NCBI RefSeq assembly: GCF_008370495.1
Contig: NZ_VTUX01000005.1
Location: 62,001 to 126,000, forward strand
Direction: 5' to 3'
DNA: 64,000 nt
From: Pseudohalioglobus sediminis
GTDB taxonomy: Bacteria; Pseudomonadota; Gammaproteobacteria; Pseudomonadales; Halieaceae
Part shown: one piece after another, positions 1 to 64,000 of the stretch
Numbering within the stretch: position 1 is the stretch's first letter
How the letters are laid out: every line of letters begins with the position of its first letter
Notes under the pieces: generated by a model
Databases searched by the model: none
What the model was told of the DNA's origin: nothing
The model's input: the letters and a program-made list of their open reading frames with translations, nothing else
Position numbers and translations under genes: made by a program

Positions 1-1347
1 GAGCGCTTCTATAAACGGCTCGGCCTGAAATGGCCGCAAGTCGTCCGCGGATTCGCCAATCCCGATAAAGCGAATGGGCAAGCCCAGTTTCTTGGCAATG
101 GCGAAGATCACACCGCCCTTGGCGGTGCCGTCGAGCTTGGTCAGGGTGATACCGGAAACGCCCACCCACTGGCGGAAATGGTCTGCCTGTGCCAGCGCGT
201 TCTGGCCGGTGCCCGCGTCCAGTACCAGCATCACCTCGTGTGGCGCACTGTCGTCCAGCTTGCCCATGACCCGGACCACCTTCTTCAATTCTTCCATAAG
301 GTTGTCCTTGTTGTGCAGGCGGCCCGCCGTGTCAGCTATCAGTACATCCACCTCGCGCGCGCGCGCGGCCTGCAGCGCATCGTATACCACCGAGGCACTA
401 TCCGCCCCGGTATGCTGCGCCACCACGGGGACGTTGTTCCGCTCGCCCCAGACCTGTAATTGCTCAACGGCGGCAGCGCGGAAAGTGTCACCCGCCGCCA
501 GCATTACCGTGCGGCCATCCGCCTGCAATCGCTTTGCCAGCTTGCCGATGGTCGTGGTCTTGCCAACGCCATTTACCCCCACCATGAGTATCACGTAGGG
601 TTTGTGACCACTCACTTCCAATGGCTGTTCACAGGGTTTGAGAAGCGCAAGCAGTTCTTCCTGCAGCGCACCCTGCAAGGCCTCAGGGTTGGTCAGCTCC
701 TTGCGCGAAACCCGCTGCGTGAGGCGGCCTATGATATCCAGCGTGGCGTCGACGCCCACATCTGCCAACAACAGCCTGGACTCAAGCTCTTCCAGCAATT
801 CCGCGTCGATTTCCTTGCGCCCCAGGAACAGGTTGCCCAGTCCCTGGACCAGATTGTCACTGGTTCGGCTCAGGCCACGGCGCAGTCGCGAGAGAAAACC
901 GGGCTTGTCCTGCGGCTGCGGCTGCGGCTGCGGCTGCGGCTGCGGTGACGTTGCCGCAGTCCCTGTGTCAGCCTCTACATCGCTGGCGGCAGCTGGGACC
1001 GGCGCAGTGGCGGGTTCAAGCTGTGGGGGCTGACCGGTATCGCTCTCAGGCTCAGGTTCCGCAGCGACGGCGAGGGTTTCCCCGGCAGGGGCAACCGTAG
1101 ATTCCCCCAGTTCGACACTGTCGCTGCCGGCGTCCGCAGCCTGCGACTCGCTGCTCTCGGCGGGAGTTTGCTGCTCAGGCGCGGCCGCGGATGCTGCGCC
1201 CGGGTCAGCGACCGCTGCTTCGGGCTCGTTGTCTGCCCCCTGCTCTGCCTCGGCGACACTCTCGTCCGAGAGTTCCGGCGACGATGCAGTCGCCTCTTCC
1301 GCAGACGGGCTGGTCTCCGGTTTCTTTTTACGCTTGAAAAATTTCAT
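1..1347 (-). CDS. ftsY: Signal recognition particle receptor FtsY (C-terminal end cut by window edge)
   Basis: SRP receptor GTPase that docks ribosome-SRP complexes at the inner membrane for co-translational insertion. 449 codons are visible from the ATG at 1347 and the reading frame is still open at base 1, ending ...PFIEAL, so only a few residues are missing. The N-terminal ~200 residues are an acidic Ala/Pro/Glu-rich A domain with a Pro-Gln repeat. The NG domain follows with a P-loop GVNGVGKTTTIGKLA near residue 254, DTAGR near 336 and TKLDGTAKGG near 402. It is divergent from rsmD with an 81-bp gap, an arrangement common in gammaproteobacteria. Confidence 0.97.
   Translation of the reverse strand, partial: MKFFKRKKKPETSPSAEEATASSPELSDESVAEAEQGADNEPEAAVADPGAASAAAPEQQTPAESSESQAADAGSDSVELGESTVAPAGETLAVAAEPEPESDTGQPPQLEPATAPVPAAASDVEADTGTAATSPQPQPQPQPQPQDKPGFLSRLRRGLSRTSDNLVQGLGNLFLGRKEIDAELLEELESRLLLADVGVDATLDIIGRLTQRVSRKELTNPEALQGALQEELLALLKPCEQPLEVSGHKPYVILMVGVNGVGKTTTIGKLAKRLQADGRTVMLAAGDTFRAAAVEQLQVWGERNNVPVVAQHTGADSASVVYDALQAARAREVDVLIADTAGRLHNKDNLMEELKKVVRVMGKLDDSAPHEVMLVLDAGTGQNALAQADHFRQWVGVSGITLTKLDGTAKGGVIFAIAKKLGLPIRFIGIGESADDLRPFQAEPFIEAL
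910..945. repeat. Six tandem CTGCGG units inside ftsY
   Basis: Six perfect copies of the hexamer CTGCGG lie within the ftsY A domain. On the coding strand they read as alternating Pro-Gln codons, giving a PQ run just before the NG domain. Being a multiple of three, copy-number change would keep the frame. It is a likely slippage site in a disordered linker. Confidence 0.9.
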
Positions 1348-1428
1348 ATCGGTCGTGTTAGAGTTTGCAGTCACCAGAGGGGCGGCCGCGACAGCGCCTA
1401 TCCTACCATCCCTGTATAGAGTGAATAA

Positions 1429-2543
<1,115 letters not shown>

Positions 2544-2557
2544 ATCCGGCTGGCGGG

Positions 2558-2908
2558 CTAGTCTTCCCGGGCTTCCCTGATGGCTTCGACATCCTTGTTG
2601 GTATAGCCGGTGTTGCGGCAGCCCAGGCAACGCATGAAAGTTGACTCACCCGGACCCAGCACCAGGGTTTCTGCCGCCTCGCCGGCATGACCTGCCAGCA
2701 GGGTGAAAGGCAGGCTCACCAACCAGACCGCTGCACCGCCAGCCGTCAACACCAGGCCCGCCGGCCGGGCAACCAGTAAATCACCCACCATGGCCCACTC
2801 GTTGGGGCTTTCGTCGATAGCAGACTCTGCCAGGACCGCCTGTGGCATTACCAGGCAAGCAATTACAAGTGCTGAAGCGATGCGACGCACGCCAGTTATT
2901 TTTTTCAT
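2558..2908 (-). CDS. Small secreted or membrane protein, function unknown
   Basis: 116 residues. A Sec signal peptide is visible (MKKITGVRRIASALVIACLV, cleavage probably after AVLA). A hydrophobic stretch follows around residues 52-72, then a short tail with a CLGC pair. The gene sits tail-to-tail with coaD, 14 bp apart, and tail-to-head with mutM, which is on the same strand downstream. I do not recognise a characterised family. The signal peptide and clear start support a real gene. Confidence 0.75.
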   Translation of the reverse strand: MKKITGVRRIASALVIACLVMPQAVLAESAIDESPNEWAMVGDLLVARPAGLVLTAGGAAVWLVSLPFTLLAGHAGEAAETLVLGPGESTFMRCLGCRNTGYTNKDVEAIREARED

Positions 2909-2964
2909 TTTTTTAACTCCCGGGTTCCATCCCCGTCCCCTTTGGAAATTTCAGTTTAGCCTGT

Positions 2965-3777
2965 TCACCGCTGGCAGGCCACGCAGTAAATGGAACTTCG
3001 TTGACTTATTCGCAATTCGCGCAAAGGCCTGCCGCAACGCTTGCAAGGCAGGCCTTCACGGCCGTAGACATAGAGCTGCTGGGCGAAATAACCAGGCTTG
3101 CCATCACCGCCAACGAAATCTCTCAGCGTAGTTCCTCCCTGCTCTATGGCCGAAGTAAGCACTTGCTTTATGAGTGAAGCCAGGGCCTCGTAGCGAGCCA
3201 GCGATACGCGTCCTGCGGCGCGATCAGGGCGAATCCCGGCGAGAAATAGCGCCTCGTTGGCGTAAATATTACCGACGCCCACTACGATCCTCTGGTCCAT
3301 AAGGAACACCTTTACCGGTGTTTTGCGCTTCCTGGAGAGCCTGTGCAGCCAGGCGCCGTCAAACTCCTCCCGCAGCGGCTCCGGGCCCAGGTTGCTCAAC
3401 AGGGTATGGGACTGGCCCGGGCCAATCCACAGACAACAGCCAAAACGGCGCGGGTCGTTGTAGCGCAGTACGCCGCCATCGCTCAGCTCGATATCAAAAT
3501 GATCGTGACGCGCCGGTGCTTCGCCTGCCGTGAGCACCCGCAGGGAGCCGGACATTCCGAGGTGGATCATCATCATGCCCACCGGGGTGTGGAATAAGAG
3601 GTACTTTGCGCGCCGCTCCACCGCCTCTATGGGCTGGCCCTGCAGGAGCCTGGGGAGTTGCGGGGGAATAGGCCAGCGCAAGCGCGGTTCACGCACCAGC
3701 AGTCGTGTCACCTTGCGACCAATCACGTGGGGCTCGACACCCCGCCGTGTTGTTTCTACTTCGGGTAGCTCAGGCAT
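2965..3777 (-). CDS. mutM: Formamidopyrimidine-DNA glycosylase MutM (Fpg)
   Basis: Bifunctional glycosylase/AP lyase that removes 8-oxoguanine and FapyG from DNA. I chose the ATG at 3777 because it gives [13 protein letters not shown], in which Pro2 (after Met removal) is the catalytic nucleophile and Glu3 the second active-site residue; the upstream in-frame ATG would bury them. Lys57-equivalent (RRAKYLLF), the H2TH region ([13 protein letters not shown]) and a C-terminal four-cysteine zinc finger (CKRC...CVAC) are all present. Length of 270 residues is typical. Confidence 0.96.
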
Positions 3778-3833
3778 ATAAAAGCACACTTCTTTTCAAG
3801 AGAGGGCAATGGTACCGCTCTTGCAGGCACAAA

Positions 3834-3857
3834 AAACCCCGGACTGGGCCGGGGTTT
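3834..3857 (-). terminator. Rho-independent terminator after rpmB-rpmG
   Basis: AAACCCCGG and CCGGGGTTT form a 9-bp stem with a 6-nt loop. Read on the minus strand the stem is followed by a run of T (AAAAAA on the plus strand at 3831-3836), as expected for an intrinsic terminator. It lies 23 bp beyond the rpmG stop codon. Confidence 0.85.
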
Positions 3858-3879
3858 CCTGGGTTCAGCGCGATCGGGC

Positions 3880-4035
3880 TTACTTGATCTTCGCTTCCTT
3901 GTAGATCACGTGCTTGCGTGCAACCGGATCGTACTTTTTCATCTCCAGTTTGTCAGGCGTAGTGCGCTTGTTCTTGTCAGTCGTGTAGAAATGACCGGTA
4001 CCCGCTGTGGAGTTCATGCGAATCTTGTCTCTCAT
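3880..4035 (-). CDS. rpmG: 50S ribosomal protein L33
   Basis: 51-residue ribosomal protein of the large subunit, too short for many ORF callers. Translation from the ATG at 4035 begins [19 protein letters not shown] and ends [11 protein letters not shown], the standard L33 sequence without the zinc-binding cysteines (the C- form). It lies 11 bp downstream of rpmB on the same strand and is followed by the terminator at 3834-3857, the conserved rpmBG operon. Confidence 0.96.
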
Positions 4036-4046
4036 GCTGCTTCTCC

Positions 4047-4283
4047 TTATACCTTCTCGCCGCGGGCGCGAATGTCTTCAAGAACGGTCTCGATGCCTTT
4101 CTTGTCGATAATGCGCATGCCTTTGGAGGATACCCGCAGGCTCACGAAGCGTTTCTCGGATTCCACCCAGAAACGGTGCTGGTGGAGATTGGGCAAAAAA
4201 CGGCGACGGGTGCGGTTTTTCGCGTGTGATACGTTGTTTCCGGTGACCGGGCGCTTGCCGGTGACCTGACATACTCTTGCCAT
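4047..4283 (-). CDS. rpmB: 50S ribosomal protein L28
   Basis: 78 residues, the usual size. The N-terminus [20 protein letters not shown] and the C-terminal [18 protein letters not shown] are diagnostic. It is the first gene of the rpmB-rpmG operon, on the minus strand, 207 bp downstream of radC; this radC-rpmBG order is conserved in gammaproteobacteria. Confidence 0.97.
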
Positions 4284-4490
4284 GATGCTGTCTCTCCCAA
4301 ATCGCGGGAAGTTGATGAAAACTGAGGCCTTTCAGAGCCCAAAAACGGGACCCCGGCCGCGCGGAGCGCGACTTTATACCAGAACACCTTGCGTATAGCA
4401 ACTCCGGGACCGACACGGAGCGCAACCCCGCCGGCCACTCGTCGCGGCCTCCTGCCACGCTACTGCCATCAAGCGGCCTGGGCCCGGATG

Positions 4491-5165
4491 TCAGAGCAGG
4501 CCTTCCTCGGCGAATGAGAACTCCCTGCCCCGACCGACAATAATGTGGTCCAACACCCGGATATCCAGCAGCGCCAGCGCCGAGCACAACCTCTCGGTAA
4601 TGCGCCGGTCTGCACTGCTGGGTTCCGCCACACCTGAAGGGTGATTATGTGCCAGGATGACGGCGGCGGCGCGGTACTGCAGTGCCCGCACCGCGACCTC
4701 CCGCGGGTACACTGCCGCGCCATCAATCGTTCCCAGGAAAAGGTCTTCACAGCGTATTACCCGATGCTGGTTGTCCATGAAGATCACACTGAAGACTTCC
4801 CGCACCTGGGAGCCGAGATGGTGCTGCAGGAACCGGCGCGTCTGCCCCGGGCTGGACAGCACGCTCTCCGCCTCCAACTCCTGCAGCGCCTGGCGCCGGG
4901 CCAACTCCAGCGCCGCTTGCAGTACCGCGTACTTGGCCCGGCCCACGCCCGCGAACGCCAGCAGGCGCGATGCGTCGGTGCGCATGACCCCAACCAGGCC
5001 GCCAAACTGACTCAGCAGTTCGCCCGCCAGCTGCACCGCGTTGTATTGCCGGGAGCCTGTCTGCAACAAAACCGCCAGCACCTCGGCGTCGGAAAGCGAC
5101 TGCGGCCCCCTGGCCAGCAGGCGATCTCGGGGCCCTTCCCCCGGCTCCCAGCGGCTCGCGCCCAT
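4491..5165 (-). CDS. radC: RadC family JAB/MPN domain protein
   Basis: 224 residues. N-terminal helix-hairpin-helix-like part (RDRLLARGPQSLSDAEVLAVLL) and a C-terminal JAMM metalloprotease-fold domain with the zinc motif HNHPSG...S..D (HNHPSGVAEPSSADRRITERL region). The cellular role is unresolved despite the old DNA-repair name. I chose the ATG at 5165 because GGGAGGAG lies just upstream of it and homologues start there; an open frame extends to 5273 but is unsupported. Divergent from coaBC. Confidence 0.93.
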   Translation of the reverse strand: MGASRWEPGEGPRDRLLARGPQSLSDAEVLAVLLQTGSRQYNAVQLAGELLSQFGGLVGVMRTDASRLLAFAGVGRAKYAVLQAALELARRQALQELEAESVLSSPGQTRRFLQHHLGSQVREVFSVIFMDNQHRVIRCEDLFLGTIDGAAVYPREVAVRALQYRAAAVILAHNHPSGVAEPSSADRRITERLCSALALLDIRVLDHIIVGRGREFSFAEEGLL

Positions 5166-5266
5166 TGTGCTCCTCCCTGAGCATGACTGCCCCGCAGTGT
5201 CATCTGGCGGGGCCAGATGGTATCGTTCCCCGCCTCGACATTCATTGTGGCAACTTGGGCGCTCGG

Positions 5267-6466
5267 ATGGCACATCTATTTAATCGCAATGTCCTGCTTG
5301 GCGTGAGCGGGGGTATTGCCGCCTACAAGTCGGCGGAACTGGTACGCCAGTTACAGGAGCTCGGTGCAGAGGTGCGCGTCATCATGACCCGGGGCGCGCG
5401 CGAGTTCATCACTCCCCTTACCTTGCAGGCACTCTCCGGCAAGCCCGTGCACACCGAGCTGCTGGACGAGCAAGCGGAGCAGGGCATGGGCCATATCGAA
5501 TTGGCGCGCTGGGCGGACCTGCTGTTGCTGGCGCCCGCCACCGCCGACCTGATGGCGCGATTGGCGGCTGGTCGCGCCGACGACCTGCTCACCACAGTGG
5601 TCCTGGCCACGCCCGCACCGGTGTTACTGGCACCGGCCATGAACCAGCAGATGTGGCGAGACGCTGCCACGGCGGCCAATGCCGAGACGCTGCGCGACCG
5701 CGGCGTCCATTTCATCGGACCGGCAGAAGGCATCCAGGCTTGCGGCGATACTGGCCCCGGGCGGATGGAGCAGCCGGACCAGATAGCGTCCGCCGCGGCC
5801 GCCCTGTTCGAGAGCGGCCTGCTCGCCGGCAAGCGGGTGGTCATCACCGCCGGCCCCACGCGCGAAGCACTGGACCCGGTACGTTATATATCCAACCACA
5901 GCTCCGGAAAAATGGGTTATGCCCTGGCCGCAGCGGCTGTCGCGGCGGGCGCGCGCACCACGCTGATCAGCGGCCCCGTCACATTGCCGGTACCTGATCA
6001 CGTGGCATTCCACCCCGTGGAGAGTGCCCGGGACATGCTCGCCGCCTGCCTGGACCAGGTCGCCGAGTGTGACATCTTCATTGCCTGTGCTGCCGTTGCC
6101 GACTACCGACCGGCACAGGTGCAGGGCCAGAAAATCAAGAAAGGCGCAGAAGAAATCTCCCTGCCGCTGGTCAGGAACCCGGATATCGTCGCCACAATCG
6201 CAGCCGTCGAAAAGCCTCCATTCACCGTGGGCTTCGCCGCGGAAACCCAGGATGTGCTGGCCTACGCTCGCGACAAGATGCAGCGCAAGCACCTCGACAT
6301 GATCGTCGCCAACGATGTCTCCGAGCAGGGCATAGGCTTCAACAGCGAAGAAAATGCCGTCACCATCCTGCACGAATCAGGCCAACGCACCCTGGCCCGG
6401 GCGACCAAGTTCAACATAGCGCGCGAGATCCTCGAGGAGATCGCCCGGGTGTACCGGGAAAACTGA
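5267..6466 (+). CDS. coaBC: Bifunctional phosphopantothenoylcysteine decarboxylase / phosphopantothenate-cysteine ligase
   Basis: Catalyses two consecutive CoA steps, joining cysteine to 4'-phosphopantothenate and decarboxylating the product with FMN. From the ATG at 5267 the protein has 399 residues. The N-terminal CoaC flavoprotein part has GVSGGIAAYKSAELVRQL, the active-site His in GHIELARWADLL and the PAMNQQM motif. The C-terminal CoaB part starts near VVITAGPTREALDPVRYISN and includes the KIKK motif. In Pseudomonas dut lies between coaBC and algC; no dut is present here. Confidence 0.96.
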   Translation: MAHLFNRNVLLGVSGGIAAYKSAELVRQLQELGAEVRVIMTRGAREFITPLTLQALSGKPVHTELLDEQAEQGMGHIELARWADLLLLAPATADLMARLAAGRADDLLTTVVLATPAPVLLAPAMNQQMWRDAATAANAETLRDRGVHFIGPAEGIQACGDTGPGRMEQPDQIASAAAALFESGLLAGKRVVITAGPTREALDPVRYISNHSSGKMGYALAAAAVAAGARTTLISGPVTLPVPDHVAFHPVESARDMLAACLDQVAECDIFIACAAVADYRPAQVQGQKIKKGAEEISLPLVRNPDIVATIAAVEKPPFTVGFAAETQDVLAYARDKMQRKHLDMIVANDVSEQGIGFNSEENAVTILHESGQRTLARATKFNIAREILEEIARVYREN

Positions 6467-6543
6467 GGAAAATACACAAAGCGCGTTCACGCTCAGGCGT
6501 TGGCGTAATATCATTCAGGCAGAAGCGGGATCGGCCAGAGAGT

Positions 6544-9141
6544 ATGCTGAAAAAACTAAAGCAAAAAAAGCAGAAGGAAGCTGCGCCAAAGAAAGCCCGG
6601 CCACGACAGGCTGCGAGCAATCCACAGGGAATCGGTGCAGATGGTAACGCCACCTATAAGGTCGCATTTACCGGGCTGGTCGTTACCCTGCTGGTGATAG
6701 CAGGCTGTTTCGCCTATCTGCTGCTGGTCCGGGAGCCGGGCATCAAGGCCGGCCAGGCGGATCGCGTGGCGGGTGCCTTCGCCACACAGCAGGCCACCAA
6801 CATCAACGCCAGGGTGCAGCTGTTGCGCCAGCGACTGCAGAGCGCGGCGCGGTCGCCGCTGGCGCTCTCTGCTATCGCCAGCCGCTCACAGCAGGACATT
6901 GAACTGGTGGAACAGGCCGTGCTGGATTACTTTCCCGACCTCATCAGCATGCGCCTGGTGCCGGTGGGCGATATGGGCACCGCCGTATTTGAAAGCGGTG
7001 ACCAGGGCCTGCGCAACCATATCGAAGTAGACATGGTAAGGCGCACAGCCAGCGGCAAAGAAACCCTGCCGGAGGCCTTCAAATTCGAGGACCGCTGGCT
7101 AACCACCATTGCCGAGCTGGTGCAGCATCCGAGGATGGGCGATCGTACCGCTGTACTCGTCGCCACCATCGACAACAAAACCCTCGCCGAACAGTTGCAG
7201 GCGCTCAACCCGGGTACTGGCAAATACGAGCTGGAACAAGTGCACACCTCGAGGGACGGCAAGACCCGCACCACGGTCATTGCCAGTGTCGGCCGCGGTG
7301 ATCGTGACAAATACCGGCGTTTTGCCGTCATTCCCGATACTAACTGGCGCGTTGCGTTTACGCCGTCGGCAGAGTTGATGACGTCACTGGGAGCGCAGCC
7401 CGCTCCGCTGTATGCGGCTCTGGCCCTGTGCATACTGGCGACACTGGCAGGCTTTGCCGTGGTTGCACTGCGCATGCCGAAGATCATAGAGGAAGACGTC
7501 AACCGCATGATCTCTGCCTCGGATCGCAAGTCCGAACTGAAACTGAGCATTCCCGAGCTGGTGACCGTTGCCAGGCAATTGCGTCGCGCCACGCTGCGCG
7601 CACTGCGCCAGAGCGATGGCGGCAGCCAGAGCCATGCACCGCTGCCGAATATGGAGGTGGAAACGCTCGATTCGGTGGAAAGTGTGCCCTCGGCAGCGGA
7701 GCTGGATGAGGTACTGGAACTCGACCTGGCCGTGGATGAAGTCCCCGATCTCGCGCCCGCCATCCCCGCCAATTTCCCGGCGCACATATTCCGGGCCTAT
7801 GACATTCGCGGAAACGCGGAAAAAGAGCTGACCGAGGAGTTGATGGCACAGATTGGCCTGGCGGTGGGCAGTATCGCCGGTGAAATGGGCGAACAGGCAC
7901 TGCTGGTAGGTGCGGATGGGCGCTCCTCAAGCCCGGCACTGAAAGCGGTATTGATTCGCGCACTGATGGAGTCCGGCCGCGATGTGATCGACATCGGCCT
8001 GGTACCCACCCCGGTACTGTATTTTGCCACCCGTCACCTGGATCGCCGGTCCGGCCTGATGATCACCGGCAGCCACAATCCCAAGACCGACAACGGATTG
8101 AAGATCGTGCTCAATCAGCAGACGATTCACGCCGGCGGTATCGAAGATATCCGCAACCGGGTCCTGGAAGGCCAGTTCAGCAGTGGCAACGGCCGTATGA
8201 TCAAGGAAAACGTGATCGAGGCCTATATCGATGAAATCGTGCAGGACGTGGCGATTGCCGTGCCGCTGAAAGTGGTGATCGATTGCGGCAACGGCGCCAC
8301 CAGTGATGTGGCCCCGATGCTCTTCGAAGAGCTCGGCTGCGAGGTGGTGCCCATGTTCTGCAGCGTCGACGGCACCTTCCCCAACCATCCGCCTGACACC
8401 TCCAATGAGGTAAACCTGCGGGCCCTCTGTGACGCCGTAACCCGCGAGGAAGCAGACTTCGGCGTGGCCTTCGACGGCGACGGAGACCGCCTGGCAGTCG
8501 TTACCGGCAGCGGGCGCATCGTGCGCTCCGATATCCTGCTGATGATCTTTGCCCAGGACGTGGTGTCACGCAACCCGGGTGCAGACGTGGTATTTGACGT
8601 GAAATGCAGCCGCAATCTCACCGAGCTGATCACCCGTAACGGTGGCCGCCCGGTACTGTGGAAAACCGGCCATGCCTTCATGAAAGAGAAAATGGCGGAA
8701 ACAGGCGCGCTGCTCGGCGGTGAGTTTTCCGGCCACATGTTCTTTGGTGAGCGCTGGTTTGGCTTCGATGACGGCATGTACGCTGCCGCCAGGCTTGCAG
8801 AGATCATGAGCACCCAGGGAGACAGCCTGGATGACATGATCGATGTGTTCCCGGCCACGGTGAACACGCCTGAAATCCTGATCCCCGTACCCGAGCATGA
8901 AAAGTATCCGCTCATGGACCGGATCGTGCGCAACACCGATTTTTCCTATGGCAAGGTCAACACCATGGACGGCATACGTGTTGACTTCGCCGACGGCTGG
9001 GGCCTGGTTCGCGCTTCCAATACTACCCCGGCACTGACCGCCCGCTTCGAGGCCAACACGCAGGAAGCGCTGGATATGATTATCAGTGAGTTCCGTGAGC
9101 AGATCGCCCTGGTTGATTCATCCCTTGAACTGAACTTCTAG
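6544..9141 (+). CDS. algC: Phosphomannomutase/phosphoglucomutase AlgC with long N-terminal membrane extension
   Basis: Interconverts mannose-6-P/mannose-1-P and glucose-6-P/glucose-1-P, feeding LPS and exopolysaccharide precursors. The mutase core (about residues 415-865) has the phosphoserine loop TGSHNP with Ser near 510, the metal loop DGDGDR near 644, the sugar loop GEFSGHMFF and the phosphate loop RASNTTP. Ahead of it are ~410 extra residues: a transmembrane helix at ~38-62, a probable periplasmic sensor-like region, a second helix at ~285-307 and an acidic linker. Total 865 residues versus ~460 for the enzyme alone. Upstream of argB by 20 bp. Confidence 0.93.
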   Translation: MLKKLKQKKQKEAAPKKARPRQAASNPQGIGADGNATYKVAFTGLVVTLLVIAGCFAYLLLVREPGIKAGQADRVAGAFATQQATNINARVQLLRQRLQSAARSPLALSAIASRSQQDIELVEQAVLDYFPDLISMRLVPVGDMGTAVFESGDQGLRNHIEVDMVRRTASGKETLPEAFKFEDRWLTTIAELVQHPRMGDRTAVLVATIDNKTLAEQLQALNPGTGKYELEQVHTSRDGKTRTTVIASVGRGDRDKYRRFAVIPDTNWRVAFTPSAELMTSLGAQPAPLYAALALCILATLAGFAVVALRMPKIIEEDVNRMISASDRKSELKLSIPELVTVARQLRRATLRALRQSDGGSQSHAPLPNMEVETLDSVESVPSAAELDEVLELDLAVDEVPDLAPAIPANFPAHIFRAYDIRGNAEKELTEELMAQIGLAVGSIAGEMGEQALLVGADGRSSSPALKAVLIRALMESGRDVIDIGLVPTPVLYFATRHLDRRSGLMITGSHNPKTDNGLKIVLNQQTIHAGGIEDIRNRVLEGQFSSGNGRMIKENVIEAYIDEIVQDVAIAVPLKVVIDCGNGATSDVAPMLFEELGCEVVPMFCSVDGTFPNHPPDTSNEVNLRALCDAVTREEADFGVAFDGDGDRLAVVTGSGRIVRSDILLMIFAQDVVSRNPGADVVFDVKCSRNLTELITRNGGRPVLWKTGHAFMKEKMAETGALLGGEFSGHMFFGERWFGFDDGMYAAARLAEIMSTQGDSLDDMIDVFPATVNTPEILIPVPEHEKYPLMDRIVRNTDFSYGKVNTMDGIRVDFADGWGLVRASNTTPALTARFEANTQEALDMIISEFREQIALVDSSLELNF

Positions 9142-9158
9142 ACCCTTACAGGTTGTAA

Positions 9159-10067
<909 letters not shown>

Positions 10068-10171
10068 AACACGGATTAGCCCTTATTTATCAGGCAAATT
10101 TAGCCGCTGCTTATTGCAGGGCTTACAGGTAATCGCTAGCATGGAAGCGAAACGGTCTGATAAGAATTGCC

Positions 10172-10819
10172 ATGCCCCCCAGAAAGTCGCAACGGCGCCA
10201 AGACATCCTCGAAGCCCTGGCCCAGATGCTGGAAGCCAACCCGGGCAACAGGATTACAACTGCCGGGCTGGCCCGACAGGTTGGCGTGTCCGAAGCGGCC
10301 CTGTATCGGCACTTCCCCAGCAAATCGAAAATGTTCGAGGGCTTGATTGAGTTCATCGAAGACACCCTGTTCAGCCGTATCAAGCTTATCCTCAACGAGG
10401 AACCGGGAGCGGCAGCGCGCTGTGAAAAGATGCTCATGCTGTTGCTGGCCTTCACCGAGCGCAACCCCGGGATCACACGAATCCTCACCGGCGACGCGCT
10501 CGCCGGCGAGACAGAGCGCCTGCACATGCGGGTGGCGCAATTGTTCGATCGCTTTGAGACACAGCTGAAACAAGTCATACGCGAGGCGGAAATGCGCGAG
10601 GGGCTGCGTCCTGCTATTCCGCTTCCGGCCGCGGCAAACCTGCTGATGGCCACGGCAGAGGGGCGCATATCACAGTATGTCCGCTCCGGATTCAAGCGCT
10701 CGCCGACGGAAGACTGGAAATTGCAGTGGGAGTTGCTCATGGCGGGATTTTTCAAGCCGGCAGTGAGCAAGCCATTGCCGGGGCAACCGGGTTTTGCCCA
10801 GCCACTCGGTCAGGGCTGA
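10172..10819 (+). CDS. slmA: Nucleoid occlusion factor SlmA (TetR family)
   Basis: DNA-binding protein that blocks FtsZ ring assembly over the chromosome. 215 residues from ATG at 10172. The N-terminal TetR helix-turn-helix reads [13 protein letters not shown]...[31 protein letters not shown], very close to SlmA/Ttk. Its position after argB and near pyrE is the conserved slmA locus. A spacer of 104 bp separates it from argB. Confidence 0.92.
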
Positions 10820-11518
10820 CTAGCGGCGCGGGTCTACCCGTTTTTCCTGCTCTTCGGCCCGTTTCTGCGCCATCATGGTGCGCCGGAACTCCACCATCTC
10901 CAACAGCACAGTGAAACGGTCGATATCTGACTGGAAGGCCGCATTCACCTCGTCGATTTCTACATTGCGGTCCGCTATTGCGCGATCGGTAGCGGCAATT
11001 TCCGCCTGCAGGTCCTCGATCGCCTGCAGGCGTTCGACGTCCACTTTCTTACCCATGCGCTCGAGATCAGCTGCTTGCGCCTGGTAATTCTCGACCTTCT
11101 GCTTGAGTGAATGCTTGTTACTCTTGAGGATGCTGACGCGAATACGCAGATCCATCAGCGCACGCTCCTGGGCAGCTTCAATATCTTCTATAGTGCTGTA
11201 GCGCAGTAACAGTGACTCGTCCCACTCCTGCAAACGTCGCTGCTCTGCCAGCGCCTCAGCCTCCAGGCGCGCCTGTGCGTCTGCTTCCTTCTGTTCTTCC
11301 TCGGTCAACTCGCGGGGCACAACCTTGGTCACCACACCCTTGTCATTGAGCACCTCATAGCCTTTCTTCACGTGCTCGGGCGGCACCTGGTAATCAATAA
11401 CCAGGTTGCCCTCATCATTGGTATACCGGTACAGCTTCACCGCCGCCGCCGGCATCGAAAAAGCCAGCAGCAACAGGGGCGACAGGACACCGCAACAGAA
11501 GAAGCGCTTCATATTCAT
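10820..11518 (-). CDS. Secreted DUF4124-type coiled-coil protein
   Basis: 232 residues with a signal peptide (hydrophobic residues ~8-24, FSMPAAA cleavage region). A DUF4124-like segment follows (VKLYRYTNDEGNLVIDYQVPP, a pattern often seen in small envelope proteins). From about residue 75 on it is a long charged coiled coil rich in E, Q, A and R. Function unknown; an envelope location is inferred. Its stop abuts the slmA stop tail-to-tail. Confidence 0.75.
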   Translation of the reverse strand: MNMKRFFCCGVLSPLLLLAFSMPAAAVKLYRYTNDEGNLVIDYQVPPEHVKKGYEVLNDKGVVTKVVPRELTEEEQKEADAQARLEAEALAEQRRLQEWDESLLLRYSTIEDIEAAQERALMDLRIRVSILKSNKHSLKQKVENYQAQAADLERMGKKVDVERLQAIEDLQAEIAATDRAIADRNVEIDEVNAAFQSDIDRFTVLLEMVEFRRTMMAQKRAEEQEKRVDPRR

Positions 11519-11554
11519 GGGGTCAATATAGGTGCTGACCGGTTCCGGAACAAG

Positions 11555-12196
11555 TCAAACGCCGTAGCGATCTCGGTATTCCTGCATTGCGTCGAGGGCG
11601 GCGTCGGCATCGCCGGCGTCGCGCAGGTACTCTATGAGGTGGTTCATATCCACTATGCTGAGCACGGGAATACCGTATTCCTGCTCCAGTTCCTGAATTG
11701 CGGACAGCTCGCCCTCGCCGCGCTCCTGGCGGTTGAGACCGATCGCCACACCGGCCAGCGTCGCGCCGGCGCTGCCAATCATCGCGATAACCTCGCGCAC
11801 AGCCGTACCTGCGGTGATGACATCATCGATCACCAGCACCCGCCCCGAAAGCGGGGCGCCTACCAGCATGCCGCCCTCACCATGGGATTTTGCCTCCTTG
11901 CGATTATAGGCAAAGGGCACGTCGATACCGTGGTCGTCAGACAGCGCGATCGCCGTTGCTGCCGCCAGCGGAATGCCCTTGTAGGCGGGGCCCAGCAGGA
12001 CATCGAACTGCACGCCGGATTCAACTATTCGGTTGGCATAGCAACGCCCCAGTGCCGCCAGCGCGCGGCCGCTGGAAAACGCGCCTGCATTGAAGAAATA
12101 AGGGCTGACGCGGCCGGACTTCAGGGTGAATTCGCCGAACTTGAGTACTTCGTACTCCCTCGCAAGCTCGATAAATGCATTCTGGTAAGCGTGCAT
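11555..12196 (-). CDS. pyrE: Orotate phosphoribosyltransferase PyrE
   Basis: Converts orotate + PRPP to orotidine 5'-monophosphate. From the ATG at 12196 it has 213 residues ([20 protein letters not shown]), the usual length; the open frame extends upstream without support. The PRPP-binding motif reads [17 protein letters not shown] near residue 121-136. Minus strand, divergent from the Crc-like gene with a 280-bp gap; pyrE-crc adjacency is as in Pseudomonas. Confidence 0.96.
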
Positions 12197-12476
12197 AAGA
12201 ATGAAAACCTTCCAATATTGGCCACAATTCACAAGCGATTATTGCACTGGCCACTTTGTTATCAGGACATTCCCCGATAGAATGCTCCGCTATCCGGTAC
12301 TCTCTGCCTGCCTGTCTGCGGACCCAATCCGCGGCCAACGTCGAAAACCGAACACGGCCAGGCCAATAGTTAATAACAATCGGATAACGAGTAGTTGATT
12401 GCCCGGACCGTTGGTTAAGGATCACCCTGGCCCGGACTGGCGATATGATACACGCTCTCATTTCAAGGGGCTATGA

Positions 12477-13241
12477 ATGCGGATCATCAGTTTCAGCGCA
12501 GACGGCATCAAGAACGCCGCTGAGAAAGGATTTTACGACTGGCTGAAAGAGCAGGATGCCGATTTCGTGTGCATCCAGGATTTGCAGTGCTCCGAATACG
12601 ATCTCCAGGACAACCTCTACTTTCCTGAGGACTACAACCCGTATTTCTTCGACGACGTCGATGGCAAGGCCAACGGTGTCGCCATTTATTGTCGTCAACT
12701 GCCGAAAGCCATCATGACCGGGCTGGGATTTGCTGATTTCGACATGGAAGGCCGCTACATCCAGGCAGACTACGAAAACATCAGCGTGGCCAGCCTGCTC
12801 GCCCCGGTGGCCGAGCCCGGTAATGCCGAACAACAGGCGCGCAAAAACGAGTTTTATGAACTGCTGGGCAATCACCTGCAAAAGGTGCGCAACAAACGCC
12901 GCGAGTTCATCATCTGCGGCAACTGGCATGTTGCCCACACCCCGGGTGACGTGCAGGACACCGAACGCAATAGCACCGTATCCGGATTCCTCGCAGAAGA
13001 ACGCCAGTGGATGAATGAACTGTTCCAGGAGGGCTACGTAGACGCCTTCCGGGAGATCAACTCAGACCAGGACGAGTTCAGCTGGTGGCCGGATGGCGAT
13101 CGCAGCAGCAATGGCTGGCGCACGGATTTCCATGTGGTGTCCAAGGGGCTGCAGTATTCCGTGGACTACGGAGCCATCTACAAGAGCCGTGAGTTCTCCA
13201 CCCATGCGCCCATCATCATGGACTACGATATCGAGCTGTAG
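12477..13241 (+). CDS. crc: Crc-like protein, exonuclease III/EEP-fold family without catalytic residues
   Basis: 254 residues, aligning end to end with Pseudomonas Crc, the co-repressor that works with Hfq in carbon catabolite repression. The exonuclease III active site is altered: the metal-binding Glu region reads CIQDLQ instead of LQETK, and the catalytic GDFN motif is GNWHVAH. Shared Crc segments are MRIISF, KRREFIICG, FSWWPDG and STHAPIIMDYD. Next to pyrE, as in Pseudomonas. I infer a regulatory, non-nuclease role; the direct alternative is a degenerate ExoIII paralogue. Confidence 0.82.
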   Translation: MRIISFSADGIKNAAEKGFYDWLKEQDADFVCIQDLQCSEYDLQDNLYFPEDYNPYFFDDVDGKANGVAIYCRQLPKAIMTGLGFADFDMEGRYIQADYENISVASLLAPVAEPGNAEQQARKNEFYELLGNHLQKVRNKRREFIICGNWHVAHTPGDVQDTERNSTVSGFLAEERQWMNELFQEGYVDAFREINSDQDEFSWWPDGDRSSNGWRTDFHVVSKGLQYSVDYGAIYKSREFSTHAPIIMDYDIEL

Positions 13242-13371
13242 TCAGCGGGCGCCGTGAGCCCCGCGCTCGACCAGCAACCCTTCAGGCATGCTGCCCTGCA
13301 CGCCAGCACCACGCGCATCAGCTGATGTCAGAACTGGATCGATGGCGGGGTCTGTGCGTACGGGCCCGCAA

Positions 13372-14094
13372 CTACCCCTCAGCCAGGGCCGCCTTCTGTT
13401 TCTCTATGAGCTCGAGAATTCCTGAACTGGCGAGGTCGAGCATGGCGTTGAGCTCTTCGCGCGCAAAATGCGCGCCCTCGGCGGTGCCCTGTACTTCAAT
13501 GAACCCGCCTGACTCACCCATCACCACGTTCATATCCGTGTCGGCGGCGAAGTCCTCCGGGTAGTCGAGGTCAAGCACTGGCTCGCCTTCGTACATTCCC
13601 ACCGAAACGGAAGCAATCATCTGCGACAGCGGATCGGTGTTGATAATCTTGCGGCGCTGCAAGTGGTTGAGCGCATCCACGAGGGCTACACAGGCGCCGG
13701 TGATGGATGCGGTGCGCGTACCACCGTCAGCCTGGATCACATCGCAATCGATATTGATGGTGTTTTCGCCGAGTAATTTCAGGTCTACCGCCGCTCGCAA
13801 TGAGCGCCCGATCAAACGCTGGATTTCCACCGTCCTGCCGCCCTGCTTGCCGCGCGCGGCCTCGCGCCCCATGCGCGTGCCCGTCGACCTTGGCAGCATG
13901 CCGTACTCCGCGGTAACCCAGCCACGGCCCTCGCCGCGCAGGAAACGGGGCACGCCCTCCTCCACCGAGGCGGTGCAAATGACCCTGGTGGCGCCGAAAC
14001 TGACCAGCACGGAGCCCTCCGCATGGCAGGTAAAATTGCGGGTAATAGAAATGTCCCTGAGCTGGTCAGGACGGCGCCCACTGGGTCTTGGCAT
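13372..14094 (-). CDS. rph: Ribonuclease PH
   Basis: Phosphorolytic 3'-5' exoribonuclease that trims tRNA precursors. The ATG at 14094 gives [20 protein letters not shown], the standard start, and a 240-residue protein. Conserved segments [34 protein letters not shown] and the phosphate-binding [11 protein letters not shown] are present. Divergent from yicC (115-133 bp gap depending on its start), an arrangement conserved in gammaproteobacteria. Confidence 0.96.
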
Positions 14095-14226
14095 AACACT
14101 CTCCAAAGCGAAAAAGCAGCAGTATACTCGCTGCGACGCACTGTGAGCAGTTATGGCAAGCTGATACACTCGTGGCTGTCGCAGTCACCAACCAGAGAGA
14201 GCGCAGATTTGGGTAAATTACACAGC

Positions 14227-15078
14227 ATGACGGCCTTCGCCCGGGAGAGCAGTAACACCGAGCAGGGCACGCTGACCGTTGAACTGCGCACCGTCAACCA
14301 CCGCTACCTCGACTGCACCTTCAAGCTGCCAGACAGCCTGCGCGCACTGGAACCCAACCTTCGCGAAAGGGCGGGCAAGAAGCTGGCGAGAGGAAAAGTC
14401 GATTGCTTTGTTCGCGTCCAGCAGGGTCCCGAACGCGGTACCACGCTGAGCATCAATGAAGATAACCTCAAGGCGTTGGCAGATGCCAGCAGGCAGGTTG
14501 CCGCGGTATTCGAGGTCAACCAGCCCACCGCCCTGGATGTACTGCATTTCCCGGGCGTGTGCAGCCCACCCGAGCAATCGGAAGAGGCGCTGCAACGCGC
14601 CGTGACTGAACTCTACAGCGCCGCCCTGGATACGCTGGCAGCCAATCGCGCACGCGAGGGCGAGAAACTGGCCAGCCTGATTCGCGAGCGCATCGACCAG
14701 GTAGCGAAGGAGGTTGCGGTAACACGCGAGCGCATCCCGGTACTGCAGCAACAGCAGCGCGACAAGGTCATAGCCCGCATCGAGGATCTGGATGCCGACG
14801 TGGACCAGGGCCGACTGGAGCAGGAGCTGGTTTACATGGCGCAGAAGTCGGATGTTGACGAAGAACTGGACCGGCTGGATGCGCACGTCACCGAGGTGCG
14901 CAGGATCCTGGACAAGGGCGGCCCCTGTGGCCGGCGCCTGGATTTCCTGATGCAGGAGCTCAACCGGGAAGCCAATACGCTGTCGTCGAAATCCACCTCC
15001 AGCAGCACCACCCAGAGCTCGGTAGAACTGAAGGTGCTGATCGAGCAGATGCGCGAACAGATTCAGAATATCGAATAA
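14227..15078 (+). CDS. yicC: YicC family endoribonuclease
   Basis: Member of the YicC/YloC family, reported as endoribonucleases acting on small RNAs. 283 residues from the ATG at 14227, beginning MTAFARESSNTEQGTL. A TTG at 14209 in the same frame would add six residues and give the common HSMTAFAR start with a better-placed purine-rich AGAGAG upstream, so the true start may be there. The conserved C-terminus (GRRLDFLMQELNREANTLSSKS) is present. Followed 12 bp later by gmk. Confidence 0.9.
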   Translation: MTAFARESSNTEQGTLTVELRTVNHRYLDCTFKLPDSLRALEPNLRERAGKKLARGKVDCFVRVQQGPERGTTLSINEDNLKALADASRQVAAVFEVNQPTALDVLHFPGVCSPPEQSEEALQRAVTELYSAALDTLAANRAREGEKLASLIRERIDQVAKEVAVTRERIPVLQQQQRDKVIARIEDLDADVDQGRLEQELVYMAQKSDVDEELDRLDAHVTEVRRILDKGGPCGRRLDFLMQELNREANTLSSKSTSSSTTQSSVELKVLIEQMREQIQNIE

Positions 15079-15708
<630 letters not shown>

Positions 15709-15733
15709 TGGCAACCAGGGTAATTTTTCACGC

Positions 15734-15762
15734 TGGAGCAAGGCCGCCGCACAGGGTATAAT
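15734..15762 (+). promoter_or_regulatory. Candidate sigma-70 promoter for rpoZ-spoT
   Basis: A perfect TATAAT is at 15757-15762, with a weak -35 (TGGAGC, 15734-15739) at 17-bp spacing. It lies 41 bp upstream of the rpoZ start, in the 94-bp gap after gmk, where a promoter for rpoZ-spoT-ridA-oxyR-recG would be expected. Confidence 0.5.
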
Positions 15763-15802
15763 TTCCGGTTCTTCGTTAACGCTGAACATGAGACTGACTT
15801 AA

Positions 15803-16069
15803 ATGGCACGAGTAACTGTTGAAGATTGCCTGGATAACGTCGCCAATCGCTTTGAACTGGTGATGGTAGCCAGCAAGCGCGCGCGGCAGATGGCCACCGG
15901 CGGCAAGGATCCACTGGTCGAGGAGGAGTCCGACAAGCCCACCGTAATTGCCCTGCGCGAGATAGCGGAAGGCCTGGTCACACCCGACATCCTCACCCGC
16001 GAAGATGAACTGGAGGCCGAGGAAGAACTGGCTGAGGTAATGGCCGAAGCCGGCAACGAGGCCCTGTAA
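15803..16069 (+). CDS. rpoZ: DNA-directed RNA polymerase omega subunit
   Basis: Small RNA polymerase subunit that helps fold beta-prime and forms a ppGpp-binding site. 88 residues; begins [20 protein letters not shown] with the conserved ASKRARQM motif, and ends in an acidic tail. It lies 29 bp upstream of spoT and is expected to be in the same operon. Confidence 0.97.
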
Positions 16070-16098
16070 GCCCCGGGGCATCGCCGCAAGGCAAGGAT

Positions 16099-18219
16099 AT
16101 GAACGCCGTACAATCCATCGATGCCCTGACCAGAACGCTCCATACCTATCTCACCCCGGAGCAGAGCAGCAGCGTAAAACGCGCCTACTATTTCGCCGAG
16201 CAGGCCCATTTCGGGCAGCTTCGGCGCAGTGGCGAGCCCTACGTTACCCACCCCCTTGCCGTGGCCGGCATCCTGGCGGACATGCACATGGACCACCAGA
16301 GCCTGATCGCGGCCATGCTGCACGATGTCATAGAAGATACCGGCATCCCGAAATCCGCCATTGGCGAGCAGTTCGGTGCGGCCGTGGCCGAACTGGTGGA
16401 TGGCGTCAGCAAGCTGACGCAGATGGAATTCGAGTCGCTGGAAGAGAAGCAGGCGGAGAACTTCCAGAAAATGGCCCTGGCCATGGCGCGCGACATCCGC
16501 GTGATACTGGTGAAGCTCGCCGACCGCCTGCATAACATGCGCACACTGGGTGTGCTGCAAACCAGCAAGGCCAAACGCATCGCCAGGGAAACGCTGGAGA
16601 TTTACGCGCCGATCGCCATGCGCCTGGGCATGAACAATGTGCGCATGGAGTTTGAAGACCTGGGCTTTTCCGCGTTGCACCCCATGCGCGCGCGCCGCAT
16701 CGAAGCCGCCAGACGCAACGCCCGCGGCCACCGCAAGGAACTGGTCGAGAAAATCCGCCAGCAGATCGGGGCCACACTGTTGCAGGAGGGTCACGAAGCC
16801 GAGGTGGTGGGTCGTGAGAAACACCTCTACAGCATCTATAAAAAGATGAAGTCCAAGCGCAAGTCGTTCTCCGAAATCATGGACATCTACGCCTTTCGCA
16901 TCATCGTCGACTCGGTGGATACCTGTTACCGCGTGCTGGGCTGTGTGCACAGCCTCTACAAGCCGGTACCGGGCGAATTCAAGGATTACATCGCAATCCC
17001 CAAGGCCAACGGCTACCAGTCGCTGCATACAGTATTGATGGGCATGCACGGCGTGCCCATCGAAATCCAGATACGCACCCGCGAAATGGAGGATATGGCC
17101 AACAACGGTATCGCTGCCCACTGGCTCTACAAGAGCGACAGCCAAACCAGTAACGGCAGTCACGCGCGCGCCAGGGAATGGGTACAGGGTCTGCTGGAAA
17201 TGCAGCAGCGAGCGGGCAACTCCCTGGAGTTCATCGAGAGCGTAAAAATCGACCTGTTCCCGGACGAGATTTACGTGTTCTCCCCCAAGGGCCGCATCAT
17301 GGAACTGCCGCGCGGTGCAACCGCTGTGGATTTCGCCTATGCCGTGCACACCGATGTCGGCAACAGCTGTGTCGCCTGTCGCATTAACCGCCGCCTGGCG
17401 CCCCTGTCGGAACCGTTACAGAGCGGGCAGACGGTTGAAATCCTCACCGCCCAGGGCGCCAGCCCGAACCCCTCCTGGTTCAACTACGCGGTAACGGCCA
17501 AGGCGCGTACCAATATTCGCCATTTCCTCAAGAACCAGACCCGCGATGACTCGGTGGCACTCGGACGGCGGCTCCTTGATCGCGCTCTCGCCACCCTCGA
17601 CAGCAGCCTGGAGACTATTCCCGAGGATGAGCAGCAGGCGTTTCTCGAGGAACACCAGTACGCGAGCCTGGACAGGCTGCTCGAAGACATCGCCCGTGGC
17701 AACCGCCTCCCCGCCATCACCGCACAGCAGATGCTCGGCGTGGCCGGCGACGAACAGCTGGAGCCGCAGCACAATCACCCCGTGGCAATACGCGGCACCG
17801 AGGGCTTCATGCTCACCTATGCCAAGTGCTGCCACCCGATTCCGGGCGATCCCATCGAGGGCTATCTCAGCTCCGAAAAAGGCGTGGTGGTCCACCGCGA
17901 GCGTTGCCACAATCTCAACGAGATGCGCGAGAACAGCGAGCGCCTGGTGGCCCTGCGCTGGGACGACCAGGTCGAGGGCGAGTATGCGGTCGACCTGCGT
18001 ATCGAAGTGGAAAACCGGCGCGGCATGATCGCCGTCATCGCTACACGGATCAATGCCATGGGTGTGAACATCGAGAAGATCACTACCGAAGACAAGGACT
18101 ACCAGTTTACCTATGTCGATTTGGAGCTACTGGTGCAGAATCGGGTGCATCTGGCGCGAATCATGAAACGGCTGCGCAGCACCAATTCGGTCCGCAAAGT
18201 AACCCGCGTCAAAAACTAA
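16099..18219 (+). CDS. spoT: Bifunctional (p)ppGpp synthetase/hydrolase SpoT
   Basis: Makes and degrades ppGpp, the stringent-response alarmone. 706 residues, full length. N-terminal HD hydrolase with YVTHPLAVAGILADM and HDVIEDT (residues ~52-80), then the synthetase domain (YAFRIIVDSVDTCYRVLG, DYIAIPKANGYQSLHT), TGS domain (IYVFSPKGRIMELPRGATAVDFAYAVH near 395-420), and a C-terminal ACT domain. Both catalytic signatures look intact, so both activities are expected. In the gmk-rpoZ-spoT-ridA-oxyR-recG run. Confidence 0.97.
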   Translation: MNAVQSIDALTRTLHTYLTPEQSSSVKRAYYFAEQAHFGQLRRSGEPYVTHPLAVAGILADMHMDHQSLIAAMLHDVIEDTGIPKSAIGEQFGAAVAELVDGVSKLTQMEFESLEEKQAENFQKMALAMARDIRVILVKLADRLHNMRTLGVLQTSKAKRIARETLEIYAPIAMRLGMNNVRMEFEDLGFSALHPMRARRIEAARRNARGHRKELVEKIRQQIGATLLQEGHEAEVVGREKHLYSIYKKMKSKRKSFSEIMDIYAFRIIVDSVDTCYRVLGCVHSLYKPVPGEFKDYIAIPKANGYQSLHTVLMGMHGVPIEIQIRTREMEDMANNGIAAHWLYKSDSQTSNGSHARAREWVQGLLEMQQRAGNSLEFIESVKIDLFPDEIYVFSPKGRIMELPRGATAVDFAYAVHTDVGNSCVACRINRRLAPLSEPLQSGQTVEILTAQGASPNPSWFNYAVTAKARTNIRHFLKNQTRDDSVALGRRLLDRALATLDSSLETIPEDEQQAFLEEHQYASLDRLLEDIARGNRLPAITAQQMLGVAGDEQLEPQHNHPVAIRGTEGFMLTYAKCCHPIPGDPIEGYLSSEKGVVVHRERCHNLNEMRENSERLVALRWDDQVEGEYAVDLRIEVENRRGMIAVIATRINAMGVNIEKITTEDKDYQFTYVDLELLVQNRVHLARIMKRLRSTNSVRKVTRVKN

Positions 18220-18237
18220 TCCAGCAGGAGCAATACC

Positions 18238-18621
18238 TTGACCAACCGAGCCATCATTTCCACGCCCGAAGCCCCCGCGGCGATAGGCCCCTACTCCCAA
18301 GCCGTCAAGGTCGGCGGCACTGTGTGGATCTCCGGCCAGATACCGCTGGTACCAGATTCCATGGAACTGGTGAAGGGTGACATCAAGGCCCAGGCCACTC
18401 AGGTATTTCAGAATCTGCAGGCAATTGCCAACGCAGCCGGTGGCAGTCTGGACAATGCGGTGAAGATCAATATCTCGCTCACCGACCTGGCCGACTTCGC
18501 TGCCGTCAACGAGGTCATGGCCGAGTTCTTCAATGAGCCCTATCCCGCCAGGGCATGCGTGCAGGTAGCGGCACTGCCGAAGGCCGTAGACATCGAAGTC
18601 GAGGCGATACTGGCAACCTGA
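18238..18621 (+). CDS. ridA: RidA enamine/imine deaminase
   Basis: Hydrolyses reactive 2-aminoacrylate and related imines released by PLP enzymes. 127 residues with the family motifs GPYSQAVKVGGTVWISGQIP and RACVQVAALPKAVDIEVEAI, including the active-site arginine. The start is TTG at 18238, supported by AGGAG 9 bp upstream and by the expected N-terminus TNRAIISTPEAPAAIG. 18 bp after spoT, as in many gammaproteobacteria. Confidence 0.95.
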   Translation: MTNRAIISTPEAPAAIGPYSQAVKVGGTVWISGQIPLVPDSMELVKGDIKAQATQVFQNLQAIANAAGGSLDNAVKINISLTDLADFAAVNEVMAEFFNEPYPARACVQVAALPKAVDIEVEAILAT

Positions 18622-18623
18622 TC

Positions 18624-19523
18624 ATGACGCTGACCGAACTACGCTACCTGGTGGCACTGTCCGAAGCAGGACACTTTCGCAAGGCCGCAGACGCCTGCAA
18701 TGTGAGCCAGCCTACCCTGAGCATCGCCATCAAGAAGCTCGAGGAAGAGCTGGGAATCAGCCTGTTTGAACGCGCCAGGCACAAGGTCTCCCCCACGCCA
18801 ATAGGCGAGAGAATAGTCGCCCAGGCGCGCACCGTGCTGCAGGAAATCAGCAACCTGGTCAGCCTCGCGGAGCAGGGCAAGGACCCTCTTGGCAGCGTGC
18901 TGTCGGTGGGCGCCATTTTCACCGTGGGGCCGTACCTGTTCCCGCGGCTGGTGCCGCGCATGAAACAGCTGGCGCCGGAAATGCCCATGTATATCGAGGA
19001 GAGCTATACCGCTGACCTGCGGGTAAAACTCAGCAGCGGCGTACTGGACGCAATTTTCGTCGCCCTGCCCTTTACCGAACCCGATGTCGTGACCAAGCCC
19101 CTGTTCGATGAGCCATTCGTGGTGCTGTTGCGAGAGGACCATCCGCTGGCACAGCAACAGTCTATCGACCCCGCCGAACTCGCCCGGCACAAGGTCCTGC
19201 TCATGGGAGAGGGCCACTGTTTTCGCGACCAGGTCCTGCAGGCCTGTCCCGGGCTGCAGGAATCAATGATCGAGCACAGCAACCGCGACCACTCGGTGGT
19301 GGAAGGCAGCTCACTGGAAACACTCAAGCACATGGTTGCCAGCGGCATGGGGATCACCGTGCTGCCTGAGTCTGCGGCCAGTACCGCGCTCTACGGCGAC
19401 GGTGAACTGCTGGTACGCCCATTCAATGACCCCGCGCCTTACCGCACCATCGCACTGGCCTGGCGCGTAAGCTACCCGCGTCACCAGGCCATCGACGTGT
19501 TGGCCGAGGCCCTGAAAGACTAG
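18624..19523 (+). CDS. oxyR: LysR-family peroxide regulator OxyR
   Basis: Peroxide-sensing transcription activator of catalase/peroxidase genes. 299 residues from ATG 18624, two bases after the ridA stop. Winged helix-turn-helix MTLTELRYLVALSEAGHFRKAADACNVSQPTLS at the N-terminus. The redox pair is visible in GEGHCFRDQVLQACPG, matching Cys199/Cys208 of E. coli OxyR and arguing for true OxyR rather than a generic LysR. Eight bases separate it from recG, the conserved oxyR-recG neighbourhood. Confidence 0.94.
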   Translation: MTLTELRYLVALSEAGHFRKAADACNVSQPTLSIAIKKLEEELGISLFERARHKVSPTPIGERIVAQARTVLQEISNLVSLAEQGKDPLGSVLSVGAIFTVGPYLFPRLVPRMKQLAPEMPMYIEESYTADLRVKLSSGVLDAIFVALPFTEPDVVTKPLFDEPFVVLLREDHPLAQQQSIDPAELARHKVLLMGEGHCFRDQVLQACPGLQESMIEHSNRDHSVVEGSSLETLKHMVASGMGITVLPESAASTALYGDGELLVRPFNDPAPYRTIALAWRVSYPRHQAIDVLAEALKD

Positions 19524-19530
19524 TTCCCTG

Positions 19531-21597
19531 ATGGCAGGCATCGCCAGTGATCCTGTTACCCAGCTGCGCGGCGTGGGCCCGAAGCTGGGCGCAAAACTGG
19601 CTGAGGCGGGTATCTACCGGGTGGAGGACCTGCTGTTTCACCTGCCCCTGCGCTACCAGGACAGGACCCGGGTAACACCAATCGGCGCCGCCGCAGACGG
19701 CGCCGACGTGGTGATCGAGGGCGAGGTGAGGGTGGCGGACATCGCCTTTGGCCGGCGACGCAGCCTGGTGGTGCGGCTCCAGGATGGCACCGGAACCCTC
19801 AGCCTGCGCTTTTTCCACTTCTCCGCCGCCCAGAAAAACAACCTGCGTCCCGGCACGCGCCTGCGCTGCTTCGGCCAGGTGCGACGCGGCGCCAGCGGCC
19901 TGGAGATGTATCACCCCGAATACCGCAAACTGGAGTCGGGCGAAACACCCGTGGAAGAGGCCCTGACACCGGTTTATCCGACCATCAACGGCATCGGCCA
20001 GAACCAGTGGCGCAGCCTCTGCGAACAGGCTGTGTCCAGGCTGCGGCACAGCGCGCCCCGGGAACTGTTACCCGCCGGGCAAGCGCTGCGCTTCGGCCTC
20101 GCGGAAGCGTTGATTTACCTGCACGCCCCCCCGCCGGATGCCCCCCAGGAGATGTTGCGCGATGGCGAGCACCCGGCGCAATTGCGCCTGGCGGCAGAAG
20201 AACTGGTTGCACACAACCTGACCCTGCAGGGGCTGCGCCAGGAGCAGCAAAAGGATGGCGCGCCTCCAATTCCTGGAAACAGCACACTGATGCAGCGCTT
20301 CCTCTCCGCACTGCCATTCCAGCCCACCACAGCGCAAACGCGGGTAATGGCCGAAATCAGCGCGGACCTGGCCCGACCCCACCCCATGATGCGACTGGTT
20401 CAGGGCGATGTGGGTTCCGGCAAGACCCTGGTCGCGGCCACGGCAGCCTTGCAGGCGATTGCTGGCGGCTACCAGGCTGCCATCATGGCGCCCACGGAAA
20501 TCCTGGCAGAGCAACACCGGCTGAACTTCCAGGGCTGGTTCGCCGGGCTGGATATTGAGATCGCCTGGCTGAGCGGGCGCAGCAAGGGCAAGGCCCGTAG
20601 CGAGGCCCTGCAGCGTATCGCTGGCGGCCACGCGGGGCTTGTGGTGGGCACCCATGCACTGTTCCAGCAGGACGTAGCCTTTCAGCGACTTGGCCTCGTT
20701 GTGGTGGATGAGCAACATCGCTTCGGCGTGCACCAGCGCCTTTCCCTAACCGAGAAATCGGCACCGGATGTGGGCCGTCCGCACCAACTGGTGATGACGG
20801 CAACGCCGATCCCGCGGACGCTCTCCATGGTGGCCTATGCAGACCTGGATTGCTCCATCATCGACGAGCTGCCGCCGGGCAGGCAGCCCGTGGAGACCGT
20901 GCTTATTGATAACGTCAGGCGCCAGCAGATCGTCGCGCGCGTCGCCGGTGCCTGTGCCGGCGGCCGCCAGGCCTACTGGGTGTGCACGCTGGTGGAAGAA
21001 AGCGACGTGCTACAGGCCCAGGCCGCGGAGGCCACCGCAGACGAGCTGCAACTTGCGCTGCCAGACCTGAACATAGGACTGGTGCACGGGCGCCTGAAGC
21101 CGGCACAGAAAGATGCGGTGATGGCGGCGTTCAAAGCCGGTGAGCTGGACTTGCTGGTGGCCACCACGGTGATCGAGGTGGGGGTGGACGTGCCCAACGC
21201 CAGCCTAATGATCATCGAAAACCCGGAGCGACTGGGCCTGGCGCAGTTACACCAGTTGCGTGGTCGCGTGGGTCGGGGTACCACCGCCAGCCACTGCGTG
21301 TTGCTCTACCAGAGCCCGCTGTCCGCCAACGGCAAGCAACGGCTTACGGCAATGCGTGAGAGTAACGACGGCTTCTACATCGCCGAGAAAGACCTCGAAC
21401 TGCGCGGCCCCGGTGAAGTGCTGGGAACGCGGCAAACGGGACTGATGGCATTTCGGGTGGCCCGGCTGCCGGAGCACAACCATTTGCTCGATACGGTGCA
21501 GGCGCTGTCCGCGCAAATCCAATCCGATTACCCCGAGCTGGCAGAACCTTTAATCCAGCGCTGGACCGGGACAGCGCGGGAGTTTGCCAAGGTGTAA
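19531..21597 (+). CDS. recG: ATP-dependent DNA helicase RecG
   Basis: Branch-migrating helicase that regresses stalled forks and resolves Holliday junctions. 688 residues. N-terminal wedge/OB domain (LFHLPLRYQDRTRVTPI), Walker A GDVGSGKTLVA near residue 292, a DEQH box (VVVDEQHRFGV) near 393, and helicase motif V/VI (VATTVIEVGVDVPNA, QLRGRVGRG). Complete. 7 bp after oxyR. Confidence 0.97.
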   Translation: MAGIASDPVTQLRGVGPKLGAKLAEAGIYRVEDLLFHLPLRYQDRTRVTPIGAAADGADVVIEGEVRVADIAFGRRRSLVVRLQDGTGTLSLRFFHFSAAQKNNLRPGTRLRCFGQVRRGASGLEMYHPEYRKLESGETPVEEALTPVYPTINGIGQNQWRSLCEQAVSRLRHSAPRELLPAGQALRFGLAEALIYLHAPPPDAPQEMLRDGEHPAQLRLAAEELVAHNLTLQGLRQEQQKDGAPPIPGNSTLMQRFLSALPFQPTTAQTRVMAEISADLARPHPMMRLVQGDVGSGKTLVAATAALQAIAGGYQAAIMAPTEILAEQHRLNFQGWFAGLDIEIAWLSGRSKGKARSEALQRIAGGHAGLVVGTHALFQQDVAFQRLGLVVVDEQHRFGVHQRLSLTEKSAPDVGRPHQLVMTATPIPRTLSMVAYADLDCSIIDELPPGRQPVETVLIDNVRRQQIVARVAGACAGGRQAYWVCTLVEESDVLQAQAAEATADELQLALPDLNIGLVHGRLKPAQKDAVMAAFKAGELDLLVATTVIEVGVDVPNASLMIIENPERLGLAQLHQLRGRVGRGTTASHCVLLYQSPLSANGKQRLTAMRESNDGFYIAEKDLELRGPGEVLGTRQTGLMAFRVARLPEHNHLLDTVQALSAQIQSDYPELAEPLIQRWTGTAREFAKV

Positions 21598-22149
21598 TCA
21601 CGCCAACAGTCGTTGCCATCGGGCCTTTATCGCGGCGCTTCCGATCGACTCCAGGGTTTCGATATTGCGTCCCGGAATGGCCTCCGGGTCTGGGAAATCG
21701 CCGAGAACGCGCGACAGCATATCCTCGCGAATGAGGTGGATCGTCGGCCAGGGCGAGCGGTTGCTGAAGTGGCTGACGGCATCGGCGGGCTCGCCGTCAA
21801 ATTGATACCGCGGATGAAAACTGGCCAGCTGCACCAGCCCTTCGAGGCCCGCTTCGACCAGCAGTTCCCGCCCCTGGTGCAGGAAATCCAGGTATTCATC
21901 GAAGTCGCCGAGCGCCCCGGTAAACACCAGCAGACTGGTCGCCACATCTGCTTCCGGTGTGGATTGCAGCAGGTCGAGCTCGCGCAGGAAAAAGCGAAAC
22001 AGGGCCGCCTCATCCTGAACGTCTGACACCGCAATACGCAGCTGCGGGTTATCCAGCAACGGTCGCGCAAACGGGCACAGGTTGAGGCCGACAACAAATT
22101 CGGCCAACCAGCGGCGAGTCTGGTCCTCGGCTCGCGCGGCTGCGGGCAT
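21598..22149 (-). CDS. DUF1415 family protein
   Basis: 183 residues from the ATG at 22149. Recognisable family features are TRRWLAEFVVGLNLCPFARP at the N-terminus and the HPRYQFDG...RSPWPTIHLIRED core. Function uncharacterised. Its stop is immediately next to the recG stop (convergent, no gap), and it is 10 bp downstream of the rubredoxin fusion on the same strand, so possibly co-transcribed with it. Confidence 0.85.
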   Translation of the reverse strand: MPAAARAEDQTRRWLAEFVVGLNLCPFARPLLDNPQLRIAVSDVQDEAALFRFFLRELDLLQSTPEADVATSLLVFTGALGDFDEYLDFLHQGRELLVEAGLEGLVQLASFHPRYQFDGEPADAVSHFSNRSPWPTIHLIREDMLSRVLGDFPDPEAIPGRNIETLESIGSAAIKARWQRLLA

Positions 22150-22159
22150 GCTGCCAGCC

Positions 22160-23530
22160 TCAGGGCATGATCGCGGGCAGTTCCTTCTGCAGCGCCATCT
22201 TCTGTCGCGTGGTATCACCGGTCAGCGCAAAGCCCAGCAGCGTTCCTGCCGCATCGCGGTATTCGCCCTTGACGTTGTTCCCGTCGATCTCGAACGACCA
22301 CTCTCCCGCTGCGCCCTGCGGCGGCGGTGCCACGGTTACCGGGCAGGCCGGCGTCTTGATGGTCACAGGCATCGCCGGATAGCTCACCTCGGTCGGTTCA
22401 CCGCTAAGGGTTTTGGCGAGGGCGCGGGCCTGGGCCATCAATGGGGCCACATACACCAGTACGTGGCCGTTAACCTCGGCACAGTCACCCATGGCATAGA
22501 CATTGGGCGCGCTGGTTTCCAGCAGTCGATTGGTGGTTATCCCGCGGTTGGTATCGATGCCGGAGGCCTGCGCAAGATCGATGCGTGGGCGCACTCCGAC
22601 GGCTGAGACAACCAGGTCAGCAGCGATGGTCTCGCCATTGTTGAGAGTGACAGCCAGGCCGCCGTCGGTGTTGTTTACCGCGGTCACCAGCGGCCCGAAA
22701 TGGAACCTGGCGCCCTTTTCCTCCAGTGCCGACTGCACCGCCCTGCCCGCGGGCTCCGGCAGGAGGGTGGGCAGGCAATGCCCGAGGGGGTCCACGGTCT
22801 CGGTCTCAAAACCACCGTTGATAAGGTCGTTGGTGTATTCACAGCCAATCAGGCCACCACCGATCAGGCAAACCTTCCTGACCTCGTTCTTTTTGATCGC
22901 GGTACGAAAATCGTCGTAGTCCATAAGGTCATTGACCGAATAGACCTTGTCCAGCCCGTCCCCTTCTATGGGCGGGCGGATAACGTCGGCGCCCAGCGCC
23001 AGCACCAGCTTGGAGTAGTGCACAGCGGTTTGCGCATCACCGACCTTGATCAGCTGGTTGGCGGTATCGATCTCGCCCACCTTGGTCATGGTCCATACGC
23101 TGGCCTTGAGCATGCGGCCCATACTGCCGGCATCCATCTGCGCCAGGTCGTCGGCGGACATATCCTTGGTAAACCCGGTGGATAGCATCGGCTTGGAGTA
23201 GGATCTGCCATCATCGGCCGTGATCAGTATGAGCGGGGTATCCTGGTCATGTTTGCGAAATTCCTTGGCCAGTCCATATCCGGCCAGGCCGGTGCCAAGA
23301 ATCACCACGGGGGCGTGGACCGTATCCACCACCGGTTCCTCGTGATGGGGCGTGTCGTCTACCGGAGACTCTTCCAGCAGTTCGAAGTCTTCCTTGCCAA
23401 CACCGCAATCCGGGCACAGCCAGTCCTCGGGAACATCCTCCCACTTGGTGCCAGGGGCAATGCCATCATCGGGCCAGCCCTCTTTTTCATCGTACACCAG
23501 GCCACAGACGATACATTCCCATCTACTCAT
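22160..23530 (-). CDS. Rubredoxin fused to rubredoxin-NAD+ reductase
   Basis: 456 residues from the ATG at 23530. Residues 1-52 are a complete rubredoxin with two Cys pairs (WECIVCG and LCPDCGVGK) around the typical [17 protein letters not shown] loop. After an acidic linker the rest is a FAD/NAD(P) reductase like RubB/AlkT, with [13 protein letters not shown] (FAD), [13 protein letters not shown] (NAD) and VYAMGDCAE. Electrons would pass from NADH to FAD to the Fe(Cys)4 centre, for an alkane hydroxylase or oxidative-stress partner. In Pseudomonas these are separate genes, also close to ubiCA. Confidence 0.92.
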
Positions 23531-23708
23531 TATTGCGCTCGCTCTCTGCTGATTTCTCTTCCGGGGAAACCGGGACATGAGGTTAATACCGGGTTCAACA
23601 CTATAGAGTCGTCACCAGAATCTGCAAGGGCAGATTCACCGCAGGCGGTCGCGGATGTTGTGCCAGTCTCTTGCGAAACCGGGGTATATCACGCAAGCTC
23701 CCTGCCCC

Positions 23709-24344
23709 ATGAAATCATCGGCAGGAAAGACACCGGGCTCATCGCACGCTGGGAGGCGCGAACCGCACTGGTATCCAGCCGCGCGTTTTCCGTCGCCTGA
23801 GTTGACCCCTTCAGTTCGGCGCTGGCTGCTGGACCAGGGCTCCCTGACCCAACGCCTTATCGATCAGCAACGTGGCCATTTCAGTGTCCAGCTGCTGCGC
23901 CAGGACTGGCGCGTGCCGTTACCCTCGGAGCAGCGCTTATTGCACATGCTGCCCCGCCAGCGCGCCATTATTCGCGAGGTGATCCTGCAACAGGGGCCGA
24001 ATGAGGTGGTTTTCGCTCGCAGTGTGCTTCCCGCCAGTAGCCTCGAGGGGAAACTCGCCCACCTCAGAAGGCTCGGCAACAAACCGCTGGGAGCCATTCT
24101 TTTCAATACTGCGGGTATGCAACGGAACCCCTTTGAGCTGGCACTCATCGACCAACGCTGCACTTACTTGCCCCCGGATATCGATCTGCAGGGGCCGGTC
24201 TGGGGCAGGCGTTCCCGCTTCGAGGTTTACGGACAGCCGTTAATGGTGAGCGAGGTATTTCTGCAGGCGTTTCGGCCGTGGCCGCAGACACACGGCTTGC
24301 AACGGGCACAGCGCGGCGCTGCAATTATTCGCCCGACAAAGTAA
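23709..24344 (+). CDS. ubiC: Chorismate-pyruvate lyase UbiC
   Basis: Releases pyruvate from chorismate to give 4-hydroxybenzoate for ubiquinone. 211 residues from ATG 23709; the exact start is uncertain because the N-terminus is poorly conserved. Recognisable elements are RRWLLDQGSLTQRL, the substrate-contact Arg in QDWRVPLPSEQRLL, and VFARSVLPASSL with the catalytic-site PLGAILF. 30 bp upstream of ubiA. 4-Hydroxybenzoate is also a possible aryl starter for the pigment cluster further along. Confidence 0.92.
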   Translation: MKSSAGKTPGSSHAGRREPHWYPAARFPSPELTPSVRRWLLDQGSLTQRLIDQQRGHFSVQLLRQDWRVPLPSEQRLLHMLPRQRAIIREVILQQGPNEVVFARSVLPASSLEGKLAHLRRLGNKPLGAILFNTAGMQRNPFELALIDQRCTYLPPDIDLQGPVWGRRSRFEVYGQPLMVSEVFLQAFRPWPQTHGLQRAQRGAAIIRPTK

Positions 24345-24374
24345 GCTTGCGCTAGACACCCAGTAGATCAGCAC

Positions 24375-25235
24375 ATGTCCGGCGATTCCAAATTCAATGC
24401 CCTGCTCCAACTGATGCGGTTCGACAAGCCCATCGGCACGCTGCTGTTGCTGTGGCCCACCCTCTGGGCGCTGTGGATCGCAGCTGGCGGAATGCCCGAC
24501 CTGGATCTGCTGTTCATTTTTTGCCTGGGCACCCTGCTGATGCGCTCGGCGGGTTGCGTCGTCAATGACCTGGCAGACCGGCACTGGGATGGAGAGGTTA
24601 ACCGTACCAGCGGGCGACCACTGGTCACCGGGGCCGTTAGCGTGCAAGAGGCCCGCCTGTTATTTCTCGCCCTGCTGATCGCGGCGTTCATGCTGGTCCT
24701 GTTAACCAATCCGCTGACCATTAAACTCTCCTTCGCGGCAGTGGCGCTGGCTTCGACCTACCCTTTTATGAAGCGCTTCACCCATATGCCGCAGCTGGTT
24801 CTCGGGGCAGCGTTCTCCTGGGGCATCCCCATGGCGTTCGCGGCGCAGACAGGTGAACTGCCAGCAGCCCTGTGGCTGATCTACGGCGGCAACCTGCTGT
24901 GGACCGTGGCCTACGACACCAAGTACGCGATGGTTGATCGCGAGGACGACCTGGTCGTGGGTATCAAGTCGTCCGCTATCCTGTTCGGTCGCCACGACCG
25001 GCTGATCGTCGGCATCCTGCAGCTGGCGTTCCTGGGGCTGATGGTAGTCGCCGGCTTTGCCTTCGAACTGGGGCACTTCTACTACCTGGGGTTGATCGCA
25101 GCCGCGGGCCTGTGCGTATACCACCAGTACTTGATTCGGGAACGGGACCCCACTGCCTGTTTCAAGGCCTTCCTGCACAACAACTGGGTGGGCGCGGTGA
25201 TATTCCTGGGCGTAGTACTGGACTACGCCAGCTGA
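24375..25235 (+). CDS. ubiA: 4-hydroxybenzoate octaprenyltransferase UbiA
   Basis: Membrane prenyltransferase attaching the polyprenyl tail to 4-hydroxybenzoate. 286 residues, multi-helix. Both Asp-rich motifs are clear: [15 protein letters not shown] near residue 71 and [13 protein letters not shown] near 189. Typical [20 protein letters not shown]-terminus. Forms a ubiCA pair with the upstream gene. Confidence 0.96.
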
Positions 25236-25255
25236 CGCCAACAGCCGGAGACCAC

Positions 25256-26395
25256 GTGCAAGCAGAGTTTGTTACCAGCATTCAGCAAATCGCTGCCGCG
25301 GAGTGGGACACACTCTGCGGCACGGAGTATCCCTTCCTCAGTCACCGGTTCCTGCTGGGGTTGGAGCAGACCGAATGTACCACGGCGGATAATGGCTGGC
25401 AGCCCTGCCATATGGTCCTGCGCGACGGCTCGCGCATCGCAGCGGTGATGCCCTTGTATCTCAAGGGTCATTCATACGGTGAGTATGTGTTCGACTGGTC
25501 CTGGGCCAGTGCCTGGCAACAACAGGGCCTGGAGTATTACCCCAAGCTGGTCAGCGCCATCCCGTTCACCCCCGCAACCGGCCCGCGTCTCTGCCACCTG
25601 CCCGAGCTGCCCCCCGGCAGTGCCTGGGATGCTGCCACCGACGCCCTGGAGCAGTTCTGCCGCCAGCAACAACTGTCCAGCTGGCACCTGCTGTTCCCTG
25701 ACGAGAGGACCTCGGAGGCTTTACGACAGCGTGGTATCCACCAGCGCAGGGCGGTGCAGTTCCACTGGTTCAACGCGGGCTATGCGTCATTCGACGACTT
25801 TCTTGGCACCTTCAACAGCCGCAAACGGAAATCGCTGAAACGGGAACGGCGCCGCATACAGGAACAGGACCTGGTACTGGAAACGCTGGTGGGGGACGCT
25901 ATCAGCACCGATGACTGGGAGCGCTTCTACCGCTTCTACCAGTTCACCTATGCCAAACGCAGCGGCCACGGGGGTTACCTGTCACGGGCGTTCTTTACCG
26001 AGGTCGCCGCGGGCATGGGCGACAGGGTGGTGATGGTCGTGGCAAGACACCAGGGCGAACCTGTTGCCGCGGCCCTGTACTTCCGTGGCGACGATACCCT
26101 GTATGGGCGCTACTGGGGCTGCACCAGGGAGTTCGACGCACTGCATTTCGAGGCCTGCTACTACCGCGGCATCGAGTACTGTATCGACGAGGGCATAGGG
26201 CGCTTCGACCCGGGTGCACAGGGTGAGCACAAGATCCAGCGCGGTTTCAGGCCGGTGCAGACCTTCTCCAATCACTGGATTGCCGACCCGCGCCTGTCCG
26301 CAGCCGTGGGCGACTTCACCCTCCGGGAGGGGCCGCATATCCAGCGTTACCTGGAAGACACTGCAACGCTATTGCCTTTCCGACAGGAGAACTAG
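25256..26395 (+). CDS. FemAB/GNAT-like peptidogalycan-biosynthesis family protein (COG3146)
   Basis: 379 residues from a GTG at 25256 with CCGGAG just upstream. The family contains a FemAB-like GNAT fold: PFLSHRFLLGLEQTECTT, a C-terminal HFEACYYRGIEYCIDEGIGRFDPGAQGEHKIQRGF segment is highly characteristic. Substrate unknown; an amino-acyl or acyl transfer is inferred from the fold only. Starts 20 bp after ubiA on the same strand. Confidence 0.82.
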   Translation: MQAEFVTSIQQIAAAEWDTLCGTEYPFLSHRFLLGLEQTECTTADNGWQPCHMVLRDGSRIAAVMPLYLKGHSYGEYVFDWSWASAWQQQGLEYYPKLVSAIPFTPATGPRLCHLPELPPGSAWDAATDALEQFCRQQQLSSWHLLFPDERTSEALRQRGIHQRRAVQFHWFNAGYASFDDFLGTFNSRKRKSLKRERRRIQEQDLVLETLVGDAISTDDWERFYRFYQFTYAKRSGHGGYLSRAFFTEVAAGMGDRVVMVVARHQGEPVAAALYFRGDDTLYGRYWGCTREFDALHFEACYYRGIEYCIDEGIGRFDPGAQGEHKIQRGFRPVQTFSNHWIADPRLSAAVGDFTLREGPHIQRYLEDTATLLPFRQEN

Positions 26396-26398
26396 GCC

Positions 26399-26995
26399 CT
26401 AATCGCGACCCCATACCAGCAGGCGATTATTGGCCGGCATGGCGTTGTCTTCGCGCAGCTGAAACCCCGCCGCCCGCGCCAGTGCGTCGACCTGCTCGAA
26501 ATCGCGGATGGCGCTGTGCGCGGACTGCTCAGCCAGCCACTGGTCGAAACGCGCATTGCTCTCGGAAGTATAGCGGCCAGCGTAGTTAAAAGGGCCATAC
26601 ACCAGCAGCGTCTCCGGAGCCGCCCGGGCTGCCAGCTCTGCAAACAGCTCTTCGACGGCACCCCAGGGCATGATATGCAGGCTGTTGGCTGTGAACAGGG
26701 TATCGGCCAGCACCGGGATCGGCCAGGGTCGAGCGCGCACATCCAGCGCCAGCGGCGGTAACAGGTTTTCCCCCTGGTATTCATTGCAGCGAGGGCGCAA
26801 TACGCCGAGGTTTTCCTGCATATCCGTGGGTTGCCAGCGCAGGTGTGGCAGGTGCGCGGCGAACCAGGTGGCGTGCTGCCCGGTACCGGAACCTATTTCC
26901 AGCACCTGTTCACGCTGTGCCAACAGGCGCTGCAGTTGCAACAGAATGTGGCCCTTGTTGTTTTCGCAGGCCTGCGAGAACGGCAGCTGTGGCAT
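26399..26995 (-). CDS. DUF938 family SAM-dependent methyltransferase
   Basis: 198 residues from ATG 26995 (MPQLPFSQACENNKGHIL). The SAM-binding motif reads VLEIGSGTGQHATWFA near residue 31-46, followed by WQPTDMQEN. DUF938 proteins are class I methyltransferase-like with no established substrate. Minus strand, 13 bp downstream of yaaA and convergent with the FemAB-like gene (3-bp gap). Confidence 0.87.
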   Translation of the reverse strand: MPQLPFSQACENNKGHILLQLQRLLAQREQVLEIGSGTGQHATWFAAHLPHLRWQPTDMQENLGVLRPRCNEYQGENLLPPLALDVRARPWPIPVLADTLFTANSLHIMPWGAVEELFAELAARAAPETLLVYGPFNYAGRYTSESNARFDQWLAEQSAHSAIRDFEQVDALARAAGFQLREDNAMPANNRLLVWGRD

Positions 26996-27008
26996 GTTGT
27001 GCGCGTGG

Positions 27009-27794
27009 CTATTTTGCCGATGGCGGCTGGTCGCGGGTGAACACCAGCTCACGCGCGGTGGATTCGGCCTTGTTGTAGCGGTAGCCGTCGGTGCGAAACT
27101 TCTCCAGCCCCCTGGGATCGTTCAGCTCCCCATCAATAATGAAGCGCGCCATTTGTCCGCGCGCTTTTTTGGCATAGAAACTGATCACCTTGTACTTGTC
27201 ACCCTTGAGGTCCTTGAACACGGGCGTGACGATGTCGGCTTCCAGCTGCTTCGCCTGTACCGATTTGAAATACTCATTTGACGCCAGGTTGACCAGCACC
27301 GGGGAGCCTGACTTCTTCAATTGCCTGTTCATCGCCCTGGTGATGTCATCGCCCCAGAATTCGTACAGGTTCTTGCCGCCGCGATTGGCGAACTTGAGCC
27401 CCATCTCCAGGCGGTAGGGCTGCATCAGGTCCAGGGGGCGCAGCAAACCATAGAGGCCTGACAGGATCACCAGGTGCTTCTGCGCAAAGCCCAGCTGCGC
27501 CGTGGTCAGGGTCTCTGCCTCCAGCCCGGTATACACATCGCCCTTGAATGCCAGCAGGGCCTGCTTGGCATTGTCCAGGCTGAATGGCGCTGACCAGTTC
27601 ATAAAGCGCGTGTGATTCAGCTCGGCAATGCTTTCGCTGACCCCCATCAAGGCGCGGATATCCTGTGGGCTCATCTCGCGCGCATCCTCGACCAGTTCCG
27701 AGGCGCGCTCAAGGAATTGCGGTTGCGTGGCCTTGCGAGTCGTCGGTGGCGTATCGAAATCCAGGGTCTTCGCCGGGGATATTACTGTAAGCAT
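27009..27794 (-). CDS. yaaA: Peroxide stress protein YaaA (DUF328/DUF1722-like)
   Basis: 261 residues from the ATG at 27794, beginning MLTVISPAKTLDFDTPP, the diagnostic family start; the longer open frame upstream is not supported. In E. coli the homologue lowers free iron during H2O2 stress as part of the OxyR regulon. Conserved segments MSPQDIRALMGVSESIAELN, LSGLYGLLRPLDLMQPYRLEMG and SFYAKKARGQMARF are present. Divergent from the TRAP transporter genes. Confidence 0.94.
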   Translation of the reverse strand: MLTVISPAKTLDFDTPPTTRKATQPQFLERASELVEDAREMSPQDIRALMGVSESIAELNHTRFMNWSAPFSLDNAKQALLAFKGDVYTGLEAETLTTAQLGFAQKHLVILSGLYGLLRPLDLMQPYRLEMGLKFANRGGKNLYEFWGDDITRAMNRQLKKSGSPVLVNLASNEYFKSVQAKQLEADIVTPVFKDLKGDKYKVISFYAKKARGQMARFIIDGELNDPRGLEKFRTDGYRYNKAESTARELVFTRDQPPSAK

Positions 27795-27890
27795 TACGTT
27801 GTGCCTGTGTGTTGGAAATGAGGTGGAATCCACTTTTGCGAGGGGGCTATGATACTCTGCCACTCGACCAATAAAAAAGACCTGCTCACC

Positions 27891-28399
27891 ATGACCCTGT
27901 TGCACAGCCTGGTGAATTACATTGATACCTTCACCGATCGCAGCGGCCGCCTGCTCGCCTGGCTGGCCCTGGCCATGGCGCTGCTGACGACCGTCATCGT
28001 GGTCATGCGCTACGGTTTCAACACCGGATCCATATTCGCCCAGGAACTGGTTACCTACATGCACGCCAGCCTGTTCATGCTGGGTGCCGCCTATGCACTG
28101 AAAACAGGTGCGCATGTTCGCGTGGATATATTCTACCGCGGCTTCGGTGAGCGCGGCCGGGCCTGGGTCAATGCCCTGGGAGGCGTGGTATTTCTGATTC
28201 CCCTGTGCCTCTTCATTGTTGGCGTCAGCTGGAACTACGTGGCGGAATCCTGGCACATGCGCGAGGTGTCTACGGAACAGGGTGGTATCCAGGCCGTCTT
28301 CCTGCTCAAGACCTTGATTCCGGTGATGGCGATCAACCTGCTATTGCAAGGCCTGGCCGAGACCCTGCGCAGTGCCCTGGTACTGGTGAACGACGCACC

Positions 28400-28403
<4 letters not shown>
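27891..28403 (+). CDS. dctQ: TRAP transporter small membrane subunit (DctQ)
   Basis: 170 residues with four predicted membrane helices. Small permease of a tripartite ATP-independent periplasmic transporter that imports organic acids using a sodium gradient. Family signature GAAYALKTGAHVRVDIFYRG is present. The ATG at 27891 is preferred over the one 42 bp upstream by the usual N-terminal length. Overlaps dctM by 4 bp (ATGA). Confidence 0.9.
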
Positions 28404-29767
<1,364 letters not shown>

Positions 29768-29786
29768 CGTAAAACCAGGCACTCTC

Positions 29787-30179
29787 ATGAATGATATCGA
29801 CAGCACTCCGGTACCTCACGGCGATCTGGCACTGCAGACCGTGGCTATGCCCAAAGACACCAACCCCAACGGCGACATCTTCGGCGGCTGGCTGATGTCA
29901 CAGATGGACATTGCCGGCATGGTCACCGCTGGCGAAGTCGCAGGCGGTCGCGTAGCCACGGTCGCTATCGATGCCATGGCTTTCCTGACGCCGGTTCACG
30001 TGGGCGCCGTGGTGTCCTGCTACTGCGATGTGCTGGAAATCGGGCGCAGCTCCATTCGCATCATCGTCGAGGTGTGGATCAACTCCAAGCACGATGGGGA
30101 ACCGATCAAGGTGACCGAGGGCGAGTTCGTGTTCGTGGCGATCGACGACAACGGGCGTACTCGGGCTATTCAGCGGTAG
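29787..30179 (+). CDS. Acyl-CoA thioesterase, YciA-like
   Basis: 130-residue single hotdog-domain thioesterase. Motifs DTNPNGDIFGGWLMSQMDIAG and ATVAIDAMAFLTPVHVG match the YciA/BACH-type family, with the catalytic Asp region preserved. It hydrolyses acyl-CoA to the free acid and CoA; substrate range cannot be read from sequence. 19 bp after dctM on the same strand, possibly same transcript. Confidence 0.88.
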   Translation: MNDIDSTPVPHGDLALQTVAMPKDTNPNGDIFGGWLMSQMDIAGMVTAGEVAGGRVATVAIDAMAFLTPVHVGAVVSCYCDVLEIGRSSIRIIVEVWINSKHDGEPIKVTEGEFVFVAIDDNGRTRAIQR

Positions 30180-30223
30180 ATACTTGTTTGAATGTTATCC
30201 CTTATCCTTTGCGCCTCATACCG

Positions 30224-30340
30224 CCCGCGAGGTGGCAGTTTGCCGCTCCGGGACCGCCAAACAGCGTCATCCATGACAGGCTTGACAGCGGCCATCCCTG
30301 GCCGCTGACATCCCTGAGCGGCAAACTGCCACCTCGCGGG
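30224..30340. repeat. Long perfect inverted repeat with a nested hairpin
   Basis: Arms of 25 bp, 30224-30248 and 30316-30340, are perfect reverse complements (CCCGCGAGGTGGCAGTTTGC start). The 67-bp loop contains a second 9-bp hairpin (CAGCGGCCA / TGGCCGCTG, 30286-30307). It occupies the gap between the convergent thioesterase and dctP genes. There is no T-tract after either arm, so it is not a plain intrinsic terminator. It could be a bidirectional mRNA 3'-end structure or a small palindromic mobile repeat. The rest of the 30180-30482 gap shows nothing else. Confidence 0.85.
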
Positions 30341-30482
30341 CTCGTCAAGTCCCCTAGCCATGAAAATGTGCTGTCGCATACAAAACATTCAATAATCCAA
30401 AGATCATTTGTTGCGCTCCAATAGCCTGTACGCTGCGAGTCAGGTGGTCACTGGGCCGCCTGACGACAGACGCTGACGAAGA

Positions 30483-31646
30483 TCAGTAATCCTCATCCCC
30501 CAGCACCACATCCCGCAGATTGATATACGCCTGCTCGGAAATATGGTGGTAGTTGCGCACGCCCTTGTAGAACTCGCTGTAGGAGGCGTAGACCTTTGCC
30601 GACATCGGGTCCCGGGCCACGAGGTCATCCAGCGCCTGACGGGTGCCCTGCCACAGGGCCCTGAGCACATCGTCGGGGAAACGGCGCAGTTGCACATCGT
30701 GTTCCTCAATGAGCTCGCGCAGGGCTTCGTTATTGCGCGCCGTGTATTCATCGAGCATGTCCTGGCTCGATGCCCGCGCCGCCTGCCGCACGATTGCCTG
30801 CAAGTCTGCCGGCAACTCGGCCATGGAGTCCTTGTTGATGATGAACTCAAGGATAGAGCCGGGTTCGTGCCAGCCGGGGTAATAGTAGTAGCGGGCGACT
30901 TCATGGAAACCGAGTATGCGGTCGTTGTAGGGCCCCACCCACTCCAGCGCGTCGATAACGCCGGTCTGCAGGGATGTGTATAACTCACTGCCCGGCAGGG
31001 TCACTGAGGTGCCGCCCGCGGCGGTGAATACCTCGCCGGCCATGCCCGGAATGCGCATCTTCAGGCCCCTGAGGTCGTCTATGGAGTTGATTTCCTTGTT
31101 GAACCAGCCACCCATCTGCACACCCGTGCTGCCACCGGCCATGGGAACAAGGTTGAACGGCGCATAGGCTTCCTCGTACAACTCAAGCCCGCCACCGTAG
31201 TGCAGCCAGCCATACATTTCCTGCGCATTCAGGCCGAAGGGCACCGCAGTAAAAAATACCGACGAGGGCACCTTGCCCTTCCAGTAGTAGGCTGCGCCAT
31301 GGCCCGCGTCGGCAACACCCTGGGACACCGCGTCAAAGACACCCAGCGCCGGCACGATTTCACCGCCGCCGTAGACCTTGATTTTCAGGCGGCCATTGCT
31401 CATCTCATCGACCATGCGCGAGAGGTTTTCAGCGGCACTGCCGAGCCCGGGGAAGTTCTTTGGCCAGGTGGTGACCAGCTTCCACTCGTAGCTGGTGTCA
31501 TCCGCAGCAACCCCGGCCACGGATGCGGATTTCCCAGTGGCCGCCTTATCGCGCGCCCATAGCGCTATCACGGCTACCAGCGCCGCTACCAGCAGCAGGA
31601 TGATCAGCGGGGAGTAGCGTTTCTCGAATCCTTGTTGTGTCGCCAT
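30483..31646 (-). CDS. dctP: TRAP transporter substrate-binding protein (DctP family)
   Basis: 387 residues. An N-terminal hydrophobic helix (residues ~12-30) is an uncleaved anchor or signal peptide. The mature part begins YEWKLVTTWPKNFPGLG and has the DctP features GEIVPALGVFDAVSQGVADAG, LRGLKMRIPGMAGEVF with the substrate Arg, and LQTGVIDALEW. It resembles the alpha-keto-acid/TakP type. It faces the dctQM operon across the inverted repeat. Confidence 0.9.
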   Translation of the reverse strand: MATQQGFEKRYSPLIILLLVAALVAVIALWARDKAATGKSASVAGVAADDTSYEWKLVTTWPKNFPGLGSAAENLSRMVDEMSNGRLKIKVYGGGEIVPALGVFDAVSQGVADAGHGAAYYWKGKVPSSVFFTAVPFGLNAQEMYGWLHYGGGLELYEEAYAPFNLVPMAGGSTGVQMGGWFNKEINSIDDLRGLKMRIPGMAGEVFTAAGGTSVTLPGSELYTSLQTGVIDALEWVGPYNDRILGFHEVARYYYYPGWHEPGSILEFIINKDSMAELPADLQAIVRQAARASSQDMLDEYTARNNEALRELIEEHDVQLRRFPDDVLRALWQGTRQALDDLVARDPMSAKVYASYSEFYKGVRNYHHISEQAYINLRDVVLGDEDY

Positions 31647-31661
31647 TGCCCCACCCTTCTC

Positions 31662-33815
31662 TTATAGTAATTGCAGATTAGCGTACTGCAGTACCAGCCA
31701 CTTACTGCCTTCGTTATCGAAATTGACTTCTACCCTGGCGCTGCTGCCACGACCTTCGAAGTTTAACACCGTACCTTCCCCGAAAATCTGGTGATAGACC
31801 CTCTGGCCAAGGCCCAACTCCGTGTCTGGCACGGTCGCCTGGGCAAAGCTGCTTACCGGCCGCGCCACCGTGGAATTCAAGCGCACCTCCTGCAACAACT
31901 CGGCGGGGATTTCCCGGATAAAGCGCGACGGTGTATTGAAGCTTTCGCTGCCGTGCAGGCGGCGGGACTCAGCGTAGGTTATCATCAGGCGCTCCATCGC
32001 ACGGGTGATCCCAACATAGCAAAGGCGGCGCTCTTCCTCGAGGCGGCCGGGCTCCTCCACCGACATGCGGTGCGGAAACAGGTTTTCTTCCATGCCGGCA
32101 AGAAATACCAGCGGGAACTCCAGGCCCTTGGCTGAGTGCAGCGTCATCAGTTGCACACTGTCTTCGTGCTCGTCAGCCTGGGCATCGCCGGCATCGAGCG
32201 CGGCATTATCGAGGAACTGCTGCAAGGGTGAGGCCTCGTCTGCATCGTCGGCAACAAACTGCTTGGCGGCACTGACCAGTTCCTCCAGGTTCTCGACCCG
32301 GGCCTGGCCTTTCTCGCCTTTTTCTTTCTGGTGGTAATCGATCAGGCCGGAATGCTGGATGCAGTGCTCGACCAGCTCTTCCAGGGCAAGTTCATCACTG
32401 CCTGAATCCAGCTCGTTGATCAGAACCCTGAATCCTTCCAGTGCGGACAGCGCCCGCGCCGGCAACAGTTTTTCCGTCACCACCGCTTCAATGGCCTGCC
32501 ACAGGGGTATCTCCCGGTTGCGGGCGCAATCGCGCACCACGTCCAGGGTCTTGCTGCCAATACCGCGCGGTGGCGTGTTGATAACCCGCTCCACGGCCGC
32601 ATCATCGCCGCGGCTTTGCAACAGGCGCAGGTAGGCCAGCGCGTTGCGAATCTCCAGGCGCTCGTAGAAGCGCTGGCCGCCATAAATGCGATAGGGCATA
32701 CCGGCACGAATCAGTGCCTCTTCCAGCACGCGGGACTGGGCATTGGAGCGATACAGGATCGCCACAGACGCGCGTGTCTGCCCGTCCTGGATCCACTGCT
32801 CTATCTGTTCGACTATAAAGCGGGCTTCATCGTGCTCATTAAAACCGGCGTACAGCGTTATCGGTTCGCCCTGCTCGCCTGAGGTCCACAACTCCTTGCC
32901 CAGACGACCAAAGTTAAACGCGATGACCCCGTTCGCGGCCTGCAGTATGGTCTGTGTAGAGCGGTAATTCTGCTCCAGGCGCACAGTGCGGGTGTCACTG
33001 AAATCATCGGCGAAGCGCTGGATGTTTTCTATTTTCGCCCCGCGCCAGCCATAGATGGACTGGTCGTCGTCACCGACGGCCATGACCGGGATGTGCTTGC
33101 CGGCCAGCACGCGCAGCCATGCATACTGTATCGTGTTGGTGTCCTGGAATTCGTCCACCAGAATTTGCCGGAAGCGACCCTGGTAGTGCGCGAGCACGTC
33201 AGGATTCTTCAGCCAGAGTTCATGCGCCCGCAGCAACAGCTCGGCAAAGTCCACCATGCCGCCGCGGTCACAGGCTTCCTCGTAGGCGCGATAAACCTGC
33301 AACATTACCTGTGCATACATGTCACCGTGCGGTGCCTCTATATGCCGTGAGCGCAGACCCTCGTCTTTCTGCGAATTGATATACCACATGGCCTGCTTGG
33401 GTGGCCAACGCCCCTCGTCCAGTTCGAGTTCGCGGCAGACCCGCTTGACCAGGCGCAGCTGGTCATCGCTGTCGAGTATCTGGAAATTCTGTGGCAAACC
33501 GGCTTCCTGCCAGTGCGCCTTCAACAGGCGATGCGCCAGGCCGTGAAAGGTGCCCACCCACATTCCGTGGCCCGGCACCTGTAACATCTCCTCGATGCGC
33601 GAGCGCATTTCCCGTGCCGCCTTGTTGGTAAACGTCACTGCGAGAATGGACCAGGGGGAGAAGCCCTCGGCGCGGATCAGCCAGGCGATACGATGCACCA
33701 GAACACGGGTCTTGCCACTGCCGGCGCCCGCCAGCACCAGCATGTTCTGACTTTCGGCCGCTACCGCATCGCGCTGGGCTTCGTTGAGGGGGGAGAGAAT
33801 ATCGGATACATCCAT
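31662..33815 (-). CDS. uvrD: DNA helicase II UvrD
   Basis: Superfamily 1 3'-5' helicase for nucleotide excision and mismatch repair. 717 residues. Walker A VLAGAGSGKTRVLVHRI near residue 28-44, motif Ia AVTFTNKAAREMRSRI, Walker B LVDEFQDTN, motif III VGDDDQSIYGWRGA, and the motif VI region RLCYVGITRAMERL. The C-terminal tail (VYHQIFGEGTVLNFEG) is the UvrD Tudor-like RNA polymerase-binding domain. 15 bp upstream of dctP on the same strand. Confidence 0.96.
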   Translation of the reverse strand: MDVSDILSPLNEAQRDAVAAESQNMLVLAGAGSGKTRVLVHRIAWLIRAEGFSPWSILAVTFTNKAAREMRSRIEEMLQVPGHGMWVGTFHGLAHRLLKAHWQEAGLPQNFQILDSDDQLRLVKRVCRELELDEGRWPPKQAMWYINSQKDEGLRSRHIEAPHGDMYAQVMLQVYRAYEEACDRGGMVDFAELLLRAHELWLKNPDVLAHYQGRFRQILVDEFQDTNTIQYAWLRVLAGKHIPVMAVGDDDQSIYGWRGAKIENIQRFADDFSDTRTVRLEQNYRSTQTILQAANGVIAFNFGRLGKELWTSGEQGEPITLYAGFNEHDEARFIVEQIEQWIQDGQTRASVAILYRSNAQSRVLEEALIRAGMPYRIYGGQRFYERLEIRNALAYLRLLQSRGDDAAVERVINTPPRGIGSKTLDVVRDCARNREIPLWQAIEAVVTEKLLPARALSALEGFRVLINELDSGSDELALEELVEHCIQHSGLIDYHQKEKGEKGQARVENLEELVSAAKQFVADDADEASPLQQFLDNAALDAGDAQADEHEDSVQLMTLHSAKGLEFPLVFLAGMEENLFPHRMSVEEPGRLEEERRLCYVGITRAMERLMITYAESRRLHGSESFNTPSRFIREIPAELLQEVRLNSTVARPVSSFAQATVPDTELGLGQRVYHQIFGEGTVLNFEGRGSSARVEVNFDNEGSKWLVLQYANLQLL

Positions 33816-33986
33816 CGCGGTATTTTAACCGAGTGCCCGCGTACCTCGCTCGATTTTTTACACGCGGGCGATGAGGCGACCCGGTCTGGCGGATACAGGC
33901 AATAATCTACCCGCATCAGTACGACAAAAGCCCTGCGGGTTTGCTACTATCGGCCGCTGAAGGGGCAGATAACGCGGTAGCGAATA

Positions 33987-35180
33987 ATGAAAGACAGGGA
34001 CGACGACAAGCCGGGCAAGGGCACCGGGCACGCAGCCGATGACGACGACCTGGCCGGACGCCGGCGAGAGAGCCTGTTCACCGACTTCGACGACGAGGAG
34101 GAGTTCGAGGAGTCCGATCGCGACAGCGATTTCGACGCCATGTACACCGAGATCGAAGAGGAAGAAGAAGCCGACCTGGACATCACCGACGACACCGATG
34201 ATGAGTGGGGTCCGGTCGACGATGACCTGGACGATGAATCTGACGATGACTATGAAGACAGCTCGCCCTGGGACCCGGATGCCGCCACGCAGGCAAAGGC
34301 AGGCCGGCGGGATGACGAGCCGGACCTGTGGGATACGGACCTGAACCCGCGGGGCTCGTTTGACGATGACCCACCCGAGGAAAACCCGGAGCCGGTGCCC
34401 CTGCCACCCGTGAGCAGGCGCAGCACGCTCGACCGGGCCGAGCCCTGGGAAGACGTCGAGGAAGAGGAAGAATACGAGGAAGAGGAAGAACGCGAACTGA
34501 ATATCTCCCTCGGCATGATCGTGGTGGCGGTATTTGCCCTGATACTGCTGGGTGCTGGCGGGTACGGCATTGTCGAGGAGCGCGCCAACCTGCAGGAGGA
34601 GATTAGACGCCTGCAGGCCGACCTCGCCACATCAGCACCGCCCGCCGAGGTAAAGGAAACGCTGTATGCTGCTGCAGCAGCCAATGAGCGCAACGCCAGG
34701 CTGCAGGAACAGGTGCAGGAGCTGGGCCGGGAGAATCGCAGCCTGCAGGCGATCATATCGGGGCTGGAATCACAGCTGACAGCGCAACAGGTGGCACTCG
34801 AGAAGCAGGTTGAGAAGGCCGCACCTGCCCCTGAGCCAGCACCCAAAAAGGCCGCGCCAGCACCGCAGCCGGTGGCGGAAAAACCCGCACCCAGGGCCAG
34901 CGTAGCGCCGGCACCCGTGGCTAAAACCACCGAGACCGCCGCCAGCGGATGGTTTGTGAACTTCAGTTCCTACAGCCAGCGCGGCGCGGCAGACACCTGG
35001 GCCGGCAAGCTCAAACCGCAACAGGGCCGGGTCGTGGTCGCCGCCGCACAAAGCAACGGCAAGAATGTTTATCGCGTGCGCGTGATCAATCTGCCCGACA
35101 AGGCAGCGGCAGAAACTGTGGCAGCCCAATTGCAACGGGATTTCAAAACCGGCAAGCTCTGGGTAGGACGTGCTGACTGA
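33987..35180 (+). CDS. Acidic single-pass membrane protein with C-terminal SPOR domain
   Basis: 397 residues. Residues 1-165 are extremely acidic and low in complexity (Asp/Glu runs), cytoplasmic by the positive-outside-poor topology. A membrane helix lies at ~172-195 (LGMIVVAVFALILLGAGGYG), followed by a coiled coil, an Ala/Pro/Lys-rich stretch, and a terminal SPOR-like domain beginning GWFVNFSSYSQRGAADTWAGKL. SPOR domains bind denuded peptidoglycan at division sites, so a septal role is inferred. No gene name can be assigned. Confidence 0.8.
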   Translation: MKDRDDDKPGKGTGHAADDDDLAGRRRESLFTDFDDEEEFEESDRDSDFDAMYTEIEEEEEADLDITDDTDDEWGPVDDDLDDESDDDYEDSSPWDPDAATQAKAGRRDDEPDLWDTDLNPRGSFDDDPPEENPEPVPLPPVSRRSTLDRAEPWEDVEEEEEYEEEEERELNISLGMIVVAVFALILLGAGGYGIVEERANLQEEIRRLQADLATSAPPAEVKETLYAAAAANERNARLQEQVQELGRENRSLQAIISGLESQLTAQQVALEKQVEKAAPAPEPAPKKAAPAPQPVAEKPAPRASVAPAPVAKTTETAASGWFVNFSSYSQRGAADTWAGKLKPQQGRVVVAAAQSNGKNVYRVRVINLPDKAAAETVAAQLQRDFKTGKLWVGRAD

Positions 35181-35247
35181 CTTGGCAGCACCGGACTTGC
35201 CTGCTAATGTTTTTGTTTGTGACAGATTGGTGACAGGAAACCAAGAT

Positions 35248-35607
35248 ATGAAAGCTATCAAGTACTTCTCCCTGGCGCTCGCCATCGGCAGCACCAACGC
35301 ATTTGCCGGCGACTGTGTCGCGCCCGCGGCACCCGAGCTTCCCGACGGAGCAAGCTCCAGCATGGAAGACATGCTGGCGGGCCAGAAAGCAGTGAAAACC
35401 TTCCAGACTGCCAACCTGGAATACATGAAGTGCCTGGAGCCGGCATTGGCAGAAGCCGAAGCCGCGGTGAAGGCCGGTGAAGAAGGCGCAGCAGAGGCCT
35501 ACCAGAGCGCCCAGGACACCTACAACGCTGCGGTTTCCGCCGAAGAAGCGGTGGCAGGGCAATTCAATACGGAAATCCGCGAGTACAAGGCGGCCAATCC
35601 GCAGTAG
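35248..35607 (+). CDS. Small secreted alanine/glutamate-rich protein, function unknown
   Basis: 119 residues from ATG 35248, with a signal peptide ending ...TNAFA before GDCVAPAAPELPDG. The mature part is helical and rich in Ala and Glu, with one Cys near its start and one in EYMKCLEP, which could form a disulfide. Family not recognised beyond a generic periplasmic helical protein. Starts 67 bp after the SPOR protein. Confidence 0.72.
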   Translation: MKAIKYFSLALAIGSTNAFAGDCVAPAAPELPDGASSSMEDMLAGQKAVKTFQTANLEYMKCLEPALAEAEAAVKAGEEGAAEAYQSAQDTYNAAVSAEEAVAGQFNTEIREYKAANPQ

Positions 35608-35633
35608 CCACAAAGGCAGCGCTCTCTGCCTGC

Positions 35634-36032
35634 CTAAGCGGCCCCTGCATACAGGGGTCCCCAGGGTGAGTGGGTGAGCGCCACAGCAAAAATGTACGCG
35701 GCAATACACAGCGCCGCTATGTACGCGAGCGCGCGTCCGCGCCGACTGCTGCCGAACCTCAGTGCCACCATCCCCATAGCGATGTAACACAGCAGCGCCA
35801 GGATCTTGGCGCTTACCCAATCCAGTTGCAGTGGTGATACACCCCAGAGCCACAGCATACCCAGCGCAGAGCCCAGCAGGACGGTATCTACAGTGTGCGG
35901 CGCAACGCGTGCCCAGCGTGTCAGTCGCAAGGGATTGTCATTCAGGGCCCAGTAGCCCCGCAGGGCAAAGCCGAGAACGGAAATCAGCGCACAGGTCACG
36001 TGCAAGGTTTTTAGCAGGGTAAAGGCGGTCAT
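35634..36032 (-). CDS. SirB family membrane protein
   Basis: 132 residues with about four membrane helices. The N-terminus TAFTLLKTLHVTCALISVLGFALRG and VAPHTVDTVLLGSAL are typical of SirB (misleadingly named invasion gene expression up-regulator). Molecular function unknown. Convergent with the secreted protein upstream; 26 bp between stops. Confidence 0.85.
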   Translation of the reverse strand: MTAFTLLKTLHVTCALISVLGFALRGYWALNDNPLRLTRWARVAPHTVDTVLLGSALGMLWLWGVSPLQLDWVSAKILALLCYIAMGMVALRFGSSRRGRALAYIAALCIAAYIFAVALTHSPWGPLYAGAA

Positions 36033-36226
36033 GGCGCCAGTTTAACAGCGCTTTATCGAGCCTGACGTCCGGTAAAGCAACTGCCGGCCCCAAAAGGTGA
36101 TAAAGGGCCACTTTCATATACGGTCTGGAAGGGTACAGCAAACCCTTATTTTCCCTAGTTTGTACTGGCCGCGTTCGTTTCACGCTTGATATAGTCGCGC
36201 TGTCAAGAATCGAGAGCTGTATTGAT

Positions 36227-38086
36227 ATGTTACGCCGTTTCCGCCTGTTACCCCTTGTTTGTGTCCTGGTGTTGAGCGCCTGTCGCATGCCGGTAGAGAT
36301 CTCCGGCAAAGGTTTCGTATTCGGTGAACAGGCCCGCGCCGTCTATGTTGACGGCTATATGTTCGACATCGAAGAGGACTTTGAGGAAGTGTTCTGGCCG
36401 GTGCCGGCGCCGGGGCACAGTTTCAGTGGCTGGACGCAGATCTGCAATCGCACTTATGGTCCCTGTGAACTGGCGCTGACACGCAAGTTCTGGCAGGAGG
36501 ATGTGGAGATTCCCCTGGCAACCCGCTTTCGACCAGACTACCGGGGGCCACTGAGCCTCGTTGACTATGACCTGTACTGGAATGCCGCCACACGCACCCT
36601 GAGCATCCCCGTGAGCAGCCTTGTCGTGGATGGTGTCCACGCGGACGACGAGCCACGGCTGTTCATGGCCAGCATGGATATGGAAGACGTCATTCCTGCC
36701 AGGCGAGTGGGCAGCGATTACCGGTTCCAGATACAGAACAATACCTACAGCGTCGACGACTACTGGCTGTTTGTCTCGGCCACCGACAGCGACGGCGTGA
36801 TCGCCAGTATCTCTATCGAGTTCGGCCTGGATGAGCAGATCAGGCAAGACGAATTGAAGCCTCACAGCAAGCGCTCACCCTATGCTGATGTGCTCTCCCG
36901 TTGCGTCAGCGCCAACAACCCTTTCGAACTGTGTACGCTGGAAACCCTGCCCTTCCTCGGCAGCGAGTCCACAAACCCCAGTGTCTCTGACGTGTTGCAA
37001 CGCACGGTGGTTACCCACGGCTGGATGGGGCTGCGTTTTGCCGAAGTGCTGAATCGGCTGCCACCGGATATGCTGAAACTGTTTCGCGGTGTTACCGCAG
37101 TGGTGATCAGTTCGCGCGTGCGCCCCGCCTTCTACATCGCGACGTCCGGAGCCATTTACCTGGACCCGCAAGACCTCTGGTTGAACCCCACAGAGCGCGC
37201 AACAATCAACTGGGAACCGGACTATCGCAGTGGCTTCGGCAGTGCATTGGGTTTCATTTCCGCCGATGTCTATGTCGACGGCAACCAGTTGGCCTGGTTC
37301 TACTCATCCCAGTATGAAGAGTGGGAAAGCCGGCGCGTAAGCGACATCGTGCGCCCGCTGGCCAACCTGCTGATCCACGAGCTCACCCACGCCAATGACG
37401 CCATGCCGCCCGCGTTCCTGCCGCTGGTGTCGTCTGAAGAGACGCCGCTGGATGCGATCTTCCGTTTTGATGCAAATGCCGCCAGTACGCTGCTGGCAAA
37501 TACCATGCCCCTGCGTTCGGAACTGCTCGCCGAGCTGGGTAAGGTGCTGTTCCAGGGCTTTCCGGCCAGTGCGCTCATACAATCGCTGACACCGAGAGCG
37601 GTTGGCCTGGAATTTGCCGCCGACGATGCCAACGCCCTGTATGGCTATTCAACCAGCTATGAAGACACTGCCATGCTGGTGGAGGAAGTACTGACCCGCT
37701 ATTACTTCGGTGTAGATCGCGTGGCCTCTTTCCTCGAGGTGCCGGCATCGGAAGAACCTTCGTGCACCGAGTTTACGGTGCGCTGGGGTGTGCGCAATCG
37801 TGTGGCCACGCCCCGCGTGCGGGCCAGGGCGGAGCTTGTGTTAAGGGAAATTCTCGATGAGGCGGATGTCTCCACCTACCTGGATTCGGTGCCTGACACC
37901 GAGGCCTTGCAGCGCGGCATCGGCCTGTGTGAAAGCCTGCCGCGGCTGCCCAGCGTGAACGCGGCACCTCCGGGCAAGTTCATATCCCCTGCGGAACTCG
38001 CGCGCGTGCGCGCTATACAGGTCGACACGCACCGCAAGATGCGCGGTCAGGTCGGCCGGGGCCGCATTGTTCGCGACGTGCGCTAG
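36227..38086 (+). CDS. Large lipoprotein with HExxH metallopeptidase-like motif, function unknown
   Basis: 619 residues. The N-terminal LLPLVCVLVLSAC is a lipoprotein signal with Cys at residue 18. The middle holds LLIHELTHANDAMPP near residue 385, an HExxH zinc-protease-type motif in a hydrophobic context, and further acidic residues downstream (EFAADDANALYGY) resemble the third-ligand E..xxD of minimal gluzincins. No characterised family recognised. Catalytic activity is a motif-based inference. Its TAG stop overlaps the convergent TonB receptor stop in the tetramer CTAG. Confidence 0.7.
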   Translation: MLRRFRLLPLVCVLVLSACRMPVEISGKGFVFGEQARAVYVDGYMFDIEEDFEEVFWPVPAPGHSFSGWTQICNRTYGPCELALTRKFWQEDVEIPLATRFRPDYRGPLSLVDYDLYWNAATRTLSIPVSSLVVDGVHADDEPRLFMASMDMEDVIPARRVGSDYRFQIQNNTYSVDDYWLFVSATDSDGVIASISIEFGLDEQIRQDELKPHSKRSPYADVLSRCVSANNPFELCTLETLPFLGSESTNPSVSDVLQRTVVTHGWMGLRFAEVLNRLPPDMLKLFRGVTAVVISSRVRPAFYIATSGAIYLDPQDLWLNPTERATINWEPDYRSGFGSALGFISADVYVDGNQLAWFYSSQYEEWESRRVSDIVRPLANLLIHELTHANDAMPPAFLPLVSSEETPLDAIFRFDANAASTLLANTMPLRSELLAELGKVLFQGFPASALIQSLTPRAVGLEFAADDANALYGYSTSYEDTAMLVEEVLTRYYFGVDRVASFLEVPASEEPSCTEFTVRWGVRNRVATPRVRARAELVLREILDEADVSTYLDSVPDTEALQRGIGLCESLPRLPSVNAAPPGKFISPAELARVRAIQVDTHRKMRGQVGRGRIVRDVR

Positions 38087-40242
38087 AAGCGGTAACGGCC
38101 CTGCACAGCCAGGGTGCGCGGGCGGCTCACGCTGCCAATCGTGGTGCTGCCCGCTGGCAGCACCTGGCCGCCAAAGAATGGGAAGTCGAAACCAAAGGAA
38201 CTCGATTCATCCAGCAGGTTGCGACCTATCAGCGCCACCTCCCAGCGGCCATCCGGACGTCCCAGGCCCAGTCGCAGATCGAGCAGGGTGAGGGCGTTGT
38301 CCGGGCTGGTTTCCAGGCGCTGCTGGAATTGCTCGTCGCGGTAATTGAGTGCGCCCTCCAGCCGCCACGCCAGCCCCCAGGCCTGCACGGGCAGCAGCCA
38401 TGACACATCCGCGGATGCAGACCACTCCGGTGCGTAGGGCAGGCGCAGGTCGGTATCTTTCTCGCGCGCATCGGCATAGGTCGCACTCGCACCCAGCTCA
38501 AGGCCCGGCGAAACCAGCCATCGCGTTTCCAGCTCCACCCCGCGACTGCGTGCGGGCACGGTGGATGTCAGGAAGCCTGTGCCAACGAATGAGACGACCT
38601 GGAAATCATCTATATCAGTGTGATACAGCGCCGCGTTGAGCAGGCCCTTGCCCTGCCCCAGGCGCCATTTCACCCCCAGTTCCAGCGTCTCTGCCTTTTC
38701 GGTTTCAAACTCTGCGTCTTCCGGCCTTGCCACGTTGTTGGTAAAGCCGCCGCTCTTGCTGCCGGACGCCCAGGAGGCATATTGGGTCAGTCCATCGGAC
38801 CAGTCGAATTGCAGGCTGACCGAGCCATCGAGGTTGTGCTCCGACCGGTGCAGGTCAGTGGGCGCTACCTCGGGACTGAACAGGTTGGCAAGAATGTCTG
38901 CTGCTGGTCCCCCACTGCGCAGCCGCTCTCGCCCCCACAGGGCGTCCTTGTCTTCCTCCGTGTACCGCAGTCCCAGTGCCAGTTGCCAGTTCGCGCCCAG
39001 GTAAACGTCGGCCTTGCCGAAGGTGGACAATATCCTGGTGTCCTGCTGGTAGGTCAGCAGGCTGGAGGAATCCACGGGCAGCGGCCCGATCGTGAACGGC
39101 GGCGGGAAGGAAGAGTCGGTGATGTTGGCGTAATCAAGGTCACTGTCGTGGTAGTAAACGCCCACTATGTAGTCCAGTTTATCGCCAACGGGTGACGCAA
39201 TACGCAGCTCCTGGGTGAACTGCTCATAGTCACTGGAAAAAATCGAAGTCAGGTAGTCTACGGAAAGAAAATCGGTATCCGTCAGGCGGTCGTTGTCGAA
39301 CATGGACCAGCCGGTCAACAGGGTCAGCGTGTGCCCGCCCAGCAGCTGCTCATATTGTGCCAGCGCGCGCCGTGAGGTCTGTTCATCATCGGCATCACCC
39401 GCGCTGCTGTAGGAAGTAAACGCGTTTTTATTTCCATCGAGGCCGATATCCGCGGTGGGGTCCATGGCCTGCATGAAGCCCAGGGTATCCGCGTCGGGCT
39501 GGAAGGTATCGCCACGAATGCGCAGATCGTCGTACTCGAAACTCAGATCCAACAAACCGGTCTCCAGCACGTCATAGCGGGCGGAGAGGCGCAGCGTATT
39601 CTGCTCGCGCTCCGGCACTTCGTTACCCGTGGCCCGGTTGTCGACGTAGCCCCCCTCGTCAACGGCATTGAAAGCCAGGCGATACGCACCGAAGGCGGTG
39701 GGCATATTGAGCGCGCCGGAGAGGTAAGCGCTGTCAAACCGGGTTTCGTAGTCGCCCTGGATGTAGCCGGACCACTCCTCTCCAGGGCGACGGGTGACAA
39801 TACTCAGGGCACCGAGGCTGGTGTTCTTGCCAAGCAGCGTATTCTGCGTGCCCTTGATCACTTCGACACGCTCAATATCGAACAGGGCGCTCTGGAAATC
39901 GCGCACGCGACCGCTCCAAACCCCATCGATAAACAGCCCCACCGACTGGTCCAGGCTCTCACTGGCTGAACCCGTGCCCAGCCCGCGCATGGTGACCTGT
40001 GCGAGATTCTGCGGTGTGGGTTGAATAACCAGGCCCGGCACAGAATCGGCGAGGTCAGCGGTGTTTCGAATCGAGAAGTTGTCGATGGTCTCCGCGCTGA
40101 CCACGTTAATGGTCACCGGGATATCCTGCACGTTCTGCTCCCGTTTCTGCGCCGTGACCAGCACCTCCTCCAGAACGGATTCCCTGGCCAACCCGGACCC
40201 GGCCACAAAACACAGGGTCAGGCCACAAACAGCTTTGTTCAA
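38083..40242 (-). CDS. TonB-dependent outer-membrane receptor
   Basis: Imports a large or scarce ligand across the outer membrane with TonB energy. About 719 residues, ending in aromatic F (LAVQGRYRF) as expected for BAM-inserted barrels. The plug (ETIDNFSIRNTADLADSVPGL, GLFIDGVWSGR, ERVEVIKGTQNTLLGKN) precedes a beta-barrel. I prefer the TTG at 40242 because it opens a clean signal peptide (NKAVCGLTLCFVAGSGLA) with AAGGG upstream; a GTG at 40296 is the alternative. Ligand unknown; the SBV-type plug resembles receptors of the marine Caulobacter/Sphingomonas type. Its upstream region ends at the transposon left end. Confidence 0.9.
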   Translation of the reverse strand: MNKAVCGLTLCFVAGSGLARESVLEEVLVTAQKREQNVQDIPVTINVVSAETIDNFSIRNTADLADSVPGLVIQPTPQNLAQVTMRGLGTGSASESLDQSVGLFIDGVWSGRVRDFQSALFDIERVEVIKGTQNTLLGKNTSLGALSIVTRRPGEEWSGYIQGDYETRFDSAYLSGALNMPTAFGAYRLAFNAVDEGGYVDNRATGNEVPEREQNTLRLSARYDVLETGLLDLSFEYDDLRIRGDTFQPDADTLGFMQAMDPTADIGLDGNKNAFTSYSSAGDADDEQTSRRALAQYEQLLGGHTLTLLTGWSMFDNDRLTDTDFLSVDYLTSIFSSDYEQFTQELRIASPVGDKLDYIVGVYYHDSDLDYANITDSSFPPPFTIGPLPVDSSSLLTYQQDTRILSTFGKADVYLGANWQLALGLRYTEEDKDALWGRERLRSGGPAADILANLFSPEVAPTDLHRSEHNLDGSVSLQFDWSDGLTQYASWASGSKSGGFTNNVARPEDAEFETEKAETLELGVKWRLGQGKGLLNAALYHTDIDDFQVVSFVGTGFLTSTVPARSRGVELETRWLVSPGLELGASATYADAREKDTDLRLPYAPEWSASADVSWLLPVQAWGLAWRLEGALNYRDEQFQQRLETSPDNALTLLDLRLGLGRPDGRWEVALIGRNLLDESSSFGFDFPFFGGQVLPAGSTTIGSVSRPRTLAVQGRYRF

Positions 40243-40362
40243 CGCTCGGTTGCCCTTATGAAAAACTTGAATTGAAATTGCCCGTCTCGCGGGCACAGCA
40301 CCAGAATCATACTCTATCGCAGCATCTCCGCCGCGGATTTTTTAGCCTACGAATAAGGCTGG

Positions 40363-40456
40363 TGTGCACGCAAAATAATTGGTAACTGCAAGCGAAAATA
40401 ATTAGTACACATTCAAGATATCAATCATTAACAAAACACGAAAAAATTAACACATC
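40363..40456 (+). repeat. Tn7-L-like left end with three TnsB-site-like repeats
   Basis: Begins TGTGCACG. Repeats: CAAAATAATTGGTAACT (within 40369-40388), GAAAATAATTAGTACAC (within 40392-40411) and GAAAAAATTAACACAT (within 40437-40456). The first closely resembles the Tn7-L TnsB site, known to read ACAAAATAGTTGGGAACT. Three spaced sites is also the Tn7-L number. Confidence 0.82.
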
Positions 40457-40605
40457 TTGATCGCATTATCCGGTTACAAGGTCATCAGTATGTATTGCCG
40501 CTTCGATACACGATCAGAATCAATCAGAATTAGACTCCGAAGCAGAGTTACGGTTTCGCGTACTCCCGCCGCCGACCAGCGACGGAAATACTGTGTATTC
40601 GCCCT

Positions 40606-40829
40606 CTATTTTGGCGAGTATTTGAACTTCTGACCGCCAACTGCGGCTGAATACATCAATCCACCCTTTGCCACAGTGAGGACAGCAATACCATTAGCAT
40701 ATCCAGCAGCAGTAGCGGCGCTATCAGCGTTCCCACTGGCACTTAATGAAGCCCCCCATCAACCGAGGCACCTGCGGATGCACCAGCAGTGATGGCTACC
40801 GCCCGCCGAAACCTCTGCGCGAATTTTCC
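40606..40829 (-). pseudogene. Fragment of a secreted Ala/Gly-rich protein with a frameshift
   Basis: Minus-strand reading gives FAQRFRRAVAITAGASAG, then after a six-G run a shifted frame continues LSASGNADSAATAAGY and ends VAKGGLMYSAAVGGQKFKY before a stop at 40606-40608. The two halves read as one protein if one base is lost or gained in the G run. There is no start codon in the first half; a stop precedes it. I do not recognise the family. It lies between the transposon left end and the phosphopantetheinyl transferase; the other parts of 40457-40924 show nothing. Confidence 0.45.
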
Positions 40830-40924
40830 TTATTCACAAAACTACTTTCTTTAGGCCTATGATGTGTCAGATAAATTCCCGTAGATAGGTGATCACTACA
40901 GGCACCGATACCAACTGCCCCTTT

Positions 40925-41560
40925 TCACGGCGGCAAAAAAGTGACGGGAAGAGTTCGCCAACTGAGAGTATGACCGAGAGATGTCTTGATAAGACCTGGC
41001 GTAGGAACACAACCGATCAAACCGTACACGTGTTCACTGGTTTCACATAGGTGAGCTATTGGTGGTCTATCAATGCATCCTGGCATATTTGTAACCAGAA
41101 GTTCGCCCCGTGTCAGAACAGCACGATTAAGATCGCCAAAAACACTGCCATGAAATGTCTTGAGGTAAGCCTCTTTCATAACCCAAGACTGCAAAAAGTG
41201 CCGTCGGCGAGCTCCTGGTTCAATTTGCCTAAGAGCGATAGCCTCTGCATCAGAAAAAAATTGGTCGGCTATCCCAGACCAATTTCGGTCCTGATCTAAG
41301 ACCTCAACGTCAATACCAACGGGGCCTGATGCGAGAGCCAATGCGACCGTGCCCCGACTGTGAGATATTGAGAGATGCAAGCCGGTACCTGCTCTTAATT
41401 GGTCGGCTAGCGGCCTAAAAGGCGCATCAAAATCCAGAAAAGTCGGCCGAACCTGGAGCGCAGCAAGTGCATCTTCCAAAAGCCTGCGCCCAGCATGGCT
41501 GGCCTCAGCTCTACATCGGCCAGCACAGTGGCGGCTAAAAACCGCGAGACCATCAAACAT
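40925..41560 (-). CDS. 4'-phosphopantetheinyl transferase (Sfp/AcpT type) of the pigment cluster
   Basis: Loads phosphopantetheine from CoA onto the conserved Ser of ACPs. 211 residues. Hallmarks: LSISHSRGTVALAL, the Mg-binding GIDVEVLDQ (residues ~78-86) and WVMKEAYLK (~125-133). It is divergent from the polyketide operon, 135 bp away, and presumably activates the two ACPs at 43188 and 43463. First functional cargo gene inside the transposon left end. Confidence 0.92.
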   Translation of the reverse strand: MFDGLAVFSRHCAGRCRAEASHAGRRLLEDALAALQVRPTFLDFDAPFRPLADQLRAGTGLHLSISHSRGTVALALASGPVGIDVEVLDQDRNWSGIADQFFSDAEAIALRQIEPGARRRHFLQSWVMKEAYLKTFHGSVFGDLNRAVLTRGELLVTNMPGCIDRPPIAHLCETSEHVYGLIGCVPTPGLIKTSLGHTLSWRTLPVTFLPP

Positions 41561-41578
41561 TTATCAATAAAATCATTC

Positions 41579-41660
41579 GGTTATATAACCCTGAGAGGTT
41601 ACTTTAATGACCTAATTATCCGACAAATAAATATCCGTGAATATCCGCTTTCTATATAAT
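41579..41660 (+). promoter_or_regulatory. Candidate control region of the aryl polyene operon
   Basis: The 135-bp divergent gap contains a perfect 12-bp palindrome GGTTATATAACC (41579-41590), a short repeat AATATCCG (twice, 41628-41648 region) and a TATAAT at 41655-41660, 36 bp before the first operon start. No convincing -35 is present at 17 bp, so an activator may be needed. Inference only. Confidence 0.35.
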
Positions 41661-41695
41661 CGAGGTATCAACCGAAAGCCAAGTCACACCTGGAC

Positions 41696-42427
41696 GTGGA
41701 CAGTAGCAAAATTCATCTTGGAATTGCCGGCTGGAGCAGCTGGACCCCTAGTGGCGAACATGCGATCTGCACTACTTTCCGAGGTGCCGCTTGTCCCTCC
41801 ACAGTTATGTTGGAAAAGCCCTCCCTTAAAAGCATCCCACCCATACAACGGCGCCGTCTGGGGAAGTTAGCCAGGGTTGTCTTTCATGTGCTCGAAGAGG
41901 CTATGGGCGATATCAGTGATCAAGTAGTCATCTTTAGTTCACGCATGGGTGAAATTCAGCGGACTCAATCCATCCTGGAAGCAATAGCAAGTCAACATGC
42001 CGTATCACCCGCTGACTTCAGTTTGTCGGTACACAATGCAATTGCGGGGCAATGGTCACTAATTCACAAAGTACGCCAACCACTGCTGGCCCTGGCTCCC
42101 GGAAATGGGGGCCCTGTTCCCGCACTGCTGGAAGCGTACGCACACCTGATCAGCGGCGAAACCGACCGGATTGCCGTGGTCTGCTTTGAAGAGAACTACC
42201 CCGAGTTTTATCAACCCTATATCCATGGCCCCCAGGCACCAACAGCGCTCGCCCTGCAATTGGTGCTCGATTGCAGAGAAACAACCCTTGAACTCAAACC
42301 ACTGGAGACATACTCGGGCAGAGAGACCACGGGTTTCACTCCCTTGGCAGAGCTGTTGATGAAAAAGTCTTCGCAAGTGCAGTTCAGCGACCGTAGTTCC
42401 AGCTGGGACCTTCGGATAACAGCATGA
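41696..42427 (+). CDS. Ketosynthase-like protein without catalytic half (ApeC-like chain-length partner)
   Basis: 243 residues from a GTG at 41696. It resembles only the N-terminal beta-ketoacyl synthase-like domain family found in aryl polyene clusters (ApeC in E. coli), with no TACSS-type active-site Cys. In the characterised E. coli system ApeC pairs with the ketosynthase ApeO; the partner here would be the gene at 52814. Conserved text includes QVVIFSSRMGEIQRTQSIL and PLLALAPGNGGPVPALLEA. The GTG start has a weak ribosome site. First gene of the operon. Confidence 0.78.
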   Translation: MDSSKIHLGIAGWSSWTPSGEHAICTTFRGAACPSTVMLEKPSLKSIPPIQRRRLGKLARVVFHVLEEAMGDISDQVVIFSSRMGEIQRTQSILEAIASQHAVSPADFSLSVHNAIAGQWSLIHKVRQPLLALAPGNGGPVPALLEAYAHLISGETDRIAVVCFEENYPEFYQPYIHGPQAPTALALQLVLDCRETTLELKPLETYSGRETTGFTPLAELLMKKSSQVQFSDRSSSWDLRITA

Positions 42428-43191
42428 ACGAGCGCCAAGACTTCTACTATTGGCGGGTACTCGCCACCGGAATCTGCTTCACCCTTTTTGGCGTCGGTGG
42501 GCTACTTATGGGGCTGGTATTGTTCCCGATTCTAGCGCTATTCTCCAGGGATCCGCGGGTTCGAACCCGTCGCTGTCGCCTGGTGATTCACCACGCGTTC
42601 CGCCTGTTTATCAAGCTCATCCATTCGCTGGGTTTACTAACCTACTCCCTGGACGGGGAAGAATCCTTGCGCGGTGAGGGTGTGCTGGTGATAGCAAACC
42701 ATCCAACGCTGATAGACGTGATCTTCCTGGTTGCCCAGATTCCGAATGCAAGCTGTATTGTCAAAGCAGGCTTGTTCCAGAACCCCTTCACCCGGGGCCC
42801 CGTGTCGTGGGCTGGGTATATTCCGAATACAGAGCCCGAAGAACTATTCGAAAACTGCCAGCGCCAACTAGAAGAGGGAGCCAACCTGGTCATATTCCCA
42901 GAGGGCACTCGCTCTATAGAAGGCAGACTGCATAAATTCAGGCGAGGGGCGGCCTACATATGGCTCCGTTTCAACTGCGATCTGGCGCTAGCCACACTGA
43001 ACTCTGAGCCACCCACACTGGCTAAGAACACGCCTTGGTATAAAATTCCGAGGCAGCGTTTTCACTACAGTCTGAAGGTTCGTCGGGCTGGCGAAACTAC
43101 GTTGCTACAGCCCGTCCCAGACGCAGGGGATGACGCACGCTCTATCAATCGGCAATGGCAAGAATATTTTCAGCAGGAACTGACAACATGA
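42424..43191 (+). CDS. 1-acyl-glycerol-3-phosphate-type acyltransferase of the pigment cluster
   Basis: 255 residues, PlsC-like. The HX4D motif reads NHPTLID (residues ~92-97) and the second motif FPEGTRS (~159-165). An N-terminal membrane helix (~15-40) anchors it. It would transfer an acyl chain, plausibly the polyene or the fatty acid of the lipid anchor. Start overlaps the upstream stop (ATGA). Positional equivalent of ApeD. Confidence 0.88.
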   Translation: MNERQDFYYWRVLATGICFTLFGVGGLLMGLVLFPILALFSRDPRVRTRRCRLVIHHAFRLFIKLIHSLGLLTYSLDGEESLRGEGVLVIANHPTLIDVIFLVAQIPNASCIVKAGLFQNPFTRGPVSWAGYIPNTEPEELFENCQRQLEEGANLVIFPEGTRSIEGRLHKFRRGAAYIWLRFNCDLALATLNSEPPTLAKNTPWYKIPRQRFHYSLKVRRAGETTLLQPVPDAGDDARSINRQWQEYFQQELTT

Positions 43192-43466
43192 ACGATCTCG
43201 AACAGCAGATAAAACAGCTGATCATTGACGCCCTCGATCTGGAGGACATCACAGCGGCGGATATCATTTCCGACGATCCGCTGTTTGAAAGCGGACTGGG
43301 CCTGGATTCGATCGACGCCCTCGAATTGGGCATGGCACTACAGCAAAAATTTGGTGTGACCATTGATGCAGAAGATAAGAGCACCAAAGAGCATTTCCAA
43401 TCTGTGACCAACCTAGCGAAGTTTGTTCACTCAGCTAGCACCGGTACCCAGGGAGAGACGGCATGA
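43188..43466 (+). CDS. Acyl carrier protein 1 of the pigment cluster
   Basis: 92 residues. The phosphopantetheine Ser is in GLGLDSIDALELGMAL (Ser ~residue 41), and the sequence is acidic as usual. Starts at an ATG overlapping the acyltransferase stop (ATGA). Equivalent by order to ApeE. It would carry the aryl starter and growing chain. Confidence 0.93.
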   Translation: MNDLEQQIKQLIIDALDLEDITAADIISDDPLFESGLGLDSIDALELGMALQQKFGVTIDAEDKSTKEHFQSVTNLAKFVHSASTGTQGETA

Positions 43467-43714
43467 AAACACGTGAAGAAGTCTACGGGGTTCTCTGCGA
43501 CCTATTGGTAAATATGTTCGAGGTAGAAGCGGACGATATCTCCGGCAGCGCCAATCTCTATGAAGACCTTGATGTGGACAGTATTGATGCTGTCGACCTC
43601 GTGGTGGAGCTAAAGAGTATCACTGGCAAGCAGATCGACCCCGATGAATTCAATTCGGTACGCACCGTCGACGATGTCGTATCTACCGTGGTAGGTATTC
43701 TGGGCATCGAATGA
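43463..43714 (+). CDS. Acyl carrier protein 2 of the pigment cluster
   Basis: 83 residues with the carrier motif DLDVDSIDAVDLVVEL (Ser ~residue 38). Overlaps ACP1 by 4 bp. Equivalent by order to ApeF. Two tandem ACPs are a hallmark of aryl polyene and related clusters. Confidence 0.93.
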   Translation: MKTREEVYGVLCDLLVNMFEVEADDISGSANLYEDLDVDSIDAVDLVVELKSITGKQIDPDEFNSVRTVDDVVSTVVGILGIE

Positions 43715-44292
43715 ACCGAGTCCTCCAGGTGATGACCGGGCTGGTGCTGGCGCTCTACCCACTATTGATCTTCTTTGGCCTGCAGGTCATGGAGCCAGCA
43801 CACATGGCCGGAATGCTGCTGGCCATGGCCTTGTTACGCATGGCAAGCCTACGTGCATCACCTGGCGGTAGGGGAGCGCAATTGGTACTCGCAGCCGTGC
43901 TTCTGGTAATTGCGGCCTTCACCCTGGTTGCAGAGAGCCCGAACGGGTTTCGCTACTACCCGGTGGTGGTCAACATAGTTTTTCTATCGGCATTTTTCGC
44001 CTCACTGATCAAAGGCCCTCCGGTCGTCGAACGGTTGGCCCGGTTAACCGAGCCACACTTGCCGCAGCAAGCCGTGGTTTATACACGCAAGGTAACCATC
44101 CTCTGGTGTGTATTCTTTCTGTTCAATGGCACCATCGCATTGTACACAGCAGCGTTTGCCAGTTTCGAAGCCTGGGCCTATTACAACGGCTTTCTCGCCT
44201 ACATCCTAATGGCCGTACTTTTCTCGCTAGAATGGCTGGTGCGCAGGTATGTCCGAAGGAGGGTGGATGCGACTCCTCAGCGAACTCAATAG
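43711..44292 (+). CDS. COG4648-like membrane protein of aryl polyene clusters
   Basis: 193 residues with about five to six hydrophobic helices, ending in a basic tail (RRYVRRRVDA). It matches the uncharacterised membrane protein placed after the two ACPs in these clusters (ApeG position). Role unknown; membrane docking of the complex or export help are possibilities. Starts at an ATG overlapping the ACP2 stop and overlaps the ligase gene by 26 bp. Confidence 0.8.
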   Translation: MNRVLQVMTGLVLALYPLLIFFGLQVMEPAHMAGMLLAMALLRMASLRASPGGRGAQLVLAAVLLVIAAFTLVAESPNGFRYYPVVVNIVFLSAFFASLIKGPPVVERLARLTEPHLPQQAVVYTRKVTILWCVFFLFNGTIALYTAAFASFEAWAYYNGFLAYILMAVLFSLEWLVRRYVRRRVDATPQRTQ

Positions 44293-45940
44293 GGAAAGTT
44301 TCAATCCCGATCACGTGGTGGCCCTGGCTCACTCCGGGGCTCTAAACTGGACCGATTTTTTAGCCGAGATAGATTGCTTGCGCGCCAGGCTGAGTCATCT
44401 GGAGTCAGACGAGGTTGCCCTATTCGATAACGACACCTACCGTTTCGGAGCGGCAATGCTCGCTCTCCTGGCAGAAGGAAAGCGGATTTTCCTACCCGGT
44501 GAAAATCACCAAGCCATGGCATCAACCCTTGAGTCACAGTCCATAACGCTTGTGGGTAACTGGCCCGAGAGGAACACCATCGCCCTTGACGAAAATCCCG
44601 CCACCGCACCCGCCAATCCTATCCAACTCAGCGGCCTGGTGACGGTATACACTTCAGGCTCCACGGGCACCCCGAAAGCCATCGACAAGACCCTCGCGCA
44701 AATTGACGCTGAGCTACTAGCCCTCGAAGCGTGCTTTGGCAGCGATATCGCAGATAGTGACGTCTACAGTGGCGTGAGCCACCAGCATCTGTATGGCCTT
44801 TTGTTCGGTTTTTGCTGGCCGCTGAGCAGTGGGCGCGCTTTCTGGCGCCACCCGTTTATCGATCCATCGATTCTAGCGCGCACGGCAAACCAGTCGTCAG
44901 AAGCTATCTGGATATCAAGCCCCGGCCACCTGCACCGCCTTGGCCAGGACCTGCCCTGGGACCAGGCGCGACAGGCCACGCGTGCGGTGTTTTCCTCCGG
45001 TGGCCCGCTAAATACAATTGCCGCTCAGGAGGTGTTCGAAGGTCTGGGTGACTACCCCCACGAGGTACTGGGGAGCTCGGAAACCGGCGGTATCGCACAC
45101 CGTCAACAACGTGAGCCCGGCACGCCATGGACTCCGCTGCCGTGTGTGAAGATCGCTGCCAGCGAAACCGGCAACCTCCAGGTACGGTCGCCGTTTTTGC
45201 CCGGCGACGATTGGTTTGAAACTGGGGACATACTCCTGGAGGTAACGTCCGAGGGTTTCCACTTGGGTAAGCGCAGCGACCGCATCGCCAAGATAGAGGG
45301 CAAGCGGATTTCCCTGGTTGAGGTTGAGAGCACACTAGAATCGCACCCGTTTATCCACGAAGCCTATGCGCTGGTTGTAGAGCGCCATCGCGAGGTCGTG
45401 GGCGCACTACTCAGCCTGAGCGATGAAGGCATTGCTGCGATCACAGAGCTTGGGCTGGCTAGGTTTAATAAGACGCTGCGGCAGGCCGCGATTCCGTCGC
45501 TGCCACCATTGGGAGTACCCCGTGTCTGGCGCTTCTGCCCAGGTTTACCGCGCAATACCCAGGGTAAACTGGGGGCCGACAGCTTGACGCCCTGGTTCGA
45601 GGACGACCGACTACCGCCGGCAGTGGCCCAGACCACCCGGGAGAACGGATGCACCCTGAAGGTCTGGGTTGACCAGAACTGCCGTTATTTTGAGGGGCAC
45701 TTCCCCCAAGGGCCTGTACTCCCCGGAGTGGTTCAGGTTACCTGGGCTGAGGCCTACGCACGCCGCCATCTCGATATCAGTGGCACCTTTGCGGGGATGC
45801 AGGCGCTCAAGTTCAAGGAAATCGTCAGGCCCAACTCCATGCTCGACCTGGAGTTGGATTGGGATACCGGGCGGGGTGGCCTGGAGTTTCGCTTCTCCTC
45901 TGCAGGGAAGGTGCACAGCCAGGGCCGGCTGCTGTTTTAG
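44267..45940 (+). CDS. Aryl-AMP ligase fused to hotdog dehydratase (ApeH-ApeI fusion)
   Basis: 557 residues from the ATG at 44267, chosen because GAAGGAGG lies just upstream. The first ~440 residues are an ANL-family adenylating enzyme with P-loop TVYTSGSTGTPKAIDK (~128-143), SSETGGIAHRQ and GDILLEV...LGKRSDRIAKIEG. It should load the aryl acid onto an ACP. The last ~100 residues are a FabA/FabZ-like dehydratase with YFEGHFPQGPVLPGVVQV, including the active-site His. In E. coli CFT073-type clusters these are two genes (apeH, apeI). Confidence 0.88.
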   Translation: MRLLSELNRESFNPDHVVALAHSGALNWTDFLAEIDCLRARLSHLESDEVALFDNDTYRFGAAMLALLAEGKRIFLPGENHQAMASTLESQSITLVGNWPERNTIALDENPATAPANPIQLSGLVTVYTSGSTGTPKAIDKTLAQIDAELLALEACFGSDIADSDVYSGVSHQHLYGLLFGFCWPLSSGRAFWRHPFIDPSILARTANQSSEAIWISSPGHLHRLGQDLPWDQARQATRAVFSSGGPLNTIAAQEVFEGLGDYPHEVLGSSETGGIAHRQQREPGTPWTPLPCVKIAASETGNLQVRSPFLPGDDWFETGDILLEVTSEGFHLGKRSDRIAKIEGKRISLVEVESTLESHPFIHEAYALVVERHREVVGALLSLSDEGIAAITELGLARFNKTLRQAAIPSLPPLGVPRVWRFCPGLPRNTQGKLGADSLTPWFEDDRLPPAVAQTTRENGCTLKVWVDQNCRYFEGHFPQGPVLPGVVQVTWAEAYARRHLDISGTFAGMQALKFKEIVRPNSMLDLELDWDTGRGGLEFRFSSAGKVHSQGRLLF

Positions 45941-45945
45941 TCCAG

Positions 45946-46686
45946 ATGTACCGTCCTGCGATAGTCATTCCCGTATACAACCACCCTACCACGGTGCGCC
46001 CACTACTATTGCAACTGGAAGCCTACAAACTCCCGGTGATTCTGGTTAACGACGGTTCCGACACCACCTGTACGGAAACACTGCGCGCGCTGGACCGGGA
46101 ATTTAGCTGGGCTTCGCTAATCGAGCGAGAGAACAATGGCGGCAAGGGTGCTGCTGTGAAAGCCGGATTGCGCGAAGCCGCGCAGCAGGGCTATACCCAT
46201 GCACTGCAAGTCGACGCCGATGGGCAACACGAGCTCGGCGACTTAAGTAAACTGCTATCGCTGTCACGTGGTGCACCCGAAGCCGTTATCTCTGGCGCAC
46301 CTGATTACCGCGATGTGCCGGCTATCAGGTACTACGGGCGCTACCTCACACACTTCTGGGTATGGATCAACACACTCTCCCTGGATATCGAAGATTCCAT
46401 GTGCGGTTTCAGGGCCTACCCCTTGGCGAGTACGCTAGGAGTCATTGACACGTCAGCAACAGGCGACCGGATGGATTTCGACCCCGAAATACTTGTTCGG
46501 CTGCACTGGGCGGGAGTTCAGGTAATTCAGTTCCGTACGCCCGTGCACTACCCTCAGGACGGTATTTCTCACTTCAAGGCACTGCAGGACAATATGCTGA
46601 TCAGCTGGGCTCATACGCGTATGTTTTTCGGCATGTGTCTCCGGCTACCCTTTATTCTCCAGCGTAAGTGGCAACACCGTGGCTGA
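45946..46686 (+). CDS. Family 2 glycosyltransferase of the pigment cluster
   Basis: 246 residues, GT-A fold. YNHPTTVRPLLL start, ILVNDGSD near residue 30 and the metal-binding QVDADGQHE at ~90-98. Likely transfers a sugar, perhaps in the lipid anchor of the pigment, a role suggested by synteny with ApeJ whose N-terminal half is a GT2 domain. Here the GT and acyltransferase halves are separate genes that overlap by 8 bp. Confidence 0.86.
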   Translation: MYRPAIVIPVYNHPTTVRPLLLQLEAYKLPVILVNDGSDTTCTETLRALDREFSWASLIERENNGGKGAAVKAGLREAAQQGYTHALQVDADGQHELGDLSKLLSLSRGAPEAVISGAPDYRDVPAIRYYGRYLTHFWVWINTLSLDIEDSMCGFRAYPLASTLGVIDTSATGDRMDFDPEILVRLHWAGVQVIQFRTPVHYPQDGISHFKALQDNMLISWAHTRMFFGMCLRLPFILQRKWQHRG

Positions 46687-47608
46687 CAGTCAGCGCTGGT
46701 CAGAGATTCGTGAGAATGGCTTTCTCACGGGCATGCGGTTCCTGTTTCTGGTGTATCGACTGGGAGGGTTCCTGGCCTTCCGAATCATTCTCCAGCCGGT
46801 ACTTTTGTTCTACTTCCTACGAAACAAACTCGCGCGCGACGCTTCGCTGGAGTACCTGGGCAGGTTGCAGGCCACTTTTCCTGACGACAACACGCCGGCA
46901 CCGGGCTGGTGGAATGCCTATCGCCATTTCAATGCCTTTGCCAATGCCTCGCTGGACCGCCTGGCTGTGTGGGCGAATTCCAGCATCCTGGACCGGATCA
47001 GCTTTCCCGACCGGCCTATCCTGCTGGAACAGATCGCCACCGGTAGGGGGGCGGTTCTTCTTGGTGCTCATATTGGCAATATGGAAATCTGTCGCGGCCT
47101 GTCGACACGCAACCCGGATCTGAAACTGAATATTCTGGTTCATACCCAACATGCCGACATGTTCAATCGGCTACTACGTGAAGTCGTGGGCGAAACAGCT
47201 ATTACCCTGATCGAAGTCAGTGACCTGAGCCCGGCCACAGCAATAGAGTTACAGGGAAGAGTAGATCGCGGCGAATTTGTCGCTATCCTAGCAGACCGGG
47301 TGCCGGCCAGTAGCAGCGAGCGCTGTAGCGAGCAAATGTTCCTAGGTAAGCAGGCCAAGTTTCCCGACGGCCCATTTATACTGGCTTCGCTGCTAAAATG
47401 CCCCGTTTACACCCTGTTCTGTACCCGGGAGGGCAGAGGCTATAAAATCCGCTGCCAGAAATTCGCCGATGACATAAAACTTCCCCGGTCTAGCAGGAAG
47501 CAAGCAGTAACGGGATACAGCGAACGCTACTCCAGGGCACTGGAACAAAACCTTCGCCACGCTCCCCTGCAATGGTTCAACTTCTATCCCTTTTGGGATC
47601 AGGAATGA
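46679..47608 (+). CDS. LpxL/HtrB-like lipid acyltransferase of the pigment cluster
   Basis: 309 residues from a GTG at 46679. Lysophospholipid/lipid A-type acyltransferase with an N-terminal membrane helix (~17-45) and the HX4E motif in LLGAHIGNMEI (residues ~124-134). Probably attaches the polyene or an acyl chain to the glycolipid. Corresponds to the C-terminal half of ApeJ-type fusions. Confidence 0.84.
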   Translation: MADSQRWSEIRENGFLTGMRFLFLVYRLGGFLAFRIILQPVLLFYFLRNKLARDASLEYLGRLQATFPDDNTPAPGWWNAYRHFNAFANASLDRLAVWANSSILDRISFPDRPILLEQIATGRGAVLLGAHIGNMEICRGLSTRNPDLKLNILVHTQHADMFNRLLREVVGETAITLIEVSDLSPATAIELQGRVDRGEFVAILADRVPASSSERCSEQMFLGKQAKFPDGPFILASLLKCPVYTLFCTREGRGYKIRCQKFADDIKLPRSSRKQAVTGYSERYSRALEQNLRHAPLQWFNFYPFWDQE

Positions 47609-49158
47609 TGGTACAGAAAAATTCACAGACAGTCGTTTTCGATGGCACCCCACTTACTGTCATCCAAGTAGCAGCACTCGCGGCCGGCAAGGCGAAGGTG
47701 AAACTGGACACTTCCGACGAATTCAGAGCACGCATAGACCGCGGGGCTGAATTCCTGGAAAAGTTACTGCGCGAAGACGGCGTTATCTATGGTGTGACCA
47801 CCGGATATGGTGACTCCTGCAGCGTTAGCGTACCCCCGGAACTGGTCTACGAATTACCTCGTCACCTCTACACTTTCCACGGCTGTGGTATGGGTGAAGC
47901 CTTTTCACTCGAGGAGAGCAGGGCAATACTGGCTGCCCGGCTGGCAAGTCTCTGCCAAGGCTATTCCGGGGTTCGCTATAGGCTGTTGGAGCAGATCAGT
48001 ACATTATTAATACGCGATATCATCCCGATCATCCCACAGGAAGGGTCTGTCGGGGCGAGCGGCGACCTGACGCCCCTATCTTACCTGGCTGCTGTGCTCG
48101 AAGGGCATCGCGAGGTGTGGTACCGGGGCGAGCAACTCACGACTGCCGAGGTGTATTCCGCAGAAGGCATAGAACCGATATCACTTCGACCAAAAGAAGC
48201 ACTCGCCATTATGAATGGCACTGCTGCTATGACGGGTATCGCCTGTCTTGCGGTCACTCGAGCCCAGTACGTGGTACGCCTCGCCACGCGCATTACCAGC
48301 CTATGCTCGGTGGCGGTAGAGGGCAACGATTTCCACTTCGACCCCATGCTCTTCTCAGTGAAGCCACATCCGGGGCAGCAACAGATTGCCGCATGGATTC
48401 ACGACGATCTTCATACCGGTGAGGTGCCGCGCAACAGCAACCGACTACAGGACAGATACTCATTGCGCTGTGCTCCACATGTTATCGGGGTGTTGCAGGA
48501 CATGCTGCCCACAACCGTTGCGTTCGTGGAACGGGAGCTCAATAGCGCAAACGACAACCCTATTATCGACGCAGAAGGAGAGCACGTACTCCACGGGGGC
48601 CACTTCTATGGTGGTCATATCGCCCACGCCATGGACAGCCTGAAAGCAGCTCTTGCCAATGTGGCCGACCTGGTAGATCGCCAGATTGCCCAGACCGTTG
48701 ACCCCAAGTTCAACCACGGGCTTCCAGCTAACCTGTCGGGCGCCACTGGCACACAGGCCGCCATAAACCACGGCTTTAAGGCTGTACAGATCGCGGCATC
48801 TGCATGGACTGCCGAAGCCCTCAAGGGCACTTTGCCCGCCAGCATATTCTCTCGCTCCACCGAGTGCCATAACCAAGACAAAGTGAGTATGGGAACAATT
48901 GCAGCAAGGGACTGCACTCGGGTGTTGGAACTGGTAGAGCAGGTTCTTGCCGCAGGTATCGCTATCAGTTGCCAGGGCGTTGCATTGCGCATCCGCGACG
49001 GACAGCTGACCCTGCAAGACCTGCAGCCTGCCCTGCAGCAGGATCTGGAGAGGACGGCCCAACTGCTGACCTTCCTCACGGAGGACCGACCGCTTGAGCA
49101 AGACCTTCGACGGCTGGTTGAGGCCATACGCGAGAAGCATTGGGTGCTGTATGCCTAA
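47605..49158 (+). CDS. HAL/TAL/PAL-type aromatic amino acid ammonia lyase
   Basis: 517 residues; MIO cofactor precursor Ala151-Ser152-Gly153 in GSVGASGDLTPLSYL, plus conserved GVTTGYGD, NSANDNPI and CHNQDKVSMGT. Substrate-selectivity pair aligning with Tyr-lyase His89-Leu90 is Phe91-His92 (LYTFHGCG), which is neither classical TAL (HL) nor HAL (SH). It should deaminate an aromatic amino acid to the cinnamate-type starter for the polyene, the role of TAL in flexirubin clusters. ATG 47605 and 47608 are both possible; the first overlaps the previous stop (ATGA). Confidence 0.86.
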   Translation: MMVQKNSQTVVFDGTPLTVIQVAALAAGKAKVKLDTSDEFRARIDRGAEFLEKLLREDGVIYGVTTGYGDSCSVSVPPELVYELPRHLYTFHGCGMGEAFSLEESRAILAARLASLCQGYSGVRYRLLEQISTLLIRDIIPIIPQEGSVGASGDLTPLSYLAAVLEGHREVWYRGEQLTTAEVYSAEGIEPISLRPKEALAIMNGTAAMTGIACLAVTRAQYVVRLATRITSLCSVAVEGNDFHFDPMLFSVKPHPGQQQIAAWIHDDLHTGEVPRNSNRLQDRYSLRCAPHVIGVLQDMLPTTVAFVERELNSANDNPIIDAEGEHVLHGGHFYGGHIAHAMDSLKAALANVADLVDRQIAQTVDPKFNHGLPANLSGATGTQAAINHGFKAVQIAASAWTAEALKGTLPASIFSRSTECHNQDKVSMGTIAARDCTRVLELVEQVLAAGIAISCQGVALRIRDGQLTLQDLQPALQQDLERTAQLLTFLTEDRPLEQDLRRLVEAIREKHWVLYA

Positions 49159-49567
49159 GTGCTACGCAGAAGGCGAAATAACTGTCGAAGTTCCCTTCCA
49201 TGATATCGATGTGATGGGGATTGCCTGGCATGGACACTACGCCAAGTACTTGGAGCTGGCCCGCACCGAACTGCTCAACAACATCGATTACGACATCGAG
49301 CAAATGAAGGCCTCAGGCTATGCCTGGCCAGTAATCGAGCTCCATATTCGCTATGCAAGGCCTCTAAACTATCGTCAAAAAATCCGTGTCCGCGCGCGAC
49401 TTGCGGAGTTCGAGAACCGCCTCAAGATAAACTATGAAATATCCGACCAGCAAACCGGCAGGCGGCTCACGCGGGCCCACACAGTACAGGTAGCCCTCGA
49501 CATCGCCTCAGGTGAAATGTTGTTTGCCAGCCCAGCCGTGCTGAAGGAAAGATTGAGCCTGTTATGA
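49151..49567 (+). CDS. 4HBT-type acyl thioesterase of the pigment cluster
   Basis: 138-residue hotdog thioesterase, 4-hydroxybenzoyl-CoA thioesterase-like: VEVPFHDIDVMGIAWHGHYAKYLELAR with the catalytic Asp at residue ~18-20. Overlaps the ammonia lyase stop. Corresponds to ApeK. It might proof-read or release acyl-ACPs. Confidence 0.88.
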   Translation: MPKCYAEGEITVEVPFHDIDVMGIAWHGHYAKYLELARTELLNNIDYDIEQMKASGYAWPVIELHIRYARPLNYRQKIRVRARLAEFENRLKINYEISDQQTGRRLTRAHTVQVALDIASGEMLFASPAVLKERLSLL

Positions 49568-50115
49568 AACGATGCCTGCTTCTGGCCTTGCTGTTTATTG
49601 CAAGCCAGGCCCATACAGGTGAAGCCGAAATTATCGAAGAGCTCAGAAAAAGGCTAGCGATCTATGATGGTGTAACTGGGTACTTTCAGCAGGAGAAGCA
49701 CCTTTCTTTCATGGACACCCCATTCGTGTCCAGCGGGAACTTCACTGCCACTCTCGAACAAGGTTTGCAGTGGCATGTCACCAGCCCTCTAGAATCCTTG
49801 ATGATCGTAACGAAGCAGGGCGTGATCTTGGACGGGAAACGGGTGAGAGACCCCGGTGTGGGTACAATCATGGCCAGGATAATGAAAGGATTTATGAATG
49901 GCGACCTAGAGTCTCTGGAACAGGACTTCCACCTAACCGGTGATTTTGCTCGTGAGCCCTGGAAGCTGGACATGCGCCCGGCAAACCCTTTGCTTTCTCA
50001 GGTCCTAAGCACAATCGAAGTTTCTGGGACACACACCCTCAGCTCTATCGTGGTACGCGAGAAGTCCGGCAACTATACCGTGATGACTCTTACCGGGATC
50101 CAGGAAAGTGACTAA
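49564..50115 (+). CDS. LolA-like periplasmic lipid/lipoprotein carrier
   Basis: 183 residues, signal peptide CLLLALLFIASQAHTG. The mature chain (YDGVTGYFQQEKHLSFMDTPFVSSGNF) resembles the outer-membrane lipoprotein carrier fold. In aryl polyene clusters this LolA-like protein (ApeL position) is thought to help move the hydrophobic pigment through the periplasm. ATGA overlap with the thioesterase. Confidence 0.83.
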   Translation: MKRCLLLALLFIASQAHTGEAEIIEELRKRLAIYDGVTGYFQQEKHLSFMDTPFVSSGNFTATLEQGLQWHVTSPLESLMIVTKQGVILDGKRVRDPGVGTIMARIMKGFMNGDLESLEQDFHLTGDFAREPWKLDMRPANPLLSQVLSTIEVSGTHTLSSIVVREKSGNYTVMTLTGIQESD

Positions 50116-52345
50116 GATCAGGCCCTTGGCGGCCTGGTGCCTGCTGGCCACAGTCATCGCCGCAACGCTCCTGCTGAGGTGGCCCGAGAAGGCTTGGCTG
50201 ACAACAGATTTCCAGCAACTCCTGCCCGTATCTGACACTGACCCCTGGCAACAACAGGCAGCCGCCCGCGCGAGTCATCGGTATAACCGCCAGCTGGTGT
50301 TAATGGCGCAGGGTGAGGAGGCTGGCATATTTTTACACCACGCCGTGGAACAGCTGACTCAGGCAGGTTATGTCGATCAGGACTTCGAGGCACAACAAGC
50401 GAGACGATGGTCCGCTCTGGCCGAACGGCTTGGACCGTTCGCTCCCGGGCTGATGTCCCGGTCTGACTACAGCCTGCTGGCCAATGACCCAGAGGCCTAT
50501 CTAGACCAGTTCCGCGCTGCGCTATACAGCCCCCTGGGCGGCCAGTGGTTGGTCAACCTGCCAAAAGATCCTTTAGGGCTATTGCAAAACTTTCTCTCGG
50601 CAAGCGCCGTCGAGGGATTCACCGGGGGGCAGGATACAGAATTCAGGGTAGTACAGATCCCTGCAGACATCACAGGCTTTAATGCGCTCGCTGGTCTATA
50701 TCCCGTGCACGAAGACCTGGTTTTGGATGCTTCACACCGCAAACTCACCTACCACGCACTGGGCGCACCTCTGTATACCTCCTATGGCGTGGCGAGCGGG
50801 CGCAGTGAAATCTCTACCGTGGGGCTCATCTCGATCTCGGCCCTGGTCGTGCTACTAACGATCGTACTGCGCAGCCCGATGGGGCTTTTCGTCACAGGCA
50901 TCTCGGTGATGGCGGGAGTCGCCGGCGGATTCGCTATCACACTGGTCACATACCAGCAGGTCCACATTATCGCTCTGGTCTTTAGCAGCACCCTTATTGG
51001 CATCGCCGCCGACTATGCCTTTCATTACCTGTGCCACTCAAAATTGGTAGATTGGACACCGGACAAAGCACTGGCCGGGGTGCTGCGCGGACTAAGCCTG
51101 AGCGTGGTGTCCACTGCCGTGGCTTTTCTAGCGCTCACACTTATTCCATTTCCTGGCCTACAGCAGATCGGCTTGTTTATGGCTGCGGGGCTCACGTGTA
51201 GCTTCGCTACGGTCTGTCTCCTGTTTCCGCTGCTGTATCGCAAGGGCGCAGCGGGCTCACTTCGTGTCGCCCAACAACAGGACGACACATCGTGGCTTAG
51301 CCTGGGGCCAATGCCGCTCGTCCTGTTACTCATAGCAATATCGGTACCCGGTCTGATACAGCTCTCCCCGCGGGACGAGGTAAGGGACTTCTACGCCGCA
51401 CCCGAACTGCTCGAGAAGGGCAGGGAAGCCATTGCTACCGCCTTGGACACCTCGAATGAAAGTCGCTTCCTGCTGCTTAAGGCGGAAAATCCAGAGTCGC
51501 TCCTGCAGCTGGAGGAGCGACTTGTCGCAGAAGTAAGCGGTCTACGGCCAGGTCTTTCGGCCATAGTGCCCAGTGAACACCAGCAGGCCCACCAACACCA
51601 GGTGCTGGAAGAAATGGCTAGGAAGGGGCTCATCCAGAGGCATATGGCATTGCTCGGTTTGGCTGAGGAAACAACGACAGCATATCTTGAGACCATCGCT
51701 AGACCCGCCGACCCGCTGCGCCCGGACCACCTCGAAGGAATAGATCTTCCCCTGGGGCTCGGTGGCTACCTGGGCTGTGCAGGAGAAACCTGTGCCAGCT
51801 GGTTAGCGTTGACTGGCCGCGAAGATGCCTCCGCTCTAGCCCGCTCTATAACCGGCAATACCGGGGTGTCATTGATAGACACTGTAGCCCAGGTGAATGC
51901 CGTTGTTGAAAAGTATCGGGTGTCGGCCAGCTATTTTCTAGTGGCAGCGGCACTACTGGTCTTCGTATTCCTTGCTATTCTCACCGATACAGTCAGGGCT
52001 GGGCTCATAATGTTACTGCCCGTTGGCGCCTCACTGCTCAGCCTTGCCCTGCTGGGATACCTACACAGTGGTTTCAGTATTGTAAGTGTTCTCGCCCTGT
52101 TTATCGTGGGCGGGATGGCGCTTGATTTCGGCATCTTCCTCCAGTTGGCCACCAAATCCTCACGCCCGGCAACCCGACTGGCGATCGCATTATCGGCAAC
52201 TTCCACGCTACTGGCTTTCGGCACACTATCACTGTCAGCCACGCCAGTGATTGCCGCGTTCGGTATTAGCATAGGTAGCGGGCTACTCTTCGCCTGGCTA
52301 CTCTCGCTGCTGCTGGCAACAGAAGATAACGAGGAGGCGAACTGA
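50108..52345 (+). CDS. RND/MMPL-type exporter of the pigment
   Basis: 745 residues, GTG start. Two blocks of membrane helices (~230-385 and ~595-740) flank a large periplasmic domain before and between, the RND/MMPL plan. FSSTLIGIAADYAFHYL and VGGMALDFGIFLQLATK are typical. Likely flips or exports the lipid-linked polyene, the role given to ApeM. Overlaps the LolA-like gene by 8 bp. Confidence 0.9.
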   Translation: MTKIRPLAAWCLLATVIAATLLLRWPEKAWLTTDFQQLLPVSDTDPWQQQAAARASHRYNRQLVLMAQGEEAGIFLHHAVEQLTQAGYVDQDFEAQQARRWSALAERLGPFAPGLMSRSDYSLLANDPEAYLDQFRAALYSPLGGQWLVNLPKDPLGLLQNFLSASAVEGFTGGQDTEFRVVQIPADITGFNALAGLYPVHEDLVLDASHRKLTYHALGAPLYTSYGVASGRSEISTVGLISISALVVLLTIVLRSPMGLFVTGISVMAGVAGGFAITLVTYQQVHIIALVFSSTLIGIAADYAFHYLCHSKLVDWTPDKALAGVLRGLSLSVVSTAVAFLALTLIPFPGLQQIGLFMAAGLTCSFATVCLLFPLLYRKGAAGSLRVAQQQDDTSWLSLGPMPLVLLLIAISVPGLIQLSPRDEVRDFYAAPELLEKGREAIATALDTSNESRFLLLKAENPESLLQLEERLVAEVSGLRPGLSAIVPSEHQQAHQHQVLEEMARKGLIQRHMALLGLAEETTTAYLETIARPADPLRPDHLEGIDLPLGLGGYLGCAGETCASWLALTGREDASALARSITGNTGVSLIDTVAQVNAVVEKYRVSASYFLVAAALLVFVFLAILTDTVRAGLIMLLPVGASLLSLALLGYLHSGFSIVSVLALFIVGGMALDFGIFLQLATKSSRPATRLAIALSATSTLLAFGTLSLSATPVIAAFGISIGSGLLFAWLLSLLLATEDNEEAN

Positions 52346-52830
52346 TGCGCGCGCTGGTTAGCCTGCTTTTTGCCAGCCTGCTCTGGAGCTGTTCCGGCAT
52401 ATATCACTCCACAGGCCCAGTGCCCTATGCAGCGTTTTTCAATGAATTGCCGACAAATTACCAGTGGAGCGGAAAACTCGAGATTCAGCAGAGCGATAAG
52501 GTAACCTCGTATCTGGTGGCGCTCAACACCTCACAAGGCCAGGGGCAAATGGCTCTGCTTACAGGCCATGGCATGCCTCTGTTTTCGGCTGTGGAGCAGG
52601 ATACGCGAACCAGAATTCAAAAACAGTTGGGGCTGGAGGGCTACCCCGGTCCCGGCGAATTGCTTTCCTATCTCGGACTAGCATTCAGCAGGACATCTTA
52701 CGATTCACGGATAAACGTAACACGCCACGGTTCTGCACCGTGGTATGACAATATCGTTGTGCAGGACATGAAGTACAATATCGAAATCAGAATACACACC
52801 ATGGAATGGCAAAATGTATCACCTGAATGA
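52345..52830 (+). CDS. DUF3261-like lipoprotein
   Basis: 161 residues. Lipoprotein signal with Cys at residue ~13 (LLFASLLWSC). Body features WSGKLEIQQSDKVTSYLVALN and LLTGHGMPLF resemble the LolB-fold DUF3261 lipoproteins (ApeN position), so it may be the outer-membrane acceptor paired with the LolA-like carrier. Overlaps the next gene by 17 bp. Confidence 0.8.
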   Translation: MRALVSLLFASLLWSCSGIYHSTGPVPYAAFFNELPTNYQWSGKLEIQQSDKVTSYLVALNTSQGQGQMALLTGHGMPLFSAVEQDTRTRIQKQLGLEGYPGPGELLSYLGLAFSRTSYDSRINVTRHGSAPWYDNIVVQDMKYNIEIRIHTMEWQNVSPE

Positions 52831-53995
52831 TCTGGGGATGCTCTGCACGCTGGGATCTTCCCCGGCCGAAGTTGCCGCGAGCCTGCTAGACTCCGAAAAT
52901 CCAGTGCCCGAGCCGGAGACCCTGTTCGCCTCCCGAGGGTCCTACCGCGTCGGTCAAATCCATACACGTCTGACGAAACTGCCCACGCAACTGGCAAATT
53001 ATAACTGTCGGAATAATCGTCTTGCAGCAACCGCCCTCGATCAAATCCGGCCCGCAGTAGACCGCGCGGCGAATAAATGGGGCCGCGATCGGGTGGGTGT
53101 GGTCATGGCGACCAGTACCAGTGGCATTCATGCGACAGAGGAAGCGGTGCTACGAGTCCTGGAAGCGGGCAGCCATCCCGACAGCTATCACGCTTACCAA
53201 GGCATGCTCGGGGGTCTGGGGGATTTCAGCGCCAACTATCTAGGGTTGACCGGACCCACGTACACCATTTCCACGGCCTGTTCTTCGTCTGCCAACGCAG
53301 CTCTCAGCGCCCGACGGCTGCTTACAGCGGGCTTATGTGATGCTGTCGTTTTCGGCGGTGTCGACAGTTTATGTGAAATGACCCTGCAAGGATTCGGATC
53401 CCTGGAAGCACAGTCGGCCCATCTGAACATGCCGCTTAGCGTCAATCGCGACGGTATTAATATCGGCGAAGCCGCAGCTATCTTCCTGATGAGCAGCGAG
53501 GCCAAGGGCCCTGTCCTCGCAGGTGGCTGTGCCAGCTCCGACGCTCACCATATATCTGCACCGCACCCCGAGGGAGATGGGGCCTACCAAGCGATGTCCG
53601 GCGCGTTGCGAGATGCAGGTCTGGCACCAGAACAGATCGGCTATATCAATCTTCACGGCACAGCGACCAGACAAAATGACAGCATGGAGAGCAAAGCCGT
53701 GTCCCGGCTTTTCCCTAAATCAGTGCCCTGCAGTTCCAGCAAATCGATGACCGGGCACACACTCGGTGCCGCCGGCGCCCTGGAATTGGGTTTTTGCTGG
53801 CTTCTGCTTCAAACTGACGGCCCCACACGCTTGCCGCCTGCCTTGTATCAAGAAGAGGTCGACCCCGCTCTACCCCTGCTACACCTGGCCAACGCCGAGG
53901 CGATGGAGGCAACTCCAGCTTATTGCCTGAGTAATTCATTCGCATTTGGCGGAAGCAATGTTTCACTGATTATCGGGAGACTCGATGAAAGATAA
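52814..53995 (+). CDS. Beta-ketoacyl-ACP synthase (ApeO-like)
   Basis: 393 residues. The active-site Cys is in GPTYTISTACSSSANA (~Cys162), with the two His in NLHGTATRQND and MTGHTLGAAG. It probably forms a heterodimer with the truncated partner at 41696. Catalyses decarboxylative condensation with malonyl-ACP to lengthen the polyene. Confidence 0.92.
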   Translation: MYHLNDLGMLCTLGSSPAEVAASLLDSENPVPEPETLFASRGSYRVGQIHTRLTKLPTQLANYNCRNNRLAATALDQIRPAVDRAANKWGRDRVGVVMATSTSGIHATEEAVLRVLEAGSHPDSYHAYQGMLGGLGDFSANYLGLTGPTYTISTACSSSANAALSARRLLTAGLCDAVVFGGVDSLCEMTLQGFGSLEAQSAHLNMPLSVNRDGINIGEAAAIFLMSSEAKGPVLAGGCASSDAHHISAPHPEGDGAYQAMSGALRDAGLAPEQIGYINLHGTATRQNDSMESKAVSRLFPKSVPCSSSKSMTGHTLGAAGALELGFCWLLLQTDGPTRLPPALYQEEVDPALPLLHLANAEAMEATPAYCLSNSFAFGGSNVSLIIGRLDER

Positions 53996-54443
53996 GCCAG
54001 ACATAGCCGAGATCCTACCGCATGCACCACCCATGGTTCTGCTGGACGAAGTTCTGGCTGACTCAACAGAAAGCATTACCTGCGCCCTGACGGTGCGGGC
54101 AGATCAACTCTTTGATAAAGACGGCACCGTACCGTCCTGGCTTGGAATCGAATATATGGCACAGGCCGTGGCAGCGTTCACCGGCCTGGAAAACTGGCGT
54201 CAGGGTCAGGCCATCAAGGTCGGGTTTCTGCTGGGTACCCGGCGCTTTAATACAGACACAGACACGTTTAGGGTAGACCAACGACTAGAAATCACCGCCG
54301 AGCGCGTCATCCAGGGCAGCAATGGGATGGCGGCCTTCGATTGCTCGGTGCGAGGGGAAGGTGTAAACCAGCACGCCACCCTCTCGGTCTACGAGCCCAC
54401 GGAAGCAGATGCCGTATCCATGATTTCAGGAGAACAGGCATGA
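53985..54443 (+). CDS. Hotdog dehydratase subunit (ApeP-like)
   Basis: 152 residues of FabZ-like hotdog type: ILPHAPPMVLLDEVL at the N-terminus and WLGIEYMAQAVAAFTGLENW. In the E. coli system two dehydratases form a complex; here its partner would be the C-terminal domain of the ligase fusion. ATGA-type overlap (11 bp) with the ketosynthase. Confidence 0.88.
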   Translation: MKDKPDIAEILPHAPPMVLLDEVLADSTESITCALTVRADQLFDKDGTVPSWLGIEYMAQAVAAFTGLENWRQGQAIKVGFLLGTRRFNTDTDTFRVDQRLEITAERVIQGSNGMAAFDCSVRGEGVNQHATLSVYEPTEADAVSMISGEQA

Positions 54444-55168
54444 CAAAAAAAACTGTGCTGGTGACTGGCTCCAGTCGCGGAATTGGTAAGGCCATCGCCA
54501 AGGAACTCGCCAAAGCGGGTTATAGTATTGTCGTTCATTATCGCTCTGGCCTGGAATCCGCTAAGGAAACCGTGCACGAGATCGAGGAACAGGGGGGCTC
54601 TGCTCGCCTTCTTCAGTTTGATATAGCCAATCGCACCCAAGTTGCAGCCGTCCTAGAACAAGATCTTGAGTTACATGAAGCTTACTATGGCGTTGTGTGC
54701 AATGCAGGTCTGGCCCGTGACAATGCATTTCCTGCGCTATCAGGCGATGACTGGGACACGGTTGTGCACACGAACTTGGATGGTTTTTACAATGTACTCA
54801 ACCCATTAGTGATGCCCATGATCCGACGCCGCGCGCCCGGTCGAATTGTAACTCTGGCGTCCGTATCCGGATTGATTGGTAACCGTGGTCAGGTCAATTA
54901 TTCTGCAGCCAAGGCTGGTATAATTGGCGCCACTAAAGCATTGGCCTTGGAACTGGCCAAACGGAAAATTACTGTGAACTGTGTAGCGCCTGGGCTAATC
55001 GATACCGATATGATCGAAGGCGCCCCCATAGAGGAAATCACCCGCACAATACCCATGCGACGGCTTGGCGAGACCAAGGAAGTAGCCGCCACTGTAAAGT
55101 TTCTCCTCAGCGATGAGGCAGGATACATCACCAGACAGGTAATCTCCGTCAACGGCGGTCTGTGCTGA
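54440..55168 (+). CDS. 3-ketoacyl-ACP reductase (FabG/ApeQ-like)
   Basis: 242-residue short-chain dehydrogenase from ATG 54440. NAD(P) motif TGSSRGIGKAIAKEL at ~10-24, NAG (VCNAGLARDN), catalytic Ser (LASVSGLIG) and YSAAKAG. Reduces the beta-keto intermediate before dehydration; absence of an enoyl reductase in the cluster fits retention of double bonds. Overlaps ApeP-like gene by 4 bp. Confidence 0.93.
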   Translation: MTKKTVLVTGSSRGIGKAIAKELAKAGYSIVVHYRSGLESAKETVHEIEEQGGSARLLQFDIANRTQVAAVLEQDLELHEAYYGVVCNAGLARDNAFPALSGDDWDTVVHTNLDGFYNVLNPLVMPMIRRRAPGRIVTLASVSGLIGNRGQVNYSAAKAGIIGATKALALELAKRKITVNCVAPGLIDTDMIEGAPIEEITRTIPMRRLGETKEVAATVKFLLSDEAGYITRQVISVNGGLC

Positions 55169-55178
55169 TAGATACCAA

Positions 55179-56399
55179 ATGAATAGAGTAGTTGTAACTG
55201 GCACAGGATGTGTCTCATCCCTCGGGACCAATTGGGTTGAAGTATATCCCCGCCTACAAAAGGCCGCTAATAAGATTCAGTATATAGAGGACTGGGACAG
55301 GTACGAGGGCTTGTTCACACGCCTTGGTGGCCCGGTTGCATGGGAGCGGCCTGCAGAGTGGTCTCGGAGAGTCGTTCGGTCAATGGGTCGTATAGCCATG
55401 ATGGCTGTATCGGCCTCTGCGGATGCGATTGAAGAGGCAGGTCTAACAGGAGATCAAATTCTAGGCAGTGGCGATATGGGCATATCGTATGGCTCCTCGG
55501 CCGGAAGCACTGCGGCGTTGGGCGAGTTCGGTAACATGCTGCTCAACGAGCGTACAGATGGCCTAAATGCTACCAGCTATATCCGCATGATGAGCCATAC
55601 CGCCCCAGTCAATATAGGCGTCTACTTCGGAATAAAGGGCCGAATTTACACCACTTCCAGCGCCTGCACATCTTCTAGTCAAGGTATTGGTTACGGTTAT
55701 GAAGCCATTCGTAATGGGCTTCAAACCGTCATGCTCTGTGGCGGGGCAGAAGAGCTTTGTGCCACGGAGGCCGCAGTCTTTGATACCCTATACGCCACTT
55801 CGACTAGGAACAAGGAGCCATCTTTGACACCTAGACCTTTCGATCGTGATCGAGATGGTTTGGTAATAGGAGAGGGAGCCTGTTCTCTAGTGCTGGAAAA
55901 CCTCGACCATGCTTTAGCACGGGGCGCCACCATATACGGAGAAATCATCGGCTTCGGTACAAATAGCGACGGCCTTCACGTGACGCAGCCTGATCACGAA
56001 TCCATTTGTCGTGTACTAAACCTGGCACTCGAAGATGCGGGAATTGCTGCTGAGGAAGTTCAGTATGTCAGTGCTCACGGCACTGCCACCGACAAAGGCG
56101 ATATTATTGAAAGTCGGGCTACTCACGATGTTCTGGGGAAAAATGTACCGATTAGTGCGCTTAAGAGTTACACAGGACATACTTTAGGAGCTTGTGGCTC
56201 TTTGGAAGCCTGGGTAACTCTGAACATGATGCGCGAGGGCTGGTTTCATCCAACAGTCAATCTCGACAATGTCGATGAGCGCTGCGCCGAGCTAGATTAC
56301 ATCACTGGCCCTGGTCGACGGATGAGTTGCGATATCGCCATGAGCAATAATTTCGCTTTCGGAGGAATTAATACATCCTTAATATTTAGGAAGTACTAG
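55179..56399 (+). CDS. Beta-ketoacyl-ACP synthase II type (ApeR-like)
   Basis: 406 residues, with active-site Cys in RIYTTSSACTSSSQGIG (~Cys164), His in SAHGTATDKGD and KSYTGHTLGACGS. Likely the initiating ketosynthase for the aryl starter, as proposed for ApeR homologues. Last gene of the rightward operon, 10 bp after the ketoreductase. The tail of the gene is more AT-rich than the upstream genes. The next gene, on the opposite strand, ends 56 bp away. Confidence 0.92.
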   Translation: MNRVVVTGTGCVSSLGTNWVEVYPRLQKAANKIQYIEDWDRYEGLFTRLGGPVAWERPAEWSRRVVRSMGRIAMMAVSASADAIEEAGLTGDQILGSGDMGISYGSSAGSTAALGEFGNMLLNERTDGLNATSYIRMMSHTAPVNIGVYFGIKGRIYTTSSACTSSSQGIGYGYEAIRNGLQTVMLCGGAEELCATEAAVFDTLYATSTRNKEPSLTPRPFDRDRDGLVIGEGACSLVLENLDHALARGATIYGEIIGFGTNSDGLHVTQPDHESICRVLNLALEDAGIAAEEVQYVSAHGTATDKGDIIESRATHDVLGKNVPISALKSYTGHTLGACGSLEAWVTLNMMREGWFHPTVNLDNVDERCAELDYITGPGRRMSCDIAMSNNFAFGGINTSLIFRKY

Positions 56400-56454
56400 T
56401 AAATCCAGTTATGAGTTAGCCATCAAACTTAGGAAACCAAAGCCAAGTTCTGCT

Positions 56455-56892
56455 CTAGTCTACCCTGCCCCTAGATATCATTTCGTCCAACGCCAGGTTA
56501 ATTATGTCATCATGCGTCTTGCCCATCGCTGCAAGTGATGTCTGATGAGATTCACCGTAAGCGATAATGTAGTTAGACTTTCTATCTCTAACCTCAATCT
56601 TCAAGTTCAGTAAGTACATCCGCATATCCCAATACCAGTTGTCAACATAACTGACTATGTGCGTGGCGTCTTCAGGAACACTTCCCCTTTCGCCGTGAGT
56701 AGCGTTGAATCCTCGCTCATTGAGTATGTTAGAAATATTGCTAGCCAAGTTGCGCTCATCTTTCGGCTGTCTCTCGACATAAAAAACCTTATCGTAAGCT
56801 TCTGATGGTAGCTTTTGACCATGCTGACTGGAGACACACCCGCTCAGAGAGAGAACAACCAAAGTTAATGCCAAAAAAATCCTTGTCATCAA
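56455..56892 (-). CDS. Small lipoprotein of the cargo, function unknown
   Basis: 145 residues; lipoprotein signal LALTLVVLSLSGC with Cys ~residue 19. The rest (YVDNWYWDMRMYLLNLKIEVRD) has the look of a small beta-strand-rich envelope lipoprotein. No family recognised. Last gene of the leftward group that faces the polyketide operon. Confidence 0.78.
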   Translation of the reverse strand: MMTRIFLALTLVVLSLSGCVSSQHGQKLPSEAYDKVFYVERQPKDERNLASNISNILNERGFNATHGERGSVPEDATHIVSYVDNWYWDMRMYLLNLKIEVRDRKSNYIIAYGESHQTSLAAMGKTHDDIINLALDEMISRGRVD

Positions 56893-56946
56893 ATCTATTC
56901 CTTTTCAACCAGTTATATCAAACACGCCGAGCACAAAGACAAACAA

Positions 56947-57375
56947 CTAACCACCGGACGAAGCTTCAAGCAATTCAGCTTGAATTTGCTCATCGAGTAA
57001 TATTATCCACTTATTATAGTTGCGATGGATTTTTCCATTCTTTTCATCCAAACCATCGCTACTTTGAAGCGTAATGTTGTAGCTAAGTTCTGAGTAATCT
57101 ATAAAGACTGTGGCATGGTGACGACCACGCACTGTAATTTTTGCTTGGACAGTATCCTCATCTAGATTGGATGCCTTCCAACGCTTGAATGTCGCAGCTT
57201 TAACAATAGCTTGGTTTACTTCTTGTTTTGTTAAAAGTGTTCCATCGTGCTTCGGTGGAACCAGTGAGTCTTGTACATTGTGGATTGGTTGTTGCGTACT
57301 ACAAGCACTCAACAATGAGAATAAAATTGAAATCAGAGCCAATTTTTTGAACACGAAGCCACTCCATCGGTGCAT
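56947..57375 (-). CDS. Small lipoprotein of the cargo, function unknown
   Basis: Start set at the ATG at 57375 (MHRWSGFVFKKLALISILFSLLSAC), giving 142 residues; a further ATG 18 bp upstream (57393) is possible. Lipoprotein signal ends at Cys ~25. Body QEVNQAIVKAATFKRWKAS, AKITVRGRHHATVFIDYS resembles a small mixed alpha/beta domain; not recognised. Lies 29 bp past the halogenase-like gene stop, probably same operon. Confidence 0.76.
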   Translation of the reverse strand: MHRWSGFVFKKLALISILFSLLSACSTQQPIHNVQDSLVPPKHDGTLLTKQEVNQAIVKAATFKRWKASNLDEDTVQAKITVRGRHHATVFIDYSELSYNITLQSSDGLDEKNGKIHRNYNKWIILLDEQIQAELLEASSGG

Positions 57376-57404
57376 GATAAAACCTAGAATCACTTTGATT
57401 ATCG

Positions 57405-58628
57405 CTAATTACTACAGTAACGCCACAGCGCGTTCAATCGCCTTTCAGGATTGGCAACGTATGGGTTTTCTATATCCCAAGCATAGCCTGCCAGAATAGA
57501 CGAAATCATATTGCGTATTTCTTCAGACTGCTGCTCATAAAATATTACATCCTGGAAACGGCCATCATACCAAGCCGTTACGAATGCCCTGAAGGTGTCC
57601 ACCCCCTGCTTCAGTGGCTCGGCATACTCTACCTGCCAATCTACATTAGTTCCCTGAAGCTGGCGGTCTAGAATTTTCGCCGCTAAGCTGGCGGAGTGTA
57701 AGGCGATGGTTACACCCGAAGAAAAAACCGGATCTAGGAATTCACCTGCATTCCCTAACAAGGCCCAAGATGCTGTTGCCAGCGTACTAACATCCGCAGA
57801 ATAGCCCGTTATCTGCCGGACTTCAGTATCCCACTGCGCCTCACACAATAGCTGATTGAGCTCCGGATCTTCTACAACGATAGAGCGTAATCTCACATCC
57901 AAATCATCTGGGTATTGATCTAAAAACTCAGGTTCTGCTACTACGCCAATCGAGCAACGGCCATCGCTAAATGGTATCAACCAATACCAGACATCCTTGT
58001 GAGCAGGATGTACGGTGATAAGAATCTTATTTCGATCGAATTTACTGTTTGTAATACGATCTTCTATATGACAGAACAACGATGAACGCACAGGAAAATC
58101 TGAGGGGTGCTCCAGATCAAATAGCCTTGGCAGCACCCTGCCAAAACCACTGGCATCAAGAACAAATCTCGCTCCCAACTCTACAACTGTTTGATCGGGT
58201 GTAATACAGGTTACCGTTACCGATGAATCATCGATCTCAACATTTTCTATCTTATGTTGGTAGCGTATATCGGCACCAAGTCTCTCAGCTTCATTCGCCA
58301 AAATCCGGTCAAACTCCGCCCTCTTGACCTGAAATGTTTCTCCAGGCCCAGCAGTAAACTTTTCTCGAAAATCAAAGCTACTGTAGGCCCCTTGGCGCTG
58401 GAAAACAGCGCCGTTTTTCTTCTGGAACCCGCCTGATTCAACCGCTGCGGTCATCCCGGCTTCCTCAATAAACTCCATACAGTGGGGCAAGAGGCTTTCG
58501 CCAATCGAAAAGCGCGGGAAGTTATCCTTTTCTAAAACAATGACTGAGTAGCCTTTTTGGACCAATAGAGCGGATGCTACTGCTCCTGAAGGCCCCGCGC
58601 CGATAACAATAACGTCGTACATTTCCAA
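57405..58628 (-). CDS. Flavin-dependent halogenase-like oxidoreductase
   Basis: 407 residues. FAD-binding GAGPSGAVAS at 10-19, GESLLP, and the halogenase signature WxWxIP as W214-Y-W216-L-I218-P219 (DVWYWLIPF). Lysines at 70-71 (FQKKNGAVF) align with the region of the catalytic Lys of tryptophan halogenases. FLDPVFSSGV closes the core. It could chlorinate or brominate the aryl head (xanthomonadins are brominated), but some aryl polyene-cluster homologues are annotated only as FAD oxidoreductases. A reductase partner was not seen in the window. Confidence 0.78.
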   Translation of the reverse strand: MEMYDVIVIGAGPSGAVASALLVQKGYSVIVLEKDNFPRFSIGESLLPHCMEFIEEAGMTAAVESGGFQKKNGAVFQRQGAYSSFDFREKFTAGPGETFQVKRAEFDRILANEAERLGADIRYQHKIENVEIDDSSVTVTCITPDQTVVELGARFVLDASGFGRVLPRLFDLEHPSDFPVRSSLFCHIEDRITNSKFDRNKILITVHPAHKDVWYWLIPFSDGRCSIGVVAEPEFLDQYPDDLDVRLRSIVVEDPELNQLLCEAQWDTEVRQITGYSADVSTLATASWALLGNAGEFLDPVFSSGVTIALHSASLAAKILDRQLQGTNVDWQVEYAEPLKQGVDTFRAFVTAWYDGRFQDVIFYEQQSEEIRNMISSILAGYAWDIENPYVANPERRLNALWRYCSN

Positions 58629-58648
58629 GGTAGATCAGCGGGTGGATT

Positions 58649-59089
58649 CTATTCTTTCAAGGTTACGACATCGCCCACAAATGTCACACCGGCCATGATG
58701 GCTCCATTGCCGCACTCAAACTCAGTTTCACTCACAAACTCGTTCTTTTTGTAGTAACTCTTAATGTTAATGACGGCGTTGCCACCCTCTTTGGCTATAC
58801 GGTCTTGGAAACTGAGCATCGCTGACAAGAAAGCCCACTGACAAGCAAACTCATCCGACTTACCGACCGCATTTGTTTTCTTGTTGGACATGAACTCACC
58901 GTGACTATCCTCTACCGATGCGTGGGCAGCCGATCCAAATAGATAAGTGTATCCCTTGTTGAGCTTTTCTTTGGCCGCGCTAATATTCATGGCTTCACTG
59001 ATCGAGTAACGATTTCTATCATCACGTGCGTACACACTAGCCGAGAGAAATATTGAGATCATGAGAGCCGATAGGACCAGGTGCTTCAT
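58649..59089 (-). CDS. Periplasmic protein of the cargo, function unknown
   Basis: 146 residues with a signal peptide (MKHLVLSALMISIFLSASVYA). Mature part has FACQWAFLSAMLSFQDRIAKEGGNAVINIKSYY and ends IMAGVTFVGDVVTL; homologues of this type are sometimes annotated as excinuclease ATPase subunit-like, which looks wrong as no ATPase motif is present. 20 bp before the halogenase-like gene start. Confidence 0.78.
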   Translation of the reverse strand: MKHLVLSALMISIFLSASVYARDDRNRYSISEAMNISAAKEKLNKGYTYLFGSAAHASVEDSHGEFMSNKKTNAVGKSDEFACQWAFLSAMLSFQDRIAKEGGNAVINIKSYYKKNEFVSETEFECGNGAIMAGVTFVGDVVTLKE

Positions 59090-59117
59090 TAATTGATACC
59101 TATTTTTTAATATCGAT

Positions 59118-59816
59118 TCATATTTCCGAGAGTATCTTCTCTCGCTTATCTAGATATTCTTTTTCTGTAATCAAATCCTCTCGATACAGAGACTCTAGCT
59201 TTTTAATCCTAATACCAACTGCAGTTTCGGACTGTTTAGTAGCCGCTAGAATGAACTCATCATCCGATAGCATTTTATCTATTGTCTTGTTCATGGCTAA
59301 TTCAGCGAGATCGCGCAAGGTATCGACATCGCCAAAAACGCCTGCTCCTACCCCACTTTCAGTTTCATCAGTCTTATATGACTTCTCAAACACCGCATTT
59401 CTGCTCTCGTTTTCAATTAACGATATGCGTACATGGGCATGTGCTTCTCTGTTGAAATAGTAACTACAGTCAAATTTCGATATGGATACTTTCAGACTAT
59501 AAGGCCCATCAATATCCGTACTATAGATCCCACTCTGCCCCAAAGCGGCTGTGTACATTTGATCGACGATGATGTCCGTAGATTGCTCTGTTTGAAGAGT
59601 CTTCAATACATTGCCATAACCACCACGGATAGCACCAAGCCAGTTACTTTCTGTGCCTCGGTCATCAGATACCACAATAGAGTTAATTGTCGGACCAGCT
59701 TCAGGTGCTGCAATTCCTGAGCCCTCGTACTCAACAACTGTTTGATGTGTAGAGCACGCGGAAATGAAAATCAGAATCGTGAAGGTAAAAGAGAGCCGGG
59801 AAAAAAGTCTAAGCAT
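59118..59816 (-). CDS. Lipoprotein with C-terminal SHOCT-like motif
   Basis: 232 residues; lipoprotein signal FTFTILIFISAC with Cys ~residue 21. C-terminal LESLYREDLITEKEYLDKREKILSEI matches the short SHOCT module (L...G/DLITxEEY...K..IL), often an oligomerisation motif. First gene of the leftward five-gene group; its promoter lies in the AT-rich gap to the right. Confidence 0.8.
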   Translation of the reverse strand: MLRLFSRLSFTFTILIFISACSTHQTVVEYEGSGIAAPEAGPTINSIVVSDDRGTESNWLGAIRGGYGNVLKTLQTEQSTDIIVDQMYTAALGQSGIYSTDIDGPYSLKVSISKFDCSYYFNREAHAHVRISLIENESRNAVFEKSYKTDETESGVGAGVFGDVDTLRDLAELAMNKTIDKMLSDDEFILAATKQSETAVGIRIKKLESLYREDLITEKEYLDKREKILSEI

Positions 59817-60311
59817 ATAGATGGTCCATCACCCAATATTTGAGAGCGGCAGATTATCATAAATCCGAAATCCCTTTCCTGATTTCAGTCAGTTTATGGG
59901 GACTCACCAATAGGCCCGGAGATATGCAATGTCTGGCATTTAACTACGCAGGACCTCACACCGAGTAAGAGCCGGTAGACGATACCTCTGGTGCGCAGGC
60001 TTCCGCTCAGCATATAAAACACACAAATCGAATAACTACTGGCCAGTAAAAATGTGTCTTTTTAGCTGACACCCGAGCCAGAAAATGAAGTTAATTCCCC
60101 GATAAAACAATGTGTTATCAACATTTTTGCGCAATTTAACTACGAATTTAAGCCCCCAACTCTCTAATGACAAGATCGTCATGAAAAACAACAAATACGA
60201 CGGGGAATGCACAGAAAACCAAATAAATACTATATATATCAATATGTTATGATTGTCATATGTATTTATATACAGTATTGTCTGTCATCATATCCACCTA
60301 AAGGGGTAAAT
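59817..60311. other. AT-rich gap between cargo and tnsA remnant
   Basis: No supported gene in 495 bp. It contains short repeats (TTTAACTACG twice, near 59939 and 60135), an imperfect palindrome ATGACAAGATCGTCAT at 60167-60182, and should hold promoters for the leftward lipoprotein operon and the tnsA remnant. No 22-bp phased TnsB-site series like that at the transposon ends was found here. Confidence 0.6.
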
Positions 60312-60563
60312 ATGGCAAGAGGAGGGCGCTATCAGTCAATACAGGATTACGACCGCAACCTGAGAAAGGGCGTGGGGACGGGAACAATGGATAGTTATCA
60401 GCCCTGGTTTAGAGTCCAGGATGTTCCTGGTAACTCTGGGCGATCTTCCAAGCCGTTTGGAGTTAAAACATGTCGTCAGCATCACTTGCTATCAGATATC
60501 GAAAAAAATTGCTTTCCGTACTTCGAGTATCAACAAGGCGTGGTTGATTTAAGGGAACAGTTT
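60312..60563 (+). pseudogene. tnsA: tnsA remnant (N-terminal 84 residues)
   Basis: TnsA is the endonuclease that cuts the 5' ends of Tn7. From ATG 60312 (AAGGGG just upstream) the reading is MARGGRYQ...GTMDSYQPWFRVQDVP, GRSSKPFGVKTCRQHHLLSD, YFEYQQGVVDLREQF, matching Tn7 TnsA positions ~1-84, including its DYxPWxxVQEVP and KTGRxHHLLSDLE segments. The frame then meets the IS left end at 60564 and stops at 60584. The catalytic domain (after residue ~84) is gone. Confidence 0.9.
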
Positions 60564-60671
60564 TGTAAATACCCTATCCAATAGTCCCGCGCAAATCTGG
60601 AGTTCTCAGCCATAATCAATGAGGCAAGGAGAACGACAAGGCGTAAATCCCGATTCGCTGAATCCCAGATT

Positions 60672-60905
60672 GTGAAGGTGCTGAAGGAAGTCGAAGGCGG
60701 TAGACAGGTGATGGAAGTCTGCCGCGAGTACGGCATTTCAGATGCGACCTACTACAACTGGAAAGCCAAATACGGCGGCATGGAGGTATCCGATATACGG
60801 CGACTGAAGGAGCTTGAAGAGGAGAACGGCCGGCTCAAACGGATGTTCGCCGATCTCAGTCTCAAGCATGAAGCCCTTAAGGATATCGTTGAAAAAAAGT
60901 TTTAA
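60672..60905 (+). CDS. IS3-family OrfA (transposase helix-turn-helix subunit)
   Basis: 77 residues from a GTG at 60672, though homologous sequence (RRKSRFAESQI) extends 11 codons upstream without a standard start. HTH segment EVCREYGISDATYYNWKAKYGG followed by a leucine-zipper-like EELEEENGRLKRMFADLS. Ends at TAA 60903-60905, after an A7 run (60892-60898) where a -1 shift would make the OrfAB fusion. Confidence 0.82.
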   Translation: MKVLKEVEGGRQVMEVCREYGISDATYYNWKAKYGGMEVSDIRRLKELEEENGRLKRMFADLSLKHEALKDIVEKKF

Positions 60906-61760
60906 GGCCGGCAGCGAAGCGCGAGCTCGTCGACTTCGCCAGTCAGATGCACGGGCTGAGCCTCAGGGCAGCATGCCAGATACTGAACCTCAGCCGCTCT
61001 GTCTACCGCTACCGGCCAGACACGGCCAGACACGGCCAAGGATACGCCCGTGATTGAAGCTATTCATGCGGTCGTTGAGGAATTCCCTGGCTGGGGCTTT
61101 CCCAAGGTGTACAAGACGCTGAGGCGGCGTGGATACGGCTGGAACCATAAACGCGTGCATCGCGTTTATTGCCTCCTGCGGCTAAACAAGCGGCGCAAAG
61201 GCAAGCGCAGGCTGCCAACCCGTAATCCAGAGCCACTGGCGGTACCGAGCATGGCCAATCAGTGCTGGTCGATGGACTTCATGAGCGACACCCTACGCGA
61301 TGGTCGTCGGTTCCGCACCTTCAATGTCCTGGAGGGTTTCAATCGGGAAATCCTCGCGATAGAGATAGACCTGAATTTGCCAGCAGCCAGGGTCATCCGA
61401 GTACTGGATCGGATTGCTGAGCAAAAGGGCTTTCCAGAGAAAATGCGCTGCGACAACGGGCCGAAATTTGTGTCCATCGCGTTGGCAGGTTGGGCAGAGA
61501 ATCACGGCATACACCTGGACTTTATCAAGCCAGGCAAGCCTACCCAGAACTCGTACGTTGAACGCTTTAACCGAACCTACAGGGACGAGATCCTGGATCT
61601 GTACCTGTTCAGTTCACTGACGGAGGTGAGGACTCTCACCAACGAATGGATGAGGAAGTACAACGAACAGCGGCCTCATGACTCGCTCTGAGACCTGACT
61701 CCAATCGAGTATTTGGTGGCCGCCAAACAGGCGGAAAACTCTAGTAATGCGTGGAGCTAA
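60902..61760 (+). pseudogene. IS3-family OrfB (DDE integrase), broken
   Basis: Reads PAAKRELVDFASQMHGLSLR, then LNLSRSVYRYRPDTAR up to a 10-bp tandem duplication (CCAGACACGG at 61016-61025 and 61026-61035) that shifts the frame. The DDE core continues from 61050: WSMDFMSD, CDNGPKFVS and ERFNRTYRDEIL. A TGA at 61689-61691 replaces the Gly codon in HDSLG-DLTPIEYL; beyond it the frame continues to the native stop at 61758-61760. Two independent lesions. Confidence 0.87.
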
Positions 61761-61776
61761 TCAGGGGATACTTACA

Positions 61777-62119
61777 AGTCTACCTGGCAGTGCCCGAAAA
61801 CCCGATAATCTACTTCGGGCCTCGCCCGTTCCTTCCGCGGATTCTTATTTTTGAACTCAGTTAGAAACCATTCAGAATAGCAGCTAGACCCATCAAGAAA
61901 ATCTATAAGTGGGGCTAGGTTATGTCTTCTTATAGCAGCGCTACCATCAATGCCCAACTGTTCATTGATTACATCGAACTGTGTTGGAATAAGTCGTACA
62001 GCCCTTCTATAAACTCCAAAGAGATTAGAGGGTGTTAACTTAACTCCCGCCAACAACCTACGTCTTATTACGATACTAAGGAAGGATTCCCGATCATGAG
62101 GAAAAAACATCGAGTGCAA
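61777..62119 (-). pseudogene. tnsD: tnsD/TniQ remnant (N-terminal ~114 residues)
   Basis: TnsD recognises the attTn7 sequence at the end of glmS. The leftward frame from ATG 62119 begins MHSMFFPHDRESFLSIVIRRR, with YRRAVRLIPTQFDVI, IRRHNLAPLIDFL and a terminal GHCQVD. These match the TniQ N-terminal pattern FPxPxxESxYSxxAR...G.SPxxLxxxxYG...xHTLFPLYxPF. Similarity is recognisable but low. The gene ends at the IS right end (61776). Zinc fingers and most of the protein are missing. Confidence 0.7.
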
Positions 62120-62154
62120 GACTAAAGCCGGCCAAAAAGGAACATAAACGTTAT

Positions 62155-62244
62155 ATTTACTAATTTTTATTTATTGAGTTGGCAATTTTTCTGTCAGTGC
62201 GCATTAATTATTCTTTTATGTTCAAGAATTTTTAGTTCTGCACA
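62155..62244 (-). repeat. Tn7-R-like right end with four phased TnsB-site-like repeats
   Basis: Read inward from 62244 on the minus strand: TGTGCAGAAC, then repeats CTAAAAATTCTTGAACAT, AAAGAATAATTAATGCGCAC, ACAGAAAAATTGCCAACTC and AATAAATAAAAATTAGTAAA. Core ATT ends lie 17, 38, 60 and 82 bases from the end, i.e. 21-22-bp phasing. Four abutting sites at this end match Tn7-R. The tnsD remnant starts 36 bp further in. Confidence 0.82.
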
Positions 62245-62306
62245 CTGGCTGCGGGGCCCGACGGCCGCTATTCCACCGTCACCGACTTGGCAAGGTTGCG
62301 CGGCTT
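62245..62306 (-). other. attTn7: glmS 3' end and Tn7 insertion point
   Basis: The last codons of glmS (NLAKSVTVE then TAG, 62268-62306) are the conserved TnsD recognition region. The insertion point is 62244/62245, 23 bp beyond the stop codon, close to the distance used by Tn7 in E. coli (about 23-25 bp). The site is occupied by the transposon right end. Confidence 0.8.
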
Positions 62307-64000
62307 GTCCACATCCGTGCCTTTTTGCACCGCAACATGGTAGGAGAGCAGTTGCAGGGCCACCGTGTATATCACCGGCTTCATGGCCTCGGGACAGTGC
62401 GGCATGTTCAATACCCGGACGCGAGGCTCGCTCTCAAAACCCGCTGCCCGATCGGCAAACACGAAAAGTTCGCCGCCACGGGAGCGCACCTCCTCCAGGT
62501 TGGACTTCAATTTCTCCAACAGTTCATCCCCCGGCGCCACGGCGATCACCGGCATGTCGTCGTCCACCAGCGCCAGCGGTCCATGCTTCAATTCGCCGGC
62601 GGGGTATGCCTCAGCGTGTATGTACGAGATTTCCTTGAGCTTCAGCGCCCCTTCCATGGCGATCGGATACTGTATGCCGCGGCCGAGAAACAGCGCGTGG
62701 TGCTTGGGTATAAATGCCTCGGAAAGGGCCTCTATGTTGGTATCAAGTTCCAGCGTCTCCTGCACGTAATCGGGTAAACGCTGCAGGGCGTTGACCAGCT
62801 CACGCTGTGTCTCCGGCTCCATCCCGCCGCGCCTGCCCAGGGCAATTGTCAGCATCAGCAGGGCGACCAGTTGCGTGGTGAATGCCTTGGTGGAGGCAAC
62901 GCCTATCTCCGCCCCGGCCCGGGTAAGAAACACCAGGTCACTCTCGCGCACCAGTGAGCTGTTATCCACATTGGCAATGACCATCGAGCCGACGAACTCA
63001 CCGGGAGCGGCGTTGCGCAGCGCCGCCAGCGTATCTGCGGTCTCACCGGACTGCGAAATGGTCAGCAGCAGGGTGCCCTCGTGCTGCACCCGCTTGCGAT
63101 ATCGAAATTCAGAAGCAACTTCGACTTCACAGGGGATTCCCGCCAACTCCTCAAGCCAGTAGCGGCCTACCATACCGGCGTGATAGCTGGTACCGCAGGC
63201 GACAATCTGCACATTGCGGACGCGGTCGAAAATATCCGCAGCGTTGTCACCGAAACAGGCGTCGTCGCTGAGCAGGCCGGCACCGGCGCTGAACGTGGCC
63301 GCCAGCGCGCGGGGCTGCTCGTAGATTTCCTTGAGCATATAGTGATCGTAGCCACCGAGATCAACCGACTCGACCACCTCGTCGATGCGGGTCTGTTCGC
63401 GACTAACGGCCTCACCCTGCTGGTCAAATACCTGCAGGGAGGAGGGGGAAATCAACGCCATGTCACCCTCCTCAAGATAGATAAAGCGGTCAGTGACCTG
63501 ACGCAGGGCCATCTGGTCGGAGGCGAGGAAATTCTCACCGATACCGACGCCGATCACCAGGGGGCTGCCCTGGCGCGCAGCCACGACCTGGTCCGGGTGG
63601 TCGGCATCAACCGCGGCAATGGCATAGGCGCCCTCGAGCCTGGCCACTGCCTGGCGCAGGGCTTCCAGCAGATCCAGGCCCTGCTGCAGGTAGTAATGCA
63701 GCAAGTGCACTATGACCTCGGTATCAGTGGAGGAGGCAAAATCGTAACCCGCTGCCTTCAGTTCATCACGCAAAGTGGCGTGATTCTCGATAATGCCGTT
63801 GTGCACCAGGGCCAGGCGATCTCCCGAAATATGAGGGTGGGCATTGGCGGCGGAGGGCTCGCCGTGCGTGGCCCAGCGCGTATGCGCGATGCCGGTGCAG
63901 CCATAGTGCGGCTGCAAGGCCTGCACCCGCTCCAGTTCACTGACTTTACCCAGTTGCTTGTGCAGCAGCAGGTTGCCTTCGTTATCCAGCAACGCCATGC
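62268..64000 (-). CDS. glmS: Glutamine-fructose-6-phosphate aminotransferase GlmS (N-terminus outside window)
   Basis: Makes glucosamine-6-phosphate from fructose-6-P and glutamine for peptidoglycan and LPS. About 577 residues are visible; the native ~33 N-terminal residues with catalytic Cys1 lie beyond base 64000. Glutaminase features [15 protein letters not shown] and the [12 protein letters not shown], and isomerase features [46 protein letters not shown] and the terminal NLAKSVTVE are all present. The stop TAG is at 62268-62270. Target site of the Tn7-like element. Confidence 0.97.

Follow-up and report, generated by a model that had tools for sequence, protein, structure and literature searches.

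Tn7-like transposons carry TGT/ACA termini and several TnsB sites in each end, with a closely spaced set on the att side, according to the accessible part of one account (PMC11406308). Biosynthetic cargo has a precedent in the Pbo island of Pseudomonas syringae pv. phaseolicola (NRPS/PKS cluster, 34.8 kb), which, in the accessible text of its description, is bordered by Tn7-like tnsA, tnsB, tnsC (a pseudogene), TniQ and TnsD-type genes, is flanked by imperfect direct repeats of 18 nt and is not linked to any mention of glmS (PMC8473136). For aryl polyene clusters we found no case of Tn7 cargo in the accessible open-licence literature, outside which most subscription papers lie. The preliminary description of the locus studied here likewise knew of no such case; for biosynthetic clusters in general, the Pbo island is an example.

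The window analysed here is a stretch of 64,000 nt from the marine bacterium Pseudohalioglobus sediminis (GCF_008370495.1, NZ_VTUX01000005.1, positions 62,001-126,000 of the forward strand). Within it, a 21.9-kb segment (40363-62244) adjoins glmS on its 3′ side and has a G+C content of 52.3%, against 60.6% in the rest of the window. On the glmS side lies the 3′ part of that gene (62268-63998, minus strand, the window ending inside it), and on the far side a gene for a TonB-dependent receptor (38083-40296, minus strand). We consider it very likely that the segment is a degenerate Tn7-like transposon in attTn7, in which the close-spaced sites lie on the glmS side and the cargo is an aryl polyene cluster. 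It resembles the elements that use TnsABC and TnsD at attTn7 in its TGT/ACA ends, its close-spaced TnsB-type sites by the att site, its position about 25 bp past glmS, and its TnsA and probable TnsD remnants. It differs from them in lacking a complete tns gene, in its reversed tnsA, in a flanking repeat of 4 rather than 5 bp, in a diverged TnsB-site consensus and in its biosynthetic cargo. Its likeness to the Pbo island, as far as the accessible text of that report goes, is a biosynthetic cluster on an island with a Tn7-like border; the type of cluster is a different one.

Proposed transposon ends and the attTn7 site

Both ends begin with TGTGCA, exactly at 40363 and 62244 as originally proposed, and each contains several sites that are TnsB-type by their pattern, more closely packed on the att side. 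The glmS-side end (62145-62244, minus strand) holds four such sites at 21-22 bp spacing, the successive steps between their cores being +21, +22 and +22, while the far end (40363-40455, plus strand) holds three more widely spaced ones at 40370, 40393 and 40438, all pointing inward. Read inward, the offset of the AATT core is identical in both ends, which bears out the earlier claim of a first core at equal distance. The earlier counts of three repeats on the left and four on the right also stood, but for the third left repeat 40438 is the better position.

How well the two ends match was examined with a profile built from the four right-end sites only and run over both strands of the window. 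The left sites 40370 and 40438, at 9.2 bits each, rank eighth and ninth, preceded by the four sites used to build the profile and by three unrelated positions (47613, 41625 and 54960), and 40393 scores 7.4 bits; on the opposite strand of the left end, no score exceeds 3.0 bits. When the 110-bp left end underwent dinucleotide shuffling 5000 times, at least one site of 9.2-bit strength arose in 388 of the shuffled sequences and two arose in nine, while only five had such a site exactly at the offset common to the right end. A TnsB profile of distant elements ranks the window's sites moderately, with 62152 second (11.5), 62217 at 6.1 and 40368 at 5.9, its top score (16.0) going to an unphased AT-rich stretch at 60219. 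Conversely, a profile built from the sites of the window itself fails to recognize the ends in four comparison elements. In the profile search suggested at the outset, the right-end profile finds the left sites, and the distant-element profile singles the ends out poorly. With these moderate ranks, calling the left site "near-identical" to the Tn7-L TnsB site was too strong; it appears to resemble the Tn7-L sequence, one indel apart.

Between the right end and the glmS stop codon lie 23 bp (62245-62267), exactly as first described, and comparison elements sit 22-25 bp past the stop in all 12 cases measured. Insertion some 25 bp past glmS is a feature of the TnsD pathway. The segment is abutted by CTGG on the left (40359-40362) and by the identical CTGG on the right (62245-62248), a 4-bp direct repeat. 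The target duplication of Tn7 is typically 5 bp, and none of that length is present here; the loss of one base at a junction would explain the difference.

Remnants of the transposition genes

The segment contains the start of a tnsA gene (60312-60563, plus strand, identified by phmmer), which encodes the N-terminal 84 residues, points towards glmS and is cut by an insertion sequence. It matches Tn7 TnsA (1t0f and 1f1z) with E values of 5e-14 and 8e-14 and the TnsA of pB39_H at 49% over 90 residues. In 10 of 16 alignments the match stops at 60563, the base before the insertion sequence, and in the other six 12-30 bases beyond it. The orientation of the remnant is opposite to that in comparison loci, where tnsA reads away from glmS in 13/13 loci that include glmS and in all six named loci with TnsA.

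The interrupting element (60564-61776, plus strand) belongs to the IS3 family by its rve and HTH_21 domains, its start being judged from terminal repeats, and it lacks a target duplication. A second copy, 78% identical and aligned over 60576-61776, is found in contig C23. On its other side lies an ORF (61777-62110, minus strand) beginning MFFP, which is probably the start of a tnsD gene (TniQ family), as judged from weak hhalign similarity. Against 12 TnsD proteins, hhalign gives P 0.00029 and a probability of 40.5%; the summed scores are reached by 1 of 1000 shuffles, individual scores being clear for only 3 of the 12. The ORF has no Pfam match with an E value of 1 or less, and searches with it returned nothing convincing from plasmids or from 293 genomes of the order (eight other matches at E 0.1 or below, the best at 0.005). 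Neither the tnsA nor the probable tnsD remnant featured in the preliminary description.

The tnsA N terminus and the probable tnsD N terminus are all that was found of the tns genes. TnsB and TnsC were not found in the segment by tblastn with 16 TnsB and 15 or fewer TnsC proteins of comparison loci, the lowest E values being 0.017, for a match within the AMP-ligase gene, and 0.14. Searches with the TnsA fragment, which detect TnsA at ~40% identity elsewhere, give a single match in the genome; there is no second TnsA by this measure, and the element therefore looks immobile. The Pfam models Mu-transpos_C (the one used for TnsB), TniQ and TnsA-N also match nothing in this genome, but this is weak evidence, since none of 14 control genomes gave a match over the cut-off either. 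Judged by its gene remnants, the tns content fits a dead rather than a live member of the Tn7-like group.

The proposed cargo and its distribution

Most of the segment is taken up by a predicted aryl polyene cluster (40925-56399), recognized by domain and profile matches and by a gene order shared with a relative (G005). Its genes encode, in order, a PPTase (minus strand), a KS N-terminal-domain protein, an acyltransferase, an ACP (43463; a second ACP-like ORF lies at 43155), an IspA-like protein, an AMP-ligase/ApeI, a glycosyltransferase, an LPLAT, an aromatic ammonia lyase, a thioesterase, a LolA-like protein, an RND/MMPL-type exporter, a lipoprotein (read from sequence), a KS, a dehydratase, a KR and another KS. 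The dehydratase ORF (53985-54443) has no NCBIfam match and was assigned by position and by homologues in the clusters of relatives. The joint presence of KS, KR, ACP, ammonia lyase, AMP-ligase, exporter and LolA genes places the set among aryl polyene clusters; the NCBIfam models FlxA and FlxB match as well, below their cut-offs. Further along, all on the minus strand, follow two small putative lipoproteins read from sequence (56455-57393; no match in other cluster loci at E 1e-4), a FAD-dependent halogenase-like oxidase found with the cluster in G005 and other relatives as well (57405-58628), a small secreted-type protein that adjoins the cluster in G005 too (58649-59089), and a putative lipoprotein, again read from sequence, with no assigned function (59118-59816).

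Six genomes of the same genus were compared behind glmS. Two of them (G001 and G005) show glmS, one gene, the TonB receptor 1-2 kb downstream of glmS, p36227 and p35634, with no cluster there, so that the att site is empty at the gene level. Three keep part of this arrangement (G002, G003 and G007, with p36227 near glmS and no TonB receptor), and G006 is uninformative. The expected cluster-free locus with glmS and the receptor thus exists, but the two, as read from the sequence, are separated by one gene rather than adjacent. No empty site emerged at the base level, as the stretch separating glmS from the receptor gene shows no alignment across these species. G005 has its own cluster on another contig, with no phased sites or transposon ends in the 40 kb fetched, the left side of which is the contig end. 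Among aryl polyene/flexirubin-type clusters, the window's cluster shares its gene content and order with those of relatives, G005 in particular, and differs in lying inside Tn7-like ends at attTn7; ten other cluster loci showed no tns gene and no glmS in the fetched DNA.

We call these clusters patchy, because an aromatic ammonia lyase (E 1e-100 or better) occurs in only 2/8 genomes of the genus and 6/140 of the family, 78 of the 140 having a completeness of 90% or more and a contamination of 5% or less. In a survey of 80 named glmS loci over 10 kb or less per side, six have TnsA adjoining glmS in the canonical direction, five of these with TnsB and TnsC and one, L043, ending within tnsA; L042 has a lone TnsB-like match further from glmS. 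An aryl polyene cluster is absent from all 80, cluster-protein matches being isolated KR or FAD-enzyme relatives (L005, L006, L018 and L034).

Origin of the segment

We favour a Tn7-like element because of the matching ends, the attTn7 spacing, the tnsA remnant and the cluster-free flanks in relatives, and also because of the TnsD-like start, the insertion sequence without a target duplication, the lower G+C and the location of the G005 cluster on another contig. Insertion of such an element at attTn7, as first proposed, is supported by location, ends, the clear tnsA and probable tnsD remnants and the gene-level empty sites. Counting against it are the 4-bp repeat, the tnsA gene directed towards glmS, the weak TnsD identification, the lack of a base-level empty site, the moderate distant-profile scores and the fact that no intact copy was found. 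The more specific claim of TnsD-type targeting we infer from the location and the weak TnsD-like remnant.

The tnsA orientation, together with the insertion sequence and AT-rich DNA near the junction, could also mean that two elements lie adjacent or nested, in which case only the first would carry the cluster as cargo and the tnsA gene would stem from another Tn7-like element, or that the cluster joined a resident element later by a different route. Such a composite is rather improbable: the outer ends match each other, and upstream of tnsA neither profile reveals a phased site cluster that could be a third end, only single AT-rich matches, the best of which (16.0) is on the wrong strand. Even less credible, to the point of being very improbable, is the arrival of the island through homologous recombination between the flanking genes or the action of a different integrase, the end repeats being AT-rich chance similarities. 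The absence of an intact transposase, a 4-bp repeat that is not diagnostic and the ten cluster loci without tns genes or glmS would suit it, but the shuffle controls, the att spacing and the tnsA remnant do not. If the segment is a Tn7-like element, a once-canonical tns module, with tnsA reading away from glmS, may have been turned round by recombination involving the insertion sequence, as the junction without target duplication and the second copy elsewhere would allow. We regard this version as somewhat unlikely, since the TnsD-like start lies ~130 bp inward from the glmS-side end, at the place of the tnsA start in canonical elements, so that one inversion does not bring back the canonical arrangement.

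Under the Tn7-like reading, the element would already have contained the cluster when it inserted through TnsABC+D transposition. Later, the IS3-family element would have inserted among the transposition genes, and a deletion starting from it may have taken away tnsB and tnsC together with the remainder of tnsA and the tnsD end, a loss by which the cluster would have become fixed in the lineage. The tnsABC genes and tnsD were convergent provided that today's order is the original one. It is conceivable, though we hold it only tentatively, that Tn7 elements act as carriers of aryl polyene clusters and that this one belongs to a lineage of convergent layout (tnsABC facing tnsD, with tnsD first on the att side), which brings whole metabolic clusters to attTn7 and afterwards loses its tns genes. 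A Tn7 element provides a concrete means of delivering a complete 15-kb pathway to a specific site without disrupting glmS, and the segment illustrates how the loss of the transposition genes can leave such cargo fixed. The locus thereby points to one route by which aryl polyene clusters may move between bacteria.

Element ends and their position behind glmS

The segment at 40363-62244 opens with TGTGCA at 40363 and finishes with TGCACA at 62244, as the preliminary description had claimed, and its first AATT core lies at an inward offset of 16 at both ends, a shared position being again as claimed. Counted inward from the glmS side, AATT cores stand at offsets 16, 37, 59 and 81, while the far end has cores at 16 and 39 plus a third site at 40438; by sequence pattern, this bears out the four right and three left repeats reported before. 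With a profile trained on the four right-end sites alone, the sites at 40370 and 40438 rank 8 and 9 across the two strands of the 64 kb, outranked among non-training sites by 47613, 41625 and 54960. Shuffling the left end 5000 times gave one site of such strength in 388 cases, two in 9, and one at the shared offset in 5. The flanking direct repeat is the 4-bp CTGG, whereas published descriptions give 5 bp for Tn7 and its relatives. Section 11 of PMC11406308 lists TGT/ACA termini, overlapping sites on the att side and spaced sites at the other end as features of Tn7-type ends.

Between the glmS stop and the right end lie 23 bp, in agreement with the preliminary description. In 12 measured comparison elements (omitting L182, whose glmS-like match is 49%, and L179, L181 and L184, which have no glmS match), the TGT preceding the first site lies 22-25 bp past the stop of their own glmS, two of them having further TGTs closer to it. 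In a second set of six glmS loci with TnsA, the TGT was found at 24-25 bp in five; the sixth, L015, has none within the first 40 bp. Overlapping TnsB-type sites are cleanly illustrated by the glmS-tnsA gap of another locus (L170:10983-11123), with three closely spaced GAGTAATAAAG..CATACT copies, two exact and one variant.

A tnsA remnant and a probable tnsD remnant

While the preliminary description saw no transposition genes, we now find the start of a TnsA within ORF 60207-60584 (phmmer against PDB chains: 1t0f, E 5.4e-14; 1f1z, 8.1e-14), pB39_H TnsA being 49% identical over 90 residues by tblastn. The match terminates at 60563 in 10 of 16 alignments and extends to 60575-60593 in the remaining six. 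An IS3-family element is assigned to 60564-61776. Its copy on contig C23 is 78% identical and alignable over 60576-61776, and both copies start TGTAA slightly before the aligned part, a start that agrees with the right terminus in inverted form (TGTAAATACCC / TGTAAGTATCC). The element is flanked by TTT and AGT and therefore lacks a target duplication.

Beyond it, the minus-strand ORF 62110-61777, beginning MFFPHDRESFLSIVIRRRLLAG, is probably an N-terminal TnsD remnant, judged by an hhalign match to the N-terminal stretch (about 70 residues) of 12 TnsD proteins (P 0.00029, probability 40.5%). Pairwise, 0, 1 and 4 of 500 shuffles reached the scores with the TnsD of L176, L172 and L181, respectively, while for the other nine the separation from shuffles was less clear or absent; the score sum over all 12 was equalled by 1 of 1000 shuffles. 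Neither Pfam at E 1 nor the PDB search gave this ORF a Tns match. Queries from the comparison loci found no TnsB or TnsC in the segment (best E 0.017, within the AMP-ligase gene, and 0.14). Since no second TnsA was found in the genome, the segment is probably immobile at present.

The tnsA remnant (60312-60563, plus strand) is directed towards glmS, whereas tnsA is directed away from it, by coordinates, in all 13 comparison loci that have a match to glmS and in 6/6 of the second set; the slot just inside the glmS-side end is occupied by the TnsD-like start. An inversion or a second element could each have produced this orientation, and a third transposon end, looked for at 59817-60320, was not found. 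The fewest steps are needed by a natural convergent layout of tnsA and the TnsD-like gene, which a single deletion at the IS would have cut. Among other loci, an attTn7 element (L180:8631-11565) has tnsC followed by two adjacent TniQ/TnsD-type genes, and a family member (G766, L216:7835-13891) has tnsABC and a TnsD-like gene split over two ORFs, its contig showing no match to glmS.

The locus and the cluster in relatives

The 4.43-Mb genome holding the window (G000, C19:62001-126000) has its closest GlmS matches among named records in Halieaceae MAGs (72 and 67%). Of seven genomes identified in the same genus, six were examined, G004 being dropped as its glmS runs off the contig. In G001 and G005, glmS is followed by about 1.0 and 1.8 kb, respectively, with one gene by our reading of the sequence, then the TonB receptor (71 and 75%). 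The flank genes p36227 (54 and 70%) and p35634 (64 and 65%) come next, and the cluster is not present behind glmS. The preliminary description had expected the receptor directly after glmS in relatives lacking the cluster; its proximity and the missing cluster agree with this, the intervening gene does not. In G002, G003 and G007, p36227 lies within 0.6 kb of glmS and the receptor is missing there; G006 has none of the flank genes on a contig that stops 5.5 kb downstream of glmS. Because flank genes stand behind glmS without the cluster, the locus is empty in siblings at the gene level, not base by base, and the empty-site genome that had been predicted was found to that extent. The single gene behind glmS differs between two congeners (L117:100-1930; 10-18 kb end of L111, a reversed locus with the gene about 1 kb behind glmS), being patatin-like and outer-membrane-like by our reading, as if the spot were a small hot spot.

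The cargo holds the gene set expected for aryl polyenes; some of the NCBIfam models match at scores under their cut-off, and for the dehydratase no model matches. Its lyase occurs in 2/8 genomes of the genus, G005 being the only other, and in 6/140 of the family. In G005, the gene order is identical; the last KS is 77% and the lyase 74% identical, and values fall to 41% (exporter), 38% (PPTase) and 23% (one lipoprotein). All cargo genes are open frames, and amino acid identity in the KS region (77%) exceeds DNA identity (about 70%), which fits selection for function.

The orthologous G005 cluster begins at a contig end and on its other side adjoins one gene, of a small secreted type, and then an Mrp-type antiporter operon (L209:1-20000, L236-L238; our reading). 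This gene has no match in G000, G003 or G007; G001, G002 and G006 have it and the following genes, and the 20 kb compared there lacks cluster genes. These three congeners have the small gene and operon without the cluster. None of the 10 other cluster loci has tns genes or glmS in the DNA compared, three being contigs of 5.6-11.7 kb. The aryl polyene cluster thus has a patchy distribution and has been located at more than one site; among the loci compared, it lies inside Tn7-type ends solely in the window.

Relation to known Tn7-like islands

It is well established that Tn7-like islands occur at glmS. In the open-licence literature searched, we found no case of an aryl polyene cluster as Tn7 cargo. 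The Pbo cluster of P. syringae, according to PMC8473136, is likewise a biosynthetic cluster, carried on an island with Tn7-type borders, and the cargo survey PMC8649781 reports few complete pathways among the cargo. With such islands and the Pbo precedent, we therefore rank the window element with known systems, its gene layout being unusual, and this layout may represent a variant.
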